Below are positions 1-64,000 of a DNA stretch of 64,000 bases, piece after piece. Origin of the DNA: Mitsuaria sp. PDC51 (lineage in GTDB: Bacteria > Pseudomonadota > Gammaproteobacteria > Burkholderiales > Burkholderiaceae_C); NCBI RefSeq assembly GCF_900113225.1, contig NZ_FOZE01000001.1, positions 2,480,001 to 2,544,000 of the forward strand, given 5' to 3'. A program made the translations under genes and the position numbers. Below the pieces are notes generated by a model. That model saw nothing but the letters and a program-made list of their open reading frames with translations. It was not told the origin of the DNA and did no database searches. Positions within the stretch are counted from its first letter, which is position 1. The number at the start of each line of letters is the position of its first letter.

Positions 1-95
1 TCTTCGGGCAACAGGCGCAGCAGCGCGGCCGCGTCGCAGCGGACCAGGCCGCGCACCGCGGCGAGCAATTGGCGAAACCGCGTCTCCGTTGTCAT
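1..95 (-). CDS. norR: NorR-like nitric-oxide-responsive sigma54 activator, N-terminal fragment
   Basis: Only the first 31 codons lie in the window; the gene runs off the left edge. The peptide reads through a stretch close to the N-terminal GAF domain of NorR, with the F-R-Q-L-L and C-D-A-A-A-L-L-R pattern that surrounds the nitric-oxide sensing domain. The ATG at 95-93 is the first possible start because the frame closes with a stop about 15 codons upstream. NorR senses nitric oxide through an iron centre and activates sigma54 promoters. Its divergent neighbour is flavohaemoglobin, and three GT-N7-AC sites lie between them, which strongly supports the name. One of those sites overlaps the norR start codon, so self-repression is plausible. 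The AAA+ and DNA-binding domains are outside the window. Confidence 0.75.
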   Translation of the reverse strand, partial: MTTETRFRQLLAAVRGLVRCDAAALLRLLPE

Positions 96-147
96 TTCGA
101 CACTTTCGTTGTCCTTTCGACAGCGGCCGATTCTCGGTCATTCCGAC
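91..147 (+). promoter_or_regulatory. Three NorR-type enhancer sites (GT-N7-AC)
   Basis: Three near-identical 11-mers are seen: GTCATTTCGAC at 91-101, GTCCTTTCGAC at 111-121 and GTCATTCCGAC at 137-147. All fit GT-N7-AC, the half-site pattern known for NorR, which in E. coli binds three such sites as an enhancer. They lie between the divergent norR-like and hmp genes. Site spacing is 20 and 26 bp, start to start. Confidence 0.75.
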
Positions 148-221
148 CACATTCCCGGCGTTCAGCGCGGAAACCCCAGGCGGTTCAATGACTTGCGGCG
201 CCGCTGCCAGCGCCGCATGCT

Positions 222-236
222 TGGCACGATTCCTGA
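222..236 (+). promoter_or_regulatory. Probable sigma54 promoter of hmp
   Basis: TGGCACG at 222-228 is a perfect sigma54 -24 element, placed downstream of the three enhancer sites and upstream of hmp. At the normal spacing the -12 position reads CTGA (233-236), which keeps only the T and G of TTGC. A better TTGC lies four bases further on (237-240), outside normal spacing. The -24 box and context are convincing; the -12 box is weak. Transcription would start near 247, giving a leader of about 30 bases. Confidence 0.5.
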
Positions 237-278
237 TTGCTGACGGTCATCCTCAACGAATCCGGAGTTCCGACGCTC

Positions 279-1472
279 ATGTTCAAGCCCCAGACCATCG
301 CCCTGATCCAGGCCACGGTGCCGCTGCTGAAGTCGCGCGGCGAGGAGATCACGCGCCACTTCTATCGCGTGATGCTGTCCGAGCATCCCGAGCTGAAGGC
401 CTTCTTCAACGAGGCGCACCAAGCCGAGGGCACGCAGGCGCGCGCGCTGGCGGGCGCGGTGCTGGCCTACGCGAGCCACATCGATCGGGTCCATGAACTG
501 GCCCCGGCCCTGCCCCGCATCGTCCAGAAGCATGTGGCGCTGGGCGTGCAGCCGGCGCATTACCCGATCGTCGGCCAATGCCTGCTGCGCGCGATCCGCG
601 AGGTGCTGGGCGCCGAGGTGGCCACCGACGCGATCATCGACGCCTGGGCCGAGGCCTACGGCGCGCTGGCCCAGTTGCTGATCGACGCCGAAGAGCAGGC
701 CTACGCCACCACCGCCGCGCTGCCGGGCGGCTGGCGCGGCCAACGCACGATGGTCGTCGCGCGCAAGGAGCGCGAGAGCGAGCTGATCACCTCGTTCTAC
801 CTGGAGCCGGTCGACGGCCAGCCGCTCCCGCCCTTCCAGCCCGGGCAATACCTGACGCTGGTGCTGGACATCGACGGCCGGACGGTGCGCCGCAACTACT
901 CGCTGTCGGACGCGCCGGGCAAGCCCTGGTACCGCGTCAGCATCAAGCGCGAGGACGGCGGCCTGGTGTCGGGCTGGATGCACGACCGCGTCGAGGTCGG
1001 CGCGCGCCTGGAGGTGCAGGCGCCGGCGGGCGAGTTCACGCTCGACCCGCAAGCCACCCGGCCGCTGCTGCTGGTGACCGGCGGCGTCGGCATCACGCCG
1101 GCGATGGCGATGCTGGAGTCGGCGGCCCCCAGCGGCCGGCCGATCCGCTTCATCCATGCGGCGCGCCACGGCGGCGTGCACGCCTTCCGCGAGCGCGTGG
1201 ACCTGCTGGCCGCGGCGCACCGCAACGTCGAGGCCATGTACGTCTACGACGCGCCGCGCGAAGGCGACGAGCCGCACGAGGTCGGCCAGGTGACGGACGC
1301 GCTGCTGGCGCGCCACCTGCCCGAGGACCGCGACGTCGACCTGTACCTGCTCGGACCGAAGCCGTTCATGCAGGCGGTCTACCGCGCCGGCCGCCAGCTC
1401 GGCGTGCCCGAGGCGCAGCTGCGCTACGAGTTCTTCGGCCCGACGCAGGAGCTGGTCGCGTCGCCTCGATGA
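279..1472 (+). CDS. hmp: Flavohaemoglobin, nitric oxide dioxygenase
   Basis: 397 residues. It oxidises nitric oxide to nitrate with O2 and NAD(P)H in the cytoplasm, protecting the cell from nitrosative stress. With the start at 279 the globin residues fall on the E. coli Hmp numbering: Tyr29 (distal), Gln53 and the proximal His85. An FAD-binding R-N-Y-S-L-S motif follows near residue 205, then the NAD-binding G-G-V-G-I-T-P motif and a C-terminal F-F-G-P. A TTG 14 codons upstream (237) keeps the frame open, but it overlaps the promoter and adds residues the family lacks. A GGAG lies about 11 bases before the chosen ATG. Expression is probably NorR/sigma54 dependent. Confidence 0.95.
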   Translation: MFKPQTIALIQATVPLLKSRGEEITRHFYRVMLSEHPELKAFFNEAHQAEGTQARALAGAVLAYASHIDRVHELAPALPRIVQKHVALGVQPAHYPIVGQCLLRAIREVLGAEVATDAIIDAWAEAYGALAQLLIDAEEQAYATTAALPGGWRGQRTMVVARKERESELITSFYLEPVDGQPLPPFQPGQYLTLVLDIDGRTVRRNYSLSDAPGKPWYRVSIKREDGGLVSGWMHDRVEVGARLEVQAPAGEFTLDPQATRPLLLVTGGVGITPAMAMLESAAPSGRPIRFIHAARHGGVHAFRERVDLLAAAHRNVEAMYVYDAPREGDEPHEVGQVTDALLARHLPEDRDVDLYLLGPKPFMQAVYRAGRQLGVPEAQLRYEFFGPTQELVASPR

Positions 1473-1550
1473 CGCGGCGCGGCGGGGTCTGCCGCTAGCA
1501 TGGCCTGTCCCCTGCCCGCCCGACGGCAGGGACGGAACAAGGAGATCCGC

Positions 1551-2384
1551 ATGGAATGCCTCACCCTGACCGAAGACGCTGGCGTCGGCCACCTGGTGCT
1601 GAACCGGCCCGACGCGATGAACACGATGTCGCCGCAGCTGTGGCGCGAGCTGGAGACGGTGCTGGACCAGCTGCATCGCAGCCCGACGCTGCGGGCGCTG
1701 GTGATCTCGTCGACGGGCCGGCATTTCAGCGCGGGCATGTCGCTGGACGTGTTCCAGAACGGCGGCATCCAGCTCGACGACCGCAGCGCCGAAGGGCGTG
1801 CCGCGATCGTCGACCTGCTGGCCGACATGCAGCAGGCCTTCAACCGCCTGGACGACCTGCGCGTGCCGACGATCGCCGCGATCCAGGGCGGCTGCATCGG
1901 CGGCGCGGTGGACCTGGTGGCGGCCTGCGACATCCGTTATGCGGACGCCGGCGCCTTCTTCTGCATCCAGGAGATCAACATCGGCATGGCCGCCGACCTG
2001 GGCACGCTGCAGCGCCTGCCGAAGCTGATCCCGCTGGGGGTGGTCAAGGAAATGGCCTACACCGGTCGCCGCCTGCCGGCGGCGCGGGCGCTGGCGGTCG
2101 GGCTGGTGAACGATGTCCTGGCGACGCCGGCCGAATGCGTCGAGGCCGCGCTGCAGTGCGCGCGCGAGATCGCGCAGAAGCCCCCGGTGGCGGTGTGGGG
2201 CAGCAAGCAGGCGATCCACTACGCGCGCGATCACGGCGTCAAGGACAGCCTGCAGCAGATGGGCTGGCTGCAGGCGGCGATCTGGCAGAACAGGAACTTG
2301 ATGGAGGCGTTCGCGGCCACGCAGGCCAAGCGGCCCACGGCGTTTCCGGATTTGGCGGCGCTGAAGTTCTTCCGCGAAGGCTGA
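1551..2384 (+). CDS. Crotonase family protein, dienoyl-CoA isomerase-like
   Basis: 277 residues with an AAGGAGA ribosome site just before the ATG. The fold signature of the enoyl-CoA hydratase/isomerase superfamily is clear: oxyanion-hole segment H-F-S-A-G-M and Q-G-G-C-I-G-G-A. The stretch with V-D-L, I-Q-E-I-N-I-G and A-A-D-L-G-T-L-Q-R-L-P keeps the three acidic positions (Asp, Glu, Asp) used by delta3,5-delta2,4-dienoyl-CoA isomerase, so it more likely moves double bonds in unsaturated acyl-CoAs than hydrates them. It acts in the cytoplasm in beta-oxidation of unsaturated fatty acids. It sits alone between hmp and the HU gene, with no fatty-acid genes nearby. The substrate is inferred. Confidence 0.8.
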   Translation: MECLTLTEDAGVGHLVLNRPDAMNTMSPQLWRELETVLDQLHRSPTLRALVISSTGRHFSAGMSLDVFQNGGIQLDDRSAEGRAAIVDLLADMQQAFNRLDDLRVPTIAAIQGGCIGGAVDLVAACDIRYADAGAFFCIQEINIGMAADLGTLQRLPKLIPLGVVKEMAYTGRRLPAARALAVGLVNDVLATPAECVEAALQCAREIAQKPPVAVWGSKQAIHYARDHGVKDSLQQMGWLQAAIWQNRNLMEAFAATQAKRPTAFPDLAALKFFREG

Positions 2385-2510
2385 GGTCCTCGCTGCCAGC
2401 CCGCCCTTGATCTTCATCGGAAAAGGCGGCTCCGCCTCAAGGCCCCAAGACGTCCCGGCGTCGTAGCTCCAGGCCGAGGTCAAGCCCAACGCGGCGGTCC
2501 AGAAAGCAGA

Positions 2511-2544
2511 AACGCCCGCCCTGCTTATCGCAGGAGCGGGCGTT
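2511..2544 (-). terminator. Intrinsic terminator of the HU gene
   Basis: AACGCCCGC at 2511-2519 pairs with GCGGGCGTT at 2536-2544. On the minus strand the hairpin is followed by a T-rich tract. It lies 25 bases past the HU stop codon. Confidence 0.8.
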
Positions 2545-2568
2545 GTCGCGAGACAAGCGCCGGGAGGC

Positions 2569-2844
2569 TTACTTGTTCACCGCATCCTTCAGCGCCTTGC
2601 CGGCGGTGAACTTGGCGACCTTGGAGGCCGGGATGTCCAGCGCTTCGCCGGTGGCCGGGTTCTTGCCGGTGCGGGCGGCGCGCTCGCTCACCTTGAAGGT
2701 GCCGAAGCCGACCAGCGCGATCTGGTCGCCGGCGGCCAGGGCTTCGGTGATGGTTTCCAGGGTCGCGTCCAGGGCGGTCGCGGCCACGGCACGGGTGACG
2801 CCCGCCTTGGTGGCGATGCCTTCGATCAGTTCACTCTTGTTCAT
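2569..2844 (-). CDS. hupB: Histone-like DNA-binding protein HU
   Basis: 91 residues, the normal HU length, beginning [10 protein letters not shown] dimers bend and compact DNA in the nucleoid and assist replication and recombination. The diagnostic segment [18 protein letters not shown], with its DNA-binding arm and intercalating proline, is intact. A 37-codon extension upstream is open but is not homologous to the family, so the internal ATG at 2844-2842 is preferred. The gene has its own terminator. Betaproteobacterial genomes often carry more than one HU gene; which paralogue this is cannot be told from the sequence. Confidence 0.95.
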
Positions 2845-3043
2845 CAATGCTTCCAGTAAAAAACCAGGGTCCGGCGAGCCGGGGCCGCGATTATCAGCCA
2901 GTCCGGCACCCCCGCCTGTTTGAAGACGCAACCGCCTCGACGCCAGGGCCGCCATGCGTCCGCATCGCGGATGGCATCGCCTTTTCGGGCGACATCGTCC
3001 CGCAGAAGACGGCCCTCCCAGCCATTCAGTCCCCCTGAACGAC

Positions 3044-3069
3044 GAAGCCCGGCGCGAGCGCCGGGCTTC
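3044..3069 (-). terminator. Intrinsic terminator of the PEP-CTERM cassette
   Basis: GAAGCCCGGCG and its complement form an 11-12 bp stem with a tiny loop, 25 bases past the stop codon of the metalloprotease gene. There is no long T-tract on the minus strand, so efficiency is uncertain. Confidence 0.6.
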
Positions 3070-3093
3070 AGGGGCGTCAGGTCGCCGGAAGGC

Positions 3094-4581
3094 TTACCAG
3101 CCCAGGTCCTTCAGCAGCGACTTGGTCAGGTCCTTCGGCGGCACCAGCACCAGGCCCAGGTCCGGGCTGATGTTGGGTTCCATCAGCAGGTTGGGCGAGG
3201 CCGAGACATCCCAGTGCGACACCGACGAACCGCCCACCAGCGGATTGGGCGTGTACAGCAGCGGCCGGCCCAGCGCGTCGGCACCGGCGCGGCGGCTCGG
3301 GTCGGTCGTCAGCGAGCCGGTCGCGTAGCCCACCTTGCCGCGCATGCCGTAGGGCACCGAGGCGGTGATGGCGGCGCGCAGCTTCACGCCGTCGGCCTGC
3401 GACACGCTGATCGTGGGGATGGTGACCGTCGGATCGCTGCCACCCAGGCCCGGCGCGGCGCCCGCGACGTTGTTGGCGATGATCACGCCGATCGCGCCGG
3501 CGTTCTGCGCGTTCTTGGCCTTGACCGCGAAACCGCAGGTACCGCGATCGATCACCACCACCTTGCCGGCGCTGGCGGCCGTGTCGGCGCCGTTGAACGG
3601 CAGACAGCCCTGGCCCGCGCCGACCGTGTCCGGGGCGATCGTCGAGATCGACCCCAGCGTCATCCCGCTGCCGACCGCCGGCCCGAAGGAGGCGGTGCCG
3701 TAGGGGTACTGGCCCGAATAACCCGGCGCCGCGGTCGCAACCTTCAGCACCGGCGTGGCCGCCAGCATGCCGGCACCGGCGACCACGTTGGGCCCGACCC
3801 AGGCCAGGCCCAGCGGGTTCACCGCTGAGGCCTTGCGCTCCGCGCTCGTCATGTTCAGCCAGGTCTTGCCCTGGGTGTTGTCGAACATGAAGCGCTCCCA
3901 GATGCTGGGCAGCCCGTCGTCGGTGTAGGCGGTGCCGGCGCGGTTGATGCGCTTGCCGGTCGAGGTCTGCACCGACAGCACGCTGAAGCCCAGGCCATGG
4001 CCCAGCTCATGCAGCAGCGTCTCGACGAAGTTCACGCCATTGCCGAAGTTGCCGTCGATGCCCAGGTAGAACGGGGAGCCGGTCAGGCAGCCTTCCTTGC
4101 CCAGGTTGATGTTGAACTGGGTCTTGATGTCGACGTTGTTGAAGCCGGTGGTGTCGGGCTGGCCCTCGCTCAGGTTGACCTTGGCCAGCTTGTTGGCCAG
4201 GGCCTGCGGGTACCAGGTGTCGGGCGCGCCGCCCTGGAAGCCGTACCAGAAGTTCCAGGCGCTGGCGCTGCCCAGCGTCGCCGACGAGGCGGTGCAGGCC
4301 AGCGGTTCCCAGGCGGCGCTGACGGTGATGGTCACGTCGCTCTCCAGCGCCTGTTCCCACACGTCGGCGACGTAGCGGTAGATGAACATGCGCTGCTCGC
4401 CGAGCGTGGTGCCCGGGTTGCCGCCCACCGGCGCGACCGGCGTCGTGTCGTTGAAGCCGACGCCGGCCGGATCGCGGCTCTGGATGACGATGGTGGCGGC
4501 CTGCGCCAGGCCGGCGCCGCACAGGGCGGCCACGACGGCCGAGCGCAGCAGGGTCTGCTTGAAGCTGAAGGTCTTGGGCAT
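3094..4581 (-). CDS. Secreted zinc metalloprotease with inserted PA domain
   Basis: 495 residues. An N-terminal signal peptide ends around A-Q-A (residue 28). The zinc site is H-E-L-G-H-G-L-G-F at residues 191-199: two His, the catalytic Glu, and a Gly-Phe typical of metzincin-like families. Between about 280 and 390 a protease-associated (PA) domain is recognisable by its V-V-V-I-D-R-G-T-C-G-F and N-A-Q-N-A-G-A-I-G-V-I-I pattern. The S-H-W-D segment near 455, followed by N-L-L-M-E-P, may provide the third ligand and the Met-turn. It is predicted to cut extracellular or periplasmic proteins. It is the last gene of a three-gene leftward cassette and starts 3 bases after the preceding stop. The substrate is unknown; cassette partners are natural candidates. 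Confidence 0.8.
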   Translation of the reverse strand: MPKTFSFKQTLLRSAVVAALCGAGLAQAATIVIQSRDPAGVGFNDTTPVAPVGGNPGTTLGEQRMFIYRYVADVWEQALESDVTITVSAAWEPLACTASSATLGSASAWNFWYGFQGGAPDTWYPQALANKLAKVNLSEGQPDTTGFNNVDIKTQFNINLGKEGCLTGSPFYLGIDGNFGNGVNFVETLLHELGHGLGFSVLSVQTSTGKRINRAGTAYTDDGLPSIWERFMFDNTQGKTWLNMTSAERKASAVNPLGLAWVGPNVVAGAGMLAATPVLKVATAAPGYSGQYPYGTASFGPAVGSGMTLGSISTIAPDTVGAGQGCLPFNGADTAASAGKVVVIDRGTCGFAVKAKNAQNAGAIGVIIANNVAGAAPGLGGSDPTVTIPTISVSQADGVKLRAAITASVPYGMRGKVGYATGSLTTDPSRRAGADALGRPLLYTPNPLVGGSSVSHWDVSASPNLLMEPNISPDLGLVLVPPKDLTKSLLKDLGW

Positions 4582-4584
4582 GGC

Positions 4585-5040
4585 TTACTCCGTGGGCAGG
4601 GCCGACTTGGCGGCGGCGGCGCTCTTCATGAAGGCCTCGGCCTCTTCCTTGCTGGCGAAGCAGGCTTCGATCAGCTTGCCGTCGGGACCGCGCACGACGA
4701 CGGACTGGCTCGCCATCTCGTCGGTCGCGCGGATGCCGGTGGCACCGCTGCTGTGCAGCTTCATCTGCGGCGAGAGCGCCACCGCGCGCAGCGCGACGCG
4801 GGCCTTGGCGGCCGGCAACTGCGCCTGCAGCGCGGCATGTTCCTCGGCCGTGGCCGGGCGGAGCTTGCCGGTCTCGGCGTCGCGCACGACGACGAGGGAC
4901 TCCTGCGCCATGACGGGCGCGGCGGAGGGCGCCGACGGGGCGGCGGGGGCGGCAGTCGCCGGCGCGGCGGCTTCGTGAGCCTGCGCCGCCAGCGGCAGGG
5001 CCGCGGCGATCGCCAGGCCCAGGGAGATGCGGGTGATCAT
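4585..5040 (-). CDS. Small secreted companion protein of the PEP-CTERM cassette
   Basis: 151 residues with a clear signal peptide (cleavage near A-Q-A-H), then an Ala/Pro-rich linker up to about residue 45. The folded part carries two similar segments, each with a hydrophobic strand pair: S-L-V-V-V-R-D-A-E-T-G-K-L and S-V-V-V-R-G-P-D-G-K-L. It resembles the small proteins annotated as post-PEP-CTERM-1 domain proteins, which occur directly after PEP-CTERM genes; that assignment is from memory of the family. It lies between the PEP-CTERM gene and the metalloprotease gene in one operon. Its function is unknown; a chaperone, inhibitor or propeptide-like role toward the protease is only a guess. 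Confidence 0.65.
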   Translation of the reverse strand: MITRISLGLAIAAALPLAAQAHEAAAPATAAPAAPSAPSAAPVMAQESLVVVRDAETGKLRPATAEEHAALQAQLPAAKARVALRAVALSPQMKLHSSGATGIRATDEMASQSVVVRGPDGKLIEACFASKEEAEAFMKSAAAAKSALPTE

Positions 5041-5101
5041 GGTCGTTGTCCTTGCGGAGATGACTCGGAGGGATCGGGAAACGGGAAGCGCGCGTCGGCG
5101 C

Positions 5102-5782
5102 TCAACGCGCGGCGCGACGGCGGCGGGCGGCCATCAGGCCCAGCAGGCTGACGCCGGCCAGCGCCCAGCTCGAGGGCTCGGGCACCTGCGCCACCACCAG
5201 GCTGTCGACGGCGGCGATGTCGGAGGTGTCGACGGCGCCGACGTGGCCGAGGGCGAAGCGCGCGCTCGAGCCCGCGCCCTGGCCCGCGATCGTGAAGGTG
5301 TATCGGCTCCACTCGCCGAGGGTGGCGGTGATCGTGGCGACCGGCAGCAGGCTGGCCAGGTCGCCGGCCGCGTCCACCAGGCCGTAGGTCAGGTCGTCGG
5401 CGTAGTTGCCGTCGACGCCGCCACGGGCCCAGAAGGAGACCTGCGTGTCGAAGGCCGTCGAGAAGGCGGAAGTGATCAACCAGCTGCCCAGCGAGCCGCC
5501 GTCCGGACCGGCCGCCCAGCGCGCCTGCAGGAAGGATTCGCCGGCGCCGGCCTGGGCCGGGAAGTTGGACTCCAGGCCCTGCGTCCAGCCCGGCACCGCG
5601 CCCGACGGCGAGTTCAGGTTGATGAAGCGCCAGTCGGCCGCGCCCAGGCGGTCGGGGGCCAGCACCGTGCCGCCGTTGACGACCGTGGTGTCGAAGCCTT
5701 CGTTGATGAGGGTGTATTGCTCGGCATGGGCCGACGCCATCGCGCCGAACACCGCCGCGGCCAAACAGACTTTCTTGAACAT
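5102..5782 (-). CDS. PEP-CTERM sorted protein with choice-of-anchor-J-like body
   Basis: 226 residues: signal peptide (cleavage near A-H-A), a beta-sandwich-like body starting Y-T-L-I-N-E-G-F-D-T, and a C-terminal tail with V-P-E-P, a hydrophobic segment and an Arg-rich end. That tail is the PEP-CTERM sorting signal processed by an exosortase, which links the protein to export and the extracellular matrix. The body has the sequence feel of the choice-of-anchor J family (lectin-like jelly roll). The start at 5782 is chosen because it begins the signal peptide; a 20-codon upstream extension is not signal-like. No exosortase gene lies in the window, so it must be elsewhere. First gene of the leftward cassette. 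Confidence 0.85.
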   Translation of the reverse strand: MFKKVCLAAAVFGAMASAHAEQYTLINEGFDTTVVNGGTVLAPDRLGAADWRFINLNSPSGAVPGWTQGLESNFPAQAGAGESFLQARWAAGPDGGSLGSWLITSAFSTAFDTQVSFWARGGVDGNYADDLTYGLVDAAGDLASLLPVATITATLGEWSRYTFTIAGQGAGSSARFALGHVGAVDTSDIAAVDSLVVAQVPEPSSWALAGVSLLGLMAARRRRAAR

Positions 5783-6339
5783 TGCTGCGTCCTTCTTCGG
5801 GATGAAGGTGGGATGACCACCTGGACTCGAGCGGCGGCGCACCGGGATGACGGACGCCGCCGCGACTGCTGTCGGCCGGCGGGAGGGCGGCCTTCGGGCG
5901 GGTCGATTCTGTGACTCCCGTCACGGTTCGCAGGAGGGGGTCGGGCCGTGCCTCCCCCCCGGTGCGGGGGTGGTTGTTTCCCTAAGGCGCGTGGGGACGC
6001 GGGTCGCCATGACGGGGGCAGGACTTGCCCGGTCCGGTCGCGCACGCGGGCGCAAACGGCCGCGCAAACGCATCGTCACGGGAAGTGCCGGCGGCGGGCC
6101 ACCGCGCGCGTGGCGGCCCGACGTGGCGTCAGCCGCCCAAGGCGCGCGAATCGCAAACCACGCGCCTCGCAACTCGCCCCTCGGCGAGTGTGGCGAGCTC
6201 CGCGTAAATCCGGATGGGCAGCGGGTGCGAATGGCACCGGCACTGTGCCCTCGGACATTCGTCCGATACCGGCGCGCGCCTCGATTCGCGACAGTGGAGC
6301 CCTGTTCCAACCCCCTCCACTGTCCTCAGGAGCTTCCCC
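5783..6339. other. Intergenic region between divergent PEP-CTERM cassette and hydrolase
   Basis: 557 bases without a convincing gene; open frames here are Arg/Pro-rich shadows. The only element noted is a short inverted repeat, TCGGAC-attc-GTCCGA at 6251-6266, about 75 bases upstream of the hydrolase gene, which could be an operator. No good promoter boxes were recognised. Confidence 0.4.
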
Positions 6340-7134
6340 ATGAACATCGCCCGCCGCCTCCTCGTTGCCGCCGCCGCGGCCTCCGCCCTCGCCGCCTCGG
6401 GCCTCGCGTCCGCGGCCACGCCGGCGCCGGCGCCGGCGCCGGCGCCGGCGCCGCAGCCCTCGGTCGTGATCGTCCATGGCGCCTTCGCCGACGGCTCGGA
6501 CTGGGCCAAGGTGATCCCGCTGCTGCAGCGCGAAGGCGTGCAGGTCACCGCGGTGCAGAACCCGCTCAGCTCGCTGGCCGACGACGTCGCCGCCGCGCGC
6601 CGCGCGATCGACGCGCAGCCCGGCAAGGTGGTGCTGGTCGGCCACTCCTGGGGCGGCACGGTGATCACCGAGGCCGGCGCCGCGGACAAGGTCGCCGCGC
6701 TGGTCTACATCGCGGCCTTCGCGCCCGACGTCGGCCAGAACACCGCCGAGCAGGGCAAGGGTTTCCCGACGCCGTCCGGCCTGGCGCACTTCAAGGCCGA
6801 CGCGCAGGGCTGGCTGAGCCTAACCCCCACCGGCATGCGCGACCACTTCGCGCAGGACCTGCCGGCCGCGACCACCGCCGTGATGACGGCGACGCAGGGG
6901 CCGATCCAGGCCAAGGCCTTCGAGCAGCCGGTGTCGGTCGCGGCCTGGAAGAGCAAGCCGTCCTGGTACCTGCTGGCCAGCGCCGACCGCATGATCGCGC
7001 CCGAGGCGCAGGCCGCGATGGCGCAGCGCGCCGGCGCCAAGGTGGCGCGGGTCGGCACCTCGCACGTGCCGCAGCAATCGCAGCCCGAAGCGGTCGCCAG
7101 GCTCATCCTGGACGCCGTCCGGCAATCCCGGTAA
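6340..7134 (+). CDS. Secreted alpha/beta-hydrolase (esterase-like)
   Basis: 264 residues. A signal peptide (cleavage near A-S-A) is followed by a short (Ala-Pro) repeat linker and an alpha/beta-hydrolase domain. The nucleophile elbow G-H-S-W-G-G is present, with an H-G-A-F oxyanion segment before it and a likely catalytic His in the late T-S-H-V segment. The domain resembles the small esterase/dehalogenase-like hydrolases often annotated as alpha/beta fold hydrolase of the EstC type. It should act in the periplasm or outside the cell on small esters, but the substrate is not predictable. The start at 6340 fits the signal peptide and has an AGGAG about 7 bases ahead. Confidence 0.8.
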   Translation: MNIARRLLVAAAAASALAASGLASAATPAPAPAPAPAPQPSVVIVHGAFADGSDWAKVIPLLQREGVQVTAVQNPLSSLADDVAAARRAIDAQPGKVVLVGHSWGGTVITEAGAADKVAALVYIAAFAPDVGQNTAEQGKGFPTPSGLAHFKADAQGWLSLTPTGMRDHFAQDLPAATTAVMTATQGPIQAKAFEQPVSVAAWKSKPSWYLLASADRMIAPEAQAAMAQRAGAKVARVGTSHVPQQSQPEAVARLILDAVRQSR

Positions 7135-7221
7135 GGTCCGCGCCGACCGCGGGCCAGCCGGGCGCGCCGGACGCGCCCCTTGCGCGGCCCGCGGTGCGCT
7201 GGACCTCGCTCCTGGAATGCC

Positions 7222-8838
7222 GTGACCGCTGCTTCTCTTCCGATCTCTCCGTCAATCCCGTCGACGCCCTCCCCGACGCCGGCGGGTTCGCGCGTGCCGG
7301 TGCTCGATGCCGTGCGCGCGCTCGCCTTCGTCGGCGACCTCAGCATGGGCCAGCCGGTCGACCACTCGACCCGCGCCGCCTGGCTGGCGACCCGCATCGC
7401 CGAGGCCGCGCGGGCTGAAGGCCTCGCGCTCGGCCGCGATGCCGACGAGGCCCCCGGCCATGCGGCCTGCGTCGCGCTGCTGCGCTGGTCCGGCTGCACG
7501 GCCAACGCGCCGGAGTTCTCGGTGCTGATGGGCGACGACGTCGGCGGCCGCGACGCGATGCTCTCCAACGGCTCGGCCGCGGAGGCCTCGGCGCTGGCCG
7601 GCACGCTCGGCGACGCGGCGCTGATCCACTGCGAGGTCGCCGGCGAGATCGCCCGGCTGCTGGGCCTGCCCGTGGGCATCGAGCGCGCGATGCACCACCT
7701 CTTCGAAACCTGGGACGGCCGCGGCAAGCCCGCCGGCCTGCGCGGCGACGCGGTGCCGGCGGTCGTCTTCGCCGTGGCGCTGGCCGGCGACCTGGAGATC
7801 TTCAGCCGCGTCCACGGGCTGCCGGCGGCACTGCGGCACATCGCCGAGCGCGCCGACGCCAAGTACCCGCAGGCGCTGGTGGCGCTGTCCACGCGACACG
7901 CGGCCGACTGGATGGCGGCGCTCGACGAAGGCGCCCATGAGGCCGTGGGTGACGCCGCGATGGCGAGCTCGATGGCCGGCCCTGAACGCGGCGCCCAAGG
8001 TGCCCCCGGTCGGCGAGCGCCCGGCAACGCGCCCGACCTGAACGGCGCGCTGGCCGCGCTGCACACGCCGCTGGAGCTCGTCGCGGACGTCATCGATCTC
8101 AAGCTGCCCTGGATGACCGGCTTGTCGCGGCGCGTCGCGGAGGCCGCCCGCGCGGCCGGCGCCGCGCTCGGCCTGGACGAGCCGGCGCAGGCGCGGCTGC
8201 ACCGCGCCGGGCTGCTGCATGGCATCGGACGGGCGTCGGTGCCCAACGCGCTGTGGAGCGAGGGCCGCCGCCTCGGCGAAGCCGATCGCGAGCGCCTGCG
8301 CTTGATGCCCTACTGGACCGGCCGCGCCGCCCGGCGACTGACCGCGCTGCAGGAGGAGGCCGAACTGGCGTCCTTCGTCGACGAGCGCATGGACGGTTCG
8401 GGCGCGTTCCGGGGCGCGTCCGGCGCGGCGATCCCCGTACCGGCGCGGGTGCTCGCGGCGGCGGCCGCCTGGGTCACCGCGCGCACCGCCCGGCCCGGTG
8501 CGCCGGCGCTGGACGTCGACGCGGCGCGCGCGGCTCTGCAGGTCGAAGTGGCGGCGGGCCGGCTCGATGCGCAGGCCACCGCGGCCGTCTGCGGCGCCGA
8601 ACCGCGTCGCGTGACGCCCACCGCGCCCTCGCCCGCGACGGTCACGCTCTCCGCGCGCGAGACCGAGGTGCTCGCGCGCATCGCGATCGGCGAGAGCAAC
8701 AAGGAAGCGGCCAAGGTCCTGGGCATCAGCCCGGCGACCGTGCGCACCCATCTGGAAAGCGCCTTCCGCAAGCTCGGCTGCAGCACGCGCGCCGCCGCGA
8801 CGCTCAAGGCGATGACGATGGGTTTGCTGCCGGTCTGA
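7222..8838 (+). CDS. HD-domain signalling protein fused to a LuxR-type DNA-binding domain
   Basis: About 538 residues from a GTG at 7222 (start uncertain; the frame is open further upstream). Two HD-GYP-like halves are visible. The first has H-H-L-F-E-T-W-D-G-R-G-K-P-A-G-L, close to the H-H-E-x-W-D-G-x-G-Y-P core of c-di-GMP phosphodiesterases. The second has L-L-H-G-I-G-R-A-S-V-P and D-G-S-G-A-F. The last 65 residues are a LuxR/NarL helix-turn-helix (L-S-A-R-E-T-E-V-L ... I-S-P-A-T-V-R-T-H). Joining a metal-dependent phosphohydrolase-like module to a DNA-binding output would make a one-component regulator. The GYP tyrosine and several metal ligands differ, so catalysis is doubtful and it may be a ligand sensor instead. 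Confidence 0.7.
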   Translation: MTAASLPISPSIPSTPSPTPAGSRVPVLDAVRALAFVGDLSMGQPVDHSTRAAWLATRIAEAARAEGLALGRDADEAPGHAACVALLRWSGCTANAPEFSVLMGDDVGGRDAMLSNGSAAEASALAGTLGDAALIHCEVAGEIARLLGLPVGIERAMHHLFETWDGRGKPAGLRGDAVPAVVFAVALAGDLEIFSRVHGLPAALRHIAERADAKYPQALVALSTRHAADWMAALDEGAHEAVGDAAMASSMAGPERGAQGAPGRRAPGNAPDLNGALAALHTPLELVADVIDLKLPWMTGLSRRVAEAARAAGAALGLDEPAQARLHRAGLLHGIGRASVPNALWSEGRRLGEADRERLRLMPYWTGRAARRLTALQEEAELASFVDERMDGSGAFRGASGAAIPVPARVLAAAAAWVTARTARPGAPALDVDAARAALQVEVAAGRLDAQATAAVCGAEPRRVTPTAPSPATVTLSARETEVLARIAIGESNKEAAKVLGISPATVRTHLESAFRKLGCSTRAAATLKAMTMGLLPV

Positions 8839-8869
8839 GCGGCTCTCTCCCGGACCCGCGCGACACCGC

Positions 8870-9694
8870 TCAGCGCGGCGCGCCGGGGCCGACCTCGACC
8901 AGCCAGTCGCGGACCGCGGCGATCACCTCCGCGGGCCGGTCCTTGTGCGGCGAGTGTCCGCAGGCGGGGATCTCGAAGAGGCGCGTCCGCGGGACCGCGC
9001 GGGCGATGCCGCGGATCTGCTCGAGCGTGCCGTATTCATCGTCGACGCCCTGCATCGCCAGCAGCGGGCAGCGGATCGCGCGGATCTCCTCTACGATCGA
9101 CCAGTCGCGGAACGCGGGGCTGAGCCAGCAGTCGCTCCAGCCGTGGAAGGGCGAGTCGGGGTCGTCATGGAAGCGCGCCAGGCGCTCGCGCAGCGGGCCA
9201 CGCTCATAAGCCGCTACGGTGTCGCGGATGCCGTCGATGGAAAGCGACTCCACGACGATGTGCGGCGCCGCGACGATCGCGCCCGCGGTGGGCAGGCGGG
9301 CCGCATGCAGCAGCGCGATGGAGCCGCCGTCGCTGTGGCCGAAGAGCCAGGGCGGGGAGTCGATGCCCAGCCCGGCCAGCACCGCGGGCAGCACCTCATG
9401 GGCCTGGCGGTGGAGATAGTCCGGGGCCCAGCGCTCATCGGGGGGCCGCATCGTCGAGCGGCCATAGCCGGGCCGCGAGTACACCAGGCCGCGCAGGCCC
9501 AGGGCCTCGCACAGGCGGGCCGGGAAGTCGCGCCACATCGCGATCGACCCGAGCCCCTCGTGCAGGAACACCATCACCGGCGCCGGCGCGCCGGCCGGTC
9601 CGCGGGCGGTGTCGTTGACCCAGGCGTAGTCGATGTCGGTCGGCCGGCCGCGCCAGTCGATGCGCAGGCGCTGCGTCGTTGTCGTGCTGTCCAT
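8870..9694 (-). CDS. Alpha/beta-hydrolase, cytoplasmic
   Basis: 274 residues without a signal peptide. The catalytic triad is readable: nucleophile Ser in G-H-S-D-G-G, an Asp in G-V-D-D-E-Y, and His in C-G-H-S-P-H. The oxyanion strand reads V-F-L-H-E-G-L-G-S. It belongs to the general alpha/beta fold hydrolases that include C-C bond hydrolases and haloperoxidase-like esterases. Start is at the ATG at 9694; an ATG three codons earlier (9703) is equally possible, and neither has a strong ribosome site. A terminator-like hairpin sits 52 bases upstream, so the gene either has its own promoter or is governed by read-through of that leader. Substrate unknown. Confidence 0.8.
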   Translation of the reverse strand: MDSTTTTQRLRIDWRGRPTDIDYAWVNDTARGPAGAPAPVMVFLHEGLGSIAMWRDFPARLCEALGLRGLVYSRPGYGRSTMRPPDERWAPDYLHRQAHEVLPAVLAGLGIDSPPWLFGHSDGGSIALLHAARLPTAGAIVAAPHIVVESLSIDGIRDTVAAYERGPLRERLARFHDDPDSPFHGWSDCWLSPAFRDWSIVEEIRAIRCPLLAMQGVDDEYGTLEQIRGIARAVPRTRLFEIPACGHSPHKDRPAEVIAAVRDWLVEVGPGAPR

Positions 9695-9737
9695 GGCGCG
9701 CATCTTAGGCAGGCCGGACGGTCCCCTGGACGCGCCA

Positions 9738-9851
9738 AAAGAAAAGGCCCCGGTCGTGAGACCGGGGCCGAAAGTTCGTCCGTCTGCAGAGGGAAAAGAC
9801 GGACCATGCGAGAGAGAAGCATGAACAACGGAAGCTCGAATTCCGTTGTCA
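9738..9851 (-). ncRNA. Candidate small RNA (or structured leader) with three hairpins
   Basis: Read on the minus strand, about 114 bases fold into three perfect consecutive hairpins. The first is ACAACGGAA/TTCCGTTGT (9825-9849, 9 bp, 7-base loop). The second is GTCCGTCT/AGACGGAC (9778-9804, 8 bp). The third is a 10-bp GC-rich stem (9746-9769) followed by a T-rich tract. A -10-like TACAGT (complement of 9858-9863) ends about 8 bases before the first hairpin; the matching -35 (9881-9886) is weak. This looks like an independent small RNA ending in an intrinsic terminator. It could instead be an attenuator leader for the hydrolase that starts at 9694. No coding frame with a stop fits inside. The remainder of the 311-base gap (9695-10005) shows nothing else. 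Confidence 0.5.
9746..9769 (-). terminator. Strong intrinsic terminator
   Basis: GGCCCCGGTC (9746-9755) pairs perfectly with GACCGGGGCC (9760-9769) around a 4-base loop. On the minus strand the stem is followed by TTTTCTTTT. It ends the candidate RNA or an extended transcript of the MFS gene, and precedes the hydrolase start. Confidence 0.85.
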
Positions 9852-10005
9852 GGATCTACTGTACGGAGGTCCGCATCCGCGGGCACGAGGGCAACGGCGC
9901 ATCGTCGCGGAGGACATCGCCCGATGCGGCTGTCAGGCGATCGCCTACAAGCCTCGCGGTCGCGCGCCCCTCGCTCCATGGTGCCTCGGCGCCCTTGCCT
10001 CGCCT

Positions 10006-11247
10006 TCAGTCCGCGGCGCCTGCGGGCGCCCCGGTGGCGCCGCGCTGCTGCGTCACGCCCAGCGCGCGGTTGGCGCTGATCGCCATGATCAGCGCGAAGA
10101 AGACCACGCAGGAGAGTCCCGCCGTCAGCGACGAGTGCTCCGCGATCATCCCGATCAGCGGCGGCCCGGCCATCATGCCCAGGTAACCCAGCGACGACAC
10201 CGCCGCGATGCCGTGCGCCGCGCTGACACCCGGCACCTTGGACGCGGCGCTGAACAGCACCGGCACGACATTGGACAGCCCCAGGCCCACCAGCGCGAAG
10301 CCCAGCAGCCCCGCCGGCGCGACCGGCACCAGCAGCGCCGTGGCCATGCCGGCCGCGGCGAGCAGGCCGCTGGCGACCATCAGCGGCACCGGCGCGACAC
10401 GCGCCCGCACCCAGTCGCCACCGAAGCGGCCCAGCGCCATGGCCAGGCTGAAGCTCGCGTAGCCCAGCGCCGAGACGCTGGCATCGCTGGCCCGCTCCTG
10501 CTTCATGAACAGCACGCTCCAGTCGTACATCGCGCCCTCGGCGATCAGCCCCAGCGCCGCCAGCGTGCCGATCAGCGCGAGCACGCCGCGCGGCAGGCTC
10601 AGCGGCTGCTTTTCGCCGGGCTCGGTCCGCATCTTCAGCATCGCCGCGCAGGCGGCAACGATCAGCGCCATGCCGACGCCGCAGGCCACCAGCAGATGCG
10701 TCTGCGGCGCCCAGCCCAGCAGCGGCAGCAGGCTGCCGACACCGGCCCCGACCATGCCGCCCAGGCTGAACATCGCATGGAAGCCGCTCATCAGCGGCCG
10801 CGCCGCGAGGTGCTCGATCTCCGTGGCCTCGGCGTTGATGGACACGTCGAAGAGACTCGCCGTCGCGCCGAACAGCGCCAGCAGCAGCACCAGTCCCAGG
10901 TAGGCGCTCGGCACGATGAGCAGCGAGACGCCCGCCGCGCACAGCACGCCGGTCACGCCCGCGACGCCGCGCGGGCCGAAGCGCGCCACGACCCGTCCCG
11001 CCTGCGTCAGCGCCAGCAGCGCGCCCACGCCCGAAGCCAGCATCGCGATCGCCAGCGACTGCTCGCCCAGGCCGTAATGCGCCTTCACCGTCGGCACATG
11101 CACGCCCCAGGTCGCGAACAACGCGCCGGAGACGAAGAACTGGATGCGCAGCGCCCAGGCGGCCGCCGACAGGCGGCGGGGCGTCGGCGCCGGGGCGCTC
11201 GAGGCGGAGGCCGTGGAGGAACTCGTGGAGGAGGTGTCGGCGGACAT
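10006..11247 (-). CDS. MFS transporter, YbjJ-like
   Basis: 413 residues with about 12 hydrophobic helices after a Ser/Ala/Pro-rich N-terminal tail of some 25 residues. The first helix region R-I-Q-F-F-V-S-G-A-L-F-A-T-W-G-V-H-V-P and the segment F-D-V-S-I-N-A-E-A-T-E-I-E are typical of the YbjJ-like branch of the major facilitator superfamily. Members move small molecules across the inner membrane using the proton gradient, but their substrates are mostly unknown. The gene stands alone on the minus strand, with the kinase gene upstream and the candidate small RNA downstream. No substrate can be inferred from neighbours. Confidence 0.8.
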   Translation of the reverse strand: MSADTSSTSSSTASASSAPAPTPRRLSAAAWALRIQFFVSGALFATWGVHVPTVKAHYGLGEQSLAIAMLASGVGALLALTQAGRVVARFGPRGVAGVTGVLCAAGVSLLIVPSAYLGLVLLLALFGATASLFDVSINAEATEIEHLAARPLMSGFHAMFSLGGMVGAGVGSLLPLLGWAPQTHLLVACGVGMALIVAACAAMLKMRTEPGEKQPLSLPRGVLALIGTLAALGLIAEGAMYDWSVLFMKQERASDASVSALGYASFSLAMALGRFGGDWVRARVAPVPLMVASGLLAAAGMATALLVPVAPAGLLGFALVGLGLSNVVPVLFSAASKVPGVSAAHGIAAVSSLGYLGMMAGPPLIGMIAEHSSLTAGLSCVVFFALIMAISANRALGVTQQRGATGAPAGAAD

Positions 11248-11342
11248 CTTCGGCAGGGCGTGAAGAGGCCGTTACTGTAGGCGGCGCGGCGTGGACCGCG
11301 CGCGAGGGTCGCCCCCCGGCGAGGGCGCACGAAGTCAGGCGC

Positions 11343-13433
11343 TCAGGACACCATGCCGCGCAGCGCGTTGAACAGCTTGCGCGGCTGCAGCGGCTTGAAC
11401 AGCACCGTGTGGCCGCTCTCGGTGGCGCGGCGCAGTTCCTCGCGGCTGGTGTCGCCGGTGACCAGGATCGCCGGCACCTGCAGCGCGCAGAGCTCGCGCA
11501 CCGCGCGGATCGCCGCGATGCCGTCGGGCCCGTCGCCAAGGTGCAGGTCGGACAGGATCAGGTCGGGCGGCATCGCCCGCGCCCGCACCGCATCCGCCGC
11601 CTCGCCCGCGGTCGCCGCGATGATGGTCTCGTAGCCCCATTCCTCGAGCAGCAGCTGCAGGCCGAGCCGGATCGACTCCTCGTCGTCGATCACCAGCACC
11701 GAGCGCGGTTCCATCACCGGCATCGGCACCGTGTCCGCGGCGGTGGTGAACTCGGGGATCTCGGGCAGCCCGCCCAGCGGGACGCTCAGGCGGAACATCG
11801 TCCCGCGTCCCGGCCGCGACGCCACCATCAGCCGGTAACCCAGCAGGTGCGCCAGGCGCTTGACGATCGCCAGCCCCATGCCCAGGCCCTGCGTGCGGCT
11901 GCGCTCGCTCTGGCCCACCTGGTAGAACTCCGCGAAGATCCGCGGCAGGTCGCTGGACTTGATGCCGATGCCGGTGTCCCAGACCTCCAGATTGAGGGAC
12001 TCCTCGGTGGTGCGGGCCACCACGACCACCCCGCCCTCCTCCGTGTACTTGATCGCGTTCTGGATGAGGTTGCCCAGGATGCGCTCGAGCAGCTGCGGGT
12101 CGCTGGTCACCGACTTGCCGCCCGGCGAGAAGCGCAGGCCCAGGCCCGACGCCTCCGCCTGGCCGGCGTAATGCATGTGCAGGCGCCGGAACAGGTCACG
12201 CAGCGGGAAGTGCTGCAGGTTGGGCTCGACGGTGCCGGCGTCCAGCCGCGAGATGTCCAGCATCGCGTTGAAGGAGCGCTCCAGGCCCTCGATCGAGCGC
12301 ATCACGTTGCGGATCAGCGGCTCCTCCTCGGTGCCCTGCAGCCGCCGCTCGAGGCTGGCCGCGAACAGCCCCAGCGCATGCACCGGCTGGCGCAGGTCGT
12401 GGCTCGCGATGGCCAGGAAGCGGCTCTTCTCCTGGTCGGCGCGGATGGCGCCGTCGCGGTCCTGCTCCAGCGTGCTGACGTGCAGGTCCTGTTCCATCAG
12501 CAGGCGCTTGGCGCGCTGCCAGCGGTAATGCTCCAGCAGCGCCAGGCCGCCGATCACCGCCGCGGCCAGGAACCACACCGGCCCGGCACCGGGTCGGGCC
12601 GCCGGATCGAACAGCCGCGCCACGCCCTCCGAGGCCGGCAGCAGCGCGATCACCGCCGCCCAGCGCCCCATCGGCGCGAGCAGCACGCCCACGACCGCCG
12701 CGGTCGCGGCCAGCAGCGGACCGGTGAGCAGGCCGCGCGATCCCGGCGATTCCGCCAGCCAGGGGTGCAGGCACAGCAGGCCCAGGCAGCCGGCGGCCTG
12801 CAGGTAGAGCAGGCGTCGCCCGTCCCGGTCACTGAAACCGGTGCGTGCGTCGACCTTGGCGCCGCGGTAGGACATCGAGCGCGCCGTGAAGACGCAGCCC
12901 ACCGCCAGCGCGACCACGCCGATGATCCAGACGATCATCCCGGTCGTCGGCGTGCCGCGCAGCAGCGCCGACACCAGCGGCACCGCGACCGCGATCAGCA
13001 GCCACGGCCAGTGGCTCCAGGCCTCGTCGAAGCCGGCATCCTGCAGCCGGCGGGCGATCGCGCGGCGTTCGCGCCGGCGGCCTTCCTGCACGGCCTCGTC
13101 GGTCGCGGACGCGGCGCCGGCGACGGCCACGAACAGGCTGGGACGTGGCGCGCGCCGGGACCGCTTCTGGCGCGGGGGAGGCGCCGGCGGCTCCTCGTCC
13201 GGTGTCCCGCCCGACATCCCTCCCGAGGGTGGGCTCGTGGGCGTCGCGGCGGGGGGCGAGTTCATTGGGCCGGCGGCCCCGTGACCGCCGTCGCGGCAGG
13301 GCGGGCCGCCAGAAACGGCGCTCGCCGGCACGTCGTCGACGCCCGGCGAGTCGATGAGGATCTCGGTCGGCGGAAAGGTGGTGTCGGGCGCGCGTTCCTC
13401 GCCCGGGTGATCGCCTCGGTGAGCCGTGGCCAC
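11343..13433 (-). CDS. Membrane hybrid sensor histidine kinase with C-terminal receiver
   Basis: Up to 696 residues. Order: Pro/Gly-rich disordered N-terminus (to about 100), a run of about six membrane helices (about 142-305), a coiled linker, the HisKA domain with S-H-D-L-R-Q-P (His345), the ATPase domain with N-boxes (N-L-I-Q-N-A-I-K-Y), D-T-G-I-G-I and G-L-G-M-G-L, and a receiver domain (about 578-690) with D-D-E and phospho-acceptor L-S-D-L. It follows the response regulator gene by two bases, so the two form a translationally coupled pair. The GTG at 13433 is the coupled start; an ATG at 13265 is an alternative and would remove 56 low-complexity residues. The signal is unknown. Confidence 0.85.
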   Translation of the reverse strand: MATAHRGDHPGEERAPDTTFPPTEILIDSPGVDDVPASAVSGGPPCRDGGHGAAGPMNSPPAATPTSPPSGGMSGGTPDEEPPAPPPRQKRSRRAPRPSLFVAVAGAASATDEAVQEGRRRERRAIARRLQDAGFDEAWSHWPWLLIAVAVPLVSALLRGTPTTGMIVWIIGVVALAVGCVFTARSMSYRGAKVDARTGFSDRDGRRLLYLQAAGCLGLLCLHPWLAESPGSRGLLTGPLLAATAAVVGVLLAPMGRWAAVIALLPASEGVARLFDPAARPGAGPVWFLAAAVIGGLALLEHYRWQRAKRLLMEQDLHVSTLEQDRDGAIRADQEKSRFLAIASHDLRQPVHALGLFAASLERRLQGTEEEPLIRNVMRSIEGLERSFNAMLDISRLDAGTVEPNLQHFPLRDLFRRLHMHYAGQAEASGLGLRFSPGGKSVTSDPQLLERILGNLIQNAIKYTEEGGVVVVARTTEESLNLEVWDTGIGIKSSDLPRIFAEFYQVGQSERSRTQGLGMGLAIVKRLAHLLGYRLMVASRPGRGTMFRLSVPLGGLPEIPEFTTAADTVPMPVMEPRSVLVIDDEESIRLGLQLLLEEWGYETIIAATAGEAADAVRARAMPPDLILSDLHLGDGPDGIAAIRAVRELCALQVPAILVTGDTSREELRRATESGHTVLFKPLQPRKLFNALRGMVS

Positions 13434-13437
13434 CTCG

Positions 13438-14127
13438 TCAGCGGAACAGGCTGATCATGTGCGAGCGCGACTTGACGTCCAGCGCCAGCAGCAGCGAGGA
13501 CACGTAGTTCTTCACCGTGCCCAGCGACAGCTGCGTGGAGTTGCTGATCTCCTGGTTGCTGCAGCCGGACAGCACCAGCTCCAGGATCTCCAGGTGGCGC
13601 GGGCCCAGTTCGGCCACGCGGTCATACATGGCGGAGGACGGGAAGCGCGGGAACAGCGAGCCGGCCTGGGTCGAGCGATGGCGCTGGCCCTCGGCCAGCA
13701 GCGTGCGCAGCGTGCTGCGCATCTCGGCCATCAGCGCGCCCTTGGGCAGGTAGCCCACGGCGCCCAGCGCCCGCGCCTGGCGCACGACGAATTCATCCTG
13801 CGTGCCGCTGAACACGACGACGCGCGCGTCGGGGAAGGCCTCCATGAACTGGCGCAGACCCTGCAGGCCCTTGCAGTCGCCCAGGTTCAGGTCCAGCAGC
13901 ACCGCGTCCACCGCGCCCCGCTCGCCATAGGCCAGCAGGCCTTCCTGCAGCGACGCGGCCTCGACCCATTCGATGTCGATCTCGTCCAGCGTCTGGTAGA
14001 GCGTGCGGATGCCCGCGCGCACGAGTTCGTGATCGTCGACCAGCAACACGCGGCGCTTGAGCGCGGGCATCGTGTAGCCGCCATTTCCTGCTGCCTCGAA
14101 TGCACGGGCAACGGACACTGCTTCCAT
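13438..14127 (-). CDS. NarL/FixJ-type response regulator
   Basis: 229 residues: receiver domain with D-D-H and phospho-acceptor Asp in L-L-D-L-N-L-G-D, then a LuxR/NarL helix-turn-helix near the C-terminus (L-G-P-R-H-L-E-I-L-E-L-V ... L-G-T-V-K-N-Y-V-S). The ATG at 14127 has a strong AAGGGAGG ribosome site; an open extension of 26 codons upstream does not resemble the family and is left out. The kinase gene follows directly, so this is its likely partner. The gene starts 434 bases from the divergent TonB-dependent receptor gene, but nothing shows that it controls that gene. Confidence 0.9.
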   Translation of the reverse strand: MEAVSVARAFEAAGNGGYTMPALKRRVLLVDDHELVRAGIRTLYQTLDEIDIEWVEAASLQEGLLAYGERGAVDAVLLDLNLGDCKGLQGLRQFMEAFPDARVVVFSGTQDEFVVRQARALGAVGYLPKGALMAEMRSTLRTLLAEGQRHRSTQAGSLFPRFPSSAMYDRVAELGPRHLEILELVLSGCSNQEISNSTQLSLGTVKNYVSSLLLALDVKSRSHMISLFR

Positions 14128-14410
14128 AGGGCCTCCCTTCTTTGACTGACCGATCGTCTCCGGTTCGGCCGTCGTCACCCTTTGATCACCGGAGAAGGCC
14201 CGCATGATAGGCCGATGGTCACTTGCGTCGCCCCCTCTTCAGGGGGAACCCTGAGGGGCTGCGCCCGAAACACTTGTGACGACATGTTGCTGGTGCAATT
14301 CGTCAACGTTGTCAGGCCCCTTCCCTATTTATAGGTCTTGGCCGGTCCACGCCACCCCCTATTCGGTGGGGACGCCCATCCGCCGCGCGGGCGATATCGG
14401 GGCCTGCCCT

Positions 14411-14477
14411 GATGCCGGAAATAGCATTGGCCAACTGGAAAATGTGATTGGCCGGGGATCACCCGGCTCCCTAGCAT
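14411..14477 (+). promoter_or_regulatory. Arabinan-regulon promoter, copy 1 (TonB receptor)
   Basis: One of three 67-base segments with the same layout. Elements here: GATGCC at 14411, AGCATT at 14423, TGATTGG at 14445 and CTCCCTA at 14467, with a -10-like TAGCAT at 14472. The block at 14445-14461 is an imperfect 17-bp dyad beginning TGAT and ending ATCA. A -35-like TTGGCC lies 18 bp ahead of the -10. The leader would be about 78 bases. The rest of the 434-base gap (14128-14561) holds only a CCCCCT/AGGGGG stem near 14231 and an isolated TTGGCCAA at 14427. Likely controlled by the LysR or GntR regulator of this locus. Confidence 0.65.
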
Positions 14478-14561
14478 TTGCTCCGCTCGACAACAACCCC
14501 ACGGCGGTTGTGGAGTCGCCCGGTCACCGGGTTGACACGCCAGAAAAACGACGGAGACAAC

Positions 14562-17192
14562 ATGAGCAAGATTCCCTTCGGGCTGCGGACCACCGTGGCC
14601 GCGGCCGCCCTCCTCGGGGCGGCGATCCAGGTCCAGGCGCAGAGCCAGCCCCCGGCCGACGAGAAGAAGTCGGACGACACCAAGCTGGAAACCGTGGTCG
14701 TGAGCGGCATGCGCCGCTCGGCCGAATCGGCGCAGACCATCAAGCAGAACAGCGACCAGGTGGTGGATTCCATCGTCGCCGAGGACATCGGCAAGTTCCC
14801 CGACAAGAACGTCGCCGAGATCCTGGGCCGCGTCACCGGCGTGCAGATCCAGCGCAACAACGGCGAAGCCAGCGGCGTGATCGTGCGCGGCCTGGGCGGC
14901 GTGGTGACGCTGCTCAACGGGCGCGAATTCTTCTCGGACTCGGGCCGCAGCCTGTACCTGTCGGACGTGCCCGCGACGATGCTCAAGCGCATCGACGTCT
15001 ACAAGACGCAGGAGGCCTCGCTGCCCGAGGGCGGCACCGCCGGCGTCATCGACGTGCGTACCAACCGCCCGCTGGACTTCAAGGACGCGCAGCTGGTGCT
15101 GTCGGCCCGCGGCGAGCATCGCGACAAGGCCAAGACCAACAACCCGGACATCTCCGGCATGGCCTCCAACCGCTGGAAGACCGACCTGGGCGAGATGGGC
15201 GCGCTGATCGGCCTGTCCTACCAGCGCGGGCAGTACCACGACGAGACCGGCTTCGTCGGCAACCCGGAATCCATCGTCGTGCCGGGCCGCGCGAACCCGG
15301 TGCTGGGCACCGACTCGATGGGGCGCGTCTTCGCGCTGGGCGACCGCAAGCGCGTCGCCGGCAACTTCGCCCTGCAGTGGAAGCCCAACAAGGATTCGGA
15401 GATCTACCTCGAAGGCTTCGGCACCCGCATCGACCATCGCTATCAGCTGTCCTTCCTGGTGGGCGGCATCGGCATGTTCAACGACGGCGCCTGGCGCCCG
15501 GTGCCCGGCACCGTCATCACGACCAAGCCCGGCACCGACAACCTGGACACCGCGACCAACACCAACTACCCGGGCTGGGGCTTCACCTCCACGCAGGCCA
15601 AGCATGACGAGGTCGGCAACAACCAGCTGGCGCTGGGCGGCAACTGGCGACTCACCGACCGCCTCAAGGTCAGCACCGAACTGGCGCGCACCCGCAGCGT
15701 GATCGACTGGGTCAACCGCATCCTGGACACCGGCTACAGCCCGACCAGCACCGTCGCCGCGGTGCGAGGCGGTGGCGGCTACATCGACTACCCGGGCCTG
15801 GACCTGACCGACGCCGCGAACTTCCGCGTCAACGGCGGCGTCGACGTGCGCGGCCGCCGCGAAGGCAAGTCCACCGACTGGCGCGCCGATGCCGACTACG
15901 ACATGGGCGACGGCTTCCTGAAGGAGCTCAGCACCGGCGTGCGCCTGGCCAAGCGCGACGCGATGTCGATCAACACCAACATGCCGTGGACGACCTCGTT
16001 CTCGGCGGTGGGCCAGACCCTGACCAACTTCCCCGGCATCTACGAGGTTTCGCCCAGGACCTACGGCGACTTCGGCGTGAAGCAGTACGTCTTCGCGTCC
16101 CGCGACTGGCTGCTCGACAACGGCGAGGCCTTCCGGCAGATGCTGACCGGCAGCACGGCGCTGACGCCGTACGACCCGATGACGCTCTTCGACGACACGG
16201 AGAAGACCAGCGCCCTCTACGGCCGCGCCAAGTTCGGCTTCGACGCTTGGGGCGTGCCGGTCTCCGGCGTCGCCGGCCTGCGCGTGGTCCGCACCGAGCA
16301 GACGCTGCGCGGCAACTCCCGCGACGCGTCGACCAACGTCATCACGCCGGTGCTGGTCGACACCTCGCGCACCGACACGCTGCCGACGCTGTCGCTGCGC
16401 GCCGACCTGACCCCGCGCCTGGTCAGCCGCCTGGTCTGGGGCAAGACGATCGAGCGTCCCAACTTCGTCGACTACAACCCGGGCCAGACCAACACGCCTC
16501 CCGGCGGCGGCGTCACCTTCGGCACCCTGGCCGGCGGCAACCCCAACCTGAAGCCGACCGAGTCCAACAACACCGACGTGGCGCTCGAGTACTACTTCGC
16601 CAAGACCGGCTCGGTCACCGGCACGGTCTTCGAGCACAAGTTCAAGAACCGCGTCATGACGCAGACGACGCAGACGACGATCAACGGCGTGCCCTACAAC
16701 GTCACGCAGCCGATCAACGTCACCCGCGCCAACCTGCATGGCTACGAGCTGAGCTACCGCCAGTTCTACGACTTCCTGCCGGGCTGGCTGGGCGGTTTCG
16801 GCATGGAGGCCAACTTCACCTTCATGACGGGCAAGCAGACGCAGCCCGACGGCACCGACGGCCCCTTCCTCGGCCAGTCCAAGAAGGCCTACAACATCGT
16901 CGGCATGTACGAGCGCAACGGCATCTACGCGCGCCTGGCCTACAACTGGCGCGACAAGTTCCTGGCCGAGTCGCCGTACCGCAGCACCCAGCACCAGCTG
17001 TGGGTGGCGCCGCTCAAGACCCTGGACCTGTCGCTGGGCTACGAGCTGACCAAGCAGATGACGGTGTCGCTGGACGTGACCAACCTGCTCAATCAGGCCT
17101 ATCACGACTACTTCGACAAGGACCCGTCGCTGGTGCGTGACGTGCGCTACTACGACCGCACCGTGGCCGTGGGCCTGCGCTGGAAGCTCTGA
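14562..17192 (+). CDS. TonB-dependent receptor for arabino-oligosaccharides
   Basis: 876 residues with a signal peptide (cleavage near V-Q-A-Q). A TonB-box-like stretch (E-T-V-V-V-S-G) precedes the plug domain, which contains I-G-K-F-P-D-K-N-V-A-E-I-L-G-R-V-T-G-V-Q; this fits the Xanthomonas/Caulobacter-type carbohydrate receptors. A 22-stranded barrel follows and ends in an aromatic-rich strand with V-G-L-R-W-K-L. The protein should take up oligosaccharides across the outer membrane with TonB energy. Arabino-oligosaccharide as substrate is inferred from the GH43 gene 10 bases downstream and the whole locus. The ATG at 14562 follows GGAGA; a further 28 codons upstream are open but do not encode a signal peptide. 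Confidence 0.9.
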   Translation: MSKIPFGLRTTVAAAALLGAAIQVQAQSQPPADEKKSDDTKLETVVVSGMRRSAESAQTIKQNSDQVVDSIVAEDIGKFPDKNVAEILGRVTGVQIQRNNGEASGVIVRGLGGVVTLLNGREFFSDSGRSLYLSDVPATMLKRIDVYKTQEASLPEGGTAGVIDVRTNRPLDFKDAQLVLSARGEHRDKAKTNNPDISGMASNRWKTDLGEMGALIGLSYQRGQYHDETGFVGNPESIVVPGRANPVLGTDSMGRVFALGDRKRVAGNFALQWKPNKDSEIYLEGFGTRIDHRYQLSFLVGGIGMFNDGAWRPVPGTVITTKPGTDNLDTATNTNYPGWGFTSTQAKHDEVGNNQLALGGNWRLTDRLKVSTELARTRSVIDWVNRILDTGYSPTSTVAAVRGGGGYIDYPGLDLTDAANFRVNGGVDVRGRREGKSTDWRADADYDMGDGFLKELSTGVRLAKRDAMSINTNMPWTTSFSAVGQTLTNFPGIYEVSPRTYGDFGVKQYVFASRDWLLDNGEAFRQMLTGSTALTPYDPMTLFDDTEKTSALYGRAKFGFDAWGVPVSGVAGLRVVRTEQTLRGNSRDASTNVITPVLVDTSRTDTLPTLSLRADLTPRLVSRLVWGKTIERPNFVDYNPGQTNTPPGGGVTFGTLAGGNPNLKPTESNNTDVALEYYFAKTGSVTGTVFEHKFKNRVMTQTTQTTINGVPYNVTQPINVTRANLHGYELSYRQFYDFLPGWLGGFGMEANFTFMTGKQTQPDGTDGPFLGQSKKAYNIVGMYERNGIYARLAYNWRDKFLAESPYRSTQHQLWVAPLKTLDLSLGYELTKQMTVSLDVTNLLNQAYHDYFDKDPSLVRDVRYYDRTVAVGLRWKL

Positions 17193-17202
17193 TCCCGCCG
17201 CG

Positions 17203-18171
17203 ATGCTCGACGACCCGCAAGTCCTGACCCCGCTGATCCCGCAGCGGGCCGATCCCCACCTGACCCGTCATGTGGACGGGGCCGGCCGCGCGCGCTACTT
17301 CTTCACCGCCTCGGTGCCGGAGTACGACCGCATCGAGCTGCGCGCCGCGGACGCGTGGCAGGACCTGCCCCACGCGACGCCGCGGGTGGTCTGGCGCAAG
17401 CCGGACACGGGGCGTTGGAGCGAGCTGATCTGGGCGCCGGAACTCCATTTCCGCCAGGGCGCCTGGTACCTCTACTTCGCGGCGGCGCCGAGCCGCGAGA
17501 TCGTCGGCGGCCTGTTCCAGCACCGCATGTATGCGCTGCGGAACCGGTCGCCCGATCCGATGGCCGGCGAGTGGGAGTTCCTCGGGCAGATCGACACCGG
17601 CATGGACACCTTCTGCCTGGACGCGACGACCTTCGAGCATCGCGGCCAGCTCTACTACCTGTGGGCGCAGAAGGCGCTCGACATCCCGGGCAATTCCAAC
17701 CTCTACATCGCGCCGATGCGCACGCCCTGGCAGCTGGCCGGCGCACCGGTGATGCTGAGCAAGCCGGAGTTCGACTGGGAATGCCGCGGCTTCCTGGTCA
17801 ACGAGGGCCCGTCGGTGCTGCACAGCCACGGCAAGGTCTTCATCAGCTACTCGGCCAGCGCGACCGACGAGAACTACGCGATGGGCCTGCTGTGGATGGA
17901 CGAGTCCGCCGATCCGATGGATCCGGCGAGCTGGACCAAGTCGCCGGCGCCGGTGCTGACCACGAGCCCCACCCAGCCGATCTTCGGCCCGGGGCACAAC
18001 AGCTTCGCGCTGGACGAGGACGGCCGCACGGTACTGCTCGTCTATCACGCCCGCACCTACACCGAGATCGTCGGCGATCCGCTCTGGAACCCCGATCGCC
18101 ACACCTTCGTCAAGCACCTGGGATGGACCGCGGACGGCATGCCCGACTTCGGCGACGCCGGATTGGCGTGA
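17203..18171 (+). CDS. GH43 exo-alpha-1,5-L-arabinofuranosidase, cytoplasmic
   Basis: 322 residues without a signal peptide. GH43 five-bladed propeller residues are in place: base Asp17 (Q-R-A-D-P-H), the pKa-modulating Asp140 (C-L-D-A-T-T-F) and acid Glu201 (V-N-E-G-P). The Q-R-A-D-P start and the F-T-A-S-V-P-E-Y-D-R-I-E-L block are those of the exo-1,5-arabinofuranosidase branch (subfamily 26 as I recall it). It should release L-arabinose from the ends of imported arabino-oligosaccharides. It follows the TonB receptor gene by 10 bases, so both belong to one transcript. A second member of the same branch is encoded at 43101-44054; the two share the active-site blocks but differ clearly in between. 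Confidence 0.88.
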   Translation: MLDDPQVLTPLIPQRADPHLTRHVDGAGRARYFFTASVPEYDRIELRAADAWQDLPHATPRVVWRKPDTGRWSELIWAPELHFRQGAWYLYFAAAPSREIVGGLFQHRMYALRNRSPDPMAGEWEFLGQIDTGMDTFCLDATTFEHRGQLYYLWAQKALDIPGNSNLYIAPMRTPWQLAGAPVMLSKPEFDWECRGFLVNEGPSVLHSHGKVFISYSASATDENYAMGLLWMDESADPMDPASWTKSPAPVLTTSPTQPIFGPGHNSFALDEDGRTVLLVYHARTYTEIVGDPLWNPDRHTFVKHLGWTADGMPDFGDAGLA

Positions 18172-18236
18172 TATCCGATTCGATATCGGAATCCCGGAAG
18201 TTTTGATTGGATCCGAATCACCTGTCTCCCTAGCAT
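18170..18236 (+). promoter_or_regulatory. Arabinan-regulon promoter, copy 2 (arabonate dehydratase)
   Basis: Same 67-base layout as copy 1: GATATC at 18170, GATATC at 18182, TGATTGG at 18204, CTCCCTA at 18226 and -10-like TAGCAT at 18231. Here the central 17-mer TGATTGGATCCGAATCA (18204-18220) is nearly a perfect palindrome. The upstream pair gives ATATC-N7-GATAT, which fits the T-N11-A dyad of LysR regulators. The first two bases overlap the stop codon of the GH43 gene. Leader of about 24 bases. Confidence 0.7.
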
Positions 18237-18266
18237 GGCTCACGGAGACATCACCCACTACCTGCA

Positions 18267-20015
18267 ATGACCGAGGCCAAGAAGAAGATCAAGCTGCGTT
18301 CCGCCGAATGGTTCGGGACCCAGGACAAGAACGGATTCATGTACCGGTCCTGGATGAAGAACCAGGGCATCCCGGACCATGAGTTCGAGGGCAAGCCGAT
18401 CATCGGCATCTGCAACACCTGGTCCGAGCTGACGCCGTGCAACGCGCACTTCCGCAAGCTGGCCGAGCACGTCAAGCGCGGCATCCTGGAAGCGGGCGGC
18501 TATCCGGTGGAGTTCCCGGTGTTCTCCAACGGCGAGTCCAACCTGCGCCCGACCGCGATGCTCACGCGCAACCTGGCCAGCATGGACGTCGAGGAATCGA
18601 TCCGCGGCAACCCGATGGATGCCGTCGTGCTGCTGGTGGGCTGCGACAAGACCACGCCGGCGCTGCTGATGGGCGCGGCCAGCGTGGACCTGCCCACCAT
18701 CGTGGTCACCGGCGGGCCGATGCTCAACGGCAAGCTGAACGGCAAGAACATCGGCTCGGGCACCGCCGTCTGGCAGCTGCACGAGCAGGTCAAGGCCGGC
18801 GAGATCTCGATGCACGACTTCATCGCCGCCGAGGCCGGCCATTCGCGCTCGGCGGGCACCTGCAACACGATGGGCACGGCCTCGACGATGGCCTGCATGG
18901 CGGAGTCGCTGGGCACCTCGCTGCCGCACAACGCCGCGATCCCGGCGGTCGACGCGCGCCGCTACGTGCTGGCGCACCTCTCCGGCATGCGCATCGTCGA
19001 GATGGTCTGGGAGGACCTGCGCCTGTCCAAGATCCTGACCCGCGAGGCCTTCGAGAACGCGATCCGCACCAACGCCGCGATCGGCGGCTCGACCAACGCG
19101 GTCATCCACCTGAAGGCGATCGCCGGCCGCATCGGCGTGCCGCTGGAGCTGGAGGACTGGACCCGCATCGGCCGCGGCACGCCCACGCTGGTGGACCTGC
19201 TGCCCTCGGGCCGCTTCCTGATGGAAGAGTTCTATTACGCCGGCGGCCTGCCCGGCGTGCTGCGCCGGCTCGGCGACAACGGCCTGCTGCCGCACAAGGA
19301 CGCGCTGACCGTCAATGGCAAGACGCTCTGGCAGAACTGCCACGACGCACCGATCTATGACGAGGAAGTGATCCGCCCGATCGCCAAGCCCCTGATCGAG
19401 GACGGCGGCATCTGCGTGCTGCGCGGCAACCTCGCGCCGCGCGGCGCGGTGCTCAAGCCGTCGGCGGCGACGCCCGCGCTGATGCAGCATCGCGGCCGGG
19501 CCGTGGTGTTCGAGGACTTCGACGACTACAAGGCGCGGATCATGGATCCGAACCTCGAGGTCGACGCCGATTCCATCCTCGTCATGAAGAACTGCGGCCC
19601 GATGGGCTATCCCGGCATGGCCGAGGTCGGCAACATGGGCCTGCCGCCCAAGCTGCTGGCGCAGGGCATCAAGGACATGGTCCGCATCTCCGACGCCCGC
19701 ATGAGCGGCACCGCCTACGGCACCGTGGTGCTGCACGTCGCGCCGGAGGCCAAGGCCGGCGGCCCGCTGGCGGTGGTGCGCGAGGGCGACTGGATCGAGC
19801 TCGACTGCGCCGCCAACCGGCTGCACCTGGACATCAGCGACGCGGAGCTGCAGGCGCGCCTGGCCGACTGGGCCGCGAAGCAGCAGCCCGATCCCGCGGA
19901 CCAGAGCGGCTACCGCAAGCTCTATGTCCAGCACGTGCTGCAGGCCGACGAGGGCTGCGACTTCGATTTCCTGCGTGGCTGCCGCGGTTCCGCGGTGCCG
20001 CGGCACTCGCACTGA
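18267..20015 (+). CDS. L-arabonate dehydratase (IlvD/Edd family)
   Basis: 582 residues. It dehydrates L-arabonate to 2-keto-3-deoxy-L-arabonate, the third step of the oxidative L-arabinose route. Iron-sulphur ligands Cys58, Cys126 and Cys199 sit one residue before the positions I recall for the Rhizobium L-arabinonate dehydratase (59, 127, 200), which favours a [2Fe-2S] sugar-acid dehydratase over dihydroxy-acid dehydratase. The segments G-C-D-K-T-T-P and A-G-T-C-N-T-M-G-T-A-S-T are diagnostic. It has its own conserved promoter and its own terminator, so it is a single-gene unit although the other pathway genes lie 33 kb away. D-xylonate or D-fuconate activity is a reasonable side possibility. 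Confidence 0.9.
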   Translation: MTEAKKKIKLRSAEWFGTQDKNGFMYRSWMKNQGIPDHEFEGKPIIGICNTWSELTPCNAHFRKLAEHVKRGILEAGGYPVEFPVFSNGESNLRPTAMLTRNLASMDVEESIRGNPMDAVVLLVGCDKTTPALLMGAASVDLPTIVVTGGPMLNGKLNGKNIGSGTAVWQLHEQVKAGEISMHDFIAAEAGHSRSAGTCNTMGTASTMACMAESLGTSLPHNAAIPAVDARRYVLAHLSGMRIVEMVWEDLRLSKILTREAFENAIRTNAAIGGSTNAVIHLKAIAGRIGVPLELEDWTRIGRGTPTLVDLLPSGRFLMEEFYYAGGLPGVLRRLGDNGLLPHKDALTVNGKTLWQNCHDAPIYDEEVIRPIAKPLIEDGGICVLRGNLAPRGAVLKPSAATPALMQHRGRAVVFEDFDDYKARIMDPNLEVDADSILVMKNCGPMGYPGMAEVGNMGLPPKLLAQGIKDMVRISDARMSGTAYGTVVLHVAPEAKAGGPLAVVREGDWIELDCAANRLHLDISDAELQARLADWAAKQQPDPADQSGYRKLYVQHVLQADEGCDFDFLRGCRGSAVPRHSH

Positions 20016-20036
20016 CCGTGCGCGTGGACTGAAGAA

Positions 20037-20066
20037 CGAAGGACCGGGAACGGTCCTTCGTCGTTT
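20037..20066 (+). terminator. Intrinsic terminator after the arabonate dehydratase gene
   Basis: CGAAGGACCG (20037-20046) pairs with CGGTCCTTCG (20051-20060) around GGAA, followed by TCGTTT. A second, imperfect stem (20061-20095) lies just upstream of the GH51 gene. No clear separate promoter for GH51 was found, so read-through is likely. Confidence 0.8.
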
Positions 20067-20114
20067 CGGCACCGCAGAGTGCCGACGAAACGATAACGAC
20101 ACCTGGAGACAAGC

Positions 20115-21668
20115 ATGACCATGAAGAGGACGGCCTTTGGCCTGGCCGCGGGCGCCCTGCTCGCCTGGAGCGCGCACGCGGCCGATGTTCAGCTCACCGT
20201 CGATGCGGGCAAGCCCGGTCCGGTGATCCACCGCAATGTCTACGGCCAGTTCGCCGAGCATCTGGGCACCGGCATCTACGAAGGCATGTGGGTCGGGCCC
20301 GACTCCAAGATCCCCAACGTGCGCGGCTGGCGCAAGGACGTGGTGGGCGCGCTCAAGGCGCTGAAGGTGCCGCTGGTGCGCTGGCCCGGCGGCTGCTTCG
20401 CCGACGAGTACCACTGGCGCGAAGGCATCGGCCCGCGCGGCAAGCGGCCGGTCAAGGTCAACACGCACTGGGGCGGTGTCGCGGAGAACAACGCCGTCGG
20501 CACGCACGAGTTCTTCGACCTGGTCGAGCAGCTCGGCGCCGAGGCCTATGTCAACGGCAACCTGGGCACCGGCAGCGCGCAGGAGATGGCCGAGTGGCTG
20601 GAGTACATGACGGCCGAGGGCAACTCCACGCTGGCGCAGCTGCGCCGCAAGAACGGTCGCGACAAGCCGTTCAAGGTCAGCTACTTCGCCGTGGGCAACG
20701 AGGCCTGGGGCTGCGGCGGCAACATGACGCCGGAGTACTACGTCAACCAGTACCGCCAGGTCGCGACCTTCCTGAAGACGCCGGACAACAACCGTCCGAA
20801 GTTCATCGCCAGCGGCGGCAATGCCAACGACACGCGTTGGACCGAGGTGCTGTCGACGCAGAACATCAAGTTCAACTTCGACGCGATCGGCCATCACTAC
20901 TACGTGTTCCCGAGCGGCAAGTGGGAAGGCAAGGGATCGGCGGCCGGCTTCAAGGAAGACGAGTGGATCTCGCTGCTGTCCTACACGCAGGACTTCGAGA
21001 AGACCGTCGCCGCCAACATCGCGGTCCTGGACAAGAACGACCCGCAGAAGCGCATCGGGCTCTACCTGGATGAATGGGGCAGCTGGTACGACCCGGAGCC
21101 GGGCACCAACCCGGGCTTCCTGGTCCAGCGCAACACGCTGCGCGACGCGGTCCTGGCCGCCCTGCACTTCCACATGTTCCATGCGCATGCGGACCGGGTG
21201 CACATGACCAACATCGCGCAGATGGTCAACGTGCTGCAGGCCATGATCCACACGGACAAGACCCGCATGGTGCTGACGCCCACGTATCACGCCTTCGCGC
21301 TGTACACGCCGTTCCAGGACGCGACCACGCTGCCGGCGACGCTGAGCGGCAACCCCGAGTACGCGCTGGCCGGCAAGTCGCTGCCGGCGGTGAGCGCGTC
21401 GGCCGCGCGCGGCAAGGATGGCAAGCTCTACCTGGCGCTGATCAACGTGAACCCGCGCGAGGCGCAGACGGTGAAGCTGGCCGTGCAAGGCGCCGCCGCG
21501 CGCCGCGCCGTCGGCCAGGTGCTGAGCGCCGAGGCCATGGACAGCGAGAACACCTTCGCCAAGCCCGAGGCCGTCAAGCCCAAGGCCTACGAGGCGCAAG
21601 CCAAGGACGGCGCGCTGAGCCTGCCGCTGCCGCCCAAGTCCATCGTCGTCGTCGCGCTGGAGGGCTGA
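20115..21668 (+). CDS. GH51 alpha-L-arabinofuranosidase, secreted
   Basis: 517 residues with a signal peptide (cleavage near A-H-A-A, residue 23). It removes alpha-L-arabinofuranosyl units, such as the side chains of branched arabinan. The (beta/alpha)8 domain shows acid/base Glu196 in V-G-N-E-A-W-G and nucleophile Glu320 in Y-L-D-E-W-G; the C-terminal part is the usual all-beta domain. It acts in the periplasm or at the surface, in contrast with the cytoplasmic GH51 at 44106-45725. It starts a three-gene run with the GH43 lipoprotein (2-base gap) and the GH127-like gene (overlapping stop/start). GGAG lies 8 bases before the ATG. Confidence 0.9.
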   Translation: MTMKRTAFGLAAGALLAWSAHAADVQLTVDAGKPGPVIHRNVYGQFAEHLGTGIYEGMWVGPDSKIPNVRGWRKDVVGALKALKVPLVRWPGGCFADEYHWREGIGPRGKRPVKVNTHWGGVAENNAVGTHEFFDLVEQLGAEAYVNGNLGTGSAQEMAEWLEYMTAEGNSTLAQLRRKNGRDKPFKVSYFAVGNEAWGCGGNMTPEYYVNQYRQVATFLKTPDNNRPKFIASGGNANDTRWTEVLSTQNIKFNFDAIGHHYYVFPSGKWEGKGSAAGFKEDEWISLLSYTQDFEKTVAANIAVLDKNDPQKRIGLYLDEWGSWYDPEPGTNPGFLVQRNTLRDAVLAALHFHMFHAHADRVHMTNIAQMVNVLQAMIHTDKTRMVLTPTYHAFALYTPFQDATTLPATLSGNPEYALAGKSLPAVSASAARGKDGKLYLALINVNPREAQTVKLAVQGAAARRAVGQVLSAEAMDSENTFAKPEAVKPKAYEAQAKDGALSLPLPPKSIVVVALEG

Positions 21669-21670
21669 GC

Positions 21671-23245
21671 ATGAGCACCCTCAACAGACGCACCCTGCTC
21701 GCGCAGGGCGGCGCGGCGGCGCTCGTCCTGACCGGATGCGGCGGTGGTGGTGGCGGGTCGTCCAGCGTCGACGTCAGCGCGGCACCGGCGCCGAGTCCCG
21801 CGCCGGCTCCGGCTCCGGCCCCTGCGCCGGCTCCAGCACCCGCGCCCGCTCCGACGCAGGCCGCGATCCCGTTCACCGAGATCTCGGTGCACGATCCGTC
21901 GGTGATCCGCGTGGACGGCAGCTTCCTCGTGTTCGGCTCGCACCTCGCGGCGGCGAAGACCACCGACCTGATGAACTGGACGCCGGTCGCCGACGGCGTC
22001 AACGACGCCAATCCGCTGTTCAACAAGGTCACGACGGCGCTGGCCGACACCTTCGCCTGGGCGCAGGTGACCGACCTGTGGGCGCCCGATGTCGCGCGGC
22101 TCGACGACGGCAAGTTCCGCATGTACTACTGCGCCTGCAAGGGCGACTCGCCGCGCTCGGCGCTGGGCGTGGCGATCGCGGACGCGGTCACCGGGCCCTA
22201 CGTGAACCAGCAGATCCTGCTGAAGTCCGGCCAGTGGGGCCTGCCCAGCGAGGACGGCACGATCTACGACGCCACCGTGCATCCCAACGTAGTCGATCCG
22301 AACGTCTTCAAGGACGCCTCCGGTCGGCTCTGGATGGTCTACGGCTCGTACTCGGGCGGGCTCTTCATCCTGGAGCTCGACAAGACGAGCGGCCTGCCGC
22401 TCGCGGGCCAGGGTTACGGCAAGCACCTGATGGGCGGCAACCATGCGCGCATCGAGGGCGCCTACGTGCTCTACAGCCCGGCCTCGCAGTACTACTACCT
22501 GTTCTGCAGCTTCGGCGGGCTGGACGCCAACGGCGGCTACAACCTGCGGGTGTCGCGCTCGCGCAATCCCGATGGCCCATATCTGGACGGACGCGGCACC
22601 GACATGGCCACCGTCAAGGGCGCCGCGGGCACGCTGTTCGACGACGCCAGCATCGCGCCGCACGGACAGAAGCTGATGGGCGGCCACCAATGGAGCCTGG
22701 CGGCCGGAGAGACGGGCACGCCGCTGGGCTACGTCTCGCCGGGGCACAACTCGGCCTACTTCGACGCGGGCACCGGGCAGTACTTCCTGATCTTCCACAC
22801 CCGGTTCCCGGGCACCGGCGAACTGCACCAGGTCCGCGTGCACGAGATGTTCCTCAACGCCGACGACTGGCTGGTCGCCGCGCCCTTCCGCTACGCGCCC
22901 CTGTCACTGGCGACGCCAGCGGTGACGGCCGCGGTCGGCCCCGCCGAGACGGCGGGCAGCTATCAGCTGATCAACCACGGGCTCGACATCACGGCCGTGT
23001 CCAAGACCGCCACCGCGGTGAAGCTCGGCGGCGATGGCACGGTCAGCGGCGGCGCGAGCGGGACCTGGACGCACCAGGGCAACAACCGCATCAGCCTGAC
23101 GCTGAGCGGCAGCGGGACCGCGGGCGGGACCTTCGCCGGCGTGCTGTCGCGGCAGTGGAACTCCAAGGCCGGGGCCTTCGTCGTGACCTTCACTGCGCAG
23201 TCGAGCGGCGGCGTGTCGCTCTGGGCCGCGCGCGCGGGCGACTGA
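21671..23245 (+). CDS. GH43 endo-1,5-alpha-L-arabinanase, lipoprotein with Ala-Pro linker
   Basis: 524 residues. The N-terminus has Arg-Arg (N-R-R-T-L-L) and a lipobox L-V-L-T-G-C with Cys23, so it is lipid-anchored, possibly via Tat. A Gly run and an Ala-Pro linker of about 25 residues (38-59) follow. The GH43 domain has Asp73 (V-H-D-P-S), Asp207 (V-V-D-P-N-V-F) and Glu260 (I-E-G-A-Y), with the endo-arabinanase-like D-L-W-A-P-D-V segment. From about 420 to the end is a beta-rich domain like the C-terminal domain of extracellular endo-arabinanases. It should cut the 1,5-linked arabinan backbone at the cell surface. The ATG is 2 bases past the GH51 stop. Confidence 0.85.
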   Translation: MSTLNRRTLLAQGGAAALVLTGCGGGGGGSSSVDVSAAPAPSPAPAPAPAPAPAPAPAPAPTQAAIPFTEISVHDPSVIRVDGSFLVFGSHLAAAKTTDLMNWTPVADGVNDANPLFNKVTTALADTFAWAQVTDLWAPDVARLDDGKFRMYYCACKGDSPRSALGVAIADAVTGPYVNQQILLKSGQWGLPSEDGTIYDATVHPNVVDPNVFKDASGRLWMVYGSYSGGLFILELDKTSGLPLAGQGYGKHLMGGNHARIEGAYVLYSPASQYYYLFCSFGGLDANGGYNLRVSRSRNPDGPYLDGRGTDMATVKGAAGTLFDDASIAPHGQKLMGGHQWSLAAGETGTPLGYVSPGHNSAYFDAGTGQYFLIFHTRFPGTGELHQVRVHEMFLNADDWLVAAPFRYAPLSLATPAVTAAVGPAETAGSYQLINHGLDITAVSKTATAVKLGGDGTVSGGASGTWTHQGNNRISLTLSGSGTAGGTFAGVLSRQWNSKAGAFVVTFTAQSSGGVSLWAARAGD

Positions 23246-25854
23246 TGCGGCGCGACTTCCTGCGCCAGTGCGCCTGCGGCGTCGCGAGCGCGGCCGGAGC
23301 GGCGATGGGCGGCCCGGGCCGCGCGCTCCTCGGTCCCGCCTTCGGCGCGCTGCTTGCGACGGATGCGATGGCCCACGCCGGCGCGACGCCGGCGTCCGCC
23401 CCCGAGGACGCCGCTTCCGCGATCACACGGCGCCACGCGACCGAGGCCATGTCGACCGCCGCCCGCGTGCCGCTGTCGCAGGTGCGGCTGCTCGACGGCC
23501 CGCTGAAGGCGGCGCAGGACGTCGACCAGCGCTACCTGATGGCGCTCGATCCGGACCGGCTGCTCGCGCCCTTCCGGCGCGAGGCCGGCCTGCCGCAGCC
23601 CAAGCCGTCCTACGGCAACTGGGAGAGCAGCGGCCTGGACGGTCACATGGGCGGGCACTACGTGTCGGCGCTGGCGATGATGGCGGCGTCCACCGGCGAC
23701 CCGCAGGTGCATCGACGGCTCGTCGAGGTGCTGCGCGAGCTCCGCCAGTGCCAGCTCGCCCATGGCGACGGCTACCTCGGCGGCATCCCCGACGGCAAGG
23801 CCGCCTGGCGCGAGGTCGCGCGCGGCGAGCTCAAGGTCGACAGCTTCTCCGTCAACGGGCGCTGGGTGCCTTGGTACAACCTGCACAAGACCTTCGCCGG
23901 CCTGCGCGACGCGTGGCAGCTGACGCAGGAGCCGCTGGCGCGCGAGATGCTGATCGACCTGGGCGCCTGGGCGCTGGCCCTGCTCGAGCCGCTGAGCGAC
24001 GCGCAGCTGCAGGACTTGATGCGCGCCGAGCACGGCGGCATGAACGAGGTCTTCGCCGACATCGCCGCGATGAGCGGCGGCGCGCGTTACCTGCGCCTGG
24101 CCGAGCGCTTCTCGCACCGCGCGATCCTCGATCCGCTGCGCGAGCCTCGCGACGCGCTGACCGGGCTGCATGCCAATACGCAGATCCCCAAGGTGATCGG
24201 CTTCGCCCGCATCGCCGAGGAGCGCGACCCCGGCGCGGCGGACAAGGACTGGCTGGCGCCCGCGCGCTTCTTCTGGACCACGGTGCGCGAGCGCCGCAGC
24301 GTCGCCATCGGCGGCAACAGCGTCAGGGAGCATTTCCATCCGCTGACCGACTTCCAGCCCATGCTCGACGAGGTGGAAGGTCCCGAGACCTGCAACACCT
24401 ACAACATGCTCAAGCTCACCGAGCTGCTGCACGCGCACGCGGCCGGCGACGAGGAGCGCGCACGCTACGCCGACTACTACGAGCGCGCGCTGTTCAACCA
24501 TGTGCTCGCGTCGCAGCATCCGGCGGGCGGCTTCGTCTACTTCACGCCGATGCGGCCCAACCACTACCGGGTGTACTCGCAGGTCGATCTCGGCATGTGG
24601 TGCTGCGTCGGCTCGGGGCTGGAGAGCCACGCGCGGCATGGGCAGTTCATCTACACGCGCGACGAGGGATCGAATGCCGAGGGCGCGCCGGTGCTGTTCG
24701 TCAACCTGTTCGTGGCCTCGTCCCTCGACTGGCGCGAGCGGGGCCTGCGGCTGACGCAGCGCACGCGCTTCCCCGACGAGGCGACGACGCGCATCGTCAT
24801 CGACGAAGCGCCAACGCAGGCCCGCTTCACGCTGAAGATCCGGCATCCGGGATGGCTCGCGCCGGGCGCGCTCCGGGTCAAGGTCAACGGCGAAGCGCTT
24901 GCCCTGAGCGCCGCGGACCGACAGCCGGGCGGCTATGTCGCGCTGACGCGCGACTGGCGCGCCGGCGATGTCGTCGAGGTCCGCCTGCCGATGCGCACGA
25001 CGCTCGAGGCCCTGCCCACGCGCAGCGACTTCGTCGCGGTGCTGCACGGCCCGATCGTGCTCGCGGCGCGGACCACGCCGATCGCCGGCGAGCGGCTCGA
25101 GTACCGGGCCGGCGAGGCGCGCATGGACCACGTCGCGCAGGGCGCGCTCGTGCCGCTGGCGCAGACGCCGCAGTTCGTCACCGCGAAGGCGGACTTCGGC
25201 GGACGGCTCGCGCCGGTGCCGGGTCGCTCGCTGAGCTTCAGCGCCGGCTCGCTGCTGCAGGGACCGGATGGCGCGCCGATGCCGGACCTGGTGCTCGAGC
25301 CCTTCTTCCGCGTGCATGACTCGCGTTATGTCCTGTACTGGCCCTGCAGCACGCCGGCCGAGGCGAAGGCGCGCCGCGAGCGACTGGCCCTGGAAGAGCG
25401 CGAACGGCTGGCGTTGCAGGCCCGCACCGTCGATGCGGTCGCGCCCGGCGAGCAGCAGCCCGAGAGCGACCACGGCTTCGCTGGCGAGGGCGTCGAGACC
25501 GGCCTCAACAAGGGCCGCCGCTGGCGTCACGCGACGGCGTGGTTCAGCTATCGCCTGAACGACCCCAAGCGCGAGGGCCGGCTGCTGCGGCTGGCCTTCT
25601 CGGCGCTGGATGATGGCCGCCGGTTCTCGGTCTGGGTCAACGACCGGCGGCTGGCGGATCTGACGCTGCGCGCGGACGAGGCCACCGACCGGGCTCCGGG
25701 CGCGGAGATCTACAGCCGCGACTTCCCGTTGCCCGAGGACTGGCCGCGAGCGGCGGACGGCGCCGTGCGGGTGCGATTGGTTGCGGAGCCCGGCTCGATC
25801 GCCGGCGGGCTCTACGACCTGCGGCTGTTGCGGGCCACCGCGCCGGCGCACTGA
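23245..25854 (+). CDS. GH127/GH146-type beta-L-arabinofuranosidase, exported
   Basis: 869 residues with a Tat-like leader (M-R-R-D-F-L-R-Q). The domain from about 72 to 700 is the DUF1680/GH127 (alpha/alpha)6 fold. Catalytic features are all present: Glu381 and Cys383 in E-T-C-N-T-Y-N, and Cys453/Cys454 in W-C-C-V-G-S-G-L-E. These match the zinc-bound cysteine site of bifidobacterial HypBA1, with the same Glu-to-Cys spacing. About 170 extra C-terminal residues form beta-rich domains that carry a Y-W-P-C motif. It would remove beta-L-arabinofuranose, found at the ends of some pectic arabinans and on plant extensins. The ATG overlaps the preceding stop codon, so translation is coupled. Closest subfamily (GH127 versus GH146) not decided. 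Confidence 0.85.
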   Translation: MRRDFLRQCACGVASAAGAAMGGPGRALLGPAFGALLATDAMAHAGATPASAPEDAASAITRRHATEAMSTAARVPLSQVRLLDGPLKAAQDVDQRYLMALDPDRLLAPFRREAGLPQPKPSYGNWESSGLDGHMGGHYVSALAMMAASTGDPQVHRRLVEVLRELRQCQLAHGDGYLGGIPDGKAAWREVARGELKVDSFSVNGRWVPWYNLHKTFAGLRDAWQLTQEPLAREMLIDLGAWALALLEPLSDAQLQDLMRAEHGGMNEVFADIAAMSGGARYLRLAERFSHRAILDPLREPRDALTGLHANTQIPKVIGFARIAEERDPGAADKDWLAPARFFWTTVRERRSVAIGGNSVREHFHPLTDFQPMLDEVEGPETCNTYNMLKLTELLHAHAAGDEERARYADYYERALFNHVLASQHPAGGFVYFTPMRPNHYRVYSQVDLGMWCCVGSGLESHARHGQFIYTRDEGSNAEGAPVLFVNLFVASSLDWRERGLRLTQRTRFPDEATTRIVIDEAPTQARFTLKIRHPGWLAPGALRVKVNGEALALSAADRQPGGYVALTRDWRAGDVVEVRLPMRTTLEALPTRSDFVAVLHGPIVLAARTTPIAGERLEYRAGEARMDHVAQGALVPLAQTPQFVTAKADFGGRLAPVPGRSLSFSAGSLLQGPDGAPMPDLVLEPFFRVHDSRYVLYWPCSTPAEAKARRERLALEERERLALQARTVDAVAPGEQQPESDHGFAGEGVETGLNKGRRWRHATAWFSYRLNDPKREGRLLRLAFSALDDGRRFSVWVNDRRLADLTLRADEATDRAPGAEIYSRDFPLPEDWPRAADGAVRVRLVAEPGSIAGGLYDLRLLRATAPAH

Positions 25855-25983
25855 CGGTGCACTGACGGCACTTCCAGGCGCTCAGACGGCTCGGACGACC
25901 CAGGCGGCCCGATCGGATCGAGCGGATCGGACAACCGGGGGCGACCGGGGGGCGAGAACGGGTCGATTCGCGGCGACAGATTG

Positions 25984-25997
25984 CCGCAAGGTTGCGG
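25984..25997 (+). promoter_or_regulatory. Palindrome upstream of the MipA/OmpV-like gene
   Basis: CCGCAAGGTTGCGG has perfect 6-base arms around GG and lies 41 bases ahead of the ATG. A -10-like TAGAAT follows at 26012, with no good -35. It is a candidate operator for a two-component or TetR-type regulator. Confidence 0.35.
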
Positions 25998-26037
25998 CGG
26001 GGACCTCTTCCTAGAATCCCGCAACCTGTTTTCGTCC

Positions 26038-26892
26038 ATGCGCCGCTCCGTCCCTTGCCCGCCCGCGCGCGGCGCCGCCGCCCTCCGCTGCGCCGCGCGA
26101 GCCACCCTCCCCTTGCTTGGCGCCGGCCTCATGGCCGGCTCGGCGGGATGCTGGGCCGCCGGCAGCCTCGTGTTGATGGACGCACCGCCCGAGGCCGCGA
26201 GCTGGTCCGGCGGGGCGACCGCCCACAGCTGGCCGTCGGCGCCGGGTAGCCGCTCGCGCAGTGACGACCTCCTGCCGGCGCTGGAATACCTCGCGCCCAG
26301 CGGCGCCTTCGTGTCGACCGACCTGGGCATCGGCTGGAACCTCGTGCCGCTGCTCGCCGGCGCCGAGGCCGCCAGGACCTGGCAGGTCGGCGCCCGGCTC
26401 TGGCCGCAGTTCGGCCGCCCGTCGCGGTTCACGCCAAACGGCATCGACCGGCTGGGCCCGCGCGTCACCACCGAGGCCTTCGCCAACGTCCAGGCGACGC
26501 CGTGGCTGCTGCTGCAATCGGGCCTGTCGTGGGGCAGCGCACGTCATCACGACGGGCAGTTGCTGGAGCTCGGCATCACCTCCGGCCTCCCCGTCGGCGA
26601 GGACCTGATCGCGGTGACGCTGGCGGCGACCGCGGCCAACGGCGCGCACCTGCGCAGCAGCTACGGCGTCGGTCCCGGCGAGTCGCTCGCCAGCGGCCTG
26701 CCCGAGTGGCGCCCGCGCGCCGGGATGATGGACTGGAGCGTGGCGCTGAGCGGTGAGCACAAGTTCTCCGAGCGCTGGTCCGTCAGCGGGCAGTGGCTGA
26801 ACGCGCGCCTGGTCGGCGACGCGGCGCGGTCACCGCTGACGAACTCGAAGTCGCAGCAGACCTTCAGCCTGAGCCTGTGGCATCGCTTCTGA
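26038..26892 (+). CDS. MipA/OmpV family outer-membrane protein
   Basis: 284 residues with a long N-terminal leader containing a hydrophobic stretch (to about residue 41, A-G-C-W-A-A). The body alternates beta strands and ends in S-L-W-H-R-F, the C-terminal aromatic typical of outer-membrane barrels. The segments Y-G-V-G-P-G-E-S-L-A-S-G-L-P-E-W-R-P and S-E-R-W-S-V-S-G-Q-W-L-N-A-R-L-V-G-D-A-A fit the MipA/OmpV family, which scaffolds murein enzymes or forms small-molecule pores. An earlier in-frame start lacks a signal peptide. It follows the arabinan cluster by about 180 bases on the same strand, but nothing ties it to sugar use. Confidence 0.75.
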   Translation: MRRSVPCPPARGAAALRCAARATLPLLGAGLMAGSAGCWAAGSLVLMDAPPEAASWSGGATAHSWPSAPGSRSRSDDLLPALEYLAPSGAFVSTDLGIGWNLVPLLAGAEAARTWQVGARLWPQFGRPSRFTPNGIDRLGPRVTTEAFANVQATPWLLLQSGLSWGSARHHDGQLLELGITSGLPVGEDLIAVTLAATAANGAHLRSSYGVGPGESLASGLPEWRPRAGMMDWSVALSGEHKFSERWSVSGQWLNARLVGDAARSPLTNSKSQQTFSLSLWHRF

Positions 26893-26998
26893 GCAATCGC
26901 AGGTCCGCTCCCGCCGCCCCTCGTTACTGCCCCTCATCACCGCTCGCCGTCACTGCTTCCGTCACCGCGCCTGTCACCGACTGCCGCCACCGCCAGCC

Positions 26999-28162
26999 AT
27001 GCATCGCGTTCTCCTCATCGCCGTCCCGCTGTTCGGGCTCTGCATCGCGCTCGAATGGCTGTGGGGCCGGCTCACCGGCCGCGACAACTACCGGCTGCCC
27101 GATGCGATCAGCAGCCTCAGCCAGGGCGTGCTGAGTCTGGCGGTGGCGGCAGTAACCCCGCTGTTCCAGAGCGGCCTGTACGCCTGGGCTCTGCCGCACC
27201 TGGCGCTGCTGCCGTCCTCGACCTGGTCGGGCGCATGGGGCTGGGCGACCGCGATCGTGGTCTACGACTTCTGCGACTACTGGCTGCATCGCGTCAGCCA
27301 CGAGAGCGCGCTGTTCTGGGCCGCGCATGCGGTGCATCACCAGAGCGAGCATTTCAACCTCACGACCGCGCTGCGCCAGGAGAGCTTCTACGCGGTGATG
27401 GGCGCGCCCTTCTTCCTGCCGATGGCGCTGCTGGGCCTGCCGGTGGACCTGTACCTGGGCGCCGGGCTGTTCGTGCTGCTGTACCAGTTCTGGATCCACA
27501 CCGAGCACATCGGCCGCCTCGGCTGGCTCGACCGCGTGTTCTCGACGCCCTCCAACCACCGGGTGCACCACGCGGTGAATCCTGGCTACCTGGACAAGAA
27601 CTACGGCGCGGTGCTGGTGATCTGGGACCGGATGTTCGGCACCTTCGCCGAGGAGACCGAGCGCTGCGTCTACGGGACGGTCAAGCCGCTGCGCAGCTGG
27701 TATCCGCTGCAGGCCGTCGGGCAGTTCTATGGCGAGCTGCTCCACCGCGCGCGGGCCACGCCGCGCTGGTTGGATCGGGCGCGGCTGTTGTTCAAGTCGC
27801 CCGGCTGGGCGCCGCCCGGACTTGCGCCCTTCGCGCCTCCGGACGAAGCCCGGCTGCGACAGCCGCGTTTTGATCCGCCGGTCAGCTTGCTCGACAAGAT
27901 CCGCGCGACCAGCCTGCTGCTCGTGACGGCGGTGGCGTCGGCGGTCTGGCTCGACATCAGCGACGAGCTCGGCGAGGGCCGCAACCTCCTCGCGGCGGCC
28001 GTGATCGCGATCGGCCTGTCGGCCGCGGGCGCGATGCTGTCGCGTGGTGCGGCGGAGCCTCGCCGGACAGCGCGGTGGCTGGCGTGGGGGATCTACCTCG
28101 GCGCGATGGTCGCTTGCGGGGGATTGATCGCGGTGATCACGGCAATCGCGTCGAAGGTCTGA
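26999..28162 (+). CDS. Sterol desaturase/fatty-acid hydroxylase family membrane protein
   Basis: 387 residues with hydrophobic helices at the N-terminus, centre and C-terminus. The eight-His di-iron signature is complete: H-R-V-S-H, H-A-V-H-H (in A-H-A-V-H-H-Q-S-E-H) and H-R-V-H-H, in the order expected for membrane-bound di-iron oxygenases. They hydroxylate or desaturate lipids in the inner membrane using O2. The C-terminal 110 residues add two or three further helices beyond the catalytic core. The lipid substrate cannot be told. Upstream is the MipA-like gene (106-base gap), downstream a convergent gene. The start codon ATG at 26999 lacks a clear ribosome site. Confidence 0.85.
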   Translation: MHRVLLIAVPLFGLCIALEWLWGRLTGRDNYRLPDAISSLSQGVLSLAVAAVTPLFQSGLYAWALPHLALLPSSTWSGAWGWATAIVVYDFCDYWLHRVSHESALFWAAHAVHHQSEHFNLTTALRQESFYAVMGAPFFLPMALLGLPVDLYLGAGLFVLLYQFWIHTEHIGRLGWLDRVFSTPSNHRVHHAVNPGYLDKNYGAVLVIWDRMFGTFAEETERCVYGTVKPLRSWYPLQAVGQFYGELLHRARATPRWLDRARLLFKSPGWAPPGLAPFAPPDEARLRQPRFDPPVSLLDKIRATSLLLVTAVASAVWLDISDELGEGRNLLAAAVIAIGLSAAGAMLSRGAAEPRRTARWLAWGIYLGAMVACGGLIAVITAIASKV

Positions 28163-28225
28163 CGGCGACGCGCCGTGATCGGCGCGCTGCCGTCGCAGGC
28201 CTCGTTCGAAAGCGCTCAGTTGTGC

Positions 28226-29344
28226 TCAGCTGTGCGGCCAGCCCAGGGCTGCCAACGCGTCGTCGTAGTCCTCAGTCGAGGCCGCGTCGAGCCGGGCGGT
28301 GTCGGCTTGTTGGCCGAGCGATGCAAGGCAAAGCAGCGTCGCGCCGCCGAAGGCGATCAGATCCTCTGCCGCAGCCACCGGGGCGTCGTGGCCGAGCGCC
28401 CGCGACAGGCGCTGGCGCAGCCGGTGACAGACGTAGGTCGACACGACGGCGCCCACCGTGCCGGCCAGCGCCGCCGGCCATGAACGCCCACCCGCCAGCG
28501 CGGCACCGGAGATCGCGCCGCTGATCGCGCGCGCGGCGAGGCCGGGCGGATCGGTGCGATCGGGCGTCGACGGCAGCTTGTCGACGATCAGCTCGCCGAG
28601 GGCCATCGGCGTGGTCAGCGCCACCGCGGGCGTCGTGCCGAGCATCGCCAGCGGGGAGTCCTTCAGGTCGATCCAACCGAGCCTGGCCGCCCAGCTCGCG
28701 GTCACCAGCGGCGCGCTGGTGCGCGGCCCCGCGGTCGCACCGAGCAGGAAGGCCATGGCCAGCGTCCGGCGCGAGTCCGCCACCGGGCGGGTGACGATCG
28801 CGACACGTCGCGCCTTCGCCTGGCGGATCGCCGCCGCGCCGGCTCGCGCATCGCCGAAGAGCCGGCGGAAGCAGCGGCGGGCGGACTCGGTGAACGCGCC
28901 GTAGACGAGGTGCGAGACATACGAATAGGGATGCGACTGGACCGGCGCCCGCGTGACCGGATCGCCAAAGCGCATGGCGGGCACCAGGCCCTCGTCCAGC
29001 AGCGTCGCGGTGGCGATGCCGAAGGCAGCGCCCCGCCCCCAGGCGGCCAGCGGCCGGCGTTCCGCCACGGCGCCGTAGAGGCCGCCGACCAGCGATCCCA
29101 CCGCGTAGTGCACCGCCTCGCCCGCCGCCGGCCGATGGCGTGACGGCAGCCGGCGGCCGCCCAGGCGGGCGAGCCGATCGGCGGCCCGCTCGGTGGAGGG
29201 CCAGCCGCGCACGCCGGAGGTGATGCCCACGCGCGCGAGCAGGTCCTGGAACGCCGTCATCGCCGCGGCGCCGATCAGTCCGCCGGCCAGGCCGGCCGCG
29301 GCGCCCAGCGGAAGGTCGGAACGACAGGGAGGTGACGTGTTCAT
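28226..29344 (-). CDS. DUF1440-DUF4126 fusion membrane protein
   Basis: 372 residues. The N-terminal half (A-A-A-G-L-A-G-G-L-I-G-A-A-A-M-T-A-F-Q-D near residues 14-33, then G-S-L-V-G-G-L-Y-G) looks like the DUF1440/YagU membrane family. The C-terminal half (A-F-L-L-G-A-T-A-G-P-R-T-S-A-P-L through G-E-L-I-V-D-K-L-P-S-T-P) looks like DUF4126. Both are inner-membrane families of unknown function; joining them in one chain suggests they act together. The ATG at 29344 has a good AAGGAG. It lies 83 bases upstream of, and is convergent with, nothing; the MocR gene follows behind it in the same direction. YagU is linked to acid resistance in E. coli, which gives no firm clue here. Confidence 0.6.
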   Translation of the reverse strand: MNTSPPCRSDLPLGAAAGLAGGLIGAAAMTAFQDLLARVGITSGVRGWPSTERAADRLARLGGRRLPSRHRPAAGEAVHYAVGSLVGGLYGAVAERRPLAAWGRGAAFGIATATLLDEGLVPAMRFGDPVTRAPVQSHPYSYVSHLVYGAFTESARRCFRRLFGDARAGAAAIRQAKARRVAIVTRPVADSRRTLAMAFLLGATAGPRTSAPLVTASWAARLGWIDLKDSPLAMLGTTPAVALTTPMALGELIVDKLPSTPDRTDPPGLAARAISGAISGAALAGGRSWPAALAGTVGAVVSTYVCHRLRQRLSRALGHDAPVAAAEDLIAFGGATLLCLASLGQQADTARLDAASTEDYDDALAALGWPHS

Positions 29345-29430
29345 GGGGACTCCTTGGCTGACGAAGCCCGCACTGCGGCAAGGCCCGTGCCTTGCGGGTC
29401 GACCGGTCGCCGACCAGCGCGATGCAGGGC

Positions 29431-30882
29431 TCACGCGTCCGGCCGCCGCGCCGTCCCGGCCGGGGCGAATCGCGCCAGCGTCTCGACCACGCGGTCGCAG
29501 GCGCGCTCGACCTGCGTCGCGGACGCCGTGGCCACGCTGAGCATCAATCCGGACCGGGCCTGCTCCGGCCGGGCGAACCAGACCGACAGCGGTGCCGGCG
29601 CGATGCCGAAGGCGAACAGCGCGCGGGCGACCGCCAGGTCGGACACACCGTCGGGCGTGCGGACCAGGACCGCCAGCGCCGCCGGGTGGCTGTCGCCCAG
29701 GCCGCGATCGCGCAGCGCCCGCAGCAGCCCCTCGCGCTGCGCCAGGTACAGCCGCTTGGTCCTGCGCAGATGGCGCAGGTAGTGCCCGTCGCGCATGAAC
29801 GCGGCGACCGCCAGCTGCGCCGCCGGTCCGGGGGGCGGCGCCAGGCAGGCGGCCACCTCACCCAGGCGCGCCGCCAGCGACGCCGGCGCCACGACAAAGC
29901 CCAGTCGCAGCCGCGGATCGATCGTCTTGCTGAAGGAGCCGATGTGGAGGACGCGGCCGTGGCGATCCAACGATGCCAGCGCCGGGGCGGCGCGCCCCTG
30001 CAGCTGCAGCTCGCTCAGGTAGTCGTCCTCGACGATCCAGCCGCCGGTGCTGGCGGCCCAGTCCATCAGCCGCAGCCGGCGTCGCAGGGACATCGTCACG
30101 CCCAGCGGCGCCTGCTGCCCGGGCGTGACCACCGCGAGCGCCGCATCGGGCGCGTCGCGCCAGCCGGCGTCGACATCCAGGCCTTCCTCGTCCACGAGTA
30201 CCGGAACGGGTGTCAGCCGCCCGAGCTCGAGCGCGTGGCGCGTGAAGAAGAAGCCGGGCTCCTCCATCCAGGCGCGCCGCCCCTCGAGACCGAGCGCGCG
30301 CAAGGCGAGGCCTAGTCCCGCCGCGTAGCCGCCGGTGACCAGCACCTGGTCGGGAGAACACACCAGCCCGCGCGCCACCGCGAGGTAGCCGGCGATCTCG
30401 CGCCGCAGCGCCAGTTCGCCGCGAGGGTCGGGATAGAGCGCCGCGCCGCTGGTCTCCGCCGCCAGCGCGCGCGTCCGGAGCCGGGCCATCAGCTTGGCCG
30501 GCAGGCTGTCGCGCGAGGGAATGCCCGGCTGGAACAGCCCGGGACCGGCGGTCAGCTCGCGATACATCGACACGAAGGCGCCCGGGTCCAGCGCTTCGTC
30601 GCTGCCACGCGCCCGCGACGGCCGCTCGGCGACACGGGTGCCGGCAGCGCGCGAGGCCTCGATCAGCTGGTCCGCCGCAAGCTTCTCGTAGGCGACGCGC
30701 ACCGTGCCGCGCGACACGCCCAGTTGGGCCGCGAGGTCGATCCACGACGGCAGCCGCATGCCGGGCGTCAGCACCGACCGCTCGATCGCGGCCGAGATGC
30801 CGCGATGGATCTGGTCGGTGAGCGGCATGGCCGCGGACTTGTCGAGCGTGAGCGGCAGTGGCGGGTGCGGCGAGGAGGTCAT
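29431..30882 (-). CDS. MocR/PdxR-type GntR regulator with aminotransferase domain
   Basis: 483 residues: a GntR winged helix at about 15-85 (G-V-S-R-G-T-V-R-V-A-Y-E-K-L) and a fold-type I aminotransferase domain to the end. The PLP lysine is in G-S-F-S-K-T. Other cofactor contacts are readable (V-T-G-G-Y, E-D-D-Y). MocR proteins bind PLP or its external aldimine and control neighbouring genes, commonly vitamin B6 or amino-acid genes. The divergent neighbour is an AhpD-like gene at 31151; between them lie eight 8-bp repeats. The ATG at 30882 is chosen because the winged helix follows at the usual distance; longer frames include the repeat array. Confidence 0.88.
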   Translation of the reverse strand: MTSSPHPPLPLTLDKSAAMPLTDQIHRGISAAIERSVLTPGMRLPSWIDLAAQLGVSRGTVRVAYEKLAADQLIEASRAAGTRVAERPSRARGSDEALDPGAFVSMYRELTAGPGLFQPGIPSRDSLPAKLMARLRTRALAAETSGAALYPDPRGELALRREIAGYLAVARGLVCSPDQVLVTGGYAAGLGLALRALGLEGRRAWMEEPGFFFTRHALELGRLTPVPVLVDEEGLDVDAGWRDAPDAALAVVTPGQQAPLGVTMSLRRRLRLMDWAASTGGWIVEDDYLSELQLQGRAAPALASLDRHGRVLHIGSFSKTIDPRLRLGFVVAPASLAARLGEVAACLAPPPGPAAQLAVAAFMRDGHYLRHLRRTKRLYLAQREGLLRALRDRGLGDSHPAALAVLVRTPDGVSDLAVARALFAFGIAPAPLSVWFARPEQARSGLMLSVATASATQVERACDRVVETLARFAPAGTARRPDA

Positions 30883-30928
30883 CGGAGGCCTGCGGGGCAA
30901 GGGGATGGCACGGAACGGGACGGCAGTG

Positions 30929-30992
30929 GCGAAACCGCGAAACCGCGAAACCGCGAAATGGCGAGACGGCGAGACGGCGAGACGGCGAGACG
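30929..30992 (+). repeat. Eight tandem 8-bp repeats in a divergent promoter region
   Basis: 64 bases made of eight units: three GCGAAACC, one GCGAAATG and four GCGAGACG. They start 47 bases upstream of the MocR start codon and 159 bases before the AhpD-like start codon. Downstream at 31018-31031 is a short inverted repeat, GATTC-ttgc-GAATC. The two related blocks of identical units suggest expansion by slipped-strand copying. Because 8 is not a multiple of 3 and the array is not in a known coding sequence, unit-number change would alter promoter spacing rather than a protein. Confidence 0.85.
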
Positions 30993-31150
30993 AAAAGGTA
31001 TTGGCTCGTAGTACAGCGATTCTTGCGAATCTTGGGCCTTCGCATTGCACCACTGGCGGCGAAGAATGGCGCTCATCGATGACGCGGTCCGTTGGCAGCG
31101 TCACCGTCCCCGCCTCGGGCGATGCCGCCCTACCCCTTCAGGAGTCCCTC

Positions 31151-31612
31151 ATGACCCAACGTCTCGATTACACCCAGGTCTCGCCCGCCGGCGTCAAGGC
31201 GCTCGGCGGCGTCTACGGCTATGTAACGCAGAGCGGCCTGCCCGCCGCGCTGGTGGAACTGGTCTTCCTGCGGATCTCGCAGATCAACAACTGCGCCTAC
31301 TGCCTGGACATGCACACCCGCGACCTATTGAAGAAGGGCGTGCCGATCGAGAAGCTCGCCCTGGTGCAGGCCTGGGAGGAAGGCGGCGCGCTGTTCGATG
31401 CCCGGGAGCGCGCGGCGCTCGCCTGGGCCGAATCGGTGACGCGCGTGGCGAGCACCGGCGTCCCGGATGCCGACTTCGCCGCGGCGCATGCGGTGTTCAG
31501 CGAGAAGGAACTGGTCGACCTGACGATCGCGATCGGCCTCATGAACACCTACAACCGCCTCGCGATCAGCTTCCGCAACACGCCGCAGGCGGTCGCGATG
31601 GCGGCACGCTGA
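31151..31612 (+). CDS. AhpD-like carboxymuconolactone decarboxylase family protein
   Basis: 153 residues, cytoplasmic. The redox motif C-A-Y-C-L-D-M-H (Cys48, Cys51, His55) is that of AhpD-like peroxidase-associated proteins, so an alkyl-hydroperoxide or thiol reductase role is more likely than lactone decarboxylation. GGAG lies 6 bases before the ATG. It is divergent from a MocR-type regulator, which is probably its controller. The family forms all-helical hexamers or trimers. The small size and motif position agree with the family. Confidence 0.88.
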   Translation: MTQRLDYTQVSPAGVKALGGVYGYVTQSGLPAALVELVFLRISQINNCAYCLDMHTRDLLKKGVPIEKLALVQAWEEGGALFDARERAALAWAESVTRVASTGVPDADFAAAHAVFSEKELVDLTIAIGLMNTYNRLAISFRNTPQAVAMAAR

Positions 31613-31641
31613 GCGCCAGCCATGGCGCCGCGTCGGGGCGT

Positions 31642-32274
31642 TCAGCCGATTGCCCGGCGCAGGTTCTCGCGGGCGCGTGCCTCGAGGCGCTCGCGCAGCA
31701 TCGCTGTGCTGTACAGCACCGGCCGGTCGAGGAAGGTGCGCAGGATCTGTCGACGCTTGCGGCGGAACAGGAAGCCGGGCACGAACGCGTATTCATCGCG
31801 GATCTGACGTTCGTACTCGTCGAAGCGCGGGCGCTCGGCGCCGAGGATGGCCAGGTCGATGTCCACGAGCACCTGCTCGTCGACATTGCCCGGCACGCCG
31901 TCGTGCCGCGTGACGAGCACCAGCTGCCGTACCCGCTCGGCCGCCGCGGCCGCCGCGCCGGCGCTGGTCAATGCGCGGTGCGCCCATTCGGCGCTTCGTT
32001 CCTCGTTGCCGGATCCCTTGACGTCATAGATGGCGTCGTGGAACCACAGCGCCATCTCGACCTCCTCGGGGTGCTCCGCCAGATCGCGGACCTGCTCGAG
32101 CAGCGCCAGGCATTCCTCGAGGTGCTGTTGCGTGTGGTAGTGGCGTTGCGGTTCGGCATAGCCGGCGAGCAGCTCGTCGCGCAGCGCGATGCCGTCCGGG
32201 CCGCTGGTTCCGGCGCCAGGTCCGACCAGGGCGGACCAAGCGCGCCGCCAGGAGCGTTCGAAGAGAGCGTTCAT
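31642..32274 (-). CDS. HD-domain predicted metal-dependent phosphohydrolase
   Basis: 210 residues. His and Asp ligands of an HD domain are visible: R-H-Y-H-T-Q-Q-H-L-E near residue 44 and W-F-H-D-A-I-Y-D near 76, then R-H-D-G and a later Asp cluster (D-I-D-L-A-I-L-G). This set is typical of the family annotated as predicted metal-dependent HD superfamily phosphohydrolase, whose substrates are not established. A C-terminal basic stretch (F-R-R-K-R-R-Q) is noted. It is convergent with the AhpD-like gene and lies 60 bases from the divergent dehydratase gene. Confidence 0.8.
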   Translation of the reverse strand: MNALFERSWRRAWSALVGPGAGTSGPDGIALRDELLAGYAEPQRHYHTQQHLEECLALLEQVRDLAEHPEEVEMALWFHDAIYDVKGSGNEERSAEWAHRALTSAGAAAAAAERVRQLVLVTRHDGVPGNVDEQVLVDIDLAILGAERPRFDEYERQIRDEYAFVPGFLFRRKRRQILRTFLDRPVLYSTAMLRERLEARARENLRRAIG

Positions 32275-32334
32275 GTGGGCGCGATGGTAGCGACTCCCGG
32301 GGCTCGATCGGCCACTGCCCTACGATGCGGCCCC

Positions 32335-33246
32335 ATGGCCATCCACATCACCACCCCGACCGTCGACTCCGACGCCTTCAGCATCGCCGATCAACGCGTC
32401 TGGCTCAAGCTCGAAGCCCTGCAGCCTTGCGGCTCGTTCAAGCTGCGCGGCGTCGGCCATGCCTGCGAGGTCCATGCGGCGCGCGGCGCGCAGCGATTGC
32501 TGTCGTCATCGGGCGGCAATGCTGGCATGGCGGTCGCGCATGCGGGCAGGCGGCTCGGGCTGCCGGTGGTGGTGGTCGTTCCCGAGACCACGCGAGAGTG
32601 GCCGAAGACGCTGATCCGGCGCCAGGGCGCGGAGGTCATCGTCCACGGCAAGAGCTGGATGGAGGCCAATGACTTCCTGATGGCGATGCGCCAGCCGACG
32701 GACGCGTTCATCCATCCGTTCGACGATCCACTGCTGTGGGAGGGTCACGCCACGATGATCGAGGAGGCCGCCACGCAGATGCCCAAGCCGGACGCGGTCG
32801 TGCTGTCGGTCGGTGGTGGCGGGCTGATGAGCGGCGTGCTGCAGGGGATGCATGCCGTCGGATGGAGCGACGTGCCGCTTGTCGCGGCCGAAACCGTCGG
32901 CGCGGACTCGTTGCATGCGGCCATCGCCGCGGGCGGGCTGGTGACGCTCGATGCAATCACGAGCATCGCGACCTCGCTGGGCGCACGCCGCGTCAGCGAG
33001 CAGGCCTTCGCGTGGACGAAGCGGCATGCGGTCACGGCGACCACGGTGAGCGACGCGGAGGCGGTGCAAGCTTGCCTCACCGTGGCGAAAGAGCATCGAC
33101 TGATCGTCGAACCGGCGTGCGGCGCGGCGGTCGCCGCCGCGCTGAAGCGCTCGGTGCCCGTGTTGCAGGGCGCCCGGAACGTGCTGGTGATCCTGTGCGG
33201 CGGGGCTTGTGCGACGTATGAGGATCTGCAGGTGTGGGCGGGGTGA
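32335..33246 (+). CDS. PLP-dependent L-serine/threonine dehydratase-like enzyme
   Basis: 303 residues, fold-type II PLP enzyme. Lys36 in G-S-F-K-L-R-G is the Schiff-base residue; S-S-G-G-N-A-G binds the carboxylate; V-G-G-G-G-L-M-S-G holds the PLP phosphate; a late C-G-G-A-C loop lies near the C-terminus. The length of about 300 without a regulatory ACT domain matches the catabolic serine dehydratase branch rather than biosynthetic IlvA. It would convert serine or threonine to a 2-oxo acid and ammonia in the cytoplasm. It starts 60 bases from the divergent HD gene. Confidence 0.85.
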   Translation: MAIHITTPTVDSDAFSIADQRVWLKLEALQPCGSFKLRGVGHACEVHAARGAQRLLSSSGGNAGMAVAHAGRRLGLPVVVVVPETTREWPKTLIRRQGAEVIVHGKSWMEANDFLMAMRQPTDAFIHPFDDPLLWEGHATMIEEAATQMPKPDAVVLSVGGGGLMSGVLQGMHAVGWSDVPLVAAETVGADSLHAAIAAGGLVTLDAITSIATSLGARRVSEQAFAWTKRHAVTATTVSDAEAVQACLTVAKEHRLIVEPACGAAVAAALKRSVPVLQGARNVLVILCGGACATYEDLQVWAG

Positions 33247-33260
33247 GGCGATGAAGCCGG

Positions 33261-33674
33261 CTAGGCGCCGGTGTGACGGTGCCGGCTGTCGAAGTCTTGC
33301 CTCGCTTCTCGGAAGCGGTCCGCGTTCCCGACGATCCAAGTCCACAGCGGGACCATGCGAACCAGCAGCTCCATGCCCATGTCGGTGAGCTCGTACTCGA
33401 CTCTGGGAGGCACCTCTTCAAAGTCGTGACGAAGCACCAAGCCGTCGCGTTCGAGTTGTCTCAGGGTGAGCGTCAACATGCGCTGAGTCACCCCGTGCAT
33501 GCGCCTGCCGATCTCGGCGTGGCGAAGCCTGCCATACACACCGAGGGTGTGCACCACGCCGAGTGACCAACGACTTCCGGCATGCGCGAGCACCTCGCGC
33601 CGCACGCCGTCGTCGTCATCTCGCAGACCGTCACACACGGTCTGCGAATACTGAAGGATTTCGTCTCTGTTCAC
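33261..33674 (-). CDS. HxlR-family transcriptional regulator
   Basis: 137 residues with one winged-helix domain of the HxlR type: R-W-S-L-G-V-V-H-T-L, R-L-R-H-A-E-I-G-R-R-M-H-G-V-T-Q-R-M-L-T-L-T-L-R-Q-L split over helices, and the wing L-E-R-D-G-L-V followed by P-P-R-V-E-Y-E-L-T. Such regulators often sense aldehydes or redox stress and control a divergent gene. Here the divergent gene is the NmrA-like reductase at 33767. The GTG at 33674 is the start; no good ribosome site is seen. A TGTTCA direct repeat (9-base period) overlaps the start and could be its own operator. Confidence 0.88.
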   Translation of the reverse strand: MNRDEILQYSQTVCDGLRDDDDGVRREVLAHAGSRWSLGVVHTLGVYGRLRHAEIGRRMHGVTQRMLTLTLRQLERDGLVLRHDFEEVPPRVEYELTDMGMELLVRMVPLWTWIVGNADRFREARQDFDSRHRHTGA

Positions 33675-33766
33675 AGTGTTCAGCCCTCGGTATCACGCGT
33701 GTGCCTTCTTACGTCCGCGCTCCTGCGTGACTAGACTGGCGCCACTTCCTTGCAGTGGCCTACACG

Positions 33767-34720
33767 ATGAACCGATCCGATCCTAACGCTACGTCTCAGA
33801 ACATCCTCGTCCTCGGTGCCGGAGAGCTCGGCCTGCCTGTGCTGCGCCATCTCGCTCGCCGGGCGAAAGACGTGAAGGGTGCCAGGATCAGCGTGCTGCT
33901 GCGCGCGAGCGCTGTTGAATCCAACGATCCGGGCAAGCAGCGGGATATCGGGGAGATTCGACACCTGGGCATCGAGATCGTCGTGGGCGACCTCGTGAAG
34001 AGCTCCATCGATGAACTCGCCACGGTCTTCGCGCGCTATGACACGGTCATCGGTTGCGCAGGCTACGCCGCGGGAATCGACACGCCGATGAAGCTGGCGC
34101 GAGCCGCCCTGCAGGCCCGCATCCCAAGGTATTTCCCCTGGCAGTTCGGCGTCGATTTCGACGTGATCGGCCGAGGCAGTCCACAGGACATCTTCGATGC
34201 TCAGCTGGATGTGCGCGAGTTGCTGCGCGGCCAGCAAGAGACGGAGTGGGTCATCATCTCGACCGGCATGTTCATGAGCTACCTGTTCGAGCCCGAGTTC
34301 GGCGTGGTGGATCTCCAAGCGAATGCCGTCCATGCCCTGGGCAGCCTCGACACCGCGGTGACGCTGACGACACCGGACGACATCGGCGCACTGACGGCCG
34401 AGGTCGTCTTCTCCAAGCCTCGAATCCGCGACGAGATCGTTTACCTCGCAGGCGACACTGTCACCTATGCGGAGGTGGCCGACAAGCTGCAATCGGGCCT
34501 GGGCCGCCCCTTCAGCCGCCACGAGTGGACAGAGCAGTACCTGTTGGACGAGCTGGCGCGCGACCCGAACAACATGATGCGAAAGTACCGCGCGGCTTTT
34601 GCCCAAGGACGGGGTGTGGCATGGGAGAAGAGCGGCACATTCAATCAGCACCGCGCCATTCCTGTTACTGACGTGGCGTCCTGGATCAATGCCAATCTCG
34701 CTTCGAGTCGTCGCGACTAG
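33767..34720 (+). CDS. NmrA/isoflavone-reductase-like NAD(P)-binding protein
   Basis: 317 residues with an N-terminal Rossmann fold (I-L-V-L-G-A-G-E-L-G) and the atypical-SDR layout of the NmrA/phenylcoumaran-reductase-like group (F-P-W-Q-F-G-V-D-F-D, then T-G-M-F-M-S-Y-L). The canonical catalytic Tyr/Lys pair is not obvious. Members reduce small aromatics or act as redox sensors. Control by the divergent HxlR regulator is likely. A GTG four codons upstream (33755) is an alternative start. The codon usage and GC content of this gene look slightly lower in GC than the surrounding genes, which may point to later acquisition together with hxlR. Confidence 0.75.
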   Translation: MNRSDPNATSQNILVLGAGELGLPVLRHLARRAKDVKGARISVLLRASAVESNDPGKQRDIGEIRHLGIEIVVGDLVKSSIDELATVFARYDTVIGCAGYAAGIDTPMKLARAALQARIPRYFPWQFGVDFDVIGRGSPQDIFDAQLDVRELLRGQQETEWVIISTGMFMSYLFEPEFGVVDLQANAVHALGSLDTAVTLTTPDDIGALTAEVVFSKPRIRDEIVYLAGDTVTYAEVADKLQSGLGRPFSRHEWTEQYLLDELARDPNNMMRKYRAAFAQGRGVAWEKSGTFNQHRAIPVTDVASWINANLASSRRD

Positions 34721-34743
34721 TTCGGCTTGCCGGGCGCATCCCC

Positions 34744-35178
34744 CTACATCTTCTCGCCGGGCAACTCGCTCGCGGCCTTCGCCCAGGCGATGAAGACGGC
34801 TTCGTCGAGCGGGTCCTGTTCGCTCACGTGAAGATAGCGCGCATGCGCGGTCTTCGACTCGACCGGCGGCATCGGGTCCAGCGACCTGCCGTTGAAGAAC
34901 GCCACCTTCACGTAGCGCGTCATCACGTGGATGCCGAGGAACCAGGTCTCGCCGTCCATGCCGTAGAGCGGGGAGTTGTACTTCACCGCCTTGCGGACCT
35001 CGGGCACCGCGTCGGTGACCAGCGCGTCCAGGCGCCGGACCACGATCTGCTTCCAGCCCGTGAGGGCCGCGATGTAGGCCTGCACCGGCGCGTCGCCGTG
35101 GCCCTTCGGGATCTGAGGATTGCCGCCGGCGAGCAGCACGCCCGTGGCGGCCGGGCTCGCCGTCTTCTGCTTCGTCAT
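34744..35178 (-). CDS. DUF1801 domain protein
   Basis: 144 residues. The segment V-K-Y-N-S-P-L-Y-G-M-D-G-E-T-W-F-L-G-I-H is the hallmark of the DUF1801 (YdhG/YdeI-like) fold, which binds unknown small ligands. The function is unknown; no partner gene is nearby. The ATG at 35178 is preferred over an open extension of 28 codons that is rich in Arg. Confidence 0.75.
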   Translation of the reverse strand: MTKQKTASPAATGVLLAGGNPQIPKGHGDAPVQAYIAALTGWKQIVVRRLDALVTDAVPEVRKAVKYNSPLYGMDGETWFLGIHVMTRYVKVAFFNGRSLDPMPPVESKTAHARYLHVSEQDPLDEAVFIAWAKAASELPGEKM

Positions 35179-35267
35179 GCGCGCGTCCGTCTGTCGAGGA
35201 GATCGGCGGACCTTAACACCGCCTTCACGTTGACGCCCGCTGACTGCGTCGAGCCCCCTCACCCCTT

Positions 35268-35291
35268 CCCTCTCCCCCTCGGGGGAGAGGG
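35268..35291. repeat. Intergenic palindromic repeat
   Basis: CCCTCTCCCCC and GGGGGAGAGGG are perfect 11-base arms around TC, flanked by CTCACCCC and GGGTGAA. A degenerate second copy follows at about 35342-35370 (CACTCTCGTCCCTCAGGGAG). These look like the REP-type C/T-rich palindromes scattered between genes in many high-GC bacteria. The remainder of the 355-base gap (35179-35533) holds the promoter listed next. Confidence 0.7.
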
Positions 35292-35394
35292 GGTGAATCC
35301 TGGATCGCCCCCTTGCTCTCCCTATTGCTCTCCACTCGCTCCACTCTCGTCCCTCAGGGAGAGGGAGTGAATCTGGGCGGGGATCTCACGGAGT

Positions 35395-35461
35395 GATATC
35401 GATCAGGACATCGCCGGCACTAGAAATGTGATTGGTCCGGCATCTCTGGCCTCCCTACGAT
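35395..35461 (+). promoter_or_regulatory. Arabinan-regulon promoter, copy 3 (furanose importer)
   Basis: Third copy of the 67-base layout: GATATC at 35395, GACATC at 35407, TGATTGG at 35429, CTCCCTA at 35451 and -10-like TACGAT at 35456. All four distances equal those in copies 1 and 2. The right half of the central dyad is weaker here (ATCT instead of ATCA). Leader of about 66 bases to ytfQ. Confidence 0.7.
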
Positions 35462-35533
35462 CGCTGTCACCTCACGAGGCGCGCCGGCCATCGGCGTGAC
35501 CTCCACAGCAACATCAACGAGGAGACAACGACC

Positions 35534-36508
35534 ATGAAGACGACGCGTCGTCATCTGCTGGCCATGGCCGCGCTCGGCCTGTCGCTGGCCGGCACCGCTT
35601 CCAGCGCCTTCGCCGCCGACAAGCCGCTCGTCCTGGGCTTCTCCCAGGTCGGCGCCGAGAGCGAATGGCGCACCGCCAACAGCAACTCCATCAAGGACGC
35701 CGCCAAGCAGGCCGGCATCACCCTCAAGTTCGCCGACGCCCAGCAGAAGCAGGAAAACCAGGTCAAGGCCATCCGCTCCTTCATCGCCCAGAAGGTCGAC
35801 GTCATCGCCTTCTCCCCCGTCGTCGAATCCGGCTGGGACACCGTCCTGCGCGAAGCCAAGAACGCCAAGATCCCCGTCATCCTCACCGACCGCGCCGTCA
35901 AGGTCAGCGACCCCTCGCTGTACGTGACCTTCATTGGCTCCGACTTCGTCGAGGAAGGCCGCAAGGCCGGCCGCTGGCTCGTCGACTGGGCCAAGAAGAA
36001 CGCGCCCACTGGCGAGGTCAACATCGTCGAGCTCCAGGGCACCGTCGGCTCGGCACCGGCGCTCGACCGCAAGCGCGGCTTCGAGGAAATCATCCAGGCC
36101 GAGCCGCGCCTGAAGATCGTGCGCTCCCAGTCCGGCGACTTCACCCGCGCCAAGGGCAAGGAAGTCATGGAGGCCTTCCTCAAGGCCAAGGACAAGAAGA
36201 TCCACGTCCTCTTCGCTCACAACGACGACATGGCCATCGGCGCCATCCAGGCCATCGAGGAAGCGGGCCTCAAGCCCGCCAAGGACATCGCCATCGTCTC
36301 CATCGACGGCGTGCGCGGCGCCTTCCAGGCCATGGCCGCGGGCAAGCTCAACGTCACCGTCGAGTGCAACCCGATGCTCGGCCCGCAGCTGATGCAGCTG
36401 GCCAAGGATGTCGTCGCCGGCAAGCCGGTGGCCAAGCGCATCACGACCGAGGAAGGCGTCTTCACCGCCGACGTCGCGGCCAAGGAACTCCCCAACCGCA
36501 AGTACTGA
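35534..36508 (+). CDS. ytfQ: YtfQ-like periplasmic furanose-binding protein
   Basis: 324 residues with a signal peptide (M-K-T-T-R-R-H-L-L, cleavage near A-F-A-A). After cleavage the sequence runs very close to E. coli YtfQ, the galactofuranose/arabinofuranose-preferring binding protein: G-F-S-Q-V-G-A-E-S, Q-Q-K-Q-E-N-Q-V-K-A-I-R-S-F, Q-S-G-D-F-T-R-A-K-G-K-E-V-M, A-H-N-D-D-M. It captures free furanose sugar in the periplasm for the permease encoded next. In this locus L-arabinofuranose is the likely ligand. First gene of ytfQ-ytfR-ytfT-yjfF-GH43; its stop overlaps the next ATG. Confidence 0.9.
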   Translation: MKTTRRHLLAMAALGLSLAGTASSAFAADKPLVLGFSQVGAESEWRTANSNSIKDAAKQAGITLKFADAQQKQENQVKAIRSFIAQKVDVIAFSPVVESGWDTVLREAKNAKIPVILTDRAVKVSDPSLYVTFIGSDFVEEGRKAGRWLVDWAKKNAPTGEVNIVELQGTVGSAPALDRKRGFEEIIQAEPRLKIVRSQSGDFTRAKGKEVMEAFLKAKDKKIHVLFAHNDDMAIGAIQAIEEAGLKPAKDIAIVSIDGVRGAFQAMAAGKLNVTVECNPMLGPQLMQLAKDVVAGKPVAKRITTEEGVFTADVAAKELPNRKY

Positions 36509-38028
36509 TGGACGCCCCGGCTCCGCTGCTCTCGCTCGCCGGCATCGACAAGGGCTTCCCCGGCGTGCAGGCCCTGTCCGGCGTCGGGCTGCGGCTCTTC
36601 GCCGGCGAAATCCACGCGCTGATGGGCCAGAACGGCGCCGGCAAGTCCACGCTGATCAAGGTCCTCACCGGCCTCTACGCGCCGGATGCCGGCCGCATCG
36701 AGCTCGGCGGCGCGCCCATCGCGCCGCGCTCCACCGCCGACGCGCAGGCGCTGGGCATCAGCACCGTCTACCAGGAGGTCAACCTCGTCCCCAACCTCTC
36801 GGTGGCGGAGAACCTCTTCATCGGCCGCTATCCGCGGCGCTGGGGCCAGATCGACTGGCGCCGCATGCGCGAGCGCTCGCGCCAGCTGCTGGCGGAACTG
36901 GAGCTCGACATCGACGTGGACGCGCCGCTGGCGCGTTACTCGCTGTCCATCCAGCAGATGGTGGCCATCGCGCGCGCGCTCAACATCTCGGCGCGCGTCC
37001 TCATCCTCGACGAGCCCACCTCCAGCCTCGACGAGGCCGCGGTCCAGCACCTGTTCCGCGTCATGCGCCGGCTGCGCGAGCAGGGCATGGCCCTGCTCTT
37101 CGTCACCCACTTCCTGGACCAGGTCTACGCCGTCTCCGACCGCATCACCGTCATGCGCAACGGCCGCACCGAGGGCGAGTACCTCGCCCGCGACCTCGGC
37201 CGGCTGGAACTGATCCAGAAGATGGTGGGCCCGCACGCCGCCTCGACGGCACCACCCGCGTCCTGCGCCCAGACCACCACGCCGGCCCTGACCACCCATG
37301 GCCTCGCCCGCCGCGGCGCCTTGCAGCCGCTGGACCTGGAAATCCGCGAGGGCGAGGTGCTGGGCCTGTGCGGCCTGCTGGGATCGGGCCGCACCGAGGC
37401 AGCGCGGCTGCTCTTCGGCGCGGACACCGCCGATGCCGGCGACATCGAGATCGCCGGCCAGCGCCAACGCTTCGCGTCCCCCCGACAGGCCATCGCGAAC
37501 GGCCTGGCCTTCTGCTCCGAGGACCGCAAGCTCGAGGGCGCGGTGCTGGCGCTCTCGGTGCGGGAGAACATCGTGCTTGCGCTGCAGGCGCGGCAGGGTT
37601 GGTGGCGAGCGATCCCGCTCAAGCGCCAGCAGGCGATTGCTGCCGACTACGTCCAGCGCCTGGGCATCAAGACGGCGGACATCGAGACGCCGATCGGCCT
37701 GCTCTCCGGCGGCAATCAACAGAAGGCTTTGCTGGCCCGCTGGCTGCTGACGCAGCCGCGGCTGTTGATCCTGGACGAGCCGACGCGCGGCATCGACGTT
37801 CGCGCGAAGGAGGAGATCATGGACGAGGTCCGTCGCCTGTGCGCCGAGGGCAACGACGAGGACCGCCGCATGGCCGTCCTGTTCATTTCGTCCGAGCTCC
37901 CCGAGGTCCTGCGCTGCAGCGATCGTGTCGTCGTCCTGCGCGACCGCCGCGCGATCGGCACCTACGAACGGGGCCAGCTCGACGAACGCTCGGTCCTCGA
38001 AGTGATCGCCGCCGATGGTCCTCGGTAG
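36508..38028 (+). CDS. ytfR: YtfR-like sugar ABC transporter ATPase (two-domain)
   Basis: 506 residues with two ATPase domains, as usual for ribose/galactofuranose-type importers. Domain one has a normal Walker A (G-Q-N-G-A-G-K-S-T) but a degenerate signature (Y-S-L-S-I-Q-Q-M) before the Walker B I-L-D-E-P-T. Domain two has a degenerate Walker A (G-L-L-G-S-G-R-T-E) and an intact signature L-S-G-G-N-Q-Q-K. This complementary asymmetry is characteristic of the family, so one composite active site does the work. The ATG overlaps the ytfQ stop. A 108-base gap follows before ytfT, with a short stem near 38087 that could modulate expression of the permease genes. Confidence 0.92.
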   Translation: MDAPAPLLSLAGIDKGFPGVQALSGVGLRLFAGEIHALMGQNGAGKSTLIKVLTGLYAPDAGRIELGGAPIAPRSTADAQALGISTVYQEVNLVPNLSVAENLFIGRYPRRWGQIDWRRMRERSRQLLAELELDIDVDAPLARYSLSIQQMVAIARALNISARVLILDEPTSSLDEAAVQHLFRVMRRLREQGMALLFVTHFLDQVYAVSDRITVMRNGRTEGEYLARDLGRLELIQKMVGPHAASTAPPASCAQTTTPALTTHGLARRGALQPLDLEIREGEVLGLCGLLGSGRTEAARLLFGADTADAGDIEIAGQRQRFASPRQAIANGLAFCSEDRKLEGAVLALSVRENIVLALQARQGWWRAIPLKRQQAIAADYVQRLGIKTADIETPIGLLSGGNQQKALLARWLLTQPRLLILDEPTRGIDVRAKEEIMDEVRRLCAEGNDEDRRMAVLFISSELPEVLRCSDRVVVLRDRRAIGTYERGQLDERSVLEVIAADGPR

Positions 38029-38136
38029 CAAAACCGTTGAAGGAAGGTGGTGGTTGGGGACGGCAGTGCGTGGGGTTTTGGCGCTTGCCGCCAAGGCCCC
38101 ATGCACTGGCGGCCAACGCCCGGACCGCGGCAGTGA

Positions 38137-39213
38137 ATGCCAGAGCGCATGAATCGAAAGACTTCTGTGACAGACGCCCTCCCCCTGAGCGCTCTCCCGA
38201 CGCCGAAGCGTCGACGCGTTTTCGCCCTCATGGCCGAGCACCCTTTGCTCCGCCCGATTGCCGCGCTATTCATCCTGCTGCTGATCGACGTGATCCTGCT
38301 GCCGGGTTTCTGGCACCTCGAGATCAAGGACGGCCACCTGTACGGCCCGCTGATCGACATCCTGAACCGCGCTGCGCCCTTGATGCTGGCGGCTTTGGGC
38401 ATGAGCCTGGTGATCGCGACGCGCGGGATTGACGTGTCGATCGGCGCCGTCGTGGCGATCGCCGCGACGGTGGCGGCGATGCTGGTCAACGGTGACCAGC
38501 CCCTGGTGCTGGCCTATGCCGGCGCGCTCGGCGCCGCACTGCTGTGCGGGGTCTGGAACGGCGTGCTGGTGGCCGGCCTGAAGCTGCAGCCGATCATCGC
38601 GACCCTGATCCTGATGGTGGCGGGCCGCGGCTTGGCGCAGCTGCTGTCGGACGGCCAGATCCTGACCGTCTACCGCGACGATTTCTTCGTGCTGGGCGGC
38701 GGCTACCTGCTGGGACTGCCGGTGTCGCTGTGGGTGGTGGCGGCCCTCTCGCTTGCCACCATCGCGCTGCTGCGCAAGACCGCGCTGGGCCTGTTCATCC
38801 AGGCCGTGGGCCTCAACCCGGTCGCATCGCGCCTGGCGGGCCTGCGCACCGCGACGCTGATCTTCGGCACCTATGTCTTCGCCGCCGGCTGCGCGGGCCT
38901 GGCCGGCCTGATGATCGCGTCCAACATCAAGAGCGCCGACGCCAACAACGCCGGCCTGCTGCTGGAGCTCGACGCCATCCTGGCCGTGACGCTGGGTGGC
39001 GCCTCGCTGGCCGGCGGCCGCTACCACCTGGCCGGCGCGCTCATCGGCGCCCTGATCATCCAGACCTTGACGACGACGATCTACTCGCTGGGCGTGCCGC
39101 CCGAGGTGAACATGGTGGTCAAGGCCATCGTCGTGTTCCTGCTCTGCATCCTGCAATCGAGCGAGCTGCAGCCAATGCTGCGCCGGCTCGCCCCGCGCGG
39201 AGGCGCCCGATGA
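38137..39213 (+). CDS. ytfT: YtfT-like sugar ABC transporter permease
   Basis: 358 residues with about ten membrane helices after a basic N-terminal tail. The segment M-L-A-A-L-G-M-S-L-V-I-A-T-R-G-I-D-V-S-I-G-A-V-V-A split across two helices is the conserved region of ribose-type permeases. It pairs with YjfF to form the heterodimeric channel. Three in-frame ATGs (38137, 38149, 38230) are possible; the first is listed, and the basic tail makes 38149 nearly as likely. The stop overlaps the ATG of yjfF. Confidence 0.88.
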   Translation: MPERMNRKTSVTDALPLSALPTPKRRRVFALMAEHPLLRPIAALFILLLIDVILLPGFWHLEIKDGHLYGPLIDILNRAAPLMLAALGMSLVIATRGIDVSIGAVVAIAATVAAMLVNGDQPLVLAYAGALGAALLCGVWNGVLVAGLKLQPIIATLILMVAGRGLAQLLSDGQILTVYRDDFFVLGGGYLLGLPVSLWVVAALSLATIALLRKTALGLFIQAVGLNPVASRLAGLRTATLIFGTYVFAAGCAGLAGLMIASNIKSADANNAGLLLELDAILAVTLGGASLAGGRYHLAGALIGALIIQTLTTTIYSLGVPPEVNMVVKAIVVFLLCILQSSELQPMLRRLAPRGGAR

Positions 39214-40193
39214 CTCCCCTCGTCCTCTTCCAGCGCTGGCTCCGCCAACCCGCCTTCAGCGCGCAGGTCACCGTCGTGCTGCTGCTCGCGCTGATCGCCG
39301 CCGGCGGCGCCCACTACACCGGCTTCGCCGCGCCGCAGGTGATGCTCAACCTCATCATCGACAACGCCTATCTGCTGGTGCTGGCCGTCGGCATGAGCCT
39401 GGTGATCCTGTCGGGCGGCATCGACCTGTCGGTCGGCGCGGTGCTGGCGCTGGCCACGACCGTCGCCGCCTGGCTGCTGCATCACGCCCACTGGCCGGCC
39501 TGGGCCGTCATCGCGCTCGTGCTCGGCGGCGGCGCGGCCTTCGGCGTGCTGCAGGGCGCGCTCATCCATGCGTTCCGGCTGCAGCCCTTCATCGTGACGC
39601 TGGCCGGCATGTTCCTCGCGCGCGGCCTGTGCTATCTGATCAGCGTCGATTCGATCACCATCGACGATCCCACCTTCGTGCTGGTATCCCAGACGCAATG
39701 GGCGGTGCCCGGCGGCTTCATCTCGCCCAGCGCCGCGATCGCGGTGGCGGTGCTGGTGGCGGGGATCTGGCTGGCGCACCGCAGCGCCTTCGGGCGCGCC
39801 GTCTACGCGCTGGGCGGCAACGAGCAGTCGGCGCTGATGATGGGCCTGCCGGTCGGGCGCACCAAGCTGATGGTGTACGGCCTGAGCGGCCTGTGCGCCG
39901 CCCTCGCCGGCCTGCTCTTCGCGTTCTACATGCTCAGCGGCTACGGCCTGCATGCGCAGGGCGCGGAGCTGGACGCGATCGCCGCGGTGGTCATCGGCGG
40001 CACGATGCTCAGCGGCGGCTATGGCTACGTCGCCGGTGCGCTGTCGGGCGTGCTGGTGCTGGGAGTGATCCAGACGCTGATCGCCTTCGACGGCACGCTC
40101 AGCTCCTGGTGGACCAAGATCGTCATCGGCGCGCTGCTGTTCGTGTTCTGCGTCGTGCAGCGCCTGCTGGCGCGGCCCGCGGGCCAGGCTTGA
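39210..40193 (+). CDS. yjfF: YjfF-like sugar ABC transporter permease
   Basis: 327 residues, about ten membrane helices. The conserved region V-L-A-V-G-M-S-L-V-I-L-S-G-G-I-D-L-S-V-G-A-V (in two helices) and G-G-N-E-Q-S-A-L-M-M-G-L-P-V match the YjfF half of the galactofuranose importer. The ATGA overlap with ytfT indicates coupled translation and a 1:1 heterodimer. It is followed after 37 bases by a secreted GH43 gene, which links uptake of monosaccharide to its release. Confidence 0.9.
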   Translation: MTPLVLFQRWLRQPAFSAQVTVVLLLALIAAGGAHYTGFAAPQVMLNLIIDNAYLLVLAVGMSLVILSGGIDLSVGAVLALATTVAAWLLHHAHWPAWAVIALVLGGGAAFGVLQGALIHAFRLQPFIVTLAGMFLARGLCYLISVDSITIDDPTFVLVSQTQWAVPGGFISPSAAIAVAVLVAGIWLAHRSAFGRAVYALGGNEQSALMMGLPVGRTKLMVYGLSGLCAALAGLLFAFYMLSGYGLHAQGAELDAIAAVVIGGTMLSGGYGYVAGALSGVLVLGVIQTLIAFDGTLSSWWTKIVIGALLFVFCVVQRLLARPAGQA

Positions 40194-40230
40194 GCGGGCG
40201 TCCGACTTCAACCCTTCGATTGCTTCCCGC

Positions 40231-41220
40231 ATGAATCCCTCCGCGTTCAGGTCCTGCCTCGCCGCCGCGCTGGTCACCGCCCTCGCGATCACCGCCGCGC
40301 CGGCACGCGCCGCCAACCCGCTCTTCCCCCAGCTCTACACCGCCGATCCCGCGGTGCTGGTCGACCAGGGCCGCGTCTACCTCTACGTCGGCCATGACGA
40401 AGCCAAGCCCGATGGCAAGGACTTCGTGATGAACGAGTGGCGGGTCTATTCCAGCTGCGACCTGGTGCGCTGGACCGACCACGGCTCGCCGATGAAGGCG
40501 CTGGACTTCAAGTGGGCCAAGGGCCGCGCCTGGGCCTCGGACATCACCCGCCGGGTCGTCGACGGCAAGCCGACCTACTTCTTCTACACGACCGTCGAGC
40601 ATGCGACGGTCCCCGGCTTCGCCATCGGCGTCGCGAGTTCGGACAGCCCCACCGGCCCGTTCAAGGACGCGCGCGGCTCCGCCCTGGTCACCAACGACAT
40701 GACCACCCAGACCGACATCGCCTGGGACGACATCGACCCGGCTGTGTTTGTCGACGACGACGGCCAGGCCTACCTCTACTTCGGCAACACGGTGCTGAAG
40801 GTCGCGAAGCTGGCGCCGTCGATGACGGCGTTGGCCGGCCCCATCGACGTCGTGCCGGTCAAGGACTTCACCGAGGCGTCCTACCTGCACAAGCACGGCG
40901 CGACCTACTACCTGTCCTACTCGCAGCATTTTCCCGAGGAGACGGCCTACATGACCGGCCCGTCCGCCACCGGCCCGTGGACGCCGCGCGGCGTGATCAT
41001 GGCGAAGAACGCGGGGACGCCGACGATCCATCAGGCGATCTTCGAGTTCAACGGCAAGAGCTACATCGCCTACCACAACGCCAAGCTGCCCGGTGGTGGC
41101 GAGTTCCGCCGCTCCGTCGCCATCGAGGAACTGCACTACAACCCGGACGGCACGATCCGCTTCATCCCGCAGACCGATGCCGGCCCCGCCGCGAATCCCT
41201 CGCCGGGTTGCCGGGGCTGA
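40231..41220 (+). CDS. GH43 arabinofuranosidase/xylosidase-like enzyme, periplasmic
   Basis: 329 residues with a signal peptide (cleavage near A-R-A-A, residue 28). Catalytic triad positions: Asp39 (T-A-D-P-A), Asp169 (D-I-D-P-A) and Glu215 (F-T-E-A-S-Y). The E-A-S-Y-L-H-K-H-G segment and short single-domain build fit the arabinofuranosidase/beta-xylosidase branches of GH43. It likely releases L-arabinofuranose in the periplasm directly beside the YtfQ importer, whose operon it ends. It is the only GH43 of the five here with an ordinary cleavable signal peptide. Confidence 0.85.
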   Translation: MNPSAFRSCLAAALVTALAITAAPARAANPLFPQLYTADPAVLVDQGRVYLYVGHDEAKPDGKDFVMNEWRVYSSCDLVRWTDHGSPMKALDFKWAKGRAWASDITRRVVDGKPTYFFYTTVEHATVPGFAIGVASSDSPTGPFKDARGSALVTNDMTTQTDIAWDDIDPAVFVDDDGQAYLYFGNTVLKVAKLAPSMTALAGPIDVVPVKDFTEASYLHKHGATYYLSYSQHFPEETAYMTGPSATGPWTPRGVIMAKNAGTPTIHQAIFEFNGKSYIAYHNAKLPGGGEFRRSVAIEELHYNPDGTIRFIPQTDAGPAANPSPGCRG

Positions 41221-41241
41221 GCCTCTCGGCCCCTCAGCCTC

Positions 41242-42192
41242 TCAGCGCGCGTAGAGCTCCCTGGCGACGCCGCGCACCTCCTGCAGCAGCGTCCGCGCCC
41301 CGGGCGACAGCAGGTGCCCCTCGCGCGTGATGATGCCGAACGCGTCCATGCTGCAGGGCAGCTCGATCGGCAGGATCGCCAGCGCCTTCAGCGAGGCGTA
41401 GTAGCGGGCCACCTCGATGGGCATCACATGCAGCGCGTCCGTCTGCTGCAGCAGCGCCGTGATCACCAGCAGCGCCGTCGTGTCGACGGCATCGGCCGGC
41501 GGCTCGATCGCGGCGCGGCGGAACATCTGCTCCCAGCGATGCCGCAGCACGCTGCCGGGCGGCGGCAGGATCCAGGCCTGGGTGGCCAGGTCGGCCAGCG
41601 ACAGGTCGTCGCGCAGCAGCAGCGGATGCCCGATCCGGGCGACGGCGCAGGCCGGCTCGCCGCTGAGTTCCTCGTACTGCAGGCCCGAGACGCTGTCCTC
41701 CTCGAGGATGCGGCCGATCATGAAGTCGAGCACGCCGCGCTGCAGCTGGTCCAGCAGCACCTTGCTGGTCTCCATCTGCACGCCGATGCGCAGCAGCGGC
41801 GCCTGCGCCTTGACCCGCGCGATCGCGCGCGGCAGCAGCGACATGCCCGGCGTCATGATCACGCCGACCTCGACCTGCCCGGTCAGGCCCTTCTTGAGCG
41901 CGACGATGTCGTCGTGCGCCGCCGCCAGGCTGGTCAGCGCCATGCGCGCATGCCGGATCATGGTCTCGCCGAACAGCGTCGGCTCCATGCCGCGCGGCAG
42001 GCGCTCGAAGAGCTTGACCTCCAGCATGTCCTCCAGGTCCTTGAGCTGCTTGGACGCGGCGGGCTGGGTCATGCACAGCGCCTCCGAGGCGCGGTGGATG
42101 TTGCGGTGGTCGTCCAGCGCGATGAGCAGCAGCAGCTGCCGCGTCTTCAGCCGCGCGCGGAGGAACCAGTTGGGATTGGGAGCGTCGTCCAT
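41242..42192 (-). CDS. LysR-type regulator of the sugar locus
   Basis: 316 residues: N-terminal winged helix (H-R-A-S-E-A-L-C-M-T-Q-P-A-A-S-K-Q-L in the recognition helices) and a periplasmic-binding-type effector domain. It resembles the GbpR/GguR group that sits beside sugar ABC cassettes and answers to sugars or sugar acids. It is the last gene of the long leftward operon and faces the end of the furanose-importer operon, 21 bases away. The three conserved promoters contain a T-N11-A dyad upstream of a second element near -35, a layout typical for LysR activators, so it is the best candidate for controlling them. This link is inferred. Confidence 0.85.
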   Translation of the reverse strand: MDDAPNPNWFLRARLKTRQLLLLIALDDHRNIHRASEALCMTQPAASKQLKDLEDMLEVKLFERLPRGMEPTLFGETMIRHARMALTSLAAAHDDIVALKKGLTGQVEVGVIMTPGMSLLPRAIARVKAQAPLLRIGVQMETSKVLLDQLQRGVLDFMIGRILEEDSVSGLQYEELSGEPACAVARIGHPLLLRDDLSLADLATQAWILPPPGSVLRHRWEQMFRRAAIEPPADAVDTTALLVITALLQQTDALHVMPIEVARYYASLKALAILPIELPCSMDAFGIITREGHLLSPGARTLLQEVRGVARELYAR

Positions 42193-42206
42193 CGCGTCGG
42201 GGTCGG

Positions 42207-42968
42207 TCAGGCCAGGTCCACGATGCCCTTGGCGGAGAGCACGTTGCTCAGGTCGTCGCCGGTTTCCTGCAGCTGCACCAGCGTGGCCTGGCGCGCGCCC
42301 AGCGGGTCGCGATTGCGGATCGCCGTCAGGATGGCCTGGTGGCGCGGCAGCGAGAGCTCGTGGGTGTTGGGCAGCTGGCTGCTCAGCAGGATGGATTCAC
42401 GCAGCGCCAGCGACAGCATGTTGCCGATGTAGGCCATCAGGTCGTTGTTGGTGGCCTCGGCGATGTGGCGGTGGAAGGCCAGGTCGGGCTCGAGCAGTTC
42501 CTCGGTGTCGGTGGCCGCGGCCATGCCGTCGAAGGCTTCCTCGATGCGATGGAGCTGGTCCGGCGTCGCGGCCTTGGCGGCCAGCGCGGCGGCGGCCGGC
42601 TCGAACACCCGCCTCACCTCCATCAGCGTGTTCAGGAACTCCGTCTGCGGCTTGGACTGGATCAGCCAGTACAGCACGTCCGGGTCGAGCAGATGCCACT
42701 CGTTGCGCGGGCGCACGATCGCGCCGGCGCGCTGGCGCGATACCACCAGGCCCTTGGCCACCAGCACCCGGATGGCCTCGCGCAGCACCGGCCGGCTGAT
42801 TTCGTAACGGTCCAGCAGCTGCTGCTCAGGCGGCAGGCGGTCGCCGGGGCCGAGCTCGCCCGAGACGATCGCCAGGCCCAGCTCGCTGACGATGCGGCCG
42901 TGCTGGCTCTTGCCCTCGGCGCGGCGGGCGCGGGGGCTGTAGGTCGAATGGTCGGCGCGGGTCTTCAT
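42207..42968 (-). CDS. FadR-subfamily GntR regulator
   Basis: 253 residues: GntR winged helix (G-D-R-L-P-P-E-Q-Q-L ... S-R-P-V-L-R-E-A-I-R-V-L) at about 30-95, then an all-helical FCD domain with metal-site residues D-L-A-F-H-R-H-I-A and R-H-Q-A-I. Sugar-acid lactones or keto-sugar acids are common effectors in this subfamily. It stands 14 bases ahead of the LysR gene. The palindrome between the divergent catabolic operons (53705-53717) has the GT-ATT-AC core expected for FadR-type proteins, so it probably represses its own operon and the divergent SDR operon. The ATG at 42968 is used; a 16-codon extension is open upstream. Confidence 0.88.
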   Translation of the reverse strand: MKTRADHSTYSPRARRAEGKSQHGRIVSELGLAIVSGELGPGDRLPPEQQLLDRYEISRPVLREAIRVLVAKGLVVSRQRAGAIVRPRNEWHLLDPDVLYWLIQSKPQTEFLNTLMEVRRVFEPAAAALAAKAATPDQLHRIEEAFDGMAAATDTEELLEPDLAFHRHIAEATNNDLMAYIGNMLSLALRESILLSSQLPNTHELSLPRHQAILTAIRNRDPLGARQATLVQLQETGDDLSNVLSAKGIVDLA

Positions 42969-43100
42969 ATCGGGCGGCAGGCTATCACGGGCGGCCGGCC
43001 GGGAGACTCGCGACAAATCCTCCCTTGGCGGGCGGCGCGAGGCGTTGCAGGCAGCCGACCTGGCGCAGCGCCGGCCGCCGCCTCGCGCGTCGACCCGTCG

Positions 43101-44054
43101 TCATGCGTCCACCGCCTGCACCGGCCCGTCGGGCTGCGGTTGGCCGAAGTCCGGCAACCCGTCCGCGCGCCAGCCGAAGGGCTGCACGCGCGCATGGCGG
43201 TTGGGATCGTGCAAGGGGTCGCCGACGATGTCGCGATAGCCGCGCGCGTGGTAGACCAGCAGGTCGGTGCGGCCGTCCAGCGTGGTCGTGAAGCTGTTGT
43301 GGCCCGGACCGTACTGGCCGTTGGCGCTGGCGAAGACCGGCGTCGGCGACTTGTGCCAGACCGACGGATCGAGCAGATCCGCCTGGGCATCGGCCCACAC
43401 CAGCCCCATGCAATAGTTCGCGTCGGTCGCCGCGGCCGAGTAGGCGACCAGCACGCGGCCGAAACGCTGCAGCACCGCCGGCCCCTCGTTGACGGCGAAG
43501 CCCACGCGCTCCCACGGCAACACGGCCTCGCTGATCAGGGTCGGCGCGCTCTTGAGCGTCCAGGCATTGGCCAGCGTGGCCAGGTAGAGATTGGTCTTGC
43601 CCTGCCGCGCGCGATCCGCTTCCGCCCAGCACAGGTACTGCTCGCCGCCATGGCGGAAGGTCGTCGCATCCAGCGCGAAGTCGTCCAGCGGCGTGTGGAT
43701 CTGGCCGCGTTCGATCCATTCGCCCTGCGTGGGATCGGCATGTGCGTTCTCCAGCACATGCATGCGAATCTTCCAGATGTCGTCGCGCTCGCCGCCGGCG
43801 AAGTAGATCAGCCAGCGGCCGTCGACGCGATGGAGCTCGGGCGCCCAGATGTGCCAGCTCGCCGGCCCCTGCGCATGGCGGGTCCAGACGATCCGCGGCG
43901 CTGCTGCGGGCAGATCCTCGATGCGTGCGGCACTGCGCAGCTCGATTGCGTCGAAGCCCGGCACCGAGGCGGTGAACCAGTAGCGCCCGTCGTGCAGCGA
44001 CAGGTGGGGATCGGCGCGTTGGGGAATCAGCGGATGGGACCAGTTCAGCGACAT
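43101..44054 (-). CDS. GH43 exo-alpha-L-arabinofuranosidase, cytoplasmic (second copy)
   Basis: 317 residues, no signal peptide. Triad: Asp15 (Q-R-A-D-P-H), Asp129 (A-L-D-A-T-T-F) and Glu190 (V-N-E-G-P). It belongs to the same branch as the enzyme at 17203-18171, sharing the F-T-A-S-V-P, L-D-A-T-T-F and G-P-G-H-N-S-F blocks, but with many differences between them; the pair is therefore an old duplication or two acquisitions, not a recent copy. It follows the cytoplasmic GH51 gene in the operon and should act on imported oligosaccharides. Confidence 0.87.
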   Translation of the reverse strand: MSLNWSHPLIPQRADPHLSLHDGRYWFTASVPGFDAIELRSAARIEDLPAAAPRIVWTRHAQGPASWHIWAPELHRVDGRWLIYFAGGERDDIWKIRMHVLENAHADPTQGEWIERGQIHTPLDDFALDATTFRHGGEQYLCWAEADRARQGKTNLYLATLANAWTLKSAPTLISEAVLPWERVGFAVNEGPAVLQRFGRVLVAYSAAATDANYCMGLVWADAQADLLDPSVWHKSPTPVFASANGQYGPGHNSFTTTLDGRTDLLVYHARGYRDIVGDPLHDPNRHARVQPFGWRADGLPDFGQPQPDGPVQAVDA

Positions 44055-44105
44055 GGGAGCGACAGGAGGAAGGAGGAGGATCGACGAAGGCCAGGCAGCC
44101 GGTGA

Positions 44106-45725
44106 TCAGCGGGGACGAAGGACGATCACGTTCCAGGACGCGGGCCGGAGGGTCGCGCGCAGCGTGTCGCCATCGACGCAAATGCCGCCCAGCGCGCGCG
44201 GCTGGAAGCGGTCCGGCAGGTCGACGGTGTTGGTGGCGTGGAGGTCCAGGTCGTGGAGCTCCCAGGCTTCGCCGAGCGCCAGGCCGGCGTCGCCGCCCAG
44301 GCCCTGCAGCGCGACCGCGAGGTCCATGGGCGCGGCCAAGTGACGGTTCAGCGCGAAGACCGCGAGCGTGCCGTCGTCCTCATTCCAGACGACGCTGGCC
44401 ACCAGGTAGGGCAGCTCGCCTTCCTTGACATGAGGATAGGTCGGCGACGCGATCGACGGCCGCAGCACGGTGCCGCGCCCGAAGCGCGAGGCCAGCGCGA
44501 AGGGCCAGAAGATGGTCTGCCGCCAGGCCGGGCCGCCCGGCTCGGTCATGATGGGCGCGATCACGTTGACCAGCTGTGCCAGGCAGGCCACCTTCACCCG
44601 GTCCGCGTGGTTCATCAGCATGCACAGCATGCCGCCGACCAGCAGCGCATCCTCGACGGTGTAGACCTCCTCGAGCAAGCGCGGCGCCTCGGGCCAGCCG
44701 TCCTGCTTCAGGTGATGGCCGTGCCGCGCGCGGTACCAGACGTTCCACTCGTCGAAGCTGAGCATCAGCCGCTTCTTCGAGCGCCGCCGCGCGGCGACCG
44801 CATCGGCGATCGCGACGGTCGCCTCGATGTAGCGCGCGTTGGTCTCGATCTGGGCGAAGAAGCTCTCGGTGCTGGTGTCCGCACCGGGCGGCAGCACGCC
44901 GTCCGGCGCGAAGGGCTTCACGAAGTAGCTGTGCAGCGAGACGAAGTCGACCTCGTCATGGCAATGCGACAGCACGCGGTCCTCCCACTCGCCATAGGTC
45001 GCCATGTCGAAGGCCGACGAGCCGCAGGCCGCCAGCTCGATGCCGGGCTGCAGCATGCGCATCAGTTTGGCGGTCTCCTGCGCGAGGCGGCCGTACTCGT
45101 CCGGCGTCTTGCGGCCGATCTGCCAGGGGCCGTCCATCTCGTTGCCCAGGCACCAGAGCGGGATCCGATGCGGCGGCTCGACGCCGTGCGCGCGGCGCCG
45201 GTCCGACAGCTCCGTCCCGCCGGGATGGCAGCAGTACTCGAGGTAGCGGCGCGCATCGTCCATGCCGCGCGTGCCGAGGTTGACGCCGAACATCGGGCTC
45301 AGGCCAAGCTCCTCGCACCACGCCATGAACTCGTTGGTGCCGACCTGGTTGGTCTCGGTCGAGTACCACGCCAGGTCCAGCCGGCGCGGCCGCTGGTCCC
45401 GCGGCCCGACGCCGTCCTCCCAGTCGTAGCCCGACATGAAGTTGCCGCCCGGATAACGGACCAGCGTGACGCCGAGCTCCTTCACCAGCGCCTTCACGTC
45501 GCCGCGGAAGCCCTGTTCATCGGCGGTTGGATGACCCGGCTCGAAGATCCCGGTGTAGACGCAGCGGCCCAGGTGCTCGACGAAGGCGCCGAAGAGGCGA
45601 CGATCGAGCGCGCCGATGGCGAAGTCGCGATGCACCGTCAGCGTGGCCGGGAAGCCCTCGCCCACGGCGCCGGGCGATGCGATGCCGGCGCGGGCGCCGG
45701 CAGCAGCGGCATTCGGGAACGTCAT
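44106..45725 (-). CDS. GH51 alpha-L-arabinofuranosidase, cytoplasmic
   Basis: 539 residues without a recognisable signal peptide; the first 25 residues are Ala/Gly-rich. Acid/base Glu196 is in L-G-N-E-M-D-G-P-W and the nucleophile Glu326 in S-F-D-E-W-N-V-W. The N-E-M-D-G-P-W-Q and H-G-H-H-L-K segments are those of intracellular AbfA-type enzymes. It cleaves terminal alpha-L-arabinofuranose from short oligosaccharides brought in by the adjacent MalEFGK-type importer. The ATG lies 1 base beyond the binding-protein stop codon. Confidence 0.92.
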   Translation of the reverse strand: MTFPNAAAAGARAGIASPGAVGEGFPATLTVHRDFAIGALDRRLFGAFVEHLGRCVYTGIFEPGHPTADEQGFRGDVKALVKELGVTLVRYPGGNFMSGYDWEDGVGPRDQRPRRLDLAWYSTETNQVGTNEFMAWCEELGLSPMFGVNLGTRGMDDARRYLEYCCHPGGTELSDRRRAHGVEPPHRIPLWCLGNEMDGPWQIGRKTPDEYGRLAQETAKLMRMLQPGIELAACGSSAFDMATYGEWEDRVLSHCHDEVDFVSLHSYFVKPFAPDGVLPPGADTSTESFFAQIETNARYIEATVAIADAVAARRRSKKRLMLSFDEWNVWYRARHGHHLKQDGWPEAPRLLEEVYTVEDALLVGGMLCMLMNHADRVKVACLAQLVNVIAPIMTEPGGPAWRQTIFWPFALASRFGRGTVLRPSIASPTYPHVKEGELPYLVASVVWNEDDGTLAVFALNRHLAAPMDLAVALQGLGGDAGLALGEAWELHDLDLHATNTVDLPDRFQPRALGGICVDGDTLRATLRPASWNVIVLRPR

Positions 45726-45726
45726 C

Positions 45727-47127
45727 TCAGCGCCTCACCTTCTTCAAGGCCTTGTTGACCTGCTTCTCGACGTCGTCCTGCACCTCGGCGATGGGCTTGC
45801 CGGACACCAGCAGGTTGCTCACGTCCTCGCCGATCAGCAGCTCGACCGCCCGCTGCGTCGGCACGCTGCTGGGCATGGACGCGCCGGTGCGGGTGATCTC
45901 GGCCAGGTTCTCGCGGAACGGCAGCGCGCGGAAGGCCGCGCTCTGCGCCACCGAGCGCCGTACCGGCAGATGGCCGGTGCGCGCCCATTCGGCGCTGCGC
46001 TGCCAGATGAACTGCAGCAGCTTCAGCGCCGCCGCATGCTGCTCCGGCGTGGCGGCGCCACCCTTGAACAGCGCCCAGCTGTGACCGTCGGCGAAGACCG
46101 CCGGCCGCTGGTACAGCTGCGGGAACGGCACGACGGTGTAGCCGCCCTTGAGCGGCGACTCGGGCTTGCGGGCCTCGCGCAGGAACTGGTCGATCGTCCA
46201 GGTGCCGACCACGACGACACCGGCCTCGCCGTTGAGGAAGGCCTGGTTGGCCGCGCCGTAGTCGAGGTTGGGCTTCACATGCCCCTCGGCATAGAGCCGC
46301 TGCATCAGCGACAGCGCATTGACCACCTGCGGCTGGTGCATGTCGATACGGCGGCCATCGTCGCTGAACAGCTTCGTGTCCTGCTGCGCGATCAGCGTCT
46401 GGAAGGTGCGGTTGGTCGCCGCCGTCTCCTTCACGATCGCCCAGGCAAACAGCGGCTTGCCGGTCCGCTGCTTGAATTGGCGCGCCATCGCGAGCAACTC
46501 GTCCGGAGAATGCGGCAGGCGCGGCTTGCCATCCGCGCCCATCAGGCCGGCCTGGCCCATCAGCGTGGTGTTGATGTGCCACAGCCAGGCCCAGGTGTCG
46601 AAGGGGAGCGCGTAGATCTGGCCGTTCAGCGTCACGCCGCGGCGGGCATGGTCGGTGAAGTCGTTCACGTCGATGCCCAGCGCCGGCAGCGACGCATCCA
46701 GCGGCTCGATCAGGCGGCGGCGAACGTAGTCGCCGAGCGCCGATTCGTGCATCACCGCCACCGTCGGGATGTCCTTGGCCACCAGCCGCGCGGTCAGCTG
46801 GTCGTAGTACGGCGCCCACTCGGCCGTCTGCGTCTTCACGCGGATGCCGTCGGTGTTGGTGGCGTTGAACTCGTTGACCATCGCAGTCACGATGCCGCAT
46901 TCGCCGACGCCCTGGCTCGCGTCGTTCACCGCGCCGAACTTGGCGTCGCAGCTGCCGAAGAAACGCATCAGCGTGATCTCGGTCTTGGGCGCGGGCTCGG
47001 CGTGGTTGTCGCCGCAGCTGGTCAGGAACGTGGTCGACATCAAGGCCGCGATGGTGGCCATGGCGAAGGCGGCCGCCCTTCTCGCGAAGGACTTCGCAAC
47101 GCCTGGCGCGGGCTCTCCACGGGGCAT
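45727..47127 (-). CDS. Oligosaccharide-binding lipoprotein of an ABC importer
   Basis: 466 residues. A long hydrophobic leader ends in a lipobox F-L-T-S-C-G, so the mature protein is lipid-anchored, unusual for a Gram-negative MalE-type protein but known in this group. The body is a family 1 (MalE-like) solute-binding fold: T-L-M-R-F-F-G-S, W-A-P-Y-Y-D-Q-L-T-A, G-V-V-V-V-G-T-W-T. It should capture arabino-oligosaccharides. The ATG at 47127 has a strong AGGAGGG ribosome site; the longer open frame reaching 47454 overlaps the permease gene and is rejected. Confidence 0.88.
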   Translation of the reverse strand: MPRGEPAPGVAKSFARRAAAFAMATIAALMSTTFLTSCGDNHAEPAPKTEITLMRFFGSCDAKFGAVNDASQGVGECGIVTAMVNEFNATNTDGIRVKTQTAEWAPYYDQLTARLVAKDIPTVAVMHESALGDYVRRRLIEPLDASLPALGIDVNDFTDHARRGVTLNGQIYALPFDTWAWLWHINTTLMGQAGLMGADGKPRLPHSPDELLAMARQFKQRTGKPLFAWAIVKETAATNRTFQTLIAQQDTKLFSDDGRRIDMHQPQVVNALSLMQRLYAEGHVKPNLDYGAANQAFLNGEAGVVVVGTWTIDQFLREARKPESPLKGGYTVVPFPQLYQRPAVFADGHSWALFKGGAATPEQHAAALKLLQFIWQRSAEWARTGHLPVRRSVAQSAAFRALPFRENLAEITRTGASMPSSVPTQRAVELLIGEDVSNLLVSGKPIAEVQDDVEKQVNKALKKVRR

Positions 47128-47234
47128 GGGGGATCCCTCCTGGACCCCCAAGCCCCATTCCGGCCCCAGCAGCGCTCGTTGACGGCGGGCCTGAGCATGC
47201 GCGGCGTGCGCGGCGTGCGCGGTGGGCTGCGCGG

Positions 47235-48071
47235 TCATGAGCGGCCCGTCCCGGCGACGGCGGTCACCAGATGCTTCTGGAAGAAGAGATAAATCATCAG
47301 CACCGGGGCGCCGGCGAAGACCGCCTGCGCCATCAGGAAGCCCAATCCCTCCGACTGGGCGAAGTTGGTCTGCGTGGAGGCCAGGCCCCGCGTCAAGGTG
47401 TACATCTCCGGCTTGGTCGCGATGACCAACGGCCAGAGGTAATCGTTCCAGCACGCCAGGAAGGTGAAGATGCCCAGCGTCGCCTGCGCCGGCAGCGTCA
47501 GCGGCAGCACCACCTTGAAGAAGGTCTTGAAGCGCGAGGCGTTGTCCAGCATCGCCGCCTCCTCCAGGTCGATCGGGACGGCCTTGAAGTACTGCGTCAT
47601 CAGGAAGACCCCGAACGGCGCGGCCAGTCCCGGCAGCGCCAGCCCGGCGTAGGTGTTCTGCAGGCCCCAGTCGGAGAACAGCCGGTGCAGCGGGATGAAG
47701 ACGCTCTGCGAGGGCACGGCCAGGCCGAAGAGCACCAGCGGGAACAGCCAGCGCCGGCCCGGGAACTCGCAGCGCGCGAAGCCGTAACCCGCCAGCGAGG
47801 ACAGCACCAGCACGCCCAGCGTCTGCAGCGCCGCCACCAGCGCGCTGTTGCCCAGCCAGCGGAACACCGCCGAGGTCTGCAGGATGTCAGCGTAGTTGGC
47901 CAGGGTGTAGGGCGGCGCCAGGAAGACGTCGGTGCGGACCATCAGCAACTCGTTGGGCTTGAACGAGAGCGCCAGCACCCACAGCAGCGGCAGCATCCAC
48001 AACGCGGCCAGCAGCACCAGCGCGGCCATCACCGCGCGGTCGAACCAGCCCTTGCGCAACATCGGGGTCAT
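47235..48071 (-). CDS. MalG-type sugar ABC transporter permease
   Basis: 278 residues, six membrane helices. The EAA loop that docks with the ATPase is seen as E-E-A-A-M-L-D-N-A-S-R-F-K-T-F. With the MalF-type partner it forms the inner-membrane channel for oligosaccharides. Its ATG overlaps the partner's stop codon by four bases. A 107-base gap with the binding-protein ribosome site follows. Confidence 0.9.
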   Translation of the reverse strand: MTPMLRKGWFDRAVMAALVLLAALWMLPLLWVLALSFKPNELLMVRTDVFLAPPYTLANYADILQTSAVFRWLGNSALVAALQTLGVLVLSSLAGYGFARCEFPGRRWLFPLVLFGLAVPSQSVFIPLHRLFSDWGLQNTYAGLALPGLAAPFGVFLMTQYFKAVPIDLEEAAMLDNASRFKTFFKVVLPLTLPAQATLGIFTFLACWNDYLWPLVIATKPEMYTLTRGLASTQTNFAQSEGLGFLMAQAVFAGAPVLMIYLFFQKHLVTAVAGTGRS

Positions 48072-48982
48072 CGACGCGCTCCTTGCGCGGCTTCGCGCCG
48101 CTCCAGCCACATCTGCACGCTGACGCCGACCAGCATCACCGCCAGCAGGACCTGCGAGGCGGCCGTGGCGTAGCCCAGCGAGAGCTGCATGAAGGCCTGC
48201 TCGTAGATGAACTGCACGATCGGCCGGGTGGTGTTGTTGGGACCGCCGTTGGTCATGAGCATGATCTGCGGGAAGACCTGGAACTGGCGGATCACCTCGA
48301 TGACGGCCACCAGCGCGACCGTGCGCTTGAGCGCCGGCAAGGTGACATGCGTCAAGGTGCGCCAGCGGCTGGCGTTGTCCAGCGCGGCGGCCTCGTAGAC
48401 GTCGGACGGGATCTGCTGCAGCGCCGAGAGGAACAGCATCATCGGCAGGCCGATGATCCACCACACCGTCACCAGCGCGAGCGTGGGCAGGGCCAGCAGG
48501 TCGCTGGTGAGCCAGGGCAGTTGCGGCAGGCCGAGCGCGGCGCTGCCCTGCGCGATCAGGCCGCGCTCGGGCATCAGGGCGAGTTGCCACACCAGCGTGA
48601 TCAGCGTGACGGAGAAGACGCTGGCGCAGAAGAAGACGGCGCGCAGGAAGGCGGCCAGCTTGCCCGGTCGGTTCAGCGCCAGCGCGAGCATCAGCGACAG
48701 GCCGACGAAGACCGGCACGCTCAGCAGCACGAAGCGGATCGTGTTCCAGACAACCTGGTGGAAGACGTCGTCGGCGAGCAGCTCGCGGTAGTTCTGCCAG
48801 CCGATGAAGAAGCTGTCGTTGGACAGCAGGTCGTGGTCGTGGAAGCTGATGAACCAGCCTTTGGCCAGCGGCCAGAGCAACAGCAGCGCGTAGACCGCGA
48901 CGAAGGGCAGCACGAACAGCGCATTCGCCGGGCGCGAGGCGCGCAAGCCGACGGAGGACCGCGCAGGGACCTCTGGACTCAT
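48068..48982 (-). CDS. MalF-type sugar ABC transporter permease
   Basis: 304 residues, six to seven membrane helices. EAA loop: Y-E-A-A-A-L-D-N-A-S-R-W-R-T-L. The segment T-N-G-G-P-N-N-T-T is the usual periplasmic loop of this permease family. Its ATG overlaps the ATPase stop codon by four bases. Substrate is inferred from the flanking GH51 and GH43 genes as arabino-oligosaccharides. Confidence 0.9.
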   Translation of the reverse strand: MSPEVPARSSVGLRASRPANALFVLPFVAVYALLLLWPLAKGWFISFHDHDLLSNDSFFIGWQNYRELLADDVFHQVVWNTIRFVLLSVPVFVGLSLMLALALNRPGKLAAFLRAVFFCASVFSVTLITLVWQLALMPERGLIAQGSAALGLPQLPWLTSDLLALPTLALVTVWWIIGLPMMLFLSALQQIPSDVYEAAALDNASRWRTLTHVTLPALKRTVALVAVIEVIRQFQVFPQIMLMTNGGPNNTTRPIVQFIYEQAFMQLSLGYATAASQVLLAVMLVGVSVQMWLERREAAQGARR

Positions 48983-50070
48983 GCCACCGCTCCCTGCGCC
49001 GACGCGTGATGCGCCAGTCCCTGCTTGTCGAAGAGGTGCGCCTCGTCCATCGCGAGTTCCAGCTGCACCGTCTCTCCAGCCGTCGGCGACACGCCCGCGA
49101 CCGTGGCGATCGCGCGGGTGCCGTCGACCAACCGCACATGCGCCAGGGTCCGCTCACCCAGGAACTCGACCATCTCCACCTGCGCCGGCAGCGGACCGCG
49201 CGCCGCGGTGACGAGGTGCTCGGGACGGATGCCGAGCGTGAGCTCGCTGCCCGGCACCGCCGCCTCGACCAGCGTCCCGATCTCCTGCCCCCCCGGCAGC
49301 TCGACCGCCGCCCGTCCCTGCCGATCGGCCAGCCGCCGCACCGGGATGAAGTTCATCCCCGGCGTGCCGATGAATCCAGCCACGAAGCGCGTGGCCGGCC
49401 GGCGGTAAAGCTCCGCCGGCGGCGCGACCTGCTCGATGCGGCCGGCATTCATCACCACGATGCGGGTGGCCAGCGTCATGGCCTCGATCTGGTCGTGGGT
49501 GACGAAGACCATGGTCGCGCCCAGGCGCCGGTGCAGCTGCGCCAGCTCCAGCCGCGTGCGGCCGCGCAGCGCCGCATCCAGGTTGGACAGCGGCTCGTCG
49601 AAAAGGAAGATCGCCGGCTCCTTCACCACCGCGCGGCCGATCGCCACGCGCTGCCGCTGACCGCCGGACAGCTGCCCCGGCTTGCGCACCAGCAGCGCGT
49701 CGAGCTCCAGCATCCGCGCCGCCTCCTGGATGCGGCGGTCGATCTCGGCCTCGGTCAGCTTGATGTTGCGCAGGCCGAAGGCCAGGTTGTCGCGCACCGT
49801 CATGTGCGGATACAGCGCGTAGTGCTGGAACACCATGGCCAGCTGCCGCAGGCCCGGCGCCGCATGGGTGACGTCCTGCCCGCCGATCAGGATGCGTCCG
49901 GCCGTCACTTCCTCCAGCCCGGCGATCATGCGCAGCAGGCTGGTCTTGCCGCAGCCCGACGGGCCGAGGAACACGATGAACTCGCCCGGCGCCACGTCGA
50001 GCGACAGGTCGGGGATGACCTGCACCGCGCCATAGCGCTTGCCGATCTGCTCCAGCTTGAGGGCTGCCAA
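48979..50070 (-). CDS. MalK/UgpC-type ABC transporter ATPase
   Basis: 363 residues: ATPase domain with Walker A G-P-S-G-C-G-K-T-S, Q-loop, signature L-S-G-G-Q-R-Q-R and Walker B I-F-L-F-D-E-P-L-S-N-L-D, then the TOBE-containing regulatory domain from about 240. Energises the MalF/MalG-type channel encoded next. MalK-type ATPases are often shared among several sugar importers, but here it is in the same operon as its channel. It follows a GH43 gene by 71 bases. Confidence 0.93.
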   Translation of the reverse strand: MAALKLEQIGKRYGAVQVIPDLSLDVAPGEFIVFLGPSGCGKTSLLRMIAGLEEVTAGRILIGGQDVTHAAPGLRQLAMVFQHYALYPHMTVRDNLAFGLRNIKLTEAEIDRRIQEAARMLELDALLVRKPGQLSGGQRQRVAIGRAVVKEPAIFLFDEPLSNLDAALRGRTRLELAQLHRRLGATMVFVTHDQIEAMTLATRIVVMNAGRIEQVAPPAELYRRPATRFVAGFIGTPGMNFIPVRRLADRQGRAAVELPGGQEIGTLVEAAVPGSELTLGIRPEHLVTAARGPLPAQVEMVEFLGERTLAHVRLVDGTRAIATVAGVSPTAGETVQLELAMDEAHLFDKQGLAHHASAQGAVA

Positions 50071-50141
50071 CGGAATGTCTCCTGAATCCTGGTGGGAAGG
50101 CCGGGGATCGTGTCGATCTTCTCCGGCCGCATGAAATTCGC

Positions 50142-51191
50142 CTACAGCTGGGGCCAGCCGTCCTCGGTCCAGCGCAGCGCGTCGATGCGCAGCTTGGGTT
50201 TGCCGCCGTCCTCGGCGTCATAGGCGTGACGCACGATCCAGCGGCCGGCCACGTCCTGGTGGCCCGGACCGATCCAGCGCCCGGCGCCCTGCTCCACCAC
50301 CGTGCCGCCGCCGTCCAGCATCGCCCGGCCGTCGCGGTCGAGGAAGGGGCCCATCGCCGACCGCGCGCGGCCGACGCGGATGTTGTAGGTGCTGGCCGTG
50401 CCGCGGCAGCAGAAGTCGTGCGAGGCGAACAGGTAGATCCACTCGCCATGCCGCACGATGGTCGGCGCCTCGATCGCGTCGCCGCTGCCCACGCCGTCCT
50501 TGCCGCGGCCGCGCGCGATGAAGCGCGTCGGCCCGGTCGGCCGCATCGTGGCGGGGTCGAACTCCACCAGGCGGAGTCCGCCCCAGAAGGAGCCGTAGCT
50601 CAGCCACAGCCGGCCATCGCCGCCCGCCGCGCGGTCATCGATGAACAGGTCGGGATCGATCGCGTTGAAGTCGTCGCCCTCGACGCTCTTCACGACCAGG
50701 CCCTCGTCGCGCCACGGCCCGTCCAGCGACGCGCTGCTCGTCAGCCCGATCGCCGAGCGGTTCTTGCCGAAGGTCGAGATCGAGTACAGCAGCCAGTAGC
50801 GCCCCTGCAGCGCGAAGACCTTGGGCGCCCAGACGTCCAGCCCGCGATGCGCGGGCACGGCCTCGGCCCACCAGGCCGGCGCCTGCTGGAGCGCCGGCGC
50901 CAGGCGCGACCAGCGGCGGCCATCCTCCGAGCGCAGGTGCTGGATGCCGTTGCCCGTGGTGAAGACGTGCAGCACGCCGTCGCGCTCGATCAGCGTCGGG
51001 TCATGCGCGCCGGGGGCGAGCTCCGCCGCGGGACCGTCGCCCCCCGGCGACGCGCCGGACGGCGCGATGGCCGCGCAGCCCGCCATCAACGCCGCTGCGA
51101 GCGAGGCCGTCAGTGCGACGCTGGCCGCCCGCGCGAGCGAGGCCCGACGCGCAGGTCGATGCGGGCGATGACGGGGCTGCGCGCCTTGCAT
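50142..51191 (-). CDS. GH43 endo-arabinanase-like lipoprotein (second)
   Basis: 349 residues. A basic leader and lipobox A-L-M-A-G-C place the anchor at Cys39. Triad: Asp64 (A-H-D-P-T), Asp179 (A-I-D-P-D) and Glu241 (I-E-A-P-T). The D-V-W-A-P-K-V and S-Y-G-S-F-W-G-G segments are those of the endo-arabinanase subfamilies (4/5). It lacks the Ala-Pro linker and the C-terminal domain of the lipoprotein at 21671-23245, so the two probably differ in reach or product size. It sits 2 bases behind the semialdehyde dehydrogenase gene, in the middle of a catabolic operon. Confidence 0.87.
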   Translation of the reverse strand: MQGAQPRHRPHRPARRASLARAASVALTASLAAALMAGCAAIAPSGASPGGDGPAAELAPGAHDPTLIERDGVLHVFTTGNGIQHLRSEDGRRWSRLAPALQQAPAWWAEAVPAHRGLDVWAPKVFALQGRYWLLYSISTFGKNRSAIGLTSSASLDGPWRDEGLVVKSVEGDDFNAIDPDLFIDDRAAGGDGRLWLSYGSFWGGLRLVEFDPATMRPTGPTRFIARGRGKDGVGSGDAIEAPTIVRHGEWIYLFASHDFCCRGTASTYNIRVGRARSAMGPFLDRDGRAMLDGGGTVVEQGAGRWIGPGHQDVAGRWIVRHAYDAEDGGKPKLRIDALRWTEDGWPQL

Positions 51192-51193
51192 GG

Positions 51194-52642
51194 TCAGCCG
51201 GCGAAGGTGTAGGCGGTCTTCACCGTCGTGTAGAACTCGCGGGCATGGGTGCCCTGCTCGCGCGGCCCATAGCTCGAGCCCTTCGTGCCGCCGAAAGGCA
51301 CGTGGTAATCGACGCCGGCGGTCGGCAGGTTGACCATCACCATCCCGGCCTGCGCATGCAGCTTGAAGTGGCTCGCATGCTTCAGCGACCGGGTGCAGAT
51401 GCCGGCGGACAGGCCGAACTCGGTGTCGTTGGCCAGCGCCAGCGCCTCGTCGTAGTCGCGCACCCGCACGACGTTGGCCACCGGGCCGAAGACCTCCTCG
51501 CGACTGATCGTCATCGCGTTGGTCGTGCCGGTGATCAGCGCCGGGCGCTGGTAGAAGCCCTTCGTCTCGCGCTCGACCACATCGCCGCCGAAGGCGAGCA
51601 TGCCGCCCTCCCGCTGCGCGATGTCGACGTAGCGCAGGTTCTGCTCGAGCTGGCGCTGGTCGACCACCGGGCCGATGTCGGTGCCGGCCTTGAGCGCGTG
51701 GTCGATCTTCAGCGTGCCCAGCTTGGCGACGACGGCCTCGACGAAGCGGTCGTGGATGCCCTCGGTGACGAGGATGCGGCTCGACGCGGTGCAGCGCTGG
51801 CCGGTCGAGAAGAAGGCGCTCTGCACGGCCGAGTTCACGGCCACGTCCAGGTCGGCGTCGTCGAGCACGACCAGCGGATTCTTGCCGCCCATCTCGGCCT
51901 GCACCTTGGCCTGGCGCGCGGCGCAGGCGGCGATGATGCGACGGCCGGTGCCCACCGAGCCGGTGAAGCTGATGGCCTTGACGCGCGGCGAGTCGACCAG
52001 CGTCTGCCCGACCTGCGAGCCCGCGCCCATCACCAGGTTGAAGACGCCCTTGGGCAGCGCGGTGCGCGACAGGATGTCCGCCAGCGTCCAGCCGCAGCCC
52101 GGCACCAGCTCCGCCGGCTTGAAGACCACCGTGTTGCCGTAGGCCAGCGCCGGCGCGATCTTCCACGCGGGGATCGCGATCGGGAAGTTCCACGGCGCGA
52201 TCAGGCCGACGACGCCCACCGGCTGGCGCAGCACGTCCACCGACACGCCGGGACGCACCGAGGCCACCGTCTCGCCGCCGCAGCGCAGCGCCTCGGCGGC
52301 GAAGAACTTGAAGATCATCGCGGCGCGGTGCGTCTCACCCATGCCCTCGGGCAGCGTCTTGCCTTCCTCGCGCGACAGCAGCCGGCCGATCTCCTCGCGG
52401 CGCGCCAGCAGCTCGTTGCCGACCGCGTCCAGCACGTCGAAGCGCTGCTGCGGCGTGCTCGCCGCCCACGCGGGGAACGCGGCCTGCGCCGCGGCGATGG
52501 CGGCCTCGGTCTGCGCGGCGTCGGCTTGCGCGTACAGCCCGATCACGTCGCTGGTGTCGGACGGATTGATGTTGGGTCGCTGGTCCACGCCGGCGACCCA
52601 TTCGCCGGCGATGTAGTTCTTGAATTCGGGGATGGCGCTCAT
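51194..52642 (-). CDS. Alpha-ketoglutarate semialdehyde dehydrogenase
   Basis: 482 residues, ALDH superfamily. General base Glu250 (A-E-M-G-G-K-N-P) and nucleophile Cys284 (G-Q-R-C-T-A-S-S-R), with the cofactor segment P-W-N-F-P. It oxidises 2-oxoglutarate semialdehyde to 2-oxoglutarate with NAD(P)+, the last step of the oxidative arabinose route, feeding the TCA cycle. The assignment rests on the operon: the preceding gene makes exactly this semialdehyde. The start at 52642 begins a normal ALDH N-terminus; the open extension upstream is Arg/Ala-rich and not homologous. Confidence 0.9.
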   Translation of the reverse strand: MSAIPEFKNYIAGEWVAGVDQRPNINPSDTSDVIGLYAQADAAQTEAAIAAAQAAFPAWAASTPQQRFDVLDAVGNELLARREEIGRLLSREEGKTLPEGMGETHRAAMIFKFFAAEALRCGGETVASVRPGVSVDVLRQPVGVVGLIAPWNFPIAIPAWKIAPALAYGNTVVFKPAELVPGCGWTLADILSRTALPKGVFNLVMGAGSQVGQTLVDSPRVKAISFTGSVGTGRRIIAACAARQAKVQAEMGGKNPLVVLDDADLDVAVNSAVQSAFFSTGQRCTASSRILVTEGIHDRFVEAVVAKLGTLKIDHALKAGTDIGPVVDQRQLEQNLRYVDIAQREGGMLAFGGDVVERETKGFYQRPALITGTTNAMTISREEVFGPVANVVRVRDYDEALALANDTEFGLSAGICTRSLKHASHFKLHAQAGMVMVNLPTAGVDYHVPFGGTKGSSYGPREQGTHAREFYTTVKTAYTFAG

Positions 52643-52734
52643 GACGGTCCTTGCTGACTCGGCGTCGCTCACGGCCTTACGCGGCTCTGAGTGGCTCGGG
52701 TCGGGTCTGGAAGTGAGGGGGAGGAAGGCGGGAC

Positions 52735-53664
52735 TCAGCGGCCCCAGCGCAGCACCAGCGGATCGAGCCGCCTTGCCGCGTCGAGCAGGCCGGCCCGCAC
52801 CTGCGGGTTCATCGTCGGGAACGGATGGCGCGGCGCGTCGCACGCGATCACGCCGCCCTCCTTCATCAGCGCCTTGGCGGTCAGGATGCCGCCCTGGCGG
52901 TTCTCGTAGTTGATCAGCGGCAGCCAGCGACCGTATTCGGCCACGGCGGTCTCGCGGTCACCGGCGGCGTAGGCATCGACGATGCGACGGATGCCGTCCG
53001 GATAGGCACCGCCGGTCATCGCGCCGGTGGCGCCGGCATCCAGGTCGGCCAGCAGCGTGATCGCCTCCTCGCCGTCCCAGGGACCCTCGATCGCCTCGCC
53101 GCCCAGCGCGATCAGCTCGCGCAGCTTGCTGGCGGCGCCGGCGGTCTCGATCTTGAAGTAGCGGACCTGCTCGATCTCCTTGGCCATGCGGGCCAGGAAC
53201 GGCGCCGGCAGCGGCGTGCCCGACATCGGCGCGTCCTGGATCATGACGGGGATGTCGATCGCATCGGACAGGCGCGCGTAGAACTCGAAGATGCCGGCCT
53301 CGCCCACCCGCAGCGTCGCGCCGTGGTACGGCGGCATCACCATCACCATCGCCGCGCCCAGGTCCTGCGCCAGGCGGCTGCGCTCCGCGCAGATCTGCGT
53401 GCTGTAGTGGGTGGTGGTCACGATGACCGGCACGCGACCGGCGACATGCTCCAGGATCGTGCGCGTCAGCACCGCGCGCTCGTCGTCGCCCAGCACGAAC
53501 TGCTCGGAGAAATTCGCCAGGATGCACAGGCCGGTGGAGCCGGCATCGATCATGAAGTCGATGCAGCGCTTCTGGCTTTCCAGGTCGAGGCCGCCCTGGG
53601 CGTTGAAGGTCGTGGGCACGACCGGGAACACGCCCTTGTAGGGCCGGGGGAAGCTCAGGCTCAT
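52735..53664 (-). CDS. 2-keto-3-deoxy-L-arabonate dehydratase (DHDPS/NAL family)
   Basis: 309 residues. Schiff-base lysine Lys171 is in Y-F-K-I-E-T and the early core reads V-P-T-T-F. The family normally does aldol chemistry; the sugar-acid branch instead dehydrates 2-keto-3-deoxy-L-arabonate to 2-oxoglutarate semialdehyde (EC 4.2.1.43). The neighbouring semialdehyde dehydrogenase supports dehydratase rather than aldolase. It heads an eleven-gene leftward run that ends with the LysR gene. The promoter lies in the AT-rich gap 53665-53847 shared with the SDR operon. Confidence 0.88.
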   Translation of the reverse strand: MSLSFPRPYKGVFPVVPTTFNAQGGLDLESQKRCIDFMIDAGSTGLCILANFSEQFVLGDDERAVLTRTILEHVAGRVPVIVTTTHYSTQICAERSRLAQDLGAAMVMVMPPYHGATLRVGEAGIFEFYARLSDAIDIPVMIQDAPMSGTPLPAPFLARMAKEIEQVRYFKIETAGAASKLRELIALGGEAIEGPWDGEEAITLLADLDAGATGAMTGGAYPDGIRRIVDAYAAGDRETAVAEYGRWLPLINYENRQGGILTAKALMKEGGVIACDAPRHPFPTMNPQVRAGLLDAARRLDPLVLRWGR

Positions 53665-53704
53665 CTTGTCTCCAGAGGATCGGTGATTCTTGTTGGATCG
53701 AATT

Positions 53705-53717
53705 AAAGTATTACTTT
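53705..53717. promoter_or_regulatory. FadR/GntR-type operator between divergent catabolic operons
   Basis: AAAGTATTACTTT is a perfect palindrome around one central base, and the symmetry extends outward as AAT-rich arms. Its core GT-ATT-AC fits the y-GT-m-n-k-AC-y pattern of FadR-subfamily GntR proteins. The 183-base gap is strikingly AT-rich against its surroundings. It lies 41 bases before the dehydratase gene and 131 before the SDR gene, so one bound dimer could repress both. A -10-like TATAGA occurs at 53781 on the plus strand. Confidence 0.65.
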
Positions 53718-53847
53718 ATTGATTCACGTATCGGTGCAAACCCTCATTCATGGCTTCTTCACTTCTCAAATAGTCAGACTTATAGAATCAGCACCACGAC
53801 ACACCCACAAGGGCGCGACACTCGCGTCCGACAACGACGGAGACACC

Positions 53848-54600
53848 ATGACCAGCGCCCTCTATCCCAGCCTGCGCGAGCAGCGCGTGCTCATCACCGG
53901 CGGCGCGACCGGCATCGGCGCGACGCTGGTCGAGCGCTTCGCCGCCCAGGGCGCGCGGGTGGGATTCATCGACATCGCCGCGGACGCCGGGCGCGAGCTC
54001 GCGGAGCGGCTGCCGGGTTGCGCCTTCGTCGCGGCCGACCTGACCGACATCGCGCAGTTGCGCGCCGCGATCGCGACGCTGCGCGAGCAGCTCGGTGGCC
54101 CGTTCAAGGTGCTGCTGAACAACGCCGCCAACGACAAGCGCCATCCGCTGGAGGAGGTCACGCCCGAGTTCTGGGACCAGGCGATGGCCGTCAACATCAA
54201 GCACCAGTTCTTCGCCGCGCAGGCGGTGGCGCCGGACATGAAGGCACTGGGCGGCGGCTCGATCATCAACTTCGGTTCCTTCAGCTGGATGCTGATGCAG
54301 GGCGGGATGGCGGCGTACACGACCTCCAAGGCCGGCGTGCAGGGGCTGACGCGCTCGCTGGCGCGCGACCTCGGGCCCTTCAACATCCGCGTCAACACGC
54401 TGGTGCCGGGATGGGTGATGACCGAGAAGCAGCTCAAGCTCTGGGTCAACGACGAGACCAAGAAGGAGATCGACGCCAACCAGTGCCTGAAGCAGCCGCT
54501 GATGCCGGACCATGTCGCGGCCATGGCGCTGTTCCTGGCGGCGGACGACAGCGCGATGTGCAGCGCGCAGGACTACATCGTCGACGGGGGCTGGGCATGA
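53848..54600 (+). CDS. SDR-family L-arabinose 1-dehydrogenase
   Basis: 250 residues, classical short-chain dehydrogenase: cofactor loop T-G-G-A-T-G-I-G near residue 17, N-N-A-A at 91, catalytic Ser144 and Y-T-T-S-K (Tyr157, Lys161). It would oxidise L-arabinose at C1 to the lactone, first step of the oxidative route. The sugar is inferred from the operon; D-xylose, L-arabinose and D-galactose dehydrogenases of this family look alike. Its ATG is preceded by GGAGA. Stop overlaps the lactonase start. Confidence 0.85.
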   Translation: MTSALYPSLREQRVLITGGATGIGATLVERFAAQGARVGFIDIAADAGRELAERLPGCAFVAADLTDIAQLRAAIATLREQLGGPFKVLLNNAANDKRHPLEEVTPEFWDQAMAVNIKHQFFAAQAVAPDMKALGGGSIINFGSFSWMLMQGGMAAYTTSKAGVQGLTRSLARDLGPFNIRVNTLVPGWVMTEKQLKLWVNDETKKEIDANQCLKQPLMPDHVAAMALFLAADDSAMCSAQDYIVDGGWA

Positions 54601-55571
54601 GCGCCGGGCTGGCATCGCCGGCCGCCGCCCCGCGCGGCGCGGCCGGAGCGGCGGAAGCTGCCCGCGTGCATGTGGACGGGCGGGACCGGCTCGGCGAATG
54701 CGCGCTGTGGTGCGAGCGCGAGCAGGCGCTGTACTGGACCGACATCGACAACCAGCGGCTCTTCCGCTGGCGGGCCGAGGCCTCGCCCACCCGCGAGGCC
54801 GGCGGACCGGCGCTGGCCGGCGAGATCACCGAATGGCCGATGCCGGAGCCGCTGGGCAGCTTCGCGCTGTGCGACCAGCCGGGGCAGCTGCTGCTGGGGC
54901 TGGCCTCGGGCGTGGCGATGTTCGACCTGGCCACCGGCGAAATCGGGCCGTTGACGCCGGTCGAGGCCGATGAACCGCGCACCCGCATCAACGACGGCCG
55001 CTGCGATCCGCAGGGGCGTTTCGTGTTCGGCATGTTCAACCCGCACGGCGCGGCGGTGGGCGGTTATTACCGCGCGGCCGTGGCGGGCGTGGGCATCGGC
55101 CGCGGTCTGGCCATCGAGCGCTTGCCGCTGCCGCCGGGGATCGTCGGCAACTCGCTGAACTTCAGTCCCGACGGCGGCACGCTGTACTACACCGACTCCC
55201 CCACCCGCACGATCTGGGCGATGGACTACCACGCCGACGGGCGGCTCGGGGAGCGCCGCGTCTTCGCGCAGCTGCCGATGGACGGCGGGGAGCCGGACGG
55301 CGCGGCGGTCGATGCCGACGGCGGCCTGTGGTCGGCCATCTGGGGCGATGGCGTGGTGATCCGTTTCGACGCGCAGGGCCGCGAGACACTGCGCCTGTCC
55401 GTGCCGGCCTCGCAGCCGACATGTCCGGTCTTCGGCGGGCCGGCGCTGGACCGGCTCTTCGTCACGACCGCGCGCCGGCAATGCGAACATGAGCCGCTGG
55501 CCGGCGCGCTGTTCGAGCTCGATCCACACGGCCATCGCGGCCAGGTTCCTCACCGGTTCAACACACGATGA
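54597..55571 (+). CDS. SMP-30 family sugar lactonase (L-arabinono-lactonase)
   Basis: 324 residues, six-bladed propeller of the SMP-30/gluconolactonase family. Metal-site residues are seen: Glu in L-G-E-C-A-L-W, Asn in I-N-D-G-R, Asn in G-N-S-L-N-F-S-P-D and Asp in E-P-D-G-A-A-V-D. It hydrolyses the sugar lactone to L-arabonate. The first 20 residues are a loose Ala-rich tail. ATG overlaps the SDR stop (4 bases) and its stop overlaps the epimerase start, so the three are translationally coupled. Confidence 0.9.
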   Translation: MSAGLASPAAAPRGAAGAAEAARVHVDGRDRLGECALWCEREQALYWTDIDNQRLFRWRAEASPTREAGGPALAGEITEWPMPEPLGSFALCDQPGQLLLGLASGVAMFDLATGEIGPLTPVEADEPRTRINDGRCDPQGRFVFGMFNPHGAAVGGYYRAAVAGVGIGRGLAIERLPLPPGIVGNSLNFSPDGGTLYYTDSPTRTIWAMDYHADGRLGERRVFAQLPMDGGEPDGAAVDADGGLWSAIWGDGVVIRFDAQGRETLRLSVPASQPTCPVFGGPALDRLFVTTARRQCEHEPLAGALFELDPHGHRGQVPHRFNTR

Positions 55572-56623
55572 CAGCGCTTCAACAACGGGTCTACGGCCAC
55601 CTGCCCGACGGCCGGCCGGTGCATGAGTTCACGATGGACAACGGGCGCGGCCTGCGGCTGTCGGCGATCACCCATGGGGGCATCGTCACGCGGCTGGAGG
55701 TGCCGGATGCGCGGGGCGAATCGGCCAACGTCGTGCTGGGCCTGCCGACGCTCGAGGACTACGTGCTGCGCAATCCGCATTTCGGCGTGATCGTCGGCCG
55801 GTATGGCAACCGCATCGCGGGCGCCACGTTCCGGCTGGACGGTGAACGCCACACGCTGGTGGCCAACGACGGCGGCAACTGCCTGCACGGCGGCCCGCGC
55901 GGATTCGGCCACCTGCTGTGGCGGGCGGAAGTCGAAAGCGACAGCTGCCTGCGACTGGAACTCGACAGCCCGGCGGGCGACCAGGGCTTCCCGGGCCGGC
56001 TGCGGGCGGTGGTGCGGTACCGGCTTGATGACGAGATGGGCTGGGCCATCGAGTACGAAGCCACGACCGATGCGCCGACGGTGGTCAACCTGACGCATCA
56101 CGACTACTTCAATCTGGCGGGTCGCGGGTCGGTGCTGGGGCACGAGTTGCAGATCTTCGGCAGCCGCTATTGCGAGGTGGACGAAGCGCTGATTCCGACC
56201 GCGATCACGACGGTGGCCGGCACGCCCTTCGACTTCCGTGAACCGAGGGTGATCGAGTCGCGGCTGCGCCAGGCGCACCCGCAGCTGCAGCGCGGCAAGG
56301 GCTACGACCACAACTGGGTGCTGGACGCGCCCTTCGATGGTCGACTGCACCTGGCGGCGCGGCTGCGCGATCCCGTCTCGGGCCGAAGCATGGAGGTCCT
56401 GACCACCGAGCCGGCGATGCAGTTCTACTCCGGCAACTTCCTGGACGGCAGCCTGCTGGGCAGCGAAGGCGCCTTCTATCGGCAGGGAGATGGCCTCTGC
56501 CTGGAGACGCAGCACCACCCGGACTCGCCGAACCGACCGGCAAGCCCCGACTGGCCGTCCACGATCCTGCGACCCGGCGAGGTCTATCGCAGCGTGACGC
56601 TGCATCGCTTCGCCGCTGCCTGA
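55568..56623 (+). CDS. galM: Aldose 1-epimerase
   Basis: 351 residues, cytoplasmic GalM type. Active-site segments: N-R-I-A, H-G-G-P-R-G-F (catalytic acid His), L-T-H-H-D-Y-F-N-L, and the base Glu in C-L-E-T-Q-H-H-P-D. It speeds interconversion of alpha and beta anomers, here probably of L-arabinose, so that sugar released by retaining and inverting glycosidases reaches the dehydrogenase in usable form. Last gene of the rightward catabolic operon. Confidence 0.9.
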   Translation: MTALQQRVYGHLPDGRPVHEFTMDNGRGLRLSAITHGGIVTRLEVPDARGESANVVLGLPTLEDYVLRNPHFGVIVGRYGNRIAGATFRLDGERHTLVANDGGNCLHGGPRGFGHLLWRAEVESDSCLRLELDSPAGDQGFPGRLRAVVRYRLDDEMGWAIEYEATTDAPTVVNLTHHDYFNLAGRGSVLGHELQIFGSRYCEVDEALIPTAITTVAGTPFDFREPRVIESRLRQAHPQLQRGKGYDHNWVLDAPFDGRLHLAARLRDPVSGRSMEVLTTEPAMQFYSGNFLDGSLLGSEGAFYRQGDGLCLETQHHPDSPNRPASPDWPSTILRPGEVYRSVTLHRFAAA

Positions 56624-56640
56624 GCCGAGGCTCGTCAAAC

Positions 56641-56667
56641 CGACGACCGCACGCGATGCGGTCGTCG
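56641..56667 (+). terminator. Hairpin at the end of the SDR-lactonase-epimerase operon
   Basis: CGACGACCGCA pairs perfectly over 11 bp with TGCGGTCGTCG. There is no T-tract on either side, so it may act as a weak or bidirectional terminator between the convergent epimerase and antitoxin genes. Confidence 0.55.
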
Positions 56668-56680
56668 ATGACCCCACAGA

Positions 56681-56908
56681 TCACAGCGCGGCGGGCGCGT
56701 TGTCGTCTCTTTCGTCGTGGGACGACTCATCGCGCCTGGGCCATGGCTCCACGACCACGGCTGCGGGAGCGGCTTTGACGGTCACGCGCACGCTCCCGTC
56801 TTCCTGCAGCTCCCAGAAGAACCGCGTGTCCAGCTTCGCACCCGTCGCCTTGCGGATCTCCTTAGGAACGAGGATCCGGCCATTCATCTCCATGCGGGTC
56901 ATCGGCAC
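56681..56908 (-). CDS. AbrB/MazE-type antitoxin-like DNA-binding protein (distal)
   Basis: 75 residues. N-terminal swapped-hairpin AbrB domain: M-T-R-M-E-M-N-G-R-I-L-V-P-K-E-I-R-K-A-T-G in two strands, followed by an acidic C-terminal tail (R-R-D-E-S-S-H-D-E-R-D-D). Starts at GTG with GGAG six bases ahead. No toxin gene follows; the convergent epimerase gene is next. The tail that would bind a toxin is present. It is probably an orphan antitoxin or a small regulator. Confidence 0.75.
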   Translation of the reverse strand: MPMTRMEMNGRILVPKEIRKATGAKLDTRFFWELQEDGSVRVTVKAAPAAVVVEPWPRRDESSHDERDDNAPAAL

Positions 56909-56926
56909 CTGAGTCTCCTGGCGGCC

Positions 56927-56995
56927 TCAGCGCATGAGTTCAGCGCCGGCCAGCATCAGCCGGATCAGAATGTTCGTGTCGACCGCACACATCAT
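56927..56995 (-). pseudogene. Remnant of a PIN-domain (VapC) toxin gene
   Basis: 22 codons beginning M-M-C-A-V-D-T-N-I-L-I-R-L, which is the start of a PIN-domain toxin with its first metal-binding Asp (V-D-T-N). The frame ends after L-M-R at a TGA, where about 110 further codons would be expected. Its start overlaps the stop of the upstream antitoxin gene by the usual TGATG arrangement, as in intact vapBC operons. The rest of the toxin gene appears to have been deleted, joining the remnant to the next antitoxin gene. Confidence 0.7.
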
Positions 56996-57213
56996 CGGAA
57001 CGGGTTCATGTCTTCCACGGACACGCTGATGCCGGGTGCGGGCTTCAGCATGCCGGCGAGCTCTTCGAACGTCACCGTCCTGGCAACCACCTGGATGGTC
57101 CCGTCCCTCATCAGGACCCAGAGGAACTCGGTTCCCGGCTTGGCATTCACCGCCTGACGAATCTCCCGGGGGACCGTCAGGCGTCCGTTCGCGGACATCG
57201 TCGAAATGGGCAT
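56992..57213 (-). CDS. AbrB/VapB-type antitoxin-like protein (proximal)
   Basis: 73 residues: M-P-I-S-T-M-S-A-N-G-R-L-T-V-P-R-E-I-R-Q hairpin of the AbrB/VapB fold, then a C-terminal tail with G-M-L-K-P-A-P suited to wrap a PIN toxin. The AAGGAGAGG ribosome site fixes the start at 57213. Its toxin partner is reduced to the 22-codon remnant that overlaps its stop. It is similar in layout to the distal antitoxin gene, suggesting an old tandem pair of vapBC modules. Confidence 0.8.
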   Translation of the reverse strand: MPISTMSANGRLTVPREIRQAVNAKPGTEFLWVLMRDGTIQVVARTVTFEELAGMLKPAPGISVSVEDMNPFR

Positions 57214-57390
57214 GGCCCTCTCCTTGCTAAGTGAGCTGCCCACTCTAAGAAGACGGCCCGTGCAACTCCATGGCCCTCATGTGTCGAGATCGCCCCAAGC
57301 CGACTTCGACAAGGCAGCGCACTGCCTCCGATGCGGGGCAGCGCGCCGCCACCCGGGTCGTCTCCCGACGCCCGGGTCGGAGCGCCCGCC

Positions 57391-60300
57391 TCAGGAAGCC
57401 ACCGGGTCCCGCGTCGGACCCTGATCAGGCAGCGCAGACGCCTGCATCAACACCGGCTCATCGCGCCGGTAGGCCCACCGGTACAGCACCGGCAGCACCA
57501 GCAGGGTCAGCGCCGTCGACGACAGGATGCCGCCGATCACCACCGTCGCCAGCGGCCGCTGCACCTCCGCCCCGGTGCCCGTGGCCAGCGCCATCGGCAC
57601 GAAGCCCAGCGAGGCCACCAGCGCCGTCATCAGCACCGGCCGCAGGCGCGTCAACGCGCCCTCGTGGATGGCCACGTCCAGCGACCGGCCCTGCTCCCGC
57701 AACTGCCGGATGAAGGCGATCATCACCAGCCCGTTGAGCACCGCCACGCCGCTGAGCGCGATGAAGCCCACCGCCGCCGAGATCGACAGCGGGATCCCCC
57801 GCAACCACAGCGCCAGCACGCCCCCGGTCAGCGCGAAGGGAATGCCCGAGAACACCAGCAGGCCGTCGCGCGCGTTGCCGAACATCGCGAACAGCAAGGC
57901 GAAGACCAGCCCCAGCGCCACCGGCACCACCACGCGCAGGCGCTCGCTGGCGGACTGCAGGTTCTCGAACTGCCCGCCCCAGCCGAGCCAGTAGCCGGAC
58001 GGCAGCACCACCTGCTCGCTCACCGCCCGCTGCGCCTGCACGACGAAGGAACCGAGGTCGCGGCCACGCACATTGGCGCTGACCACCACGCGGCGCTTGC
58101 CGTCCTCGCGGCTGACCTGGTTCGGCCCCGGCGCCAGCGACAACTTCGCCAGCGCCGACAGCGGCAGGAAACGCACCGCGCCGTCCGCGCCCTTGGGCAG
58201 CGGCACCGGCAGCCGCTCGATCGCCGACAGGTCAGTGCGCAGCGCCTCGGGCAGGCGCACCACGACCGGGAAGCGCCGGTCGCCCTCGAACAGCGTCCCC
58301 GCGGTCGCGCCGCCGGTGGCCGTGGCCACCAGCTCCTGCACGTCCAGCAGGTTCAGGCCGTGCCGTGCAACCTGCTCGCGGTCGATGTCCACCGTGAGCA
58401 TCGGCAGGCCGGTCGTCTGCTCGACGTTGACCTGCGTCGCGCCCTCGATCCCGCCCAGCACCGCGGCGATGCGCGCCGCTGCCGCGTCCAGCTGCGCCAT
58501 GTCGTCGCCGAAGACCTTCACCGCCACGTCCGAGCGCACGCCCGAGATCAGCTCGTTGAAACGCAGCTGGATCGGTTGCGAGAACTCGTAGTTCTGCCCC
58601 GGCAGCGTGGCCAGCTCCGCCTGCACGGCTTCGATCAGCGCCTCGCGCGTGCGCCGGGGCTCGGGCCACTGGTCGCGCGGCTTGAGCATCACGTAGGCAT
58701 CGGAGATGTTGGGCGGCATCGGGTCCGCCGCGATCTCGGCCGTGCCGGTGCGCGAGAACACCCGCTCGATCTCCGGGAACTTCTGCTTGAGCCGCGCCTC
58801 CAGCTGCCGCTGCATCGCCACCGATTGCGTCAGGCTGGTGCCCGGCAGCCGCAGCGCCTGCACGGCGAAGTCGCCCTCGTCCAGGCTGGGCACGAACTCG
58901 CTGCCCAGCCGCGTGGCCAGCAGCGCGGACAGCACCACGGCCACGACCGCGCCGGTGATGACCACCGGCCGCGCCGCCATCGCGCGGCCCAGCAGCGGCT
59001 CGTAGGCGCGATGCGCCCAGGCCATCAGGCGGCTCTCCTTCTCCTGGACCTTGTCGCCGATGAACAGCGCCACCGCCGCCGGCACGAAGGTGATCGACAG
59101 GATCATCGCGCCCAGCAGCGCCAGCACCACCGTCACCGCCATCGGATGGAACATGCGGCCCTCCACGCCGGTGAGCGCGAAGATCGGCAGGTACACCACC
59201 ATGATGATCAGCTGCCCGAACAGCAGCGGCCGGCGCGCCTCCTGCGCCGCGGCGAAGACTTCATGGAAGCGCTCGCCGCGCGTCAGCGGCCGGCCCAGCC
59301 GCGCCTGGGCATGCGCCAGCCGCCGCACGCAGTTCTCGACGATCACGACCGCCCCGTCCACGATGATCCCGAAGTCCAGGGCGCCCAGGCTCATCAGGTT
59401 GGCGCTGACCTTCTGGCTGACCATGCCGCTGAAGGTGAACAGCATCGACAGCGGGATGACCATCGCCGTCAGCACCGCCGCGCGCAGGTTGCCCAGGAAC
59501 AGGAACAGCACCGCGATCACCAGCACCGCGCCTTCGACCAGGTTCTTCCTCACCGTGGCGATGGCCTTGTCCACCAGCACCGTGCGGTCGTAGACGGTGA
59601 CCACCTGCACGCCCTTGGGCAGCGTGGTGGCGACCGCCTTCATCTTGCGGTCCACCGCCTGCGCGACGCTGCGGCTGTTCTCGCCGCTCAGCATGAACAC
59701 GGTGCCCAGCACCACCTCGCGGCCGTTGTCGGTCGCGGCGCCGCCGCGCAACTCCTTGCCGATGCCCACCTGCGCCACGTCGCGCACCCGCACCGGCACG
59801 CCGCCCTCGCTGCGCAGCACGACCTGGCCGATGTCGGCCAGGCCGCGCAACTGGCCGGGCGCGCGGATCAGGTACTGCTCGCCGCGCCGCTCGATGTAGC
59901 CCGCGCCGACATTGGCGTTGTTGCGCTCCAGCGCCGCGACCACGTCCGCCAGCGTCAGCCCGTGCGAGGACAGCCGGCCGGGATCGGGCGCGATCTCGAA
60001 CTCCTTCGCGAAGCCGCCGATCGTGTTGACCTCGGTCACGCCCGGCACCGTGCGCAGCTGCGGCTTGACGACCCAGTCCTGCAGCTCGCGCAGGTCGGTC
60101 GGCGTGTAGGGCGTGCCATCGGCCTTGCGCGCGCCCTCCTCGGCCTCGAGGGTCCACTGGTAGATCTCGCCCAGGCCGGTGGACACCGGCCCCATCGCCG
60201 GCGCCAGCCCGTCGGGCAGCTGCTCGCGCGCGGCCTGCAGCCGCTCGTTGACCAGCTGCCGCGCGAAATGGATGTCGGTGCCGTCGCGGAAGATCACCGT

Positions 60301-60579
60301 GACCTGCGACAGCCCGTAGCGGGACAGCGAGCGGGTCTGCTTCAGCCCCGGCAGCCCCGCCATCGCGGTCTCCACCGGGAAGGTCACGCGCTGCTCGGTC
60401 TCCAGCGGCGAATAGCCCGGTGCGCCGGTGTTGATCTGCACCTGGACGTTGGTGATGTCGGGCACGGCGTCGATCGGCAGCTTCTGGTAGCTGAAGACCC
60501 CCAGCGCCGCCATGCCCAGCACGGCCAGCAGCACCAGCCAGCGGTGCTCGATGGCGAATCGGATGATGCGTTCGAACAT
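57391..60579 (-). CDS. czcA: Heavy-metal RND efflux pump CzcA
   Basis: 1062 residues, the usual size for HME-RND pumps. Twelve membrane helices and two large periplasmic loops. The proton-relay motif in helix four is D-F-G-I-I-V-D-G-A-V-V-I-V-E-N (two Asp and Glu), characteristic of divalent-cation (Co/Zn/Cd) exporters rather than monovalent Cu/Ag pumps. The start at 60579 begins M-F-E-R-I-I-R-F-A-I-E-H-R. It exports metal ions across the envelope with CzcB and CzcC. It is the last gene of the leftward cluster. The C-terminus ends with a tail of about 30 residues. Confidence 0.93.
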   Translation of the reverse strand: MFERIIRFAIEHRWLVLLAVLGMAALGVFSYQKLPIDAVPDITNVQVQINTGAPGYSPLETEQRVTFPVETAMAGLPGLKQTRSLSRYGLSQVTVIFRDGTDIHFARQLVNERLQAAREQLPDGLAPAMGPVSTGLGEIYQWTLEAEEGARKADGTPYTPTDLRELQDWVVKPQLRTVPGVTEVNTIGGFAKEFEIAPDPGRLSSHGLTLADVVAALERNNANVGAGYIERRGEQYLIRAPGQLRGLADIGQVVLRSEGGVPVRVRDVAQVGIGKELRGGAATDNGREVVLGTVFMLSGENSRSVAQAVDRKMKAVATTLPKGVQVVTVYDRTVLVDKAIATVRKNLVEGAVLVIAVLFLFLGNLRAAVLTAMVIPLSMLFTFSGMVSQKVSANLMSLGALDFGIIVDGAVVIVENCVRRLAHAQARLGRPLTRGERFHEVFAAAQEARRPLLFGQLIIMVVYLPIFALTGVEGRMFHPMAVTVVLALLGAMILSITFVPAAVALFIGDKVQEKESRLMAWAHRAYEPLLGRAMAARPVVITGAVVAVVLSALLATRLGSEFVPSLDEGDFAVQALRLPGTSLTQSVAMQRQLEARLKQKFPEIERVFSRTGTAEIAADPMPPNISDAYVMLKPRDQWPEPRRTREALIEAVQAELATLPGQNYEFSQPIQLRFNELISGVRSDVAVKVFGDDMAQLDAAAARIAAVLGGIEGATQVNVEQTTGLPMLTVDIDREQVARHGLNLLDVQELVATATGGATAGTLFEGDRRFPVVVRLPEALRTDLSAIERLPVPLPKGADGAVRFLPLSALAKLSLAPGPNQVSREDGKRRVVVSANVRGRDLGSFVVQAQRAVSEQVVLPSGYWLGWGGQFENLQSASERLRVVVPVALGLVFALLFAMFGNARDGLLVFSGIPFALTGGVLALWLRGIPLSISAAVGFIALSGVAVLNGLVMIAFIRQLREQGRSLDVAIHEGALTRLRPVLMTALVASLGFVPMALATGTGAEVQRPLATVVIGGILSSTALTLLVLPVLYRWAYRRDEPVLMQASALPDQGPTRDPVAS

Positions 60580-60589
60580 GCCGCCTCCG

Positions 60590-61876
60590 TCAGTGCGAAT
60601 GGGTCGCCGAGCCCTTGCCGGCCTCGGACTTGATGACGAAGGCATTGCGCGTCGCGACCCGTGTGCCGGGCTTCAGGCCCTCGAGGACCTCGGTGCGCTG
60701 CCCATCGGTGCGACCGGTCTTCACCGGCTGCGCGGCGAAGCCCTCGGCCACCCGCACGAAGACGACCGGCCGGTCCTCGACGATCTGCACCGCCTCCGCC
60801 GGCACGGTCACCGGCGCCGACGTCTCGCCGGTCACCAGCTCCACGTCGACGAACAAGCCGGGTCGCCAGGCGCCGTCCGGGTTCGACAAGGCGATCCGCG
60901 CCTGCGCCGTGCGGGTCTGCCCGCCGATCAGCGCGCCGACGTAGGTGACCGTGCCCGGCGCCGACTGCTCGAAGGCGGTGGCGCGCACCACCGCGCGCGC
61001 GCCCACGCGCACCTTGGCCAGGTCGGCGGCGGGCACGTCGATCCGCGCCCAGACGGTGCGCAGGTCCGACAGCACGAAGGCGCTGGCGTCCTCCTTGACC
61101 TGCTCGCCCAGCGCGAGGTGCTTCTCGACGACGACGCCATCGAAAGGCGCGCGCAATTCGAAGCGGTTGAGCGCGCCGCCGGTCGGCGACGCGCCCACGG
61201 CCTGCAGCTTCTGGCGCGCGTTGGCGACCGCGATCTCCGCCTCCCGCAGGGCCTGTTCGGCCACGTCGACGTCCTGGCGGGGCGAGATCTTCTCCTCCCA
61301 CAGCTGGCGTTCGCGCTCGAAGGTCGTGCGCGCCAGCTGCAGCCGTTTCTGCGCGGCGAGCCACTCGCTGCGCTGGTCCGACACCTGCGCGCTGGCGATG
61401 ACCGCCAGCAGCTCGCCCTTGCGCACCGCCTGGCCGAGCGCCGCCGGCACCGCCTCGACGACCCCGGCTACGCGCGGCACCACATGCGCGGTGCGGTCCT
61501 CGTTGAAGCCGATCTCGCCCGGCAGGCGGGTGGTCGCGCGCAGGGTCGCCGGTCCGACGGCCTCGAGCGTGATCGCCGCGGCCTGGACCTGCGCCTCGGT
61601 CATGGCGACGGTCTCGGGCGCTGCGGCCGAGCCCGCATGCCCGTGCTCATCCTTCGCCGCAGCCGGCCGCGCACCCGGCGCCTCGTCATGGCCGTGGTCA
61701 TCGTGTCCGTCCTCGGCGTGCTCGCCTTGGCCCTTGGGCGAGGAAGCGGGCCCCGAGGCCAGGATCGCGGCGCCGCCGCTCAGGCCGATGGCCAGCAGCA
61801 CCGCGATCGCGATCCGTTGCCGCTTCGGCAGCGCGTGGCCCGAGGCGGTCTTGTCGTCTTGCTTGTTGAAATTCAT
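60590..61876 (-). CDS. czcB: CzcB periplasmic adaptor of the metal efflux pump
   Basis: 428 residues: N-terminal membrane anchor or signal, then a His/Asp-rich segment (about 55-85, E-H-A-E-D-G-H-D-D-H-G-H-D) likely to bind metal, then barrel-sandwich and helical hairpin (about 150-260) and beta-barrel domains of RND adaptors. It links CzcA to the outer-membrane channel CzcC. The ATG at 61876 is used; a GTG four codons earlier overlaps the czcC stop, so coupling is likely either way. It ends 10 bases before czcA. Confidence 0.92.
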   Translation of the reverse strand: MNFNKQDDKTASGHALPKRQRIAIAVLLAIGLSGGAAILASGPASSPKGQGEHAEDGHDDHGHDEAPGARPAAAKDEHGHAGSAAAPETVAMTEAQVQAAAITLEAVGPATLRATTRLPGEIGFNEDRTAHVVPRVAGVVEAVPAALGQAVRKGELLAVIASAQVSDQRSEWLAAQKRLQLARTTFERERQLWEEKISPRQDVDVAEQALREAEIAVANARQKLQAVGASPTGGALNRFELRAPFDGVVVEKHLALGEQVKEDASAFVLSDLRTVWARIDVPAADLAKVRVGARAVVRATAFEQSAPGTVTYVGALIGGQTRTAQARIALSNPDGAWRPGLFVDVELVTGETSAPVTVPAEAVQIVEDRPVVFVRVAEGFAAQPVKTGRTDGQRTEVLEGLKPGTRVATRNAFVIKSEAGKGSATHSH

Positions 61877-61884
61877 CGTCGTTC

Positions 61885-63261
61885 TCACGGTTGCTGGGCG
61901 GGGGCGCCGAGGCGCCGGTCGAGTTCAGCCTGGGCGCGGTAGGCCTTGGCCAGCGCGTCCAGGAGCTGCGTCCGCGCCTGCAGCCAGGTGCGCTGCGCGT
62001 CGAGCACGTCCAGGAAGCCGAACTTGCCGAGCTCGAAGCCGCGGCTCGCGGCGGTGTAGGCCTCGCGCGCGCCGGGCAGCACCTCGCGGCGCAGCGCCTG
62101 GACCTCGTCGGCCCGGGCCCGCAGTTCGTCGGCGGCGGCCAGCACCTCGGCCCGCAGGCGCTGCGATTCGGCCTCGGCGCGCTGCTCGGCCGCCTGCCGG
62201 CGCTTGAGGGCCTCGCGTTGCGCGCCCTGGTTGCGATCGAACAGCGGCAGCGGCAGCGACACGCCGATGACGGCCTGGCTGCGGCCGATCTCCTGCGAGC
62301 GCTTCGCGCCCAGGCTCACCGTCAGGTCGGGGATGCGCTGGGTGCGCGCCAGGTCATAGGCAGCCTGGGCCTGCTCGACGTCCAGCCGAGCCCGGCGCAG
62401 CGCCGGCGCATCGGCCAGCCGCCGACCAACCTCGGCCGCGTCGGGCAACGGCGGCAGCGCGTCCGCGCGACCGTCGAGCGCGCCGATCGTGGATTCCTCC
62501 ACGCCGATGGCGGCCGCCAACGCATGCCGCGAAGCGAGCTGCTCGGCCTGCGCCTGGCGCCATTCGATCCGCGCCGTCGACACCGCGACCCGGGCGCGGG
62601 TCTCGTCGATCGGCGACAGCTTGCCGGCCGCCACGCGGCGCGCGGTCGCACCGGCGCCGTCGCCGGCGATGCGCAGCGACTCCTCGGCGCTCTGCAGGCG
62701 CTCCTGGGCCAGCAAGGCGACGAAGAAGGCCTGGACCACCTCGGCGCGCAGCTCGGCGCGCACGGCGTCGAGTTCCGCCTGGGCCAGGTCGCGACCGCGC
62801 CGGGCCCATTCGGTCCGGGCAGCGCGCTGGCCGCCGATCTCCAGCGGCTGGCTCAGCAGGACGGTGACGGTGCGGGTCTCGCGCCGGGTGTCCTCCTGCT
62901 CGAGGCTCAGCGTGGGATTGGGCGGCAAGGCCGCCTGCCGCACCGCGCCGTCGGCGGCCTCGACGTCGAAGGCGGCCGCGCGCAGCCGCGGGTGCGCGCC
63001 CAGGGCGCGCTCGACGGCGGCCTCCAGCGAGAGCGGCTGCGGCGTGTCGGGCCGCGGCGAGGCGACTGGGGGCGGAGCTCCGGCATCGGACGAGCGTCCG
63101 GCGCCGGACGAGGATCCCGCATCGAATGAGCGCCCGGCGACGGGCGAAGACCCCGCATCGGACGAGGGCCCGGCGGTGGCCGGACCGGACGAGGCCCGGC
63201 TCGCCAGGGGAAGAAGGGACAGCAGTGCCGCGCTGCACAGCGGCACCAGGAACTTGCGCAT
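61885..63261 (-). CDS. czcC: CzcC outer-membrane channel of the metal efflux pump
   Basis: 458 residues with a signal peptide (cleavage near S-R-A-S). After it comes a Ser/Gly/Ala-rich segment built of 12-residue repeats (about 35-65), then two TolC-type repeats of coiled coil and barrel strands (L-R-A-E-V-V-Q-A-F-F and L-D-V-E-Q-A-Q-A-A-Y-D-L-A). It forms the exit duct for the Czc pump. Its stop overlaps the czcB start region. It follows czcI with a gap of 135 bases. Confidence 0.9.
   Translation of the reverse strand: MRKFLVPLCSAALLSLLPLASRASSGPATAGPSSDAGSSPVAGRSFDAGSSSGAGRSSDAGAPPPVASPRPDTPQPLSLEAAVERALGAHPRLRAAAFDVEAADGAVRQAALPPNPTLSLEQEDTRRETRTVTVLLSQPLEIGGQRAARTEWARRGRDLAQAELDAVRAELRAEVVQAFFVALLAQERLQSAEESLRIAGDGAGATARRVAAGKLSPIDETRARVAVSTARIEWRQAQAEQLASRHALAAAIGVEESTIGALDGRADALPPLPDAAEVGRRLADAPALRRARLDVEQAQAAYDLARTQRIPDLTVSLGAKRSQEIGRSQAVIGVSLPLPLFDRNQGAQREALKRRQAAEQRAEAESQRLRAEVLAAADELRARADEVQALRREVLPGAREAYTAASRGFELGKFGFLDVLDAQRTWLQARTQLLDALAKAYRAQAELDRRLGAPAQQP
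63083..63190 (-). repeat. Three 36-bp tandem repeats inside czcC
   Basis: Three units begin with GCATCG at 63083, 63119 and 63155, a 36-base period. Each encodes 12 residues, roughly S-S-D-A-G-S-S-x-x-A-G-R on the minus strand. The unit length keeps the frame, so the array lengthens a flexible N-terminal linker just after the signal peptide. Units differ at several positions, so the array is not freshly made. Confidence 0.75.
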
Positions 63262-63396
63262 CGGAGACTCCGGCGTTGCGCCCGCCGCCGCGTGGAGCGG
63301 CGGGCAGGAAAGGGATCAACGGGGAATCGGCGAGCGCCTGAGGCCTCGGCCAGGCCGAGGCGGTCGAGGATCAGGGAATGAGGAGGCGCCCGCCGC

Positions 63397-63777
63397 TCAG
63401 GCGGTGCGCCAATTGGGGCGTTCGCGGCGGTCGGGGCCGCGCGAGGACCAGGACTCGGGCGCGGCGGCGCGAGCGATCGGCCCGTTCACGGCCGGCAGCT
63501 CCAGCGGCGTGCTCGCCACCGGCTGGGTGTGCCCCAGATGGCAGAAGCCGCAATCGTCGTCGACGCAGGGCGTCGGCGGATGGGTGGCCTTGGCGGCGTC
63601 GGCGGATGGGGCCTCCGGCGAGGAGCCGGACCGATGCTCGCCCTCATGACGATGCTCGTGATGCCCGACATGACGGGCGGCGGGATCTTCCTCATGCCCG
63701 CAATAGGTCGCCGCCACCGCCCAGCTCAGCTGGAGCGGCACCAGGATCAGCAGGAAGACGGCGAACCAGCGGCGCAT
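63397..63777 (-). CDS. czcI: CzcI-like small metal-resistance protein
   Basis: 126 residues: signal peptide (L-P-L-Q-L-S-W-A-V-A-A), then Y-C-G-H-E-E-D and a His-rich run H-V-G-H-H-E-H-R-H-E-G-E-H, and later a C-V-D-D-D-C-G-F-C-H cluster. This layout is that of CzcI, which precedes czcCBA in Cupriavidus and is thought to modulate expression or bind metal in the periplasm. It lies directly upstream of czcC on the same strand. The ATG at 63777 is placed at the signal peptide. Confidence 0.8.
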   Translation of the reverse strand: MRRWFAVFLLILVPLQLSWAVAATYCGHEEDPAARHVGHHEHRHEGEHRSGSSPEAPSADAAKATHPPTPCVDDDCGFCHLGHTQPVASTPLELPAVNGPIARAAAPESWSSRGPDRRERPNWRTA

Positions 63778-64000
63778 GGAGCGCGAGTATAGGCGGCCGC
63801 TTCCTCGATCATCTCGTCGACCTGCGTCGCCAGATGCAGGTTGACACGCACGGCGGTCCACTCCTCCCGGCCGCGCGCGAAGGCCCGGCCGTTCGCGGCC
63901 TCCTGGATCGCGTGCTCACCCCAGAGGCCGCGTTCCCCGAAGCCCGGCGCGCCCGAGACGATCGCCGACGCCGCCTCCTGGCTGGCCTCGTCGACGGTCG
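63747..64000 (-). CDS. Unidentified protein, C-terminal part, cut by right edge
   Basis: A minus-strand frame is open from the right edge to a TGA at 63749-63747, giving about 83 residues with a natural composition (T-V-D-E-A-S-Q-E-A-A, G-F-G-E-R-G-L-W-G-E-H-A-I-Q-E-A, V-N-L-H-L-A-T-Q-V-D-E-M-I-E-E). It overlaps the start of czcI by about 30 bases. I do not recognise a family. It would be transcribed toward czcI and could be the first gene of that operon, but the reading frame is not proven. Confidence 0.35.
   Translation of the reverse strand, partial: TVDEASQEAASAIVSGAPGFGERGLWGEHAIQEAANGRAFARGREEWTAVRVNLHLATQVDEMIEEAAAYTRAPCAAGSPSSC

Follow-up and report, generated by a model that had tools for sequence, protein, structure and literature searches.

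A shared 67-bp operator-promoter unit, probably LysR-dependent, in front of arabinose and arabinan genes of Burkholderiales

The closest described system is that of Halomonas, for which the available part of PMC5507952 reports AraR, a LysR regulator whose motif was predicted, along with a GntR partner, AraR2. Like the locus studied here, which lies in a window of 64,000 nucleotides (the whole stretch of DNA that was analysed, from Mitsuaria sp. PDC51), the Halomonas ara loci described there combine the oxidative L-arabinose pathway with a GntR partner; the AraR gene, however, is divergent from the ara operon, whereas the LysR gene of the window is non-adjacent. In eight Halomonas-group loci that we examined, one of them (L078, Halomonas sp. 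HL-48) from a genome of PMC5507952, GATA-N10-TATC has an ATTGG behind it at +37, and the site adjoins the LysR gene in the seven loci where LysR was located. The Halomonas-group LysR proteins are 40-42% identical to that of the window. The spacing in these loci differs (37 as compared to 36 here), and AraR is itself a predicted regulator. Furthermore, the TonB receptor, dehydratase and importer of the Roseateles-type regulon stand in separate units, unlike with Halomonas AraR.

Two further LysR systems bear a likeness to this one. GbpR of Agrobacterium regulates chvE in the presence of sugars (available part of PMC4086400) and thus is a sugar-responsive LysR regulator over a periplasmic sugar-binding protein, but it is alphaproteobacterial, and it is likened here by its described role. 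The PcaQ site of Sinorhizobium has the same even-centred ATA-N10-TAT arms (available part of PMC5002191); the PcaQ regulon, however, is aromatic (protocatechuate), and the window LysR falls far under the PcaQ cut-off (182 versus 304 bits). For Burkholderiales, no description of the motif was recognised in the open literature (most subscription papers, RegPrecise and supplements lay outside the search), and the available parts of PMC7057948, PMC10107873 and PMC4495286 do not mention it. The original prediction that the signal is undescribed thus holds for Burkholderiales within that literature, but must be qualified by the predicted AraR motif of Halomonas (PMC5507952, available part).

Judged by sequence comparison, three segments of the window very probably serve a single arabinose/arabinan regulon as sigma-70 promoters that depend on an activator, the product of the LysR gene at 41242-42192. 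Segments 1 (14411-14477), 2 (18170-18236) and 3 (35395-35461), of 67 bp each, align without gaps as had been claimed, and the elements and spacing given for them are present to the letter in all three. In this order, they carry GATGCC, GATATC and GATATC at +1, and AGCATT, GATATC and GACATC at +13. TGATTGG at +35 (14445, 18204 and 35429) has no further copy on either strand of the window, and CTCCCTA at +57 (14467, 18226 and 35451; one extra window copy, at 35318) leads into TAGCAT, TAGCAT and TACGAT. The pattern GATTGG-N14-20-TCCCTA matches the 5.85-Mb genome in three places, which are the three segments, and its reversed control finds no match in the same 5.85 Mb. GATATC is present five times in the window, one more than had been noticed. 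The additional copy, at 14393, precedes segment 1 by 18 bp; it is shared by one close relative (L020) and absent from the five others compared (L120, L023, L024, L025 and L040), is therefore probably incidental, and was dropped as a conserved site.

The hexamers at +1 and +13 had been taken for the recognition and activation sites of a LysR activator. They read better as the two arms of a single 16-bp palindrome, ATRYC-N6-RRYAT (ATA-N10-TAT type), i.e., both would belong to one recognition site, and it is the TGATTGG element overlapping the -35 that would be the activation half. A dyad scan of 67 aligned sites placed the best centre of all columns at the palindrome (column 12.5; 69% complementary versus a mean of 26% over all centres), with a second, weak dyad at column 46. 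Relative to an assumed start, the palindrome is centred at about -64 and the ATTGG element at about -31, where ATTGG overlaps a weak -35 (TTGGNN) that is followed at fixed spacing by a TANNNT -10; the palindrome-to-ATTGG distance was 36 in 15 of the 18 pairs counted. LysR-type promoters pair a dyad recognition site near -65 with a second one near -35, a fixed distance away, and with the start positions assumed this is the architecture found here. The core of LysR-type sites is an odd-centred T-N11-A (CTATA-n9-TATAG in PMC5002191), from which the even-centred ATA-N10-TAT palindrome departs, as does the PcaQ site. When 42 sites from other genera were aligned, again without gaps, over 75 columns, the palindrome was kept across families, and outside the genus TANNNT persisted while CTCCC was lost. 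CTCCCTA does occur at +57 in all three segments, but CTCCC is a genus-level sequence and was rejected as a conserved factor site.

All three promoters are on the forward strand. At the first, the predicted palindrome ATGCCGGAAATAGCAT (14412..14427; ATGCC-N6-GGCAT at the corresponding sites of L120 and L023), the predicted activation-side element TGATTGG...GATCACC overlapping the -35 (14445..14463) and the -10 TAGCAT (14472..14477; start predicted at about 14484, position assumed) precede a TonB-dependent receptor gene (14562..17192; TIGR01782, 601 bits, cut-off 310). At the second, the predicted palindrome ATATCCGATTCGATAT (18171..18186), whose GATATC overlaps the stop codon of a GH43 gene (17137-18171), is followed by the predicted activation-side element TGATTGGATCCGAATCACC, which overlaps the -35 (18204..18222), and the -10 TAGCAT (18231..18236; start predicted at about 18243, position assumed). 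The gene behind it (18267..20015) encodes an L-arabonate dehydratase-like IlvD/Edd protein (PRK06131, 965 bits, cut-off 539) that scores just below the cut-off for the L-arabinonate dehydratase PRK13016 (851 versus 882 bits). The third comprises the predicted palindrome ATATCGATCAGGACAT (35396..35411), the predicted activation-side element TGATTGGTCCGGCATCTCT, again overlapping the -35 (35429..35447), and the -10 TACGAT (35456..35461; start predicted at about 35468, position assumed), in front of the gene for a YtfQ-like sugar-binding protein of an ABC importer (35534..36508; NF041827, 392 bits, below the cut-off of 510).

For searches we used the 42 sites of 75 columns from other genera as model R1. 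A first PWM iteration had drifted to AT-rich sequence and was unconverged when stopped, and the set was therefore hand-picked from the list of 127 that it gave; left out were loci labelled Roseateles, Pelomonas or Paucibacter, reverse-strand matches, Halomonas sites of other spacing and some others. Among 87 first-look candidates in the own genome, the only R1 matches at E<=10 were segments 2 and 3 (E 6e-9 and 1e-4), and segment 1 was not found at that threshold. A PWM built from relatives' sites with no window rows scores the three segments at 66-77, with the next window position at -3; segment 1 itself exceeds everything else in the window with two PWMs free of window rows (28.0 versus 2.6, and 72.0 versus -3.1), and with the latter 40 local shuffles reached no more than 6.9. 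Model R2 added a fourth own-genome site outside the window (E 4.4e-7), upstream of a GH43 gene whose best match is arabinan endo-1,5-alpha-L-arabinosidase (305 bits, below the cut-off of 480). The R2 sites ranking after it (L192, L193, L194 and L195) are partial matches and were not accepted; L192 (E 0.008), which precedes a Melibiase_2 gene, has no ATTGG. Since R2 scores cover 150 of 760 first-look candidates, more sites may exist.

The segments had been offered as a search pattern for the whole regulon, a proposal that would fall if the matches favoured sugar genes no more than random ones. It stood up in scans of the own and related genomes: sugar genes lie behind 17 of 20 matches in the genus, the own two included, and in the order 26 of the 28 matches outside the own genome with a fetched locus (29 in all) precede sugar uptake or catabolism genes, among them ChvE (L160) and GguC/AraD1 (L142, L143 and L147) genes. 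This bears on the reading that the likeness is that of a common strong sigma-70 promoter of a GC-rich genus, plus chance, for which it speaks that TTGGNN and TANNNT are recognisable as -35 and -10 boxes. We consider it scarcely credible, and it is already contradicted: besides the sugar genes downstream, the palindrome is conserved across families, and the strict pattern and R1 match nothing else in 5.85 Mb, to which R2 adds one strong place.

The LysR gene (41242..42192, reverse strand) encodes 316 amino acids with PF00126 (HTH_1, 65 bits) and PF03466 (LysR_substrate, 113 bits), both above cut-off, i.e., the N-terminal HTH_1, C-terminal LysR_substrate and length of about 300 residues of a LysR-type regulator. 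Its best NCBIfam model is PcaQ TIGR02424 (181.9 bits, under the cut-off of 303.8), and no solved structure matched at E<=1e-20. Among 16 genus genomes, the own included, 10 have both an R1 match and the LysR orthologue and six have neither: the 10 with a match at E<=0.1 are identical to the 10 with an orthologue of at least 88%, and no R1 match was found in the six others, one of which has a 46% LysR homologue (Fisher 1.2e-4, kinship among genomes ignored). In 300 genomes of the order, searched with stricter filters, at the cost of weak matches, and with few candidates scored per genome, 14 have both, three the signal alone (weak matches in G035, G181 and G271) and one LysR alone (G149).

A site divergent to the regulator gene is the classical LysR layout, and in 10 of these 14 genomes the signal is divergent to LysR, 21-127 bp from where the LysR match begins. 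Likewise, of 25 named loci examined that have a reverse-strand LysR homologue, 20 show on its divergent side AT-N12-AT plus ATTGG or ATTAG at a spacing of 36 or 37, the signal being absent in that form from L044, L055, L060, L089 and L101. Sites with no LysR in the fetched flanks also occur (L026, L028, L030 and others). Distances of about 6 to 28 kb separate the window LysR gene from the three promoters, and the window scan found no such site in front of it. The short pattern TGATTGG-N13-18-TCCCTA also matches G007, G009, G056 and G059 (LysR orthologue absent or unscored), and the six sites shown from these genomes have no palindrome in register.

The co-occurrence of signal and LysR supports the proposal of a shared LysR-type promoter of uptake, catabolism and transport genes, and makes this LysR the best candidate for their regulator. 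A NarL-type response regulator (13438-14205), divergent to the TonB receptor, is next to segment 1 together with a histidine kinase gene, and none of the 10 genus genomes that have the signal lacks it. That it controls the three promoters is nevertheless very improbable: 14 of 16 genus genomes carry an orthologue, four of them without an R1 match, and a search of 80 loci with flanks of up to 10 kb, the signal being present in many, gave no match of at least 80 bits. It was rejected as the common factor.

In the mechanism that we infer, a LysR tetramer would place one dimer on the 16-bp palindrome centred at about -64 and the other on the ATTGG-containing element that overlaps the -35 at about -31. 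On binding of the signal, a sugar that is probably L-arabinose or else an intermediate of the pathway, the tetramer would shift and recruit RNA polymerase to the promoter with its weak -35 (TTGGNN) and TANNNT -10, i.e., LysR would activate rather than repress. Recurrence of the same signal in related bacteria points to a real but conventional gene-control system, and the mechanism is that of a conventional LysR system. It is likely that an order-wide arabinose/arabinan regulon of Burkholderiales, so far undescribed, is governed by one PcaQ/GbpR-like LysR activator through this rigid unit. If so, the unit would coordinate TonB or porin uptake at the outer membrane, a secreted arabinanase, import by ABC transporters and the oxidative arabinose pathway, and its rigidity would allow the 75-column model alone to find much of a genome's regulon. 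The analysis assigns to the oxidative L-arabinose pathway in Burkholderiales a set of target genes, a predicted operator and a probable regulator, extending a regulator so far found predicted only in Halomonas; the model is specific enough for regulon members across families, e.g., the distant arabinanase, and the unit is a candidate arabinose-sensor promoter.

The GntR/FCD protein (42207..43016, reverse strand; domain match), whose gene shares a cluster with the LysR gene and precedes it by 14 bp, had been named as a second candidate binder. It would repress via the palindrome, with LysR working elsewhere; GntR operators are short palindromes, and the gene occurs in 12 of 16 genus genomes, with the 10 that have the signal all among them. 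We regard this as most unlikely. In G002 and G004, GntR is present and the R1 match absent, and AGTANTACT, a separate candidate operator, lies within 300 bp of 10 of 80 arabonate dehydratase promoters, nine of the 10 in loci with a GntR orthologue, as against 8 of the 70 promoters without it (17 GntR-orthologue loci counted, partial or 32-36% matches left out). Since promoters in GntR-orthologue loci tend to carry this other operator, GntR as binder of the segments is unsupported, and it was rejected as the common factor. In the order, the signal is divergent beside LysR in genomes without GntR at the cut-off used, a weak control, as the own genome alone of 300 has GntR at that cut-off. Both GntR and the response regulator fit the three promoters worse than LysR. 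AGTANTACT, which is looser than AGTATTACT, has 17 own-genome places versus 47 for its reversed control, hence no enrichment as such. From sequence pattern, GntR probably acts not at the three segments but at AGTATTACT (53707..53715, forward strand), a candidate operator outside the LysR signal, whose one own-genome copy is before other genes, flanked by a DHDPS-family gene and a xylose-dehydrogenase-like SDR gene.

The locus lies on contig C6 (bases 2480001-2544000) of a 5.85-Mb genome and encodes a histidine kinase, a NarL-type response regulator (13438-14205), a TonB receptor, GH43 enzymes, an arabonate dehydratase-like protein (nearest named relative in Roseateles sp. YR242, 95%), a YtfQ-like importer, and LysR and GntR regulators (41242-42192 and 42207-43016, both on the reverse strand). 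The segments said to share a promoter architecture, 14411-14477 (segment 1, TonB receptor), 18170-18236 (segment 2, dehydratase) and 35395-35461 (segment 3, YtfQ), read just as the original prediction had them. TGATTGG is found in the window only within these segments, and the strict pattern GATTGG-N14-20-TCCCTA has three matches genome-wide, all in the segments, its reversed control giving none in the whole genome. GATATC has five copies in the window, one of which (14393) had been overlooked. The interval separating the YtfQ promoter from the divergent gene holds repeated CCCTCTCCC/GGGAGAGGG stretches at 35250-35370; these include an extra CTCCCTA at 35318 and look like a terminator-type or intergenic repeat.

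When the short pattern TGATTGG-N13-18-TCCCTA was run against our genome and 59 relatives, it matched in 11 of the 60. Two relatives (G010, G013) have three matches apiece, ordered as in the window; at the sites printed for G007, G009, G056 and G059 there is no palindrome in register. All 80 loci of arabonate dehydratase relatives were scanned, and upstream sequence was inspected in 32. Promoters in Massilia, Duganella, Rugamonas, Janthinobacterium and Ralstonia carry GATAYC-N6-GATATC or near variants followed by ATTGG, an arrangement absent from several scanned loci (e.g., L045, L046, L074). The distance from strict palindrome to ATTGG is 36 in 15 of 18 pairs, and 21, 27 and 37 in the remaining three. 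Forty-two selected sites from outside the Roseateles group align gap-free across 75 columns, with A5, T6, A19, T20, ATT at 40-42 and G44 invariant, and the -10 positions T65, A66 and T70 nearly so. In three Rhodoferax-labelled loci (L060, L089, L101), the dehydratase promoter adjoins a LysR gene and combines a TTGATAT...TATCAA palindrome with ATTCAYTTG in place of ATTGG; the signal may have diverged there.

The model built from the 42 sites (R1), which has no row labelled Roseateles, Pelomonas or Paucibacter, matches our genome at two places with E<=10: segment 2 (6.1e-9) and segment 3 (1.1e-4). Used as a PWM, it gives the segments 63.3, 45.2 and 28.0 and the next window position 2.6. In each of four Roseateles-like loci (L023, L024, L025, L040) there are three high PWM sites (>=36.5; fourth best <=-2.5), ahead of the matches to the TonB receptor, the dehydratase and YtfQ. 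A second PWM, from 22 relatives' sites and no window row, gives 76.5, 72.0 and 66.5, then -3.1, the largest score in 40 shuffles being 6.9. Another model, which includes the segments (R2), adds one convincing place in our genome, a fourth signal copy (C2:541540-541612, E 4.4e-7) ahead of a GH43 gene whose best match is an arabinan endo-1,5-alpha-L-arabinosidase. A weak match at C2:681793 (palindrome only, E 0.008), no more than about 200 bp before a Melibiase_2 gene (alpha-galactosidase-type), may be a degenerate regulon member.

Within the genus, 17 of 20 matches precede orthologues of the dehydratase, YtfQ or TonB receptor; the exceptions are L118 and L121 (a single place, on both strands) and L119. 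In the order, taken as Burkholderiales since the organism is probably a betaproteobacterium of the Roseateles group, there were 29 matches outside our genome, with loci for 28, and 26 of the 28 stand ahead of sugar uptake or catabolism genes: six dehydratases, ten sites before sugar-binding proteins, three porins, three AraD1/GguC, and one each of TonB receptor, aldehyde dehydrogenase, aldose epimerase and GH35. L139 and L156 were assigned by eye, and the case for L146 is weak, its gene starting far from the site. No fitting gene was found for L145 and L148, both weak and in genomes without LysR at the cut-off. Two of the ten sugar-binding-protein sites precede one and the same gene: in G042, the copies L160 and L161 lie about 137 bp apart upstream of a ChvE-like gene.

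As to the regulator, R1 matches at E<=0.1 occur in 10 of 16 genus genomes (ours included), and exactly the same ten have a LysR orthologue at >=88%. The remaining six have neither, G007 having a 46% homologue. GntR is present in 12 of the 16 and the response regulator in 14, some of them without the signal in each case. Among 300 order genomes (R1 and LysR samples taken as identical, sharing handles), R1 matches at E<=0.001 in 17, LysR at E<=1e-75 in 15, and both in 14; Fisher values for co-occurrence overstate the evidence because the genomes are related, nor is the order-level comparison fully independent, since R1 rows include LysR-divergent sites from named genomes. In ten of the 14 (G042, G096, G140, G154, G193, G212, G238, G289, G298, G319) the signal and the LysR match start are 21-127 bp apart and divergent; the others are G000, G058, G091 and G188. 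Likewise, among 25 named loci in which a LysR homologue runs on the reverse strand, 20 have AT-N12-AT plus ATTGG or ATTAG on its divergent side, spaced by 36 in 13 loci and by 37 in seven Halomonas-group loci; L044, L055, L060, L089 and L101 lack it there.

Halomonas ara loci have been predicted to use a LysR AraR and a GntR AraR2 (PMC5507952). All eight Halomonas-group loci examined, including HL-48, a genome that appears in that source, have GATA-N10-TATC and then ATTGG at 37, and in seven, those with a located LysR gene, the pair adjoins it. For Burkholderiales, searches of an open library of papers turned up no description of the signal.

Across 67 sites, dyad symmetry is strongest around column 12.5 (69% complementary vs a mean of 26%), and a second dyad, at column 46, is weak (just AT-N9-AT). 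If transcription starts seven bases past the -10, as assumed, the dyad centres would fall at about -64 and -31, and predicted leaders are 78, 24 and 66 nt for the three promoters. The dehydratase promoter is internal to the tonB-GH43-dehydratase run, because its GATATC shares sequence with the stop codon of the GH43 gene before it.

GntR has a likely operator of its own, AGTANTACT, which occurs within 300 bp in 10 of the 80 dehydratase promoters, nine of them in the 17 loci counted with a GntR orthologue. Our genome has one copy of AGTATTACT, its only AGTAWTACT, at 53707-53715 between a DHDPS-family gene and an SDR gene, a candidate operator of GntR. Given this copy and the likely operator, the cluster seems to be divided between two regulators. 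The adjacent SDR gene is most like D-xylose 1-dehydrogenase (334 bits, below the cut-off of 400).
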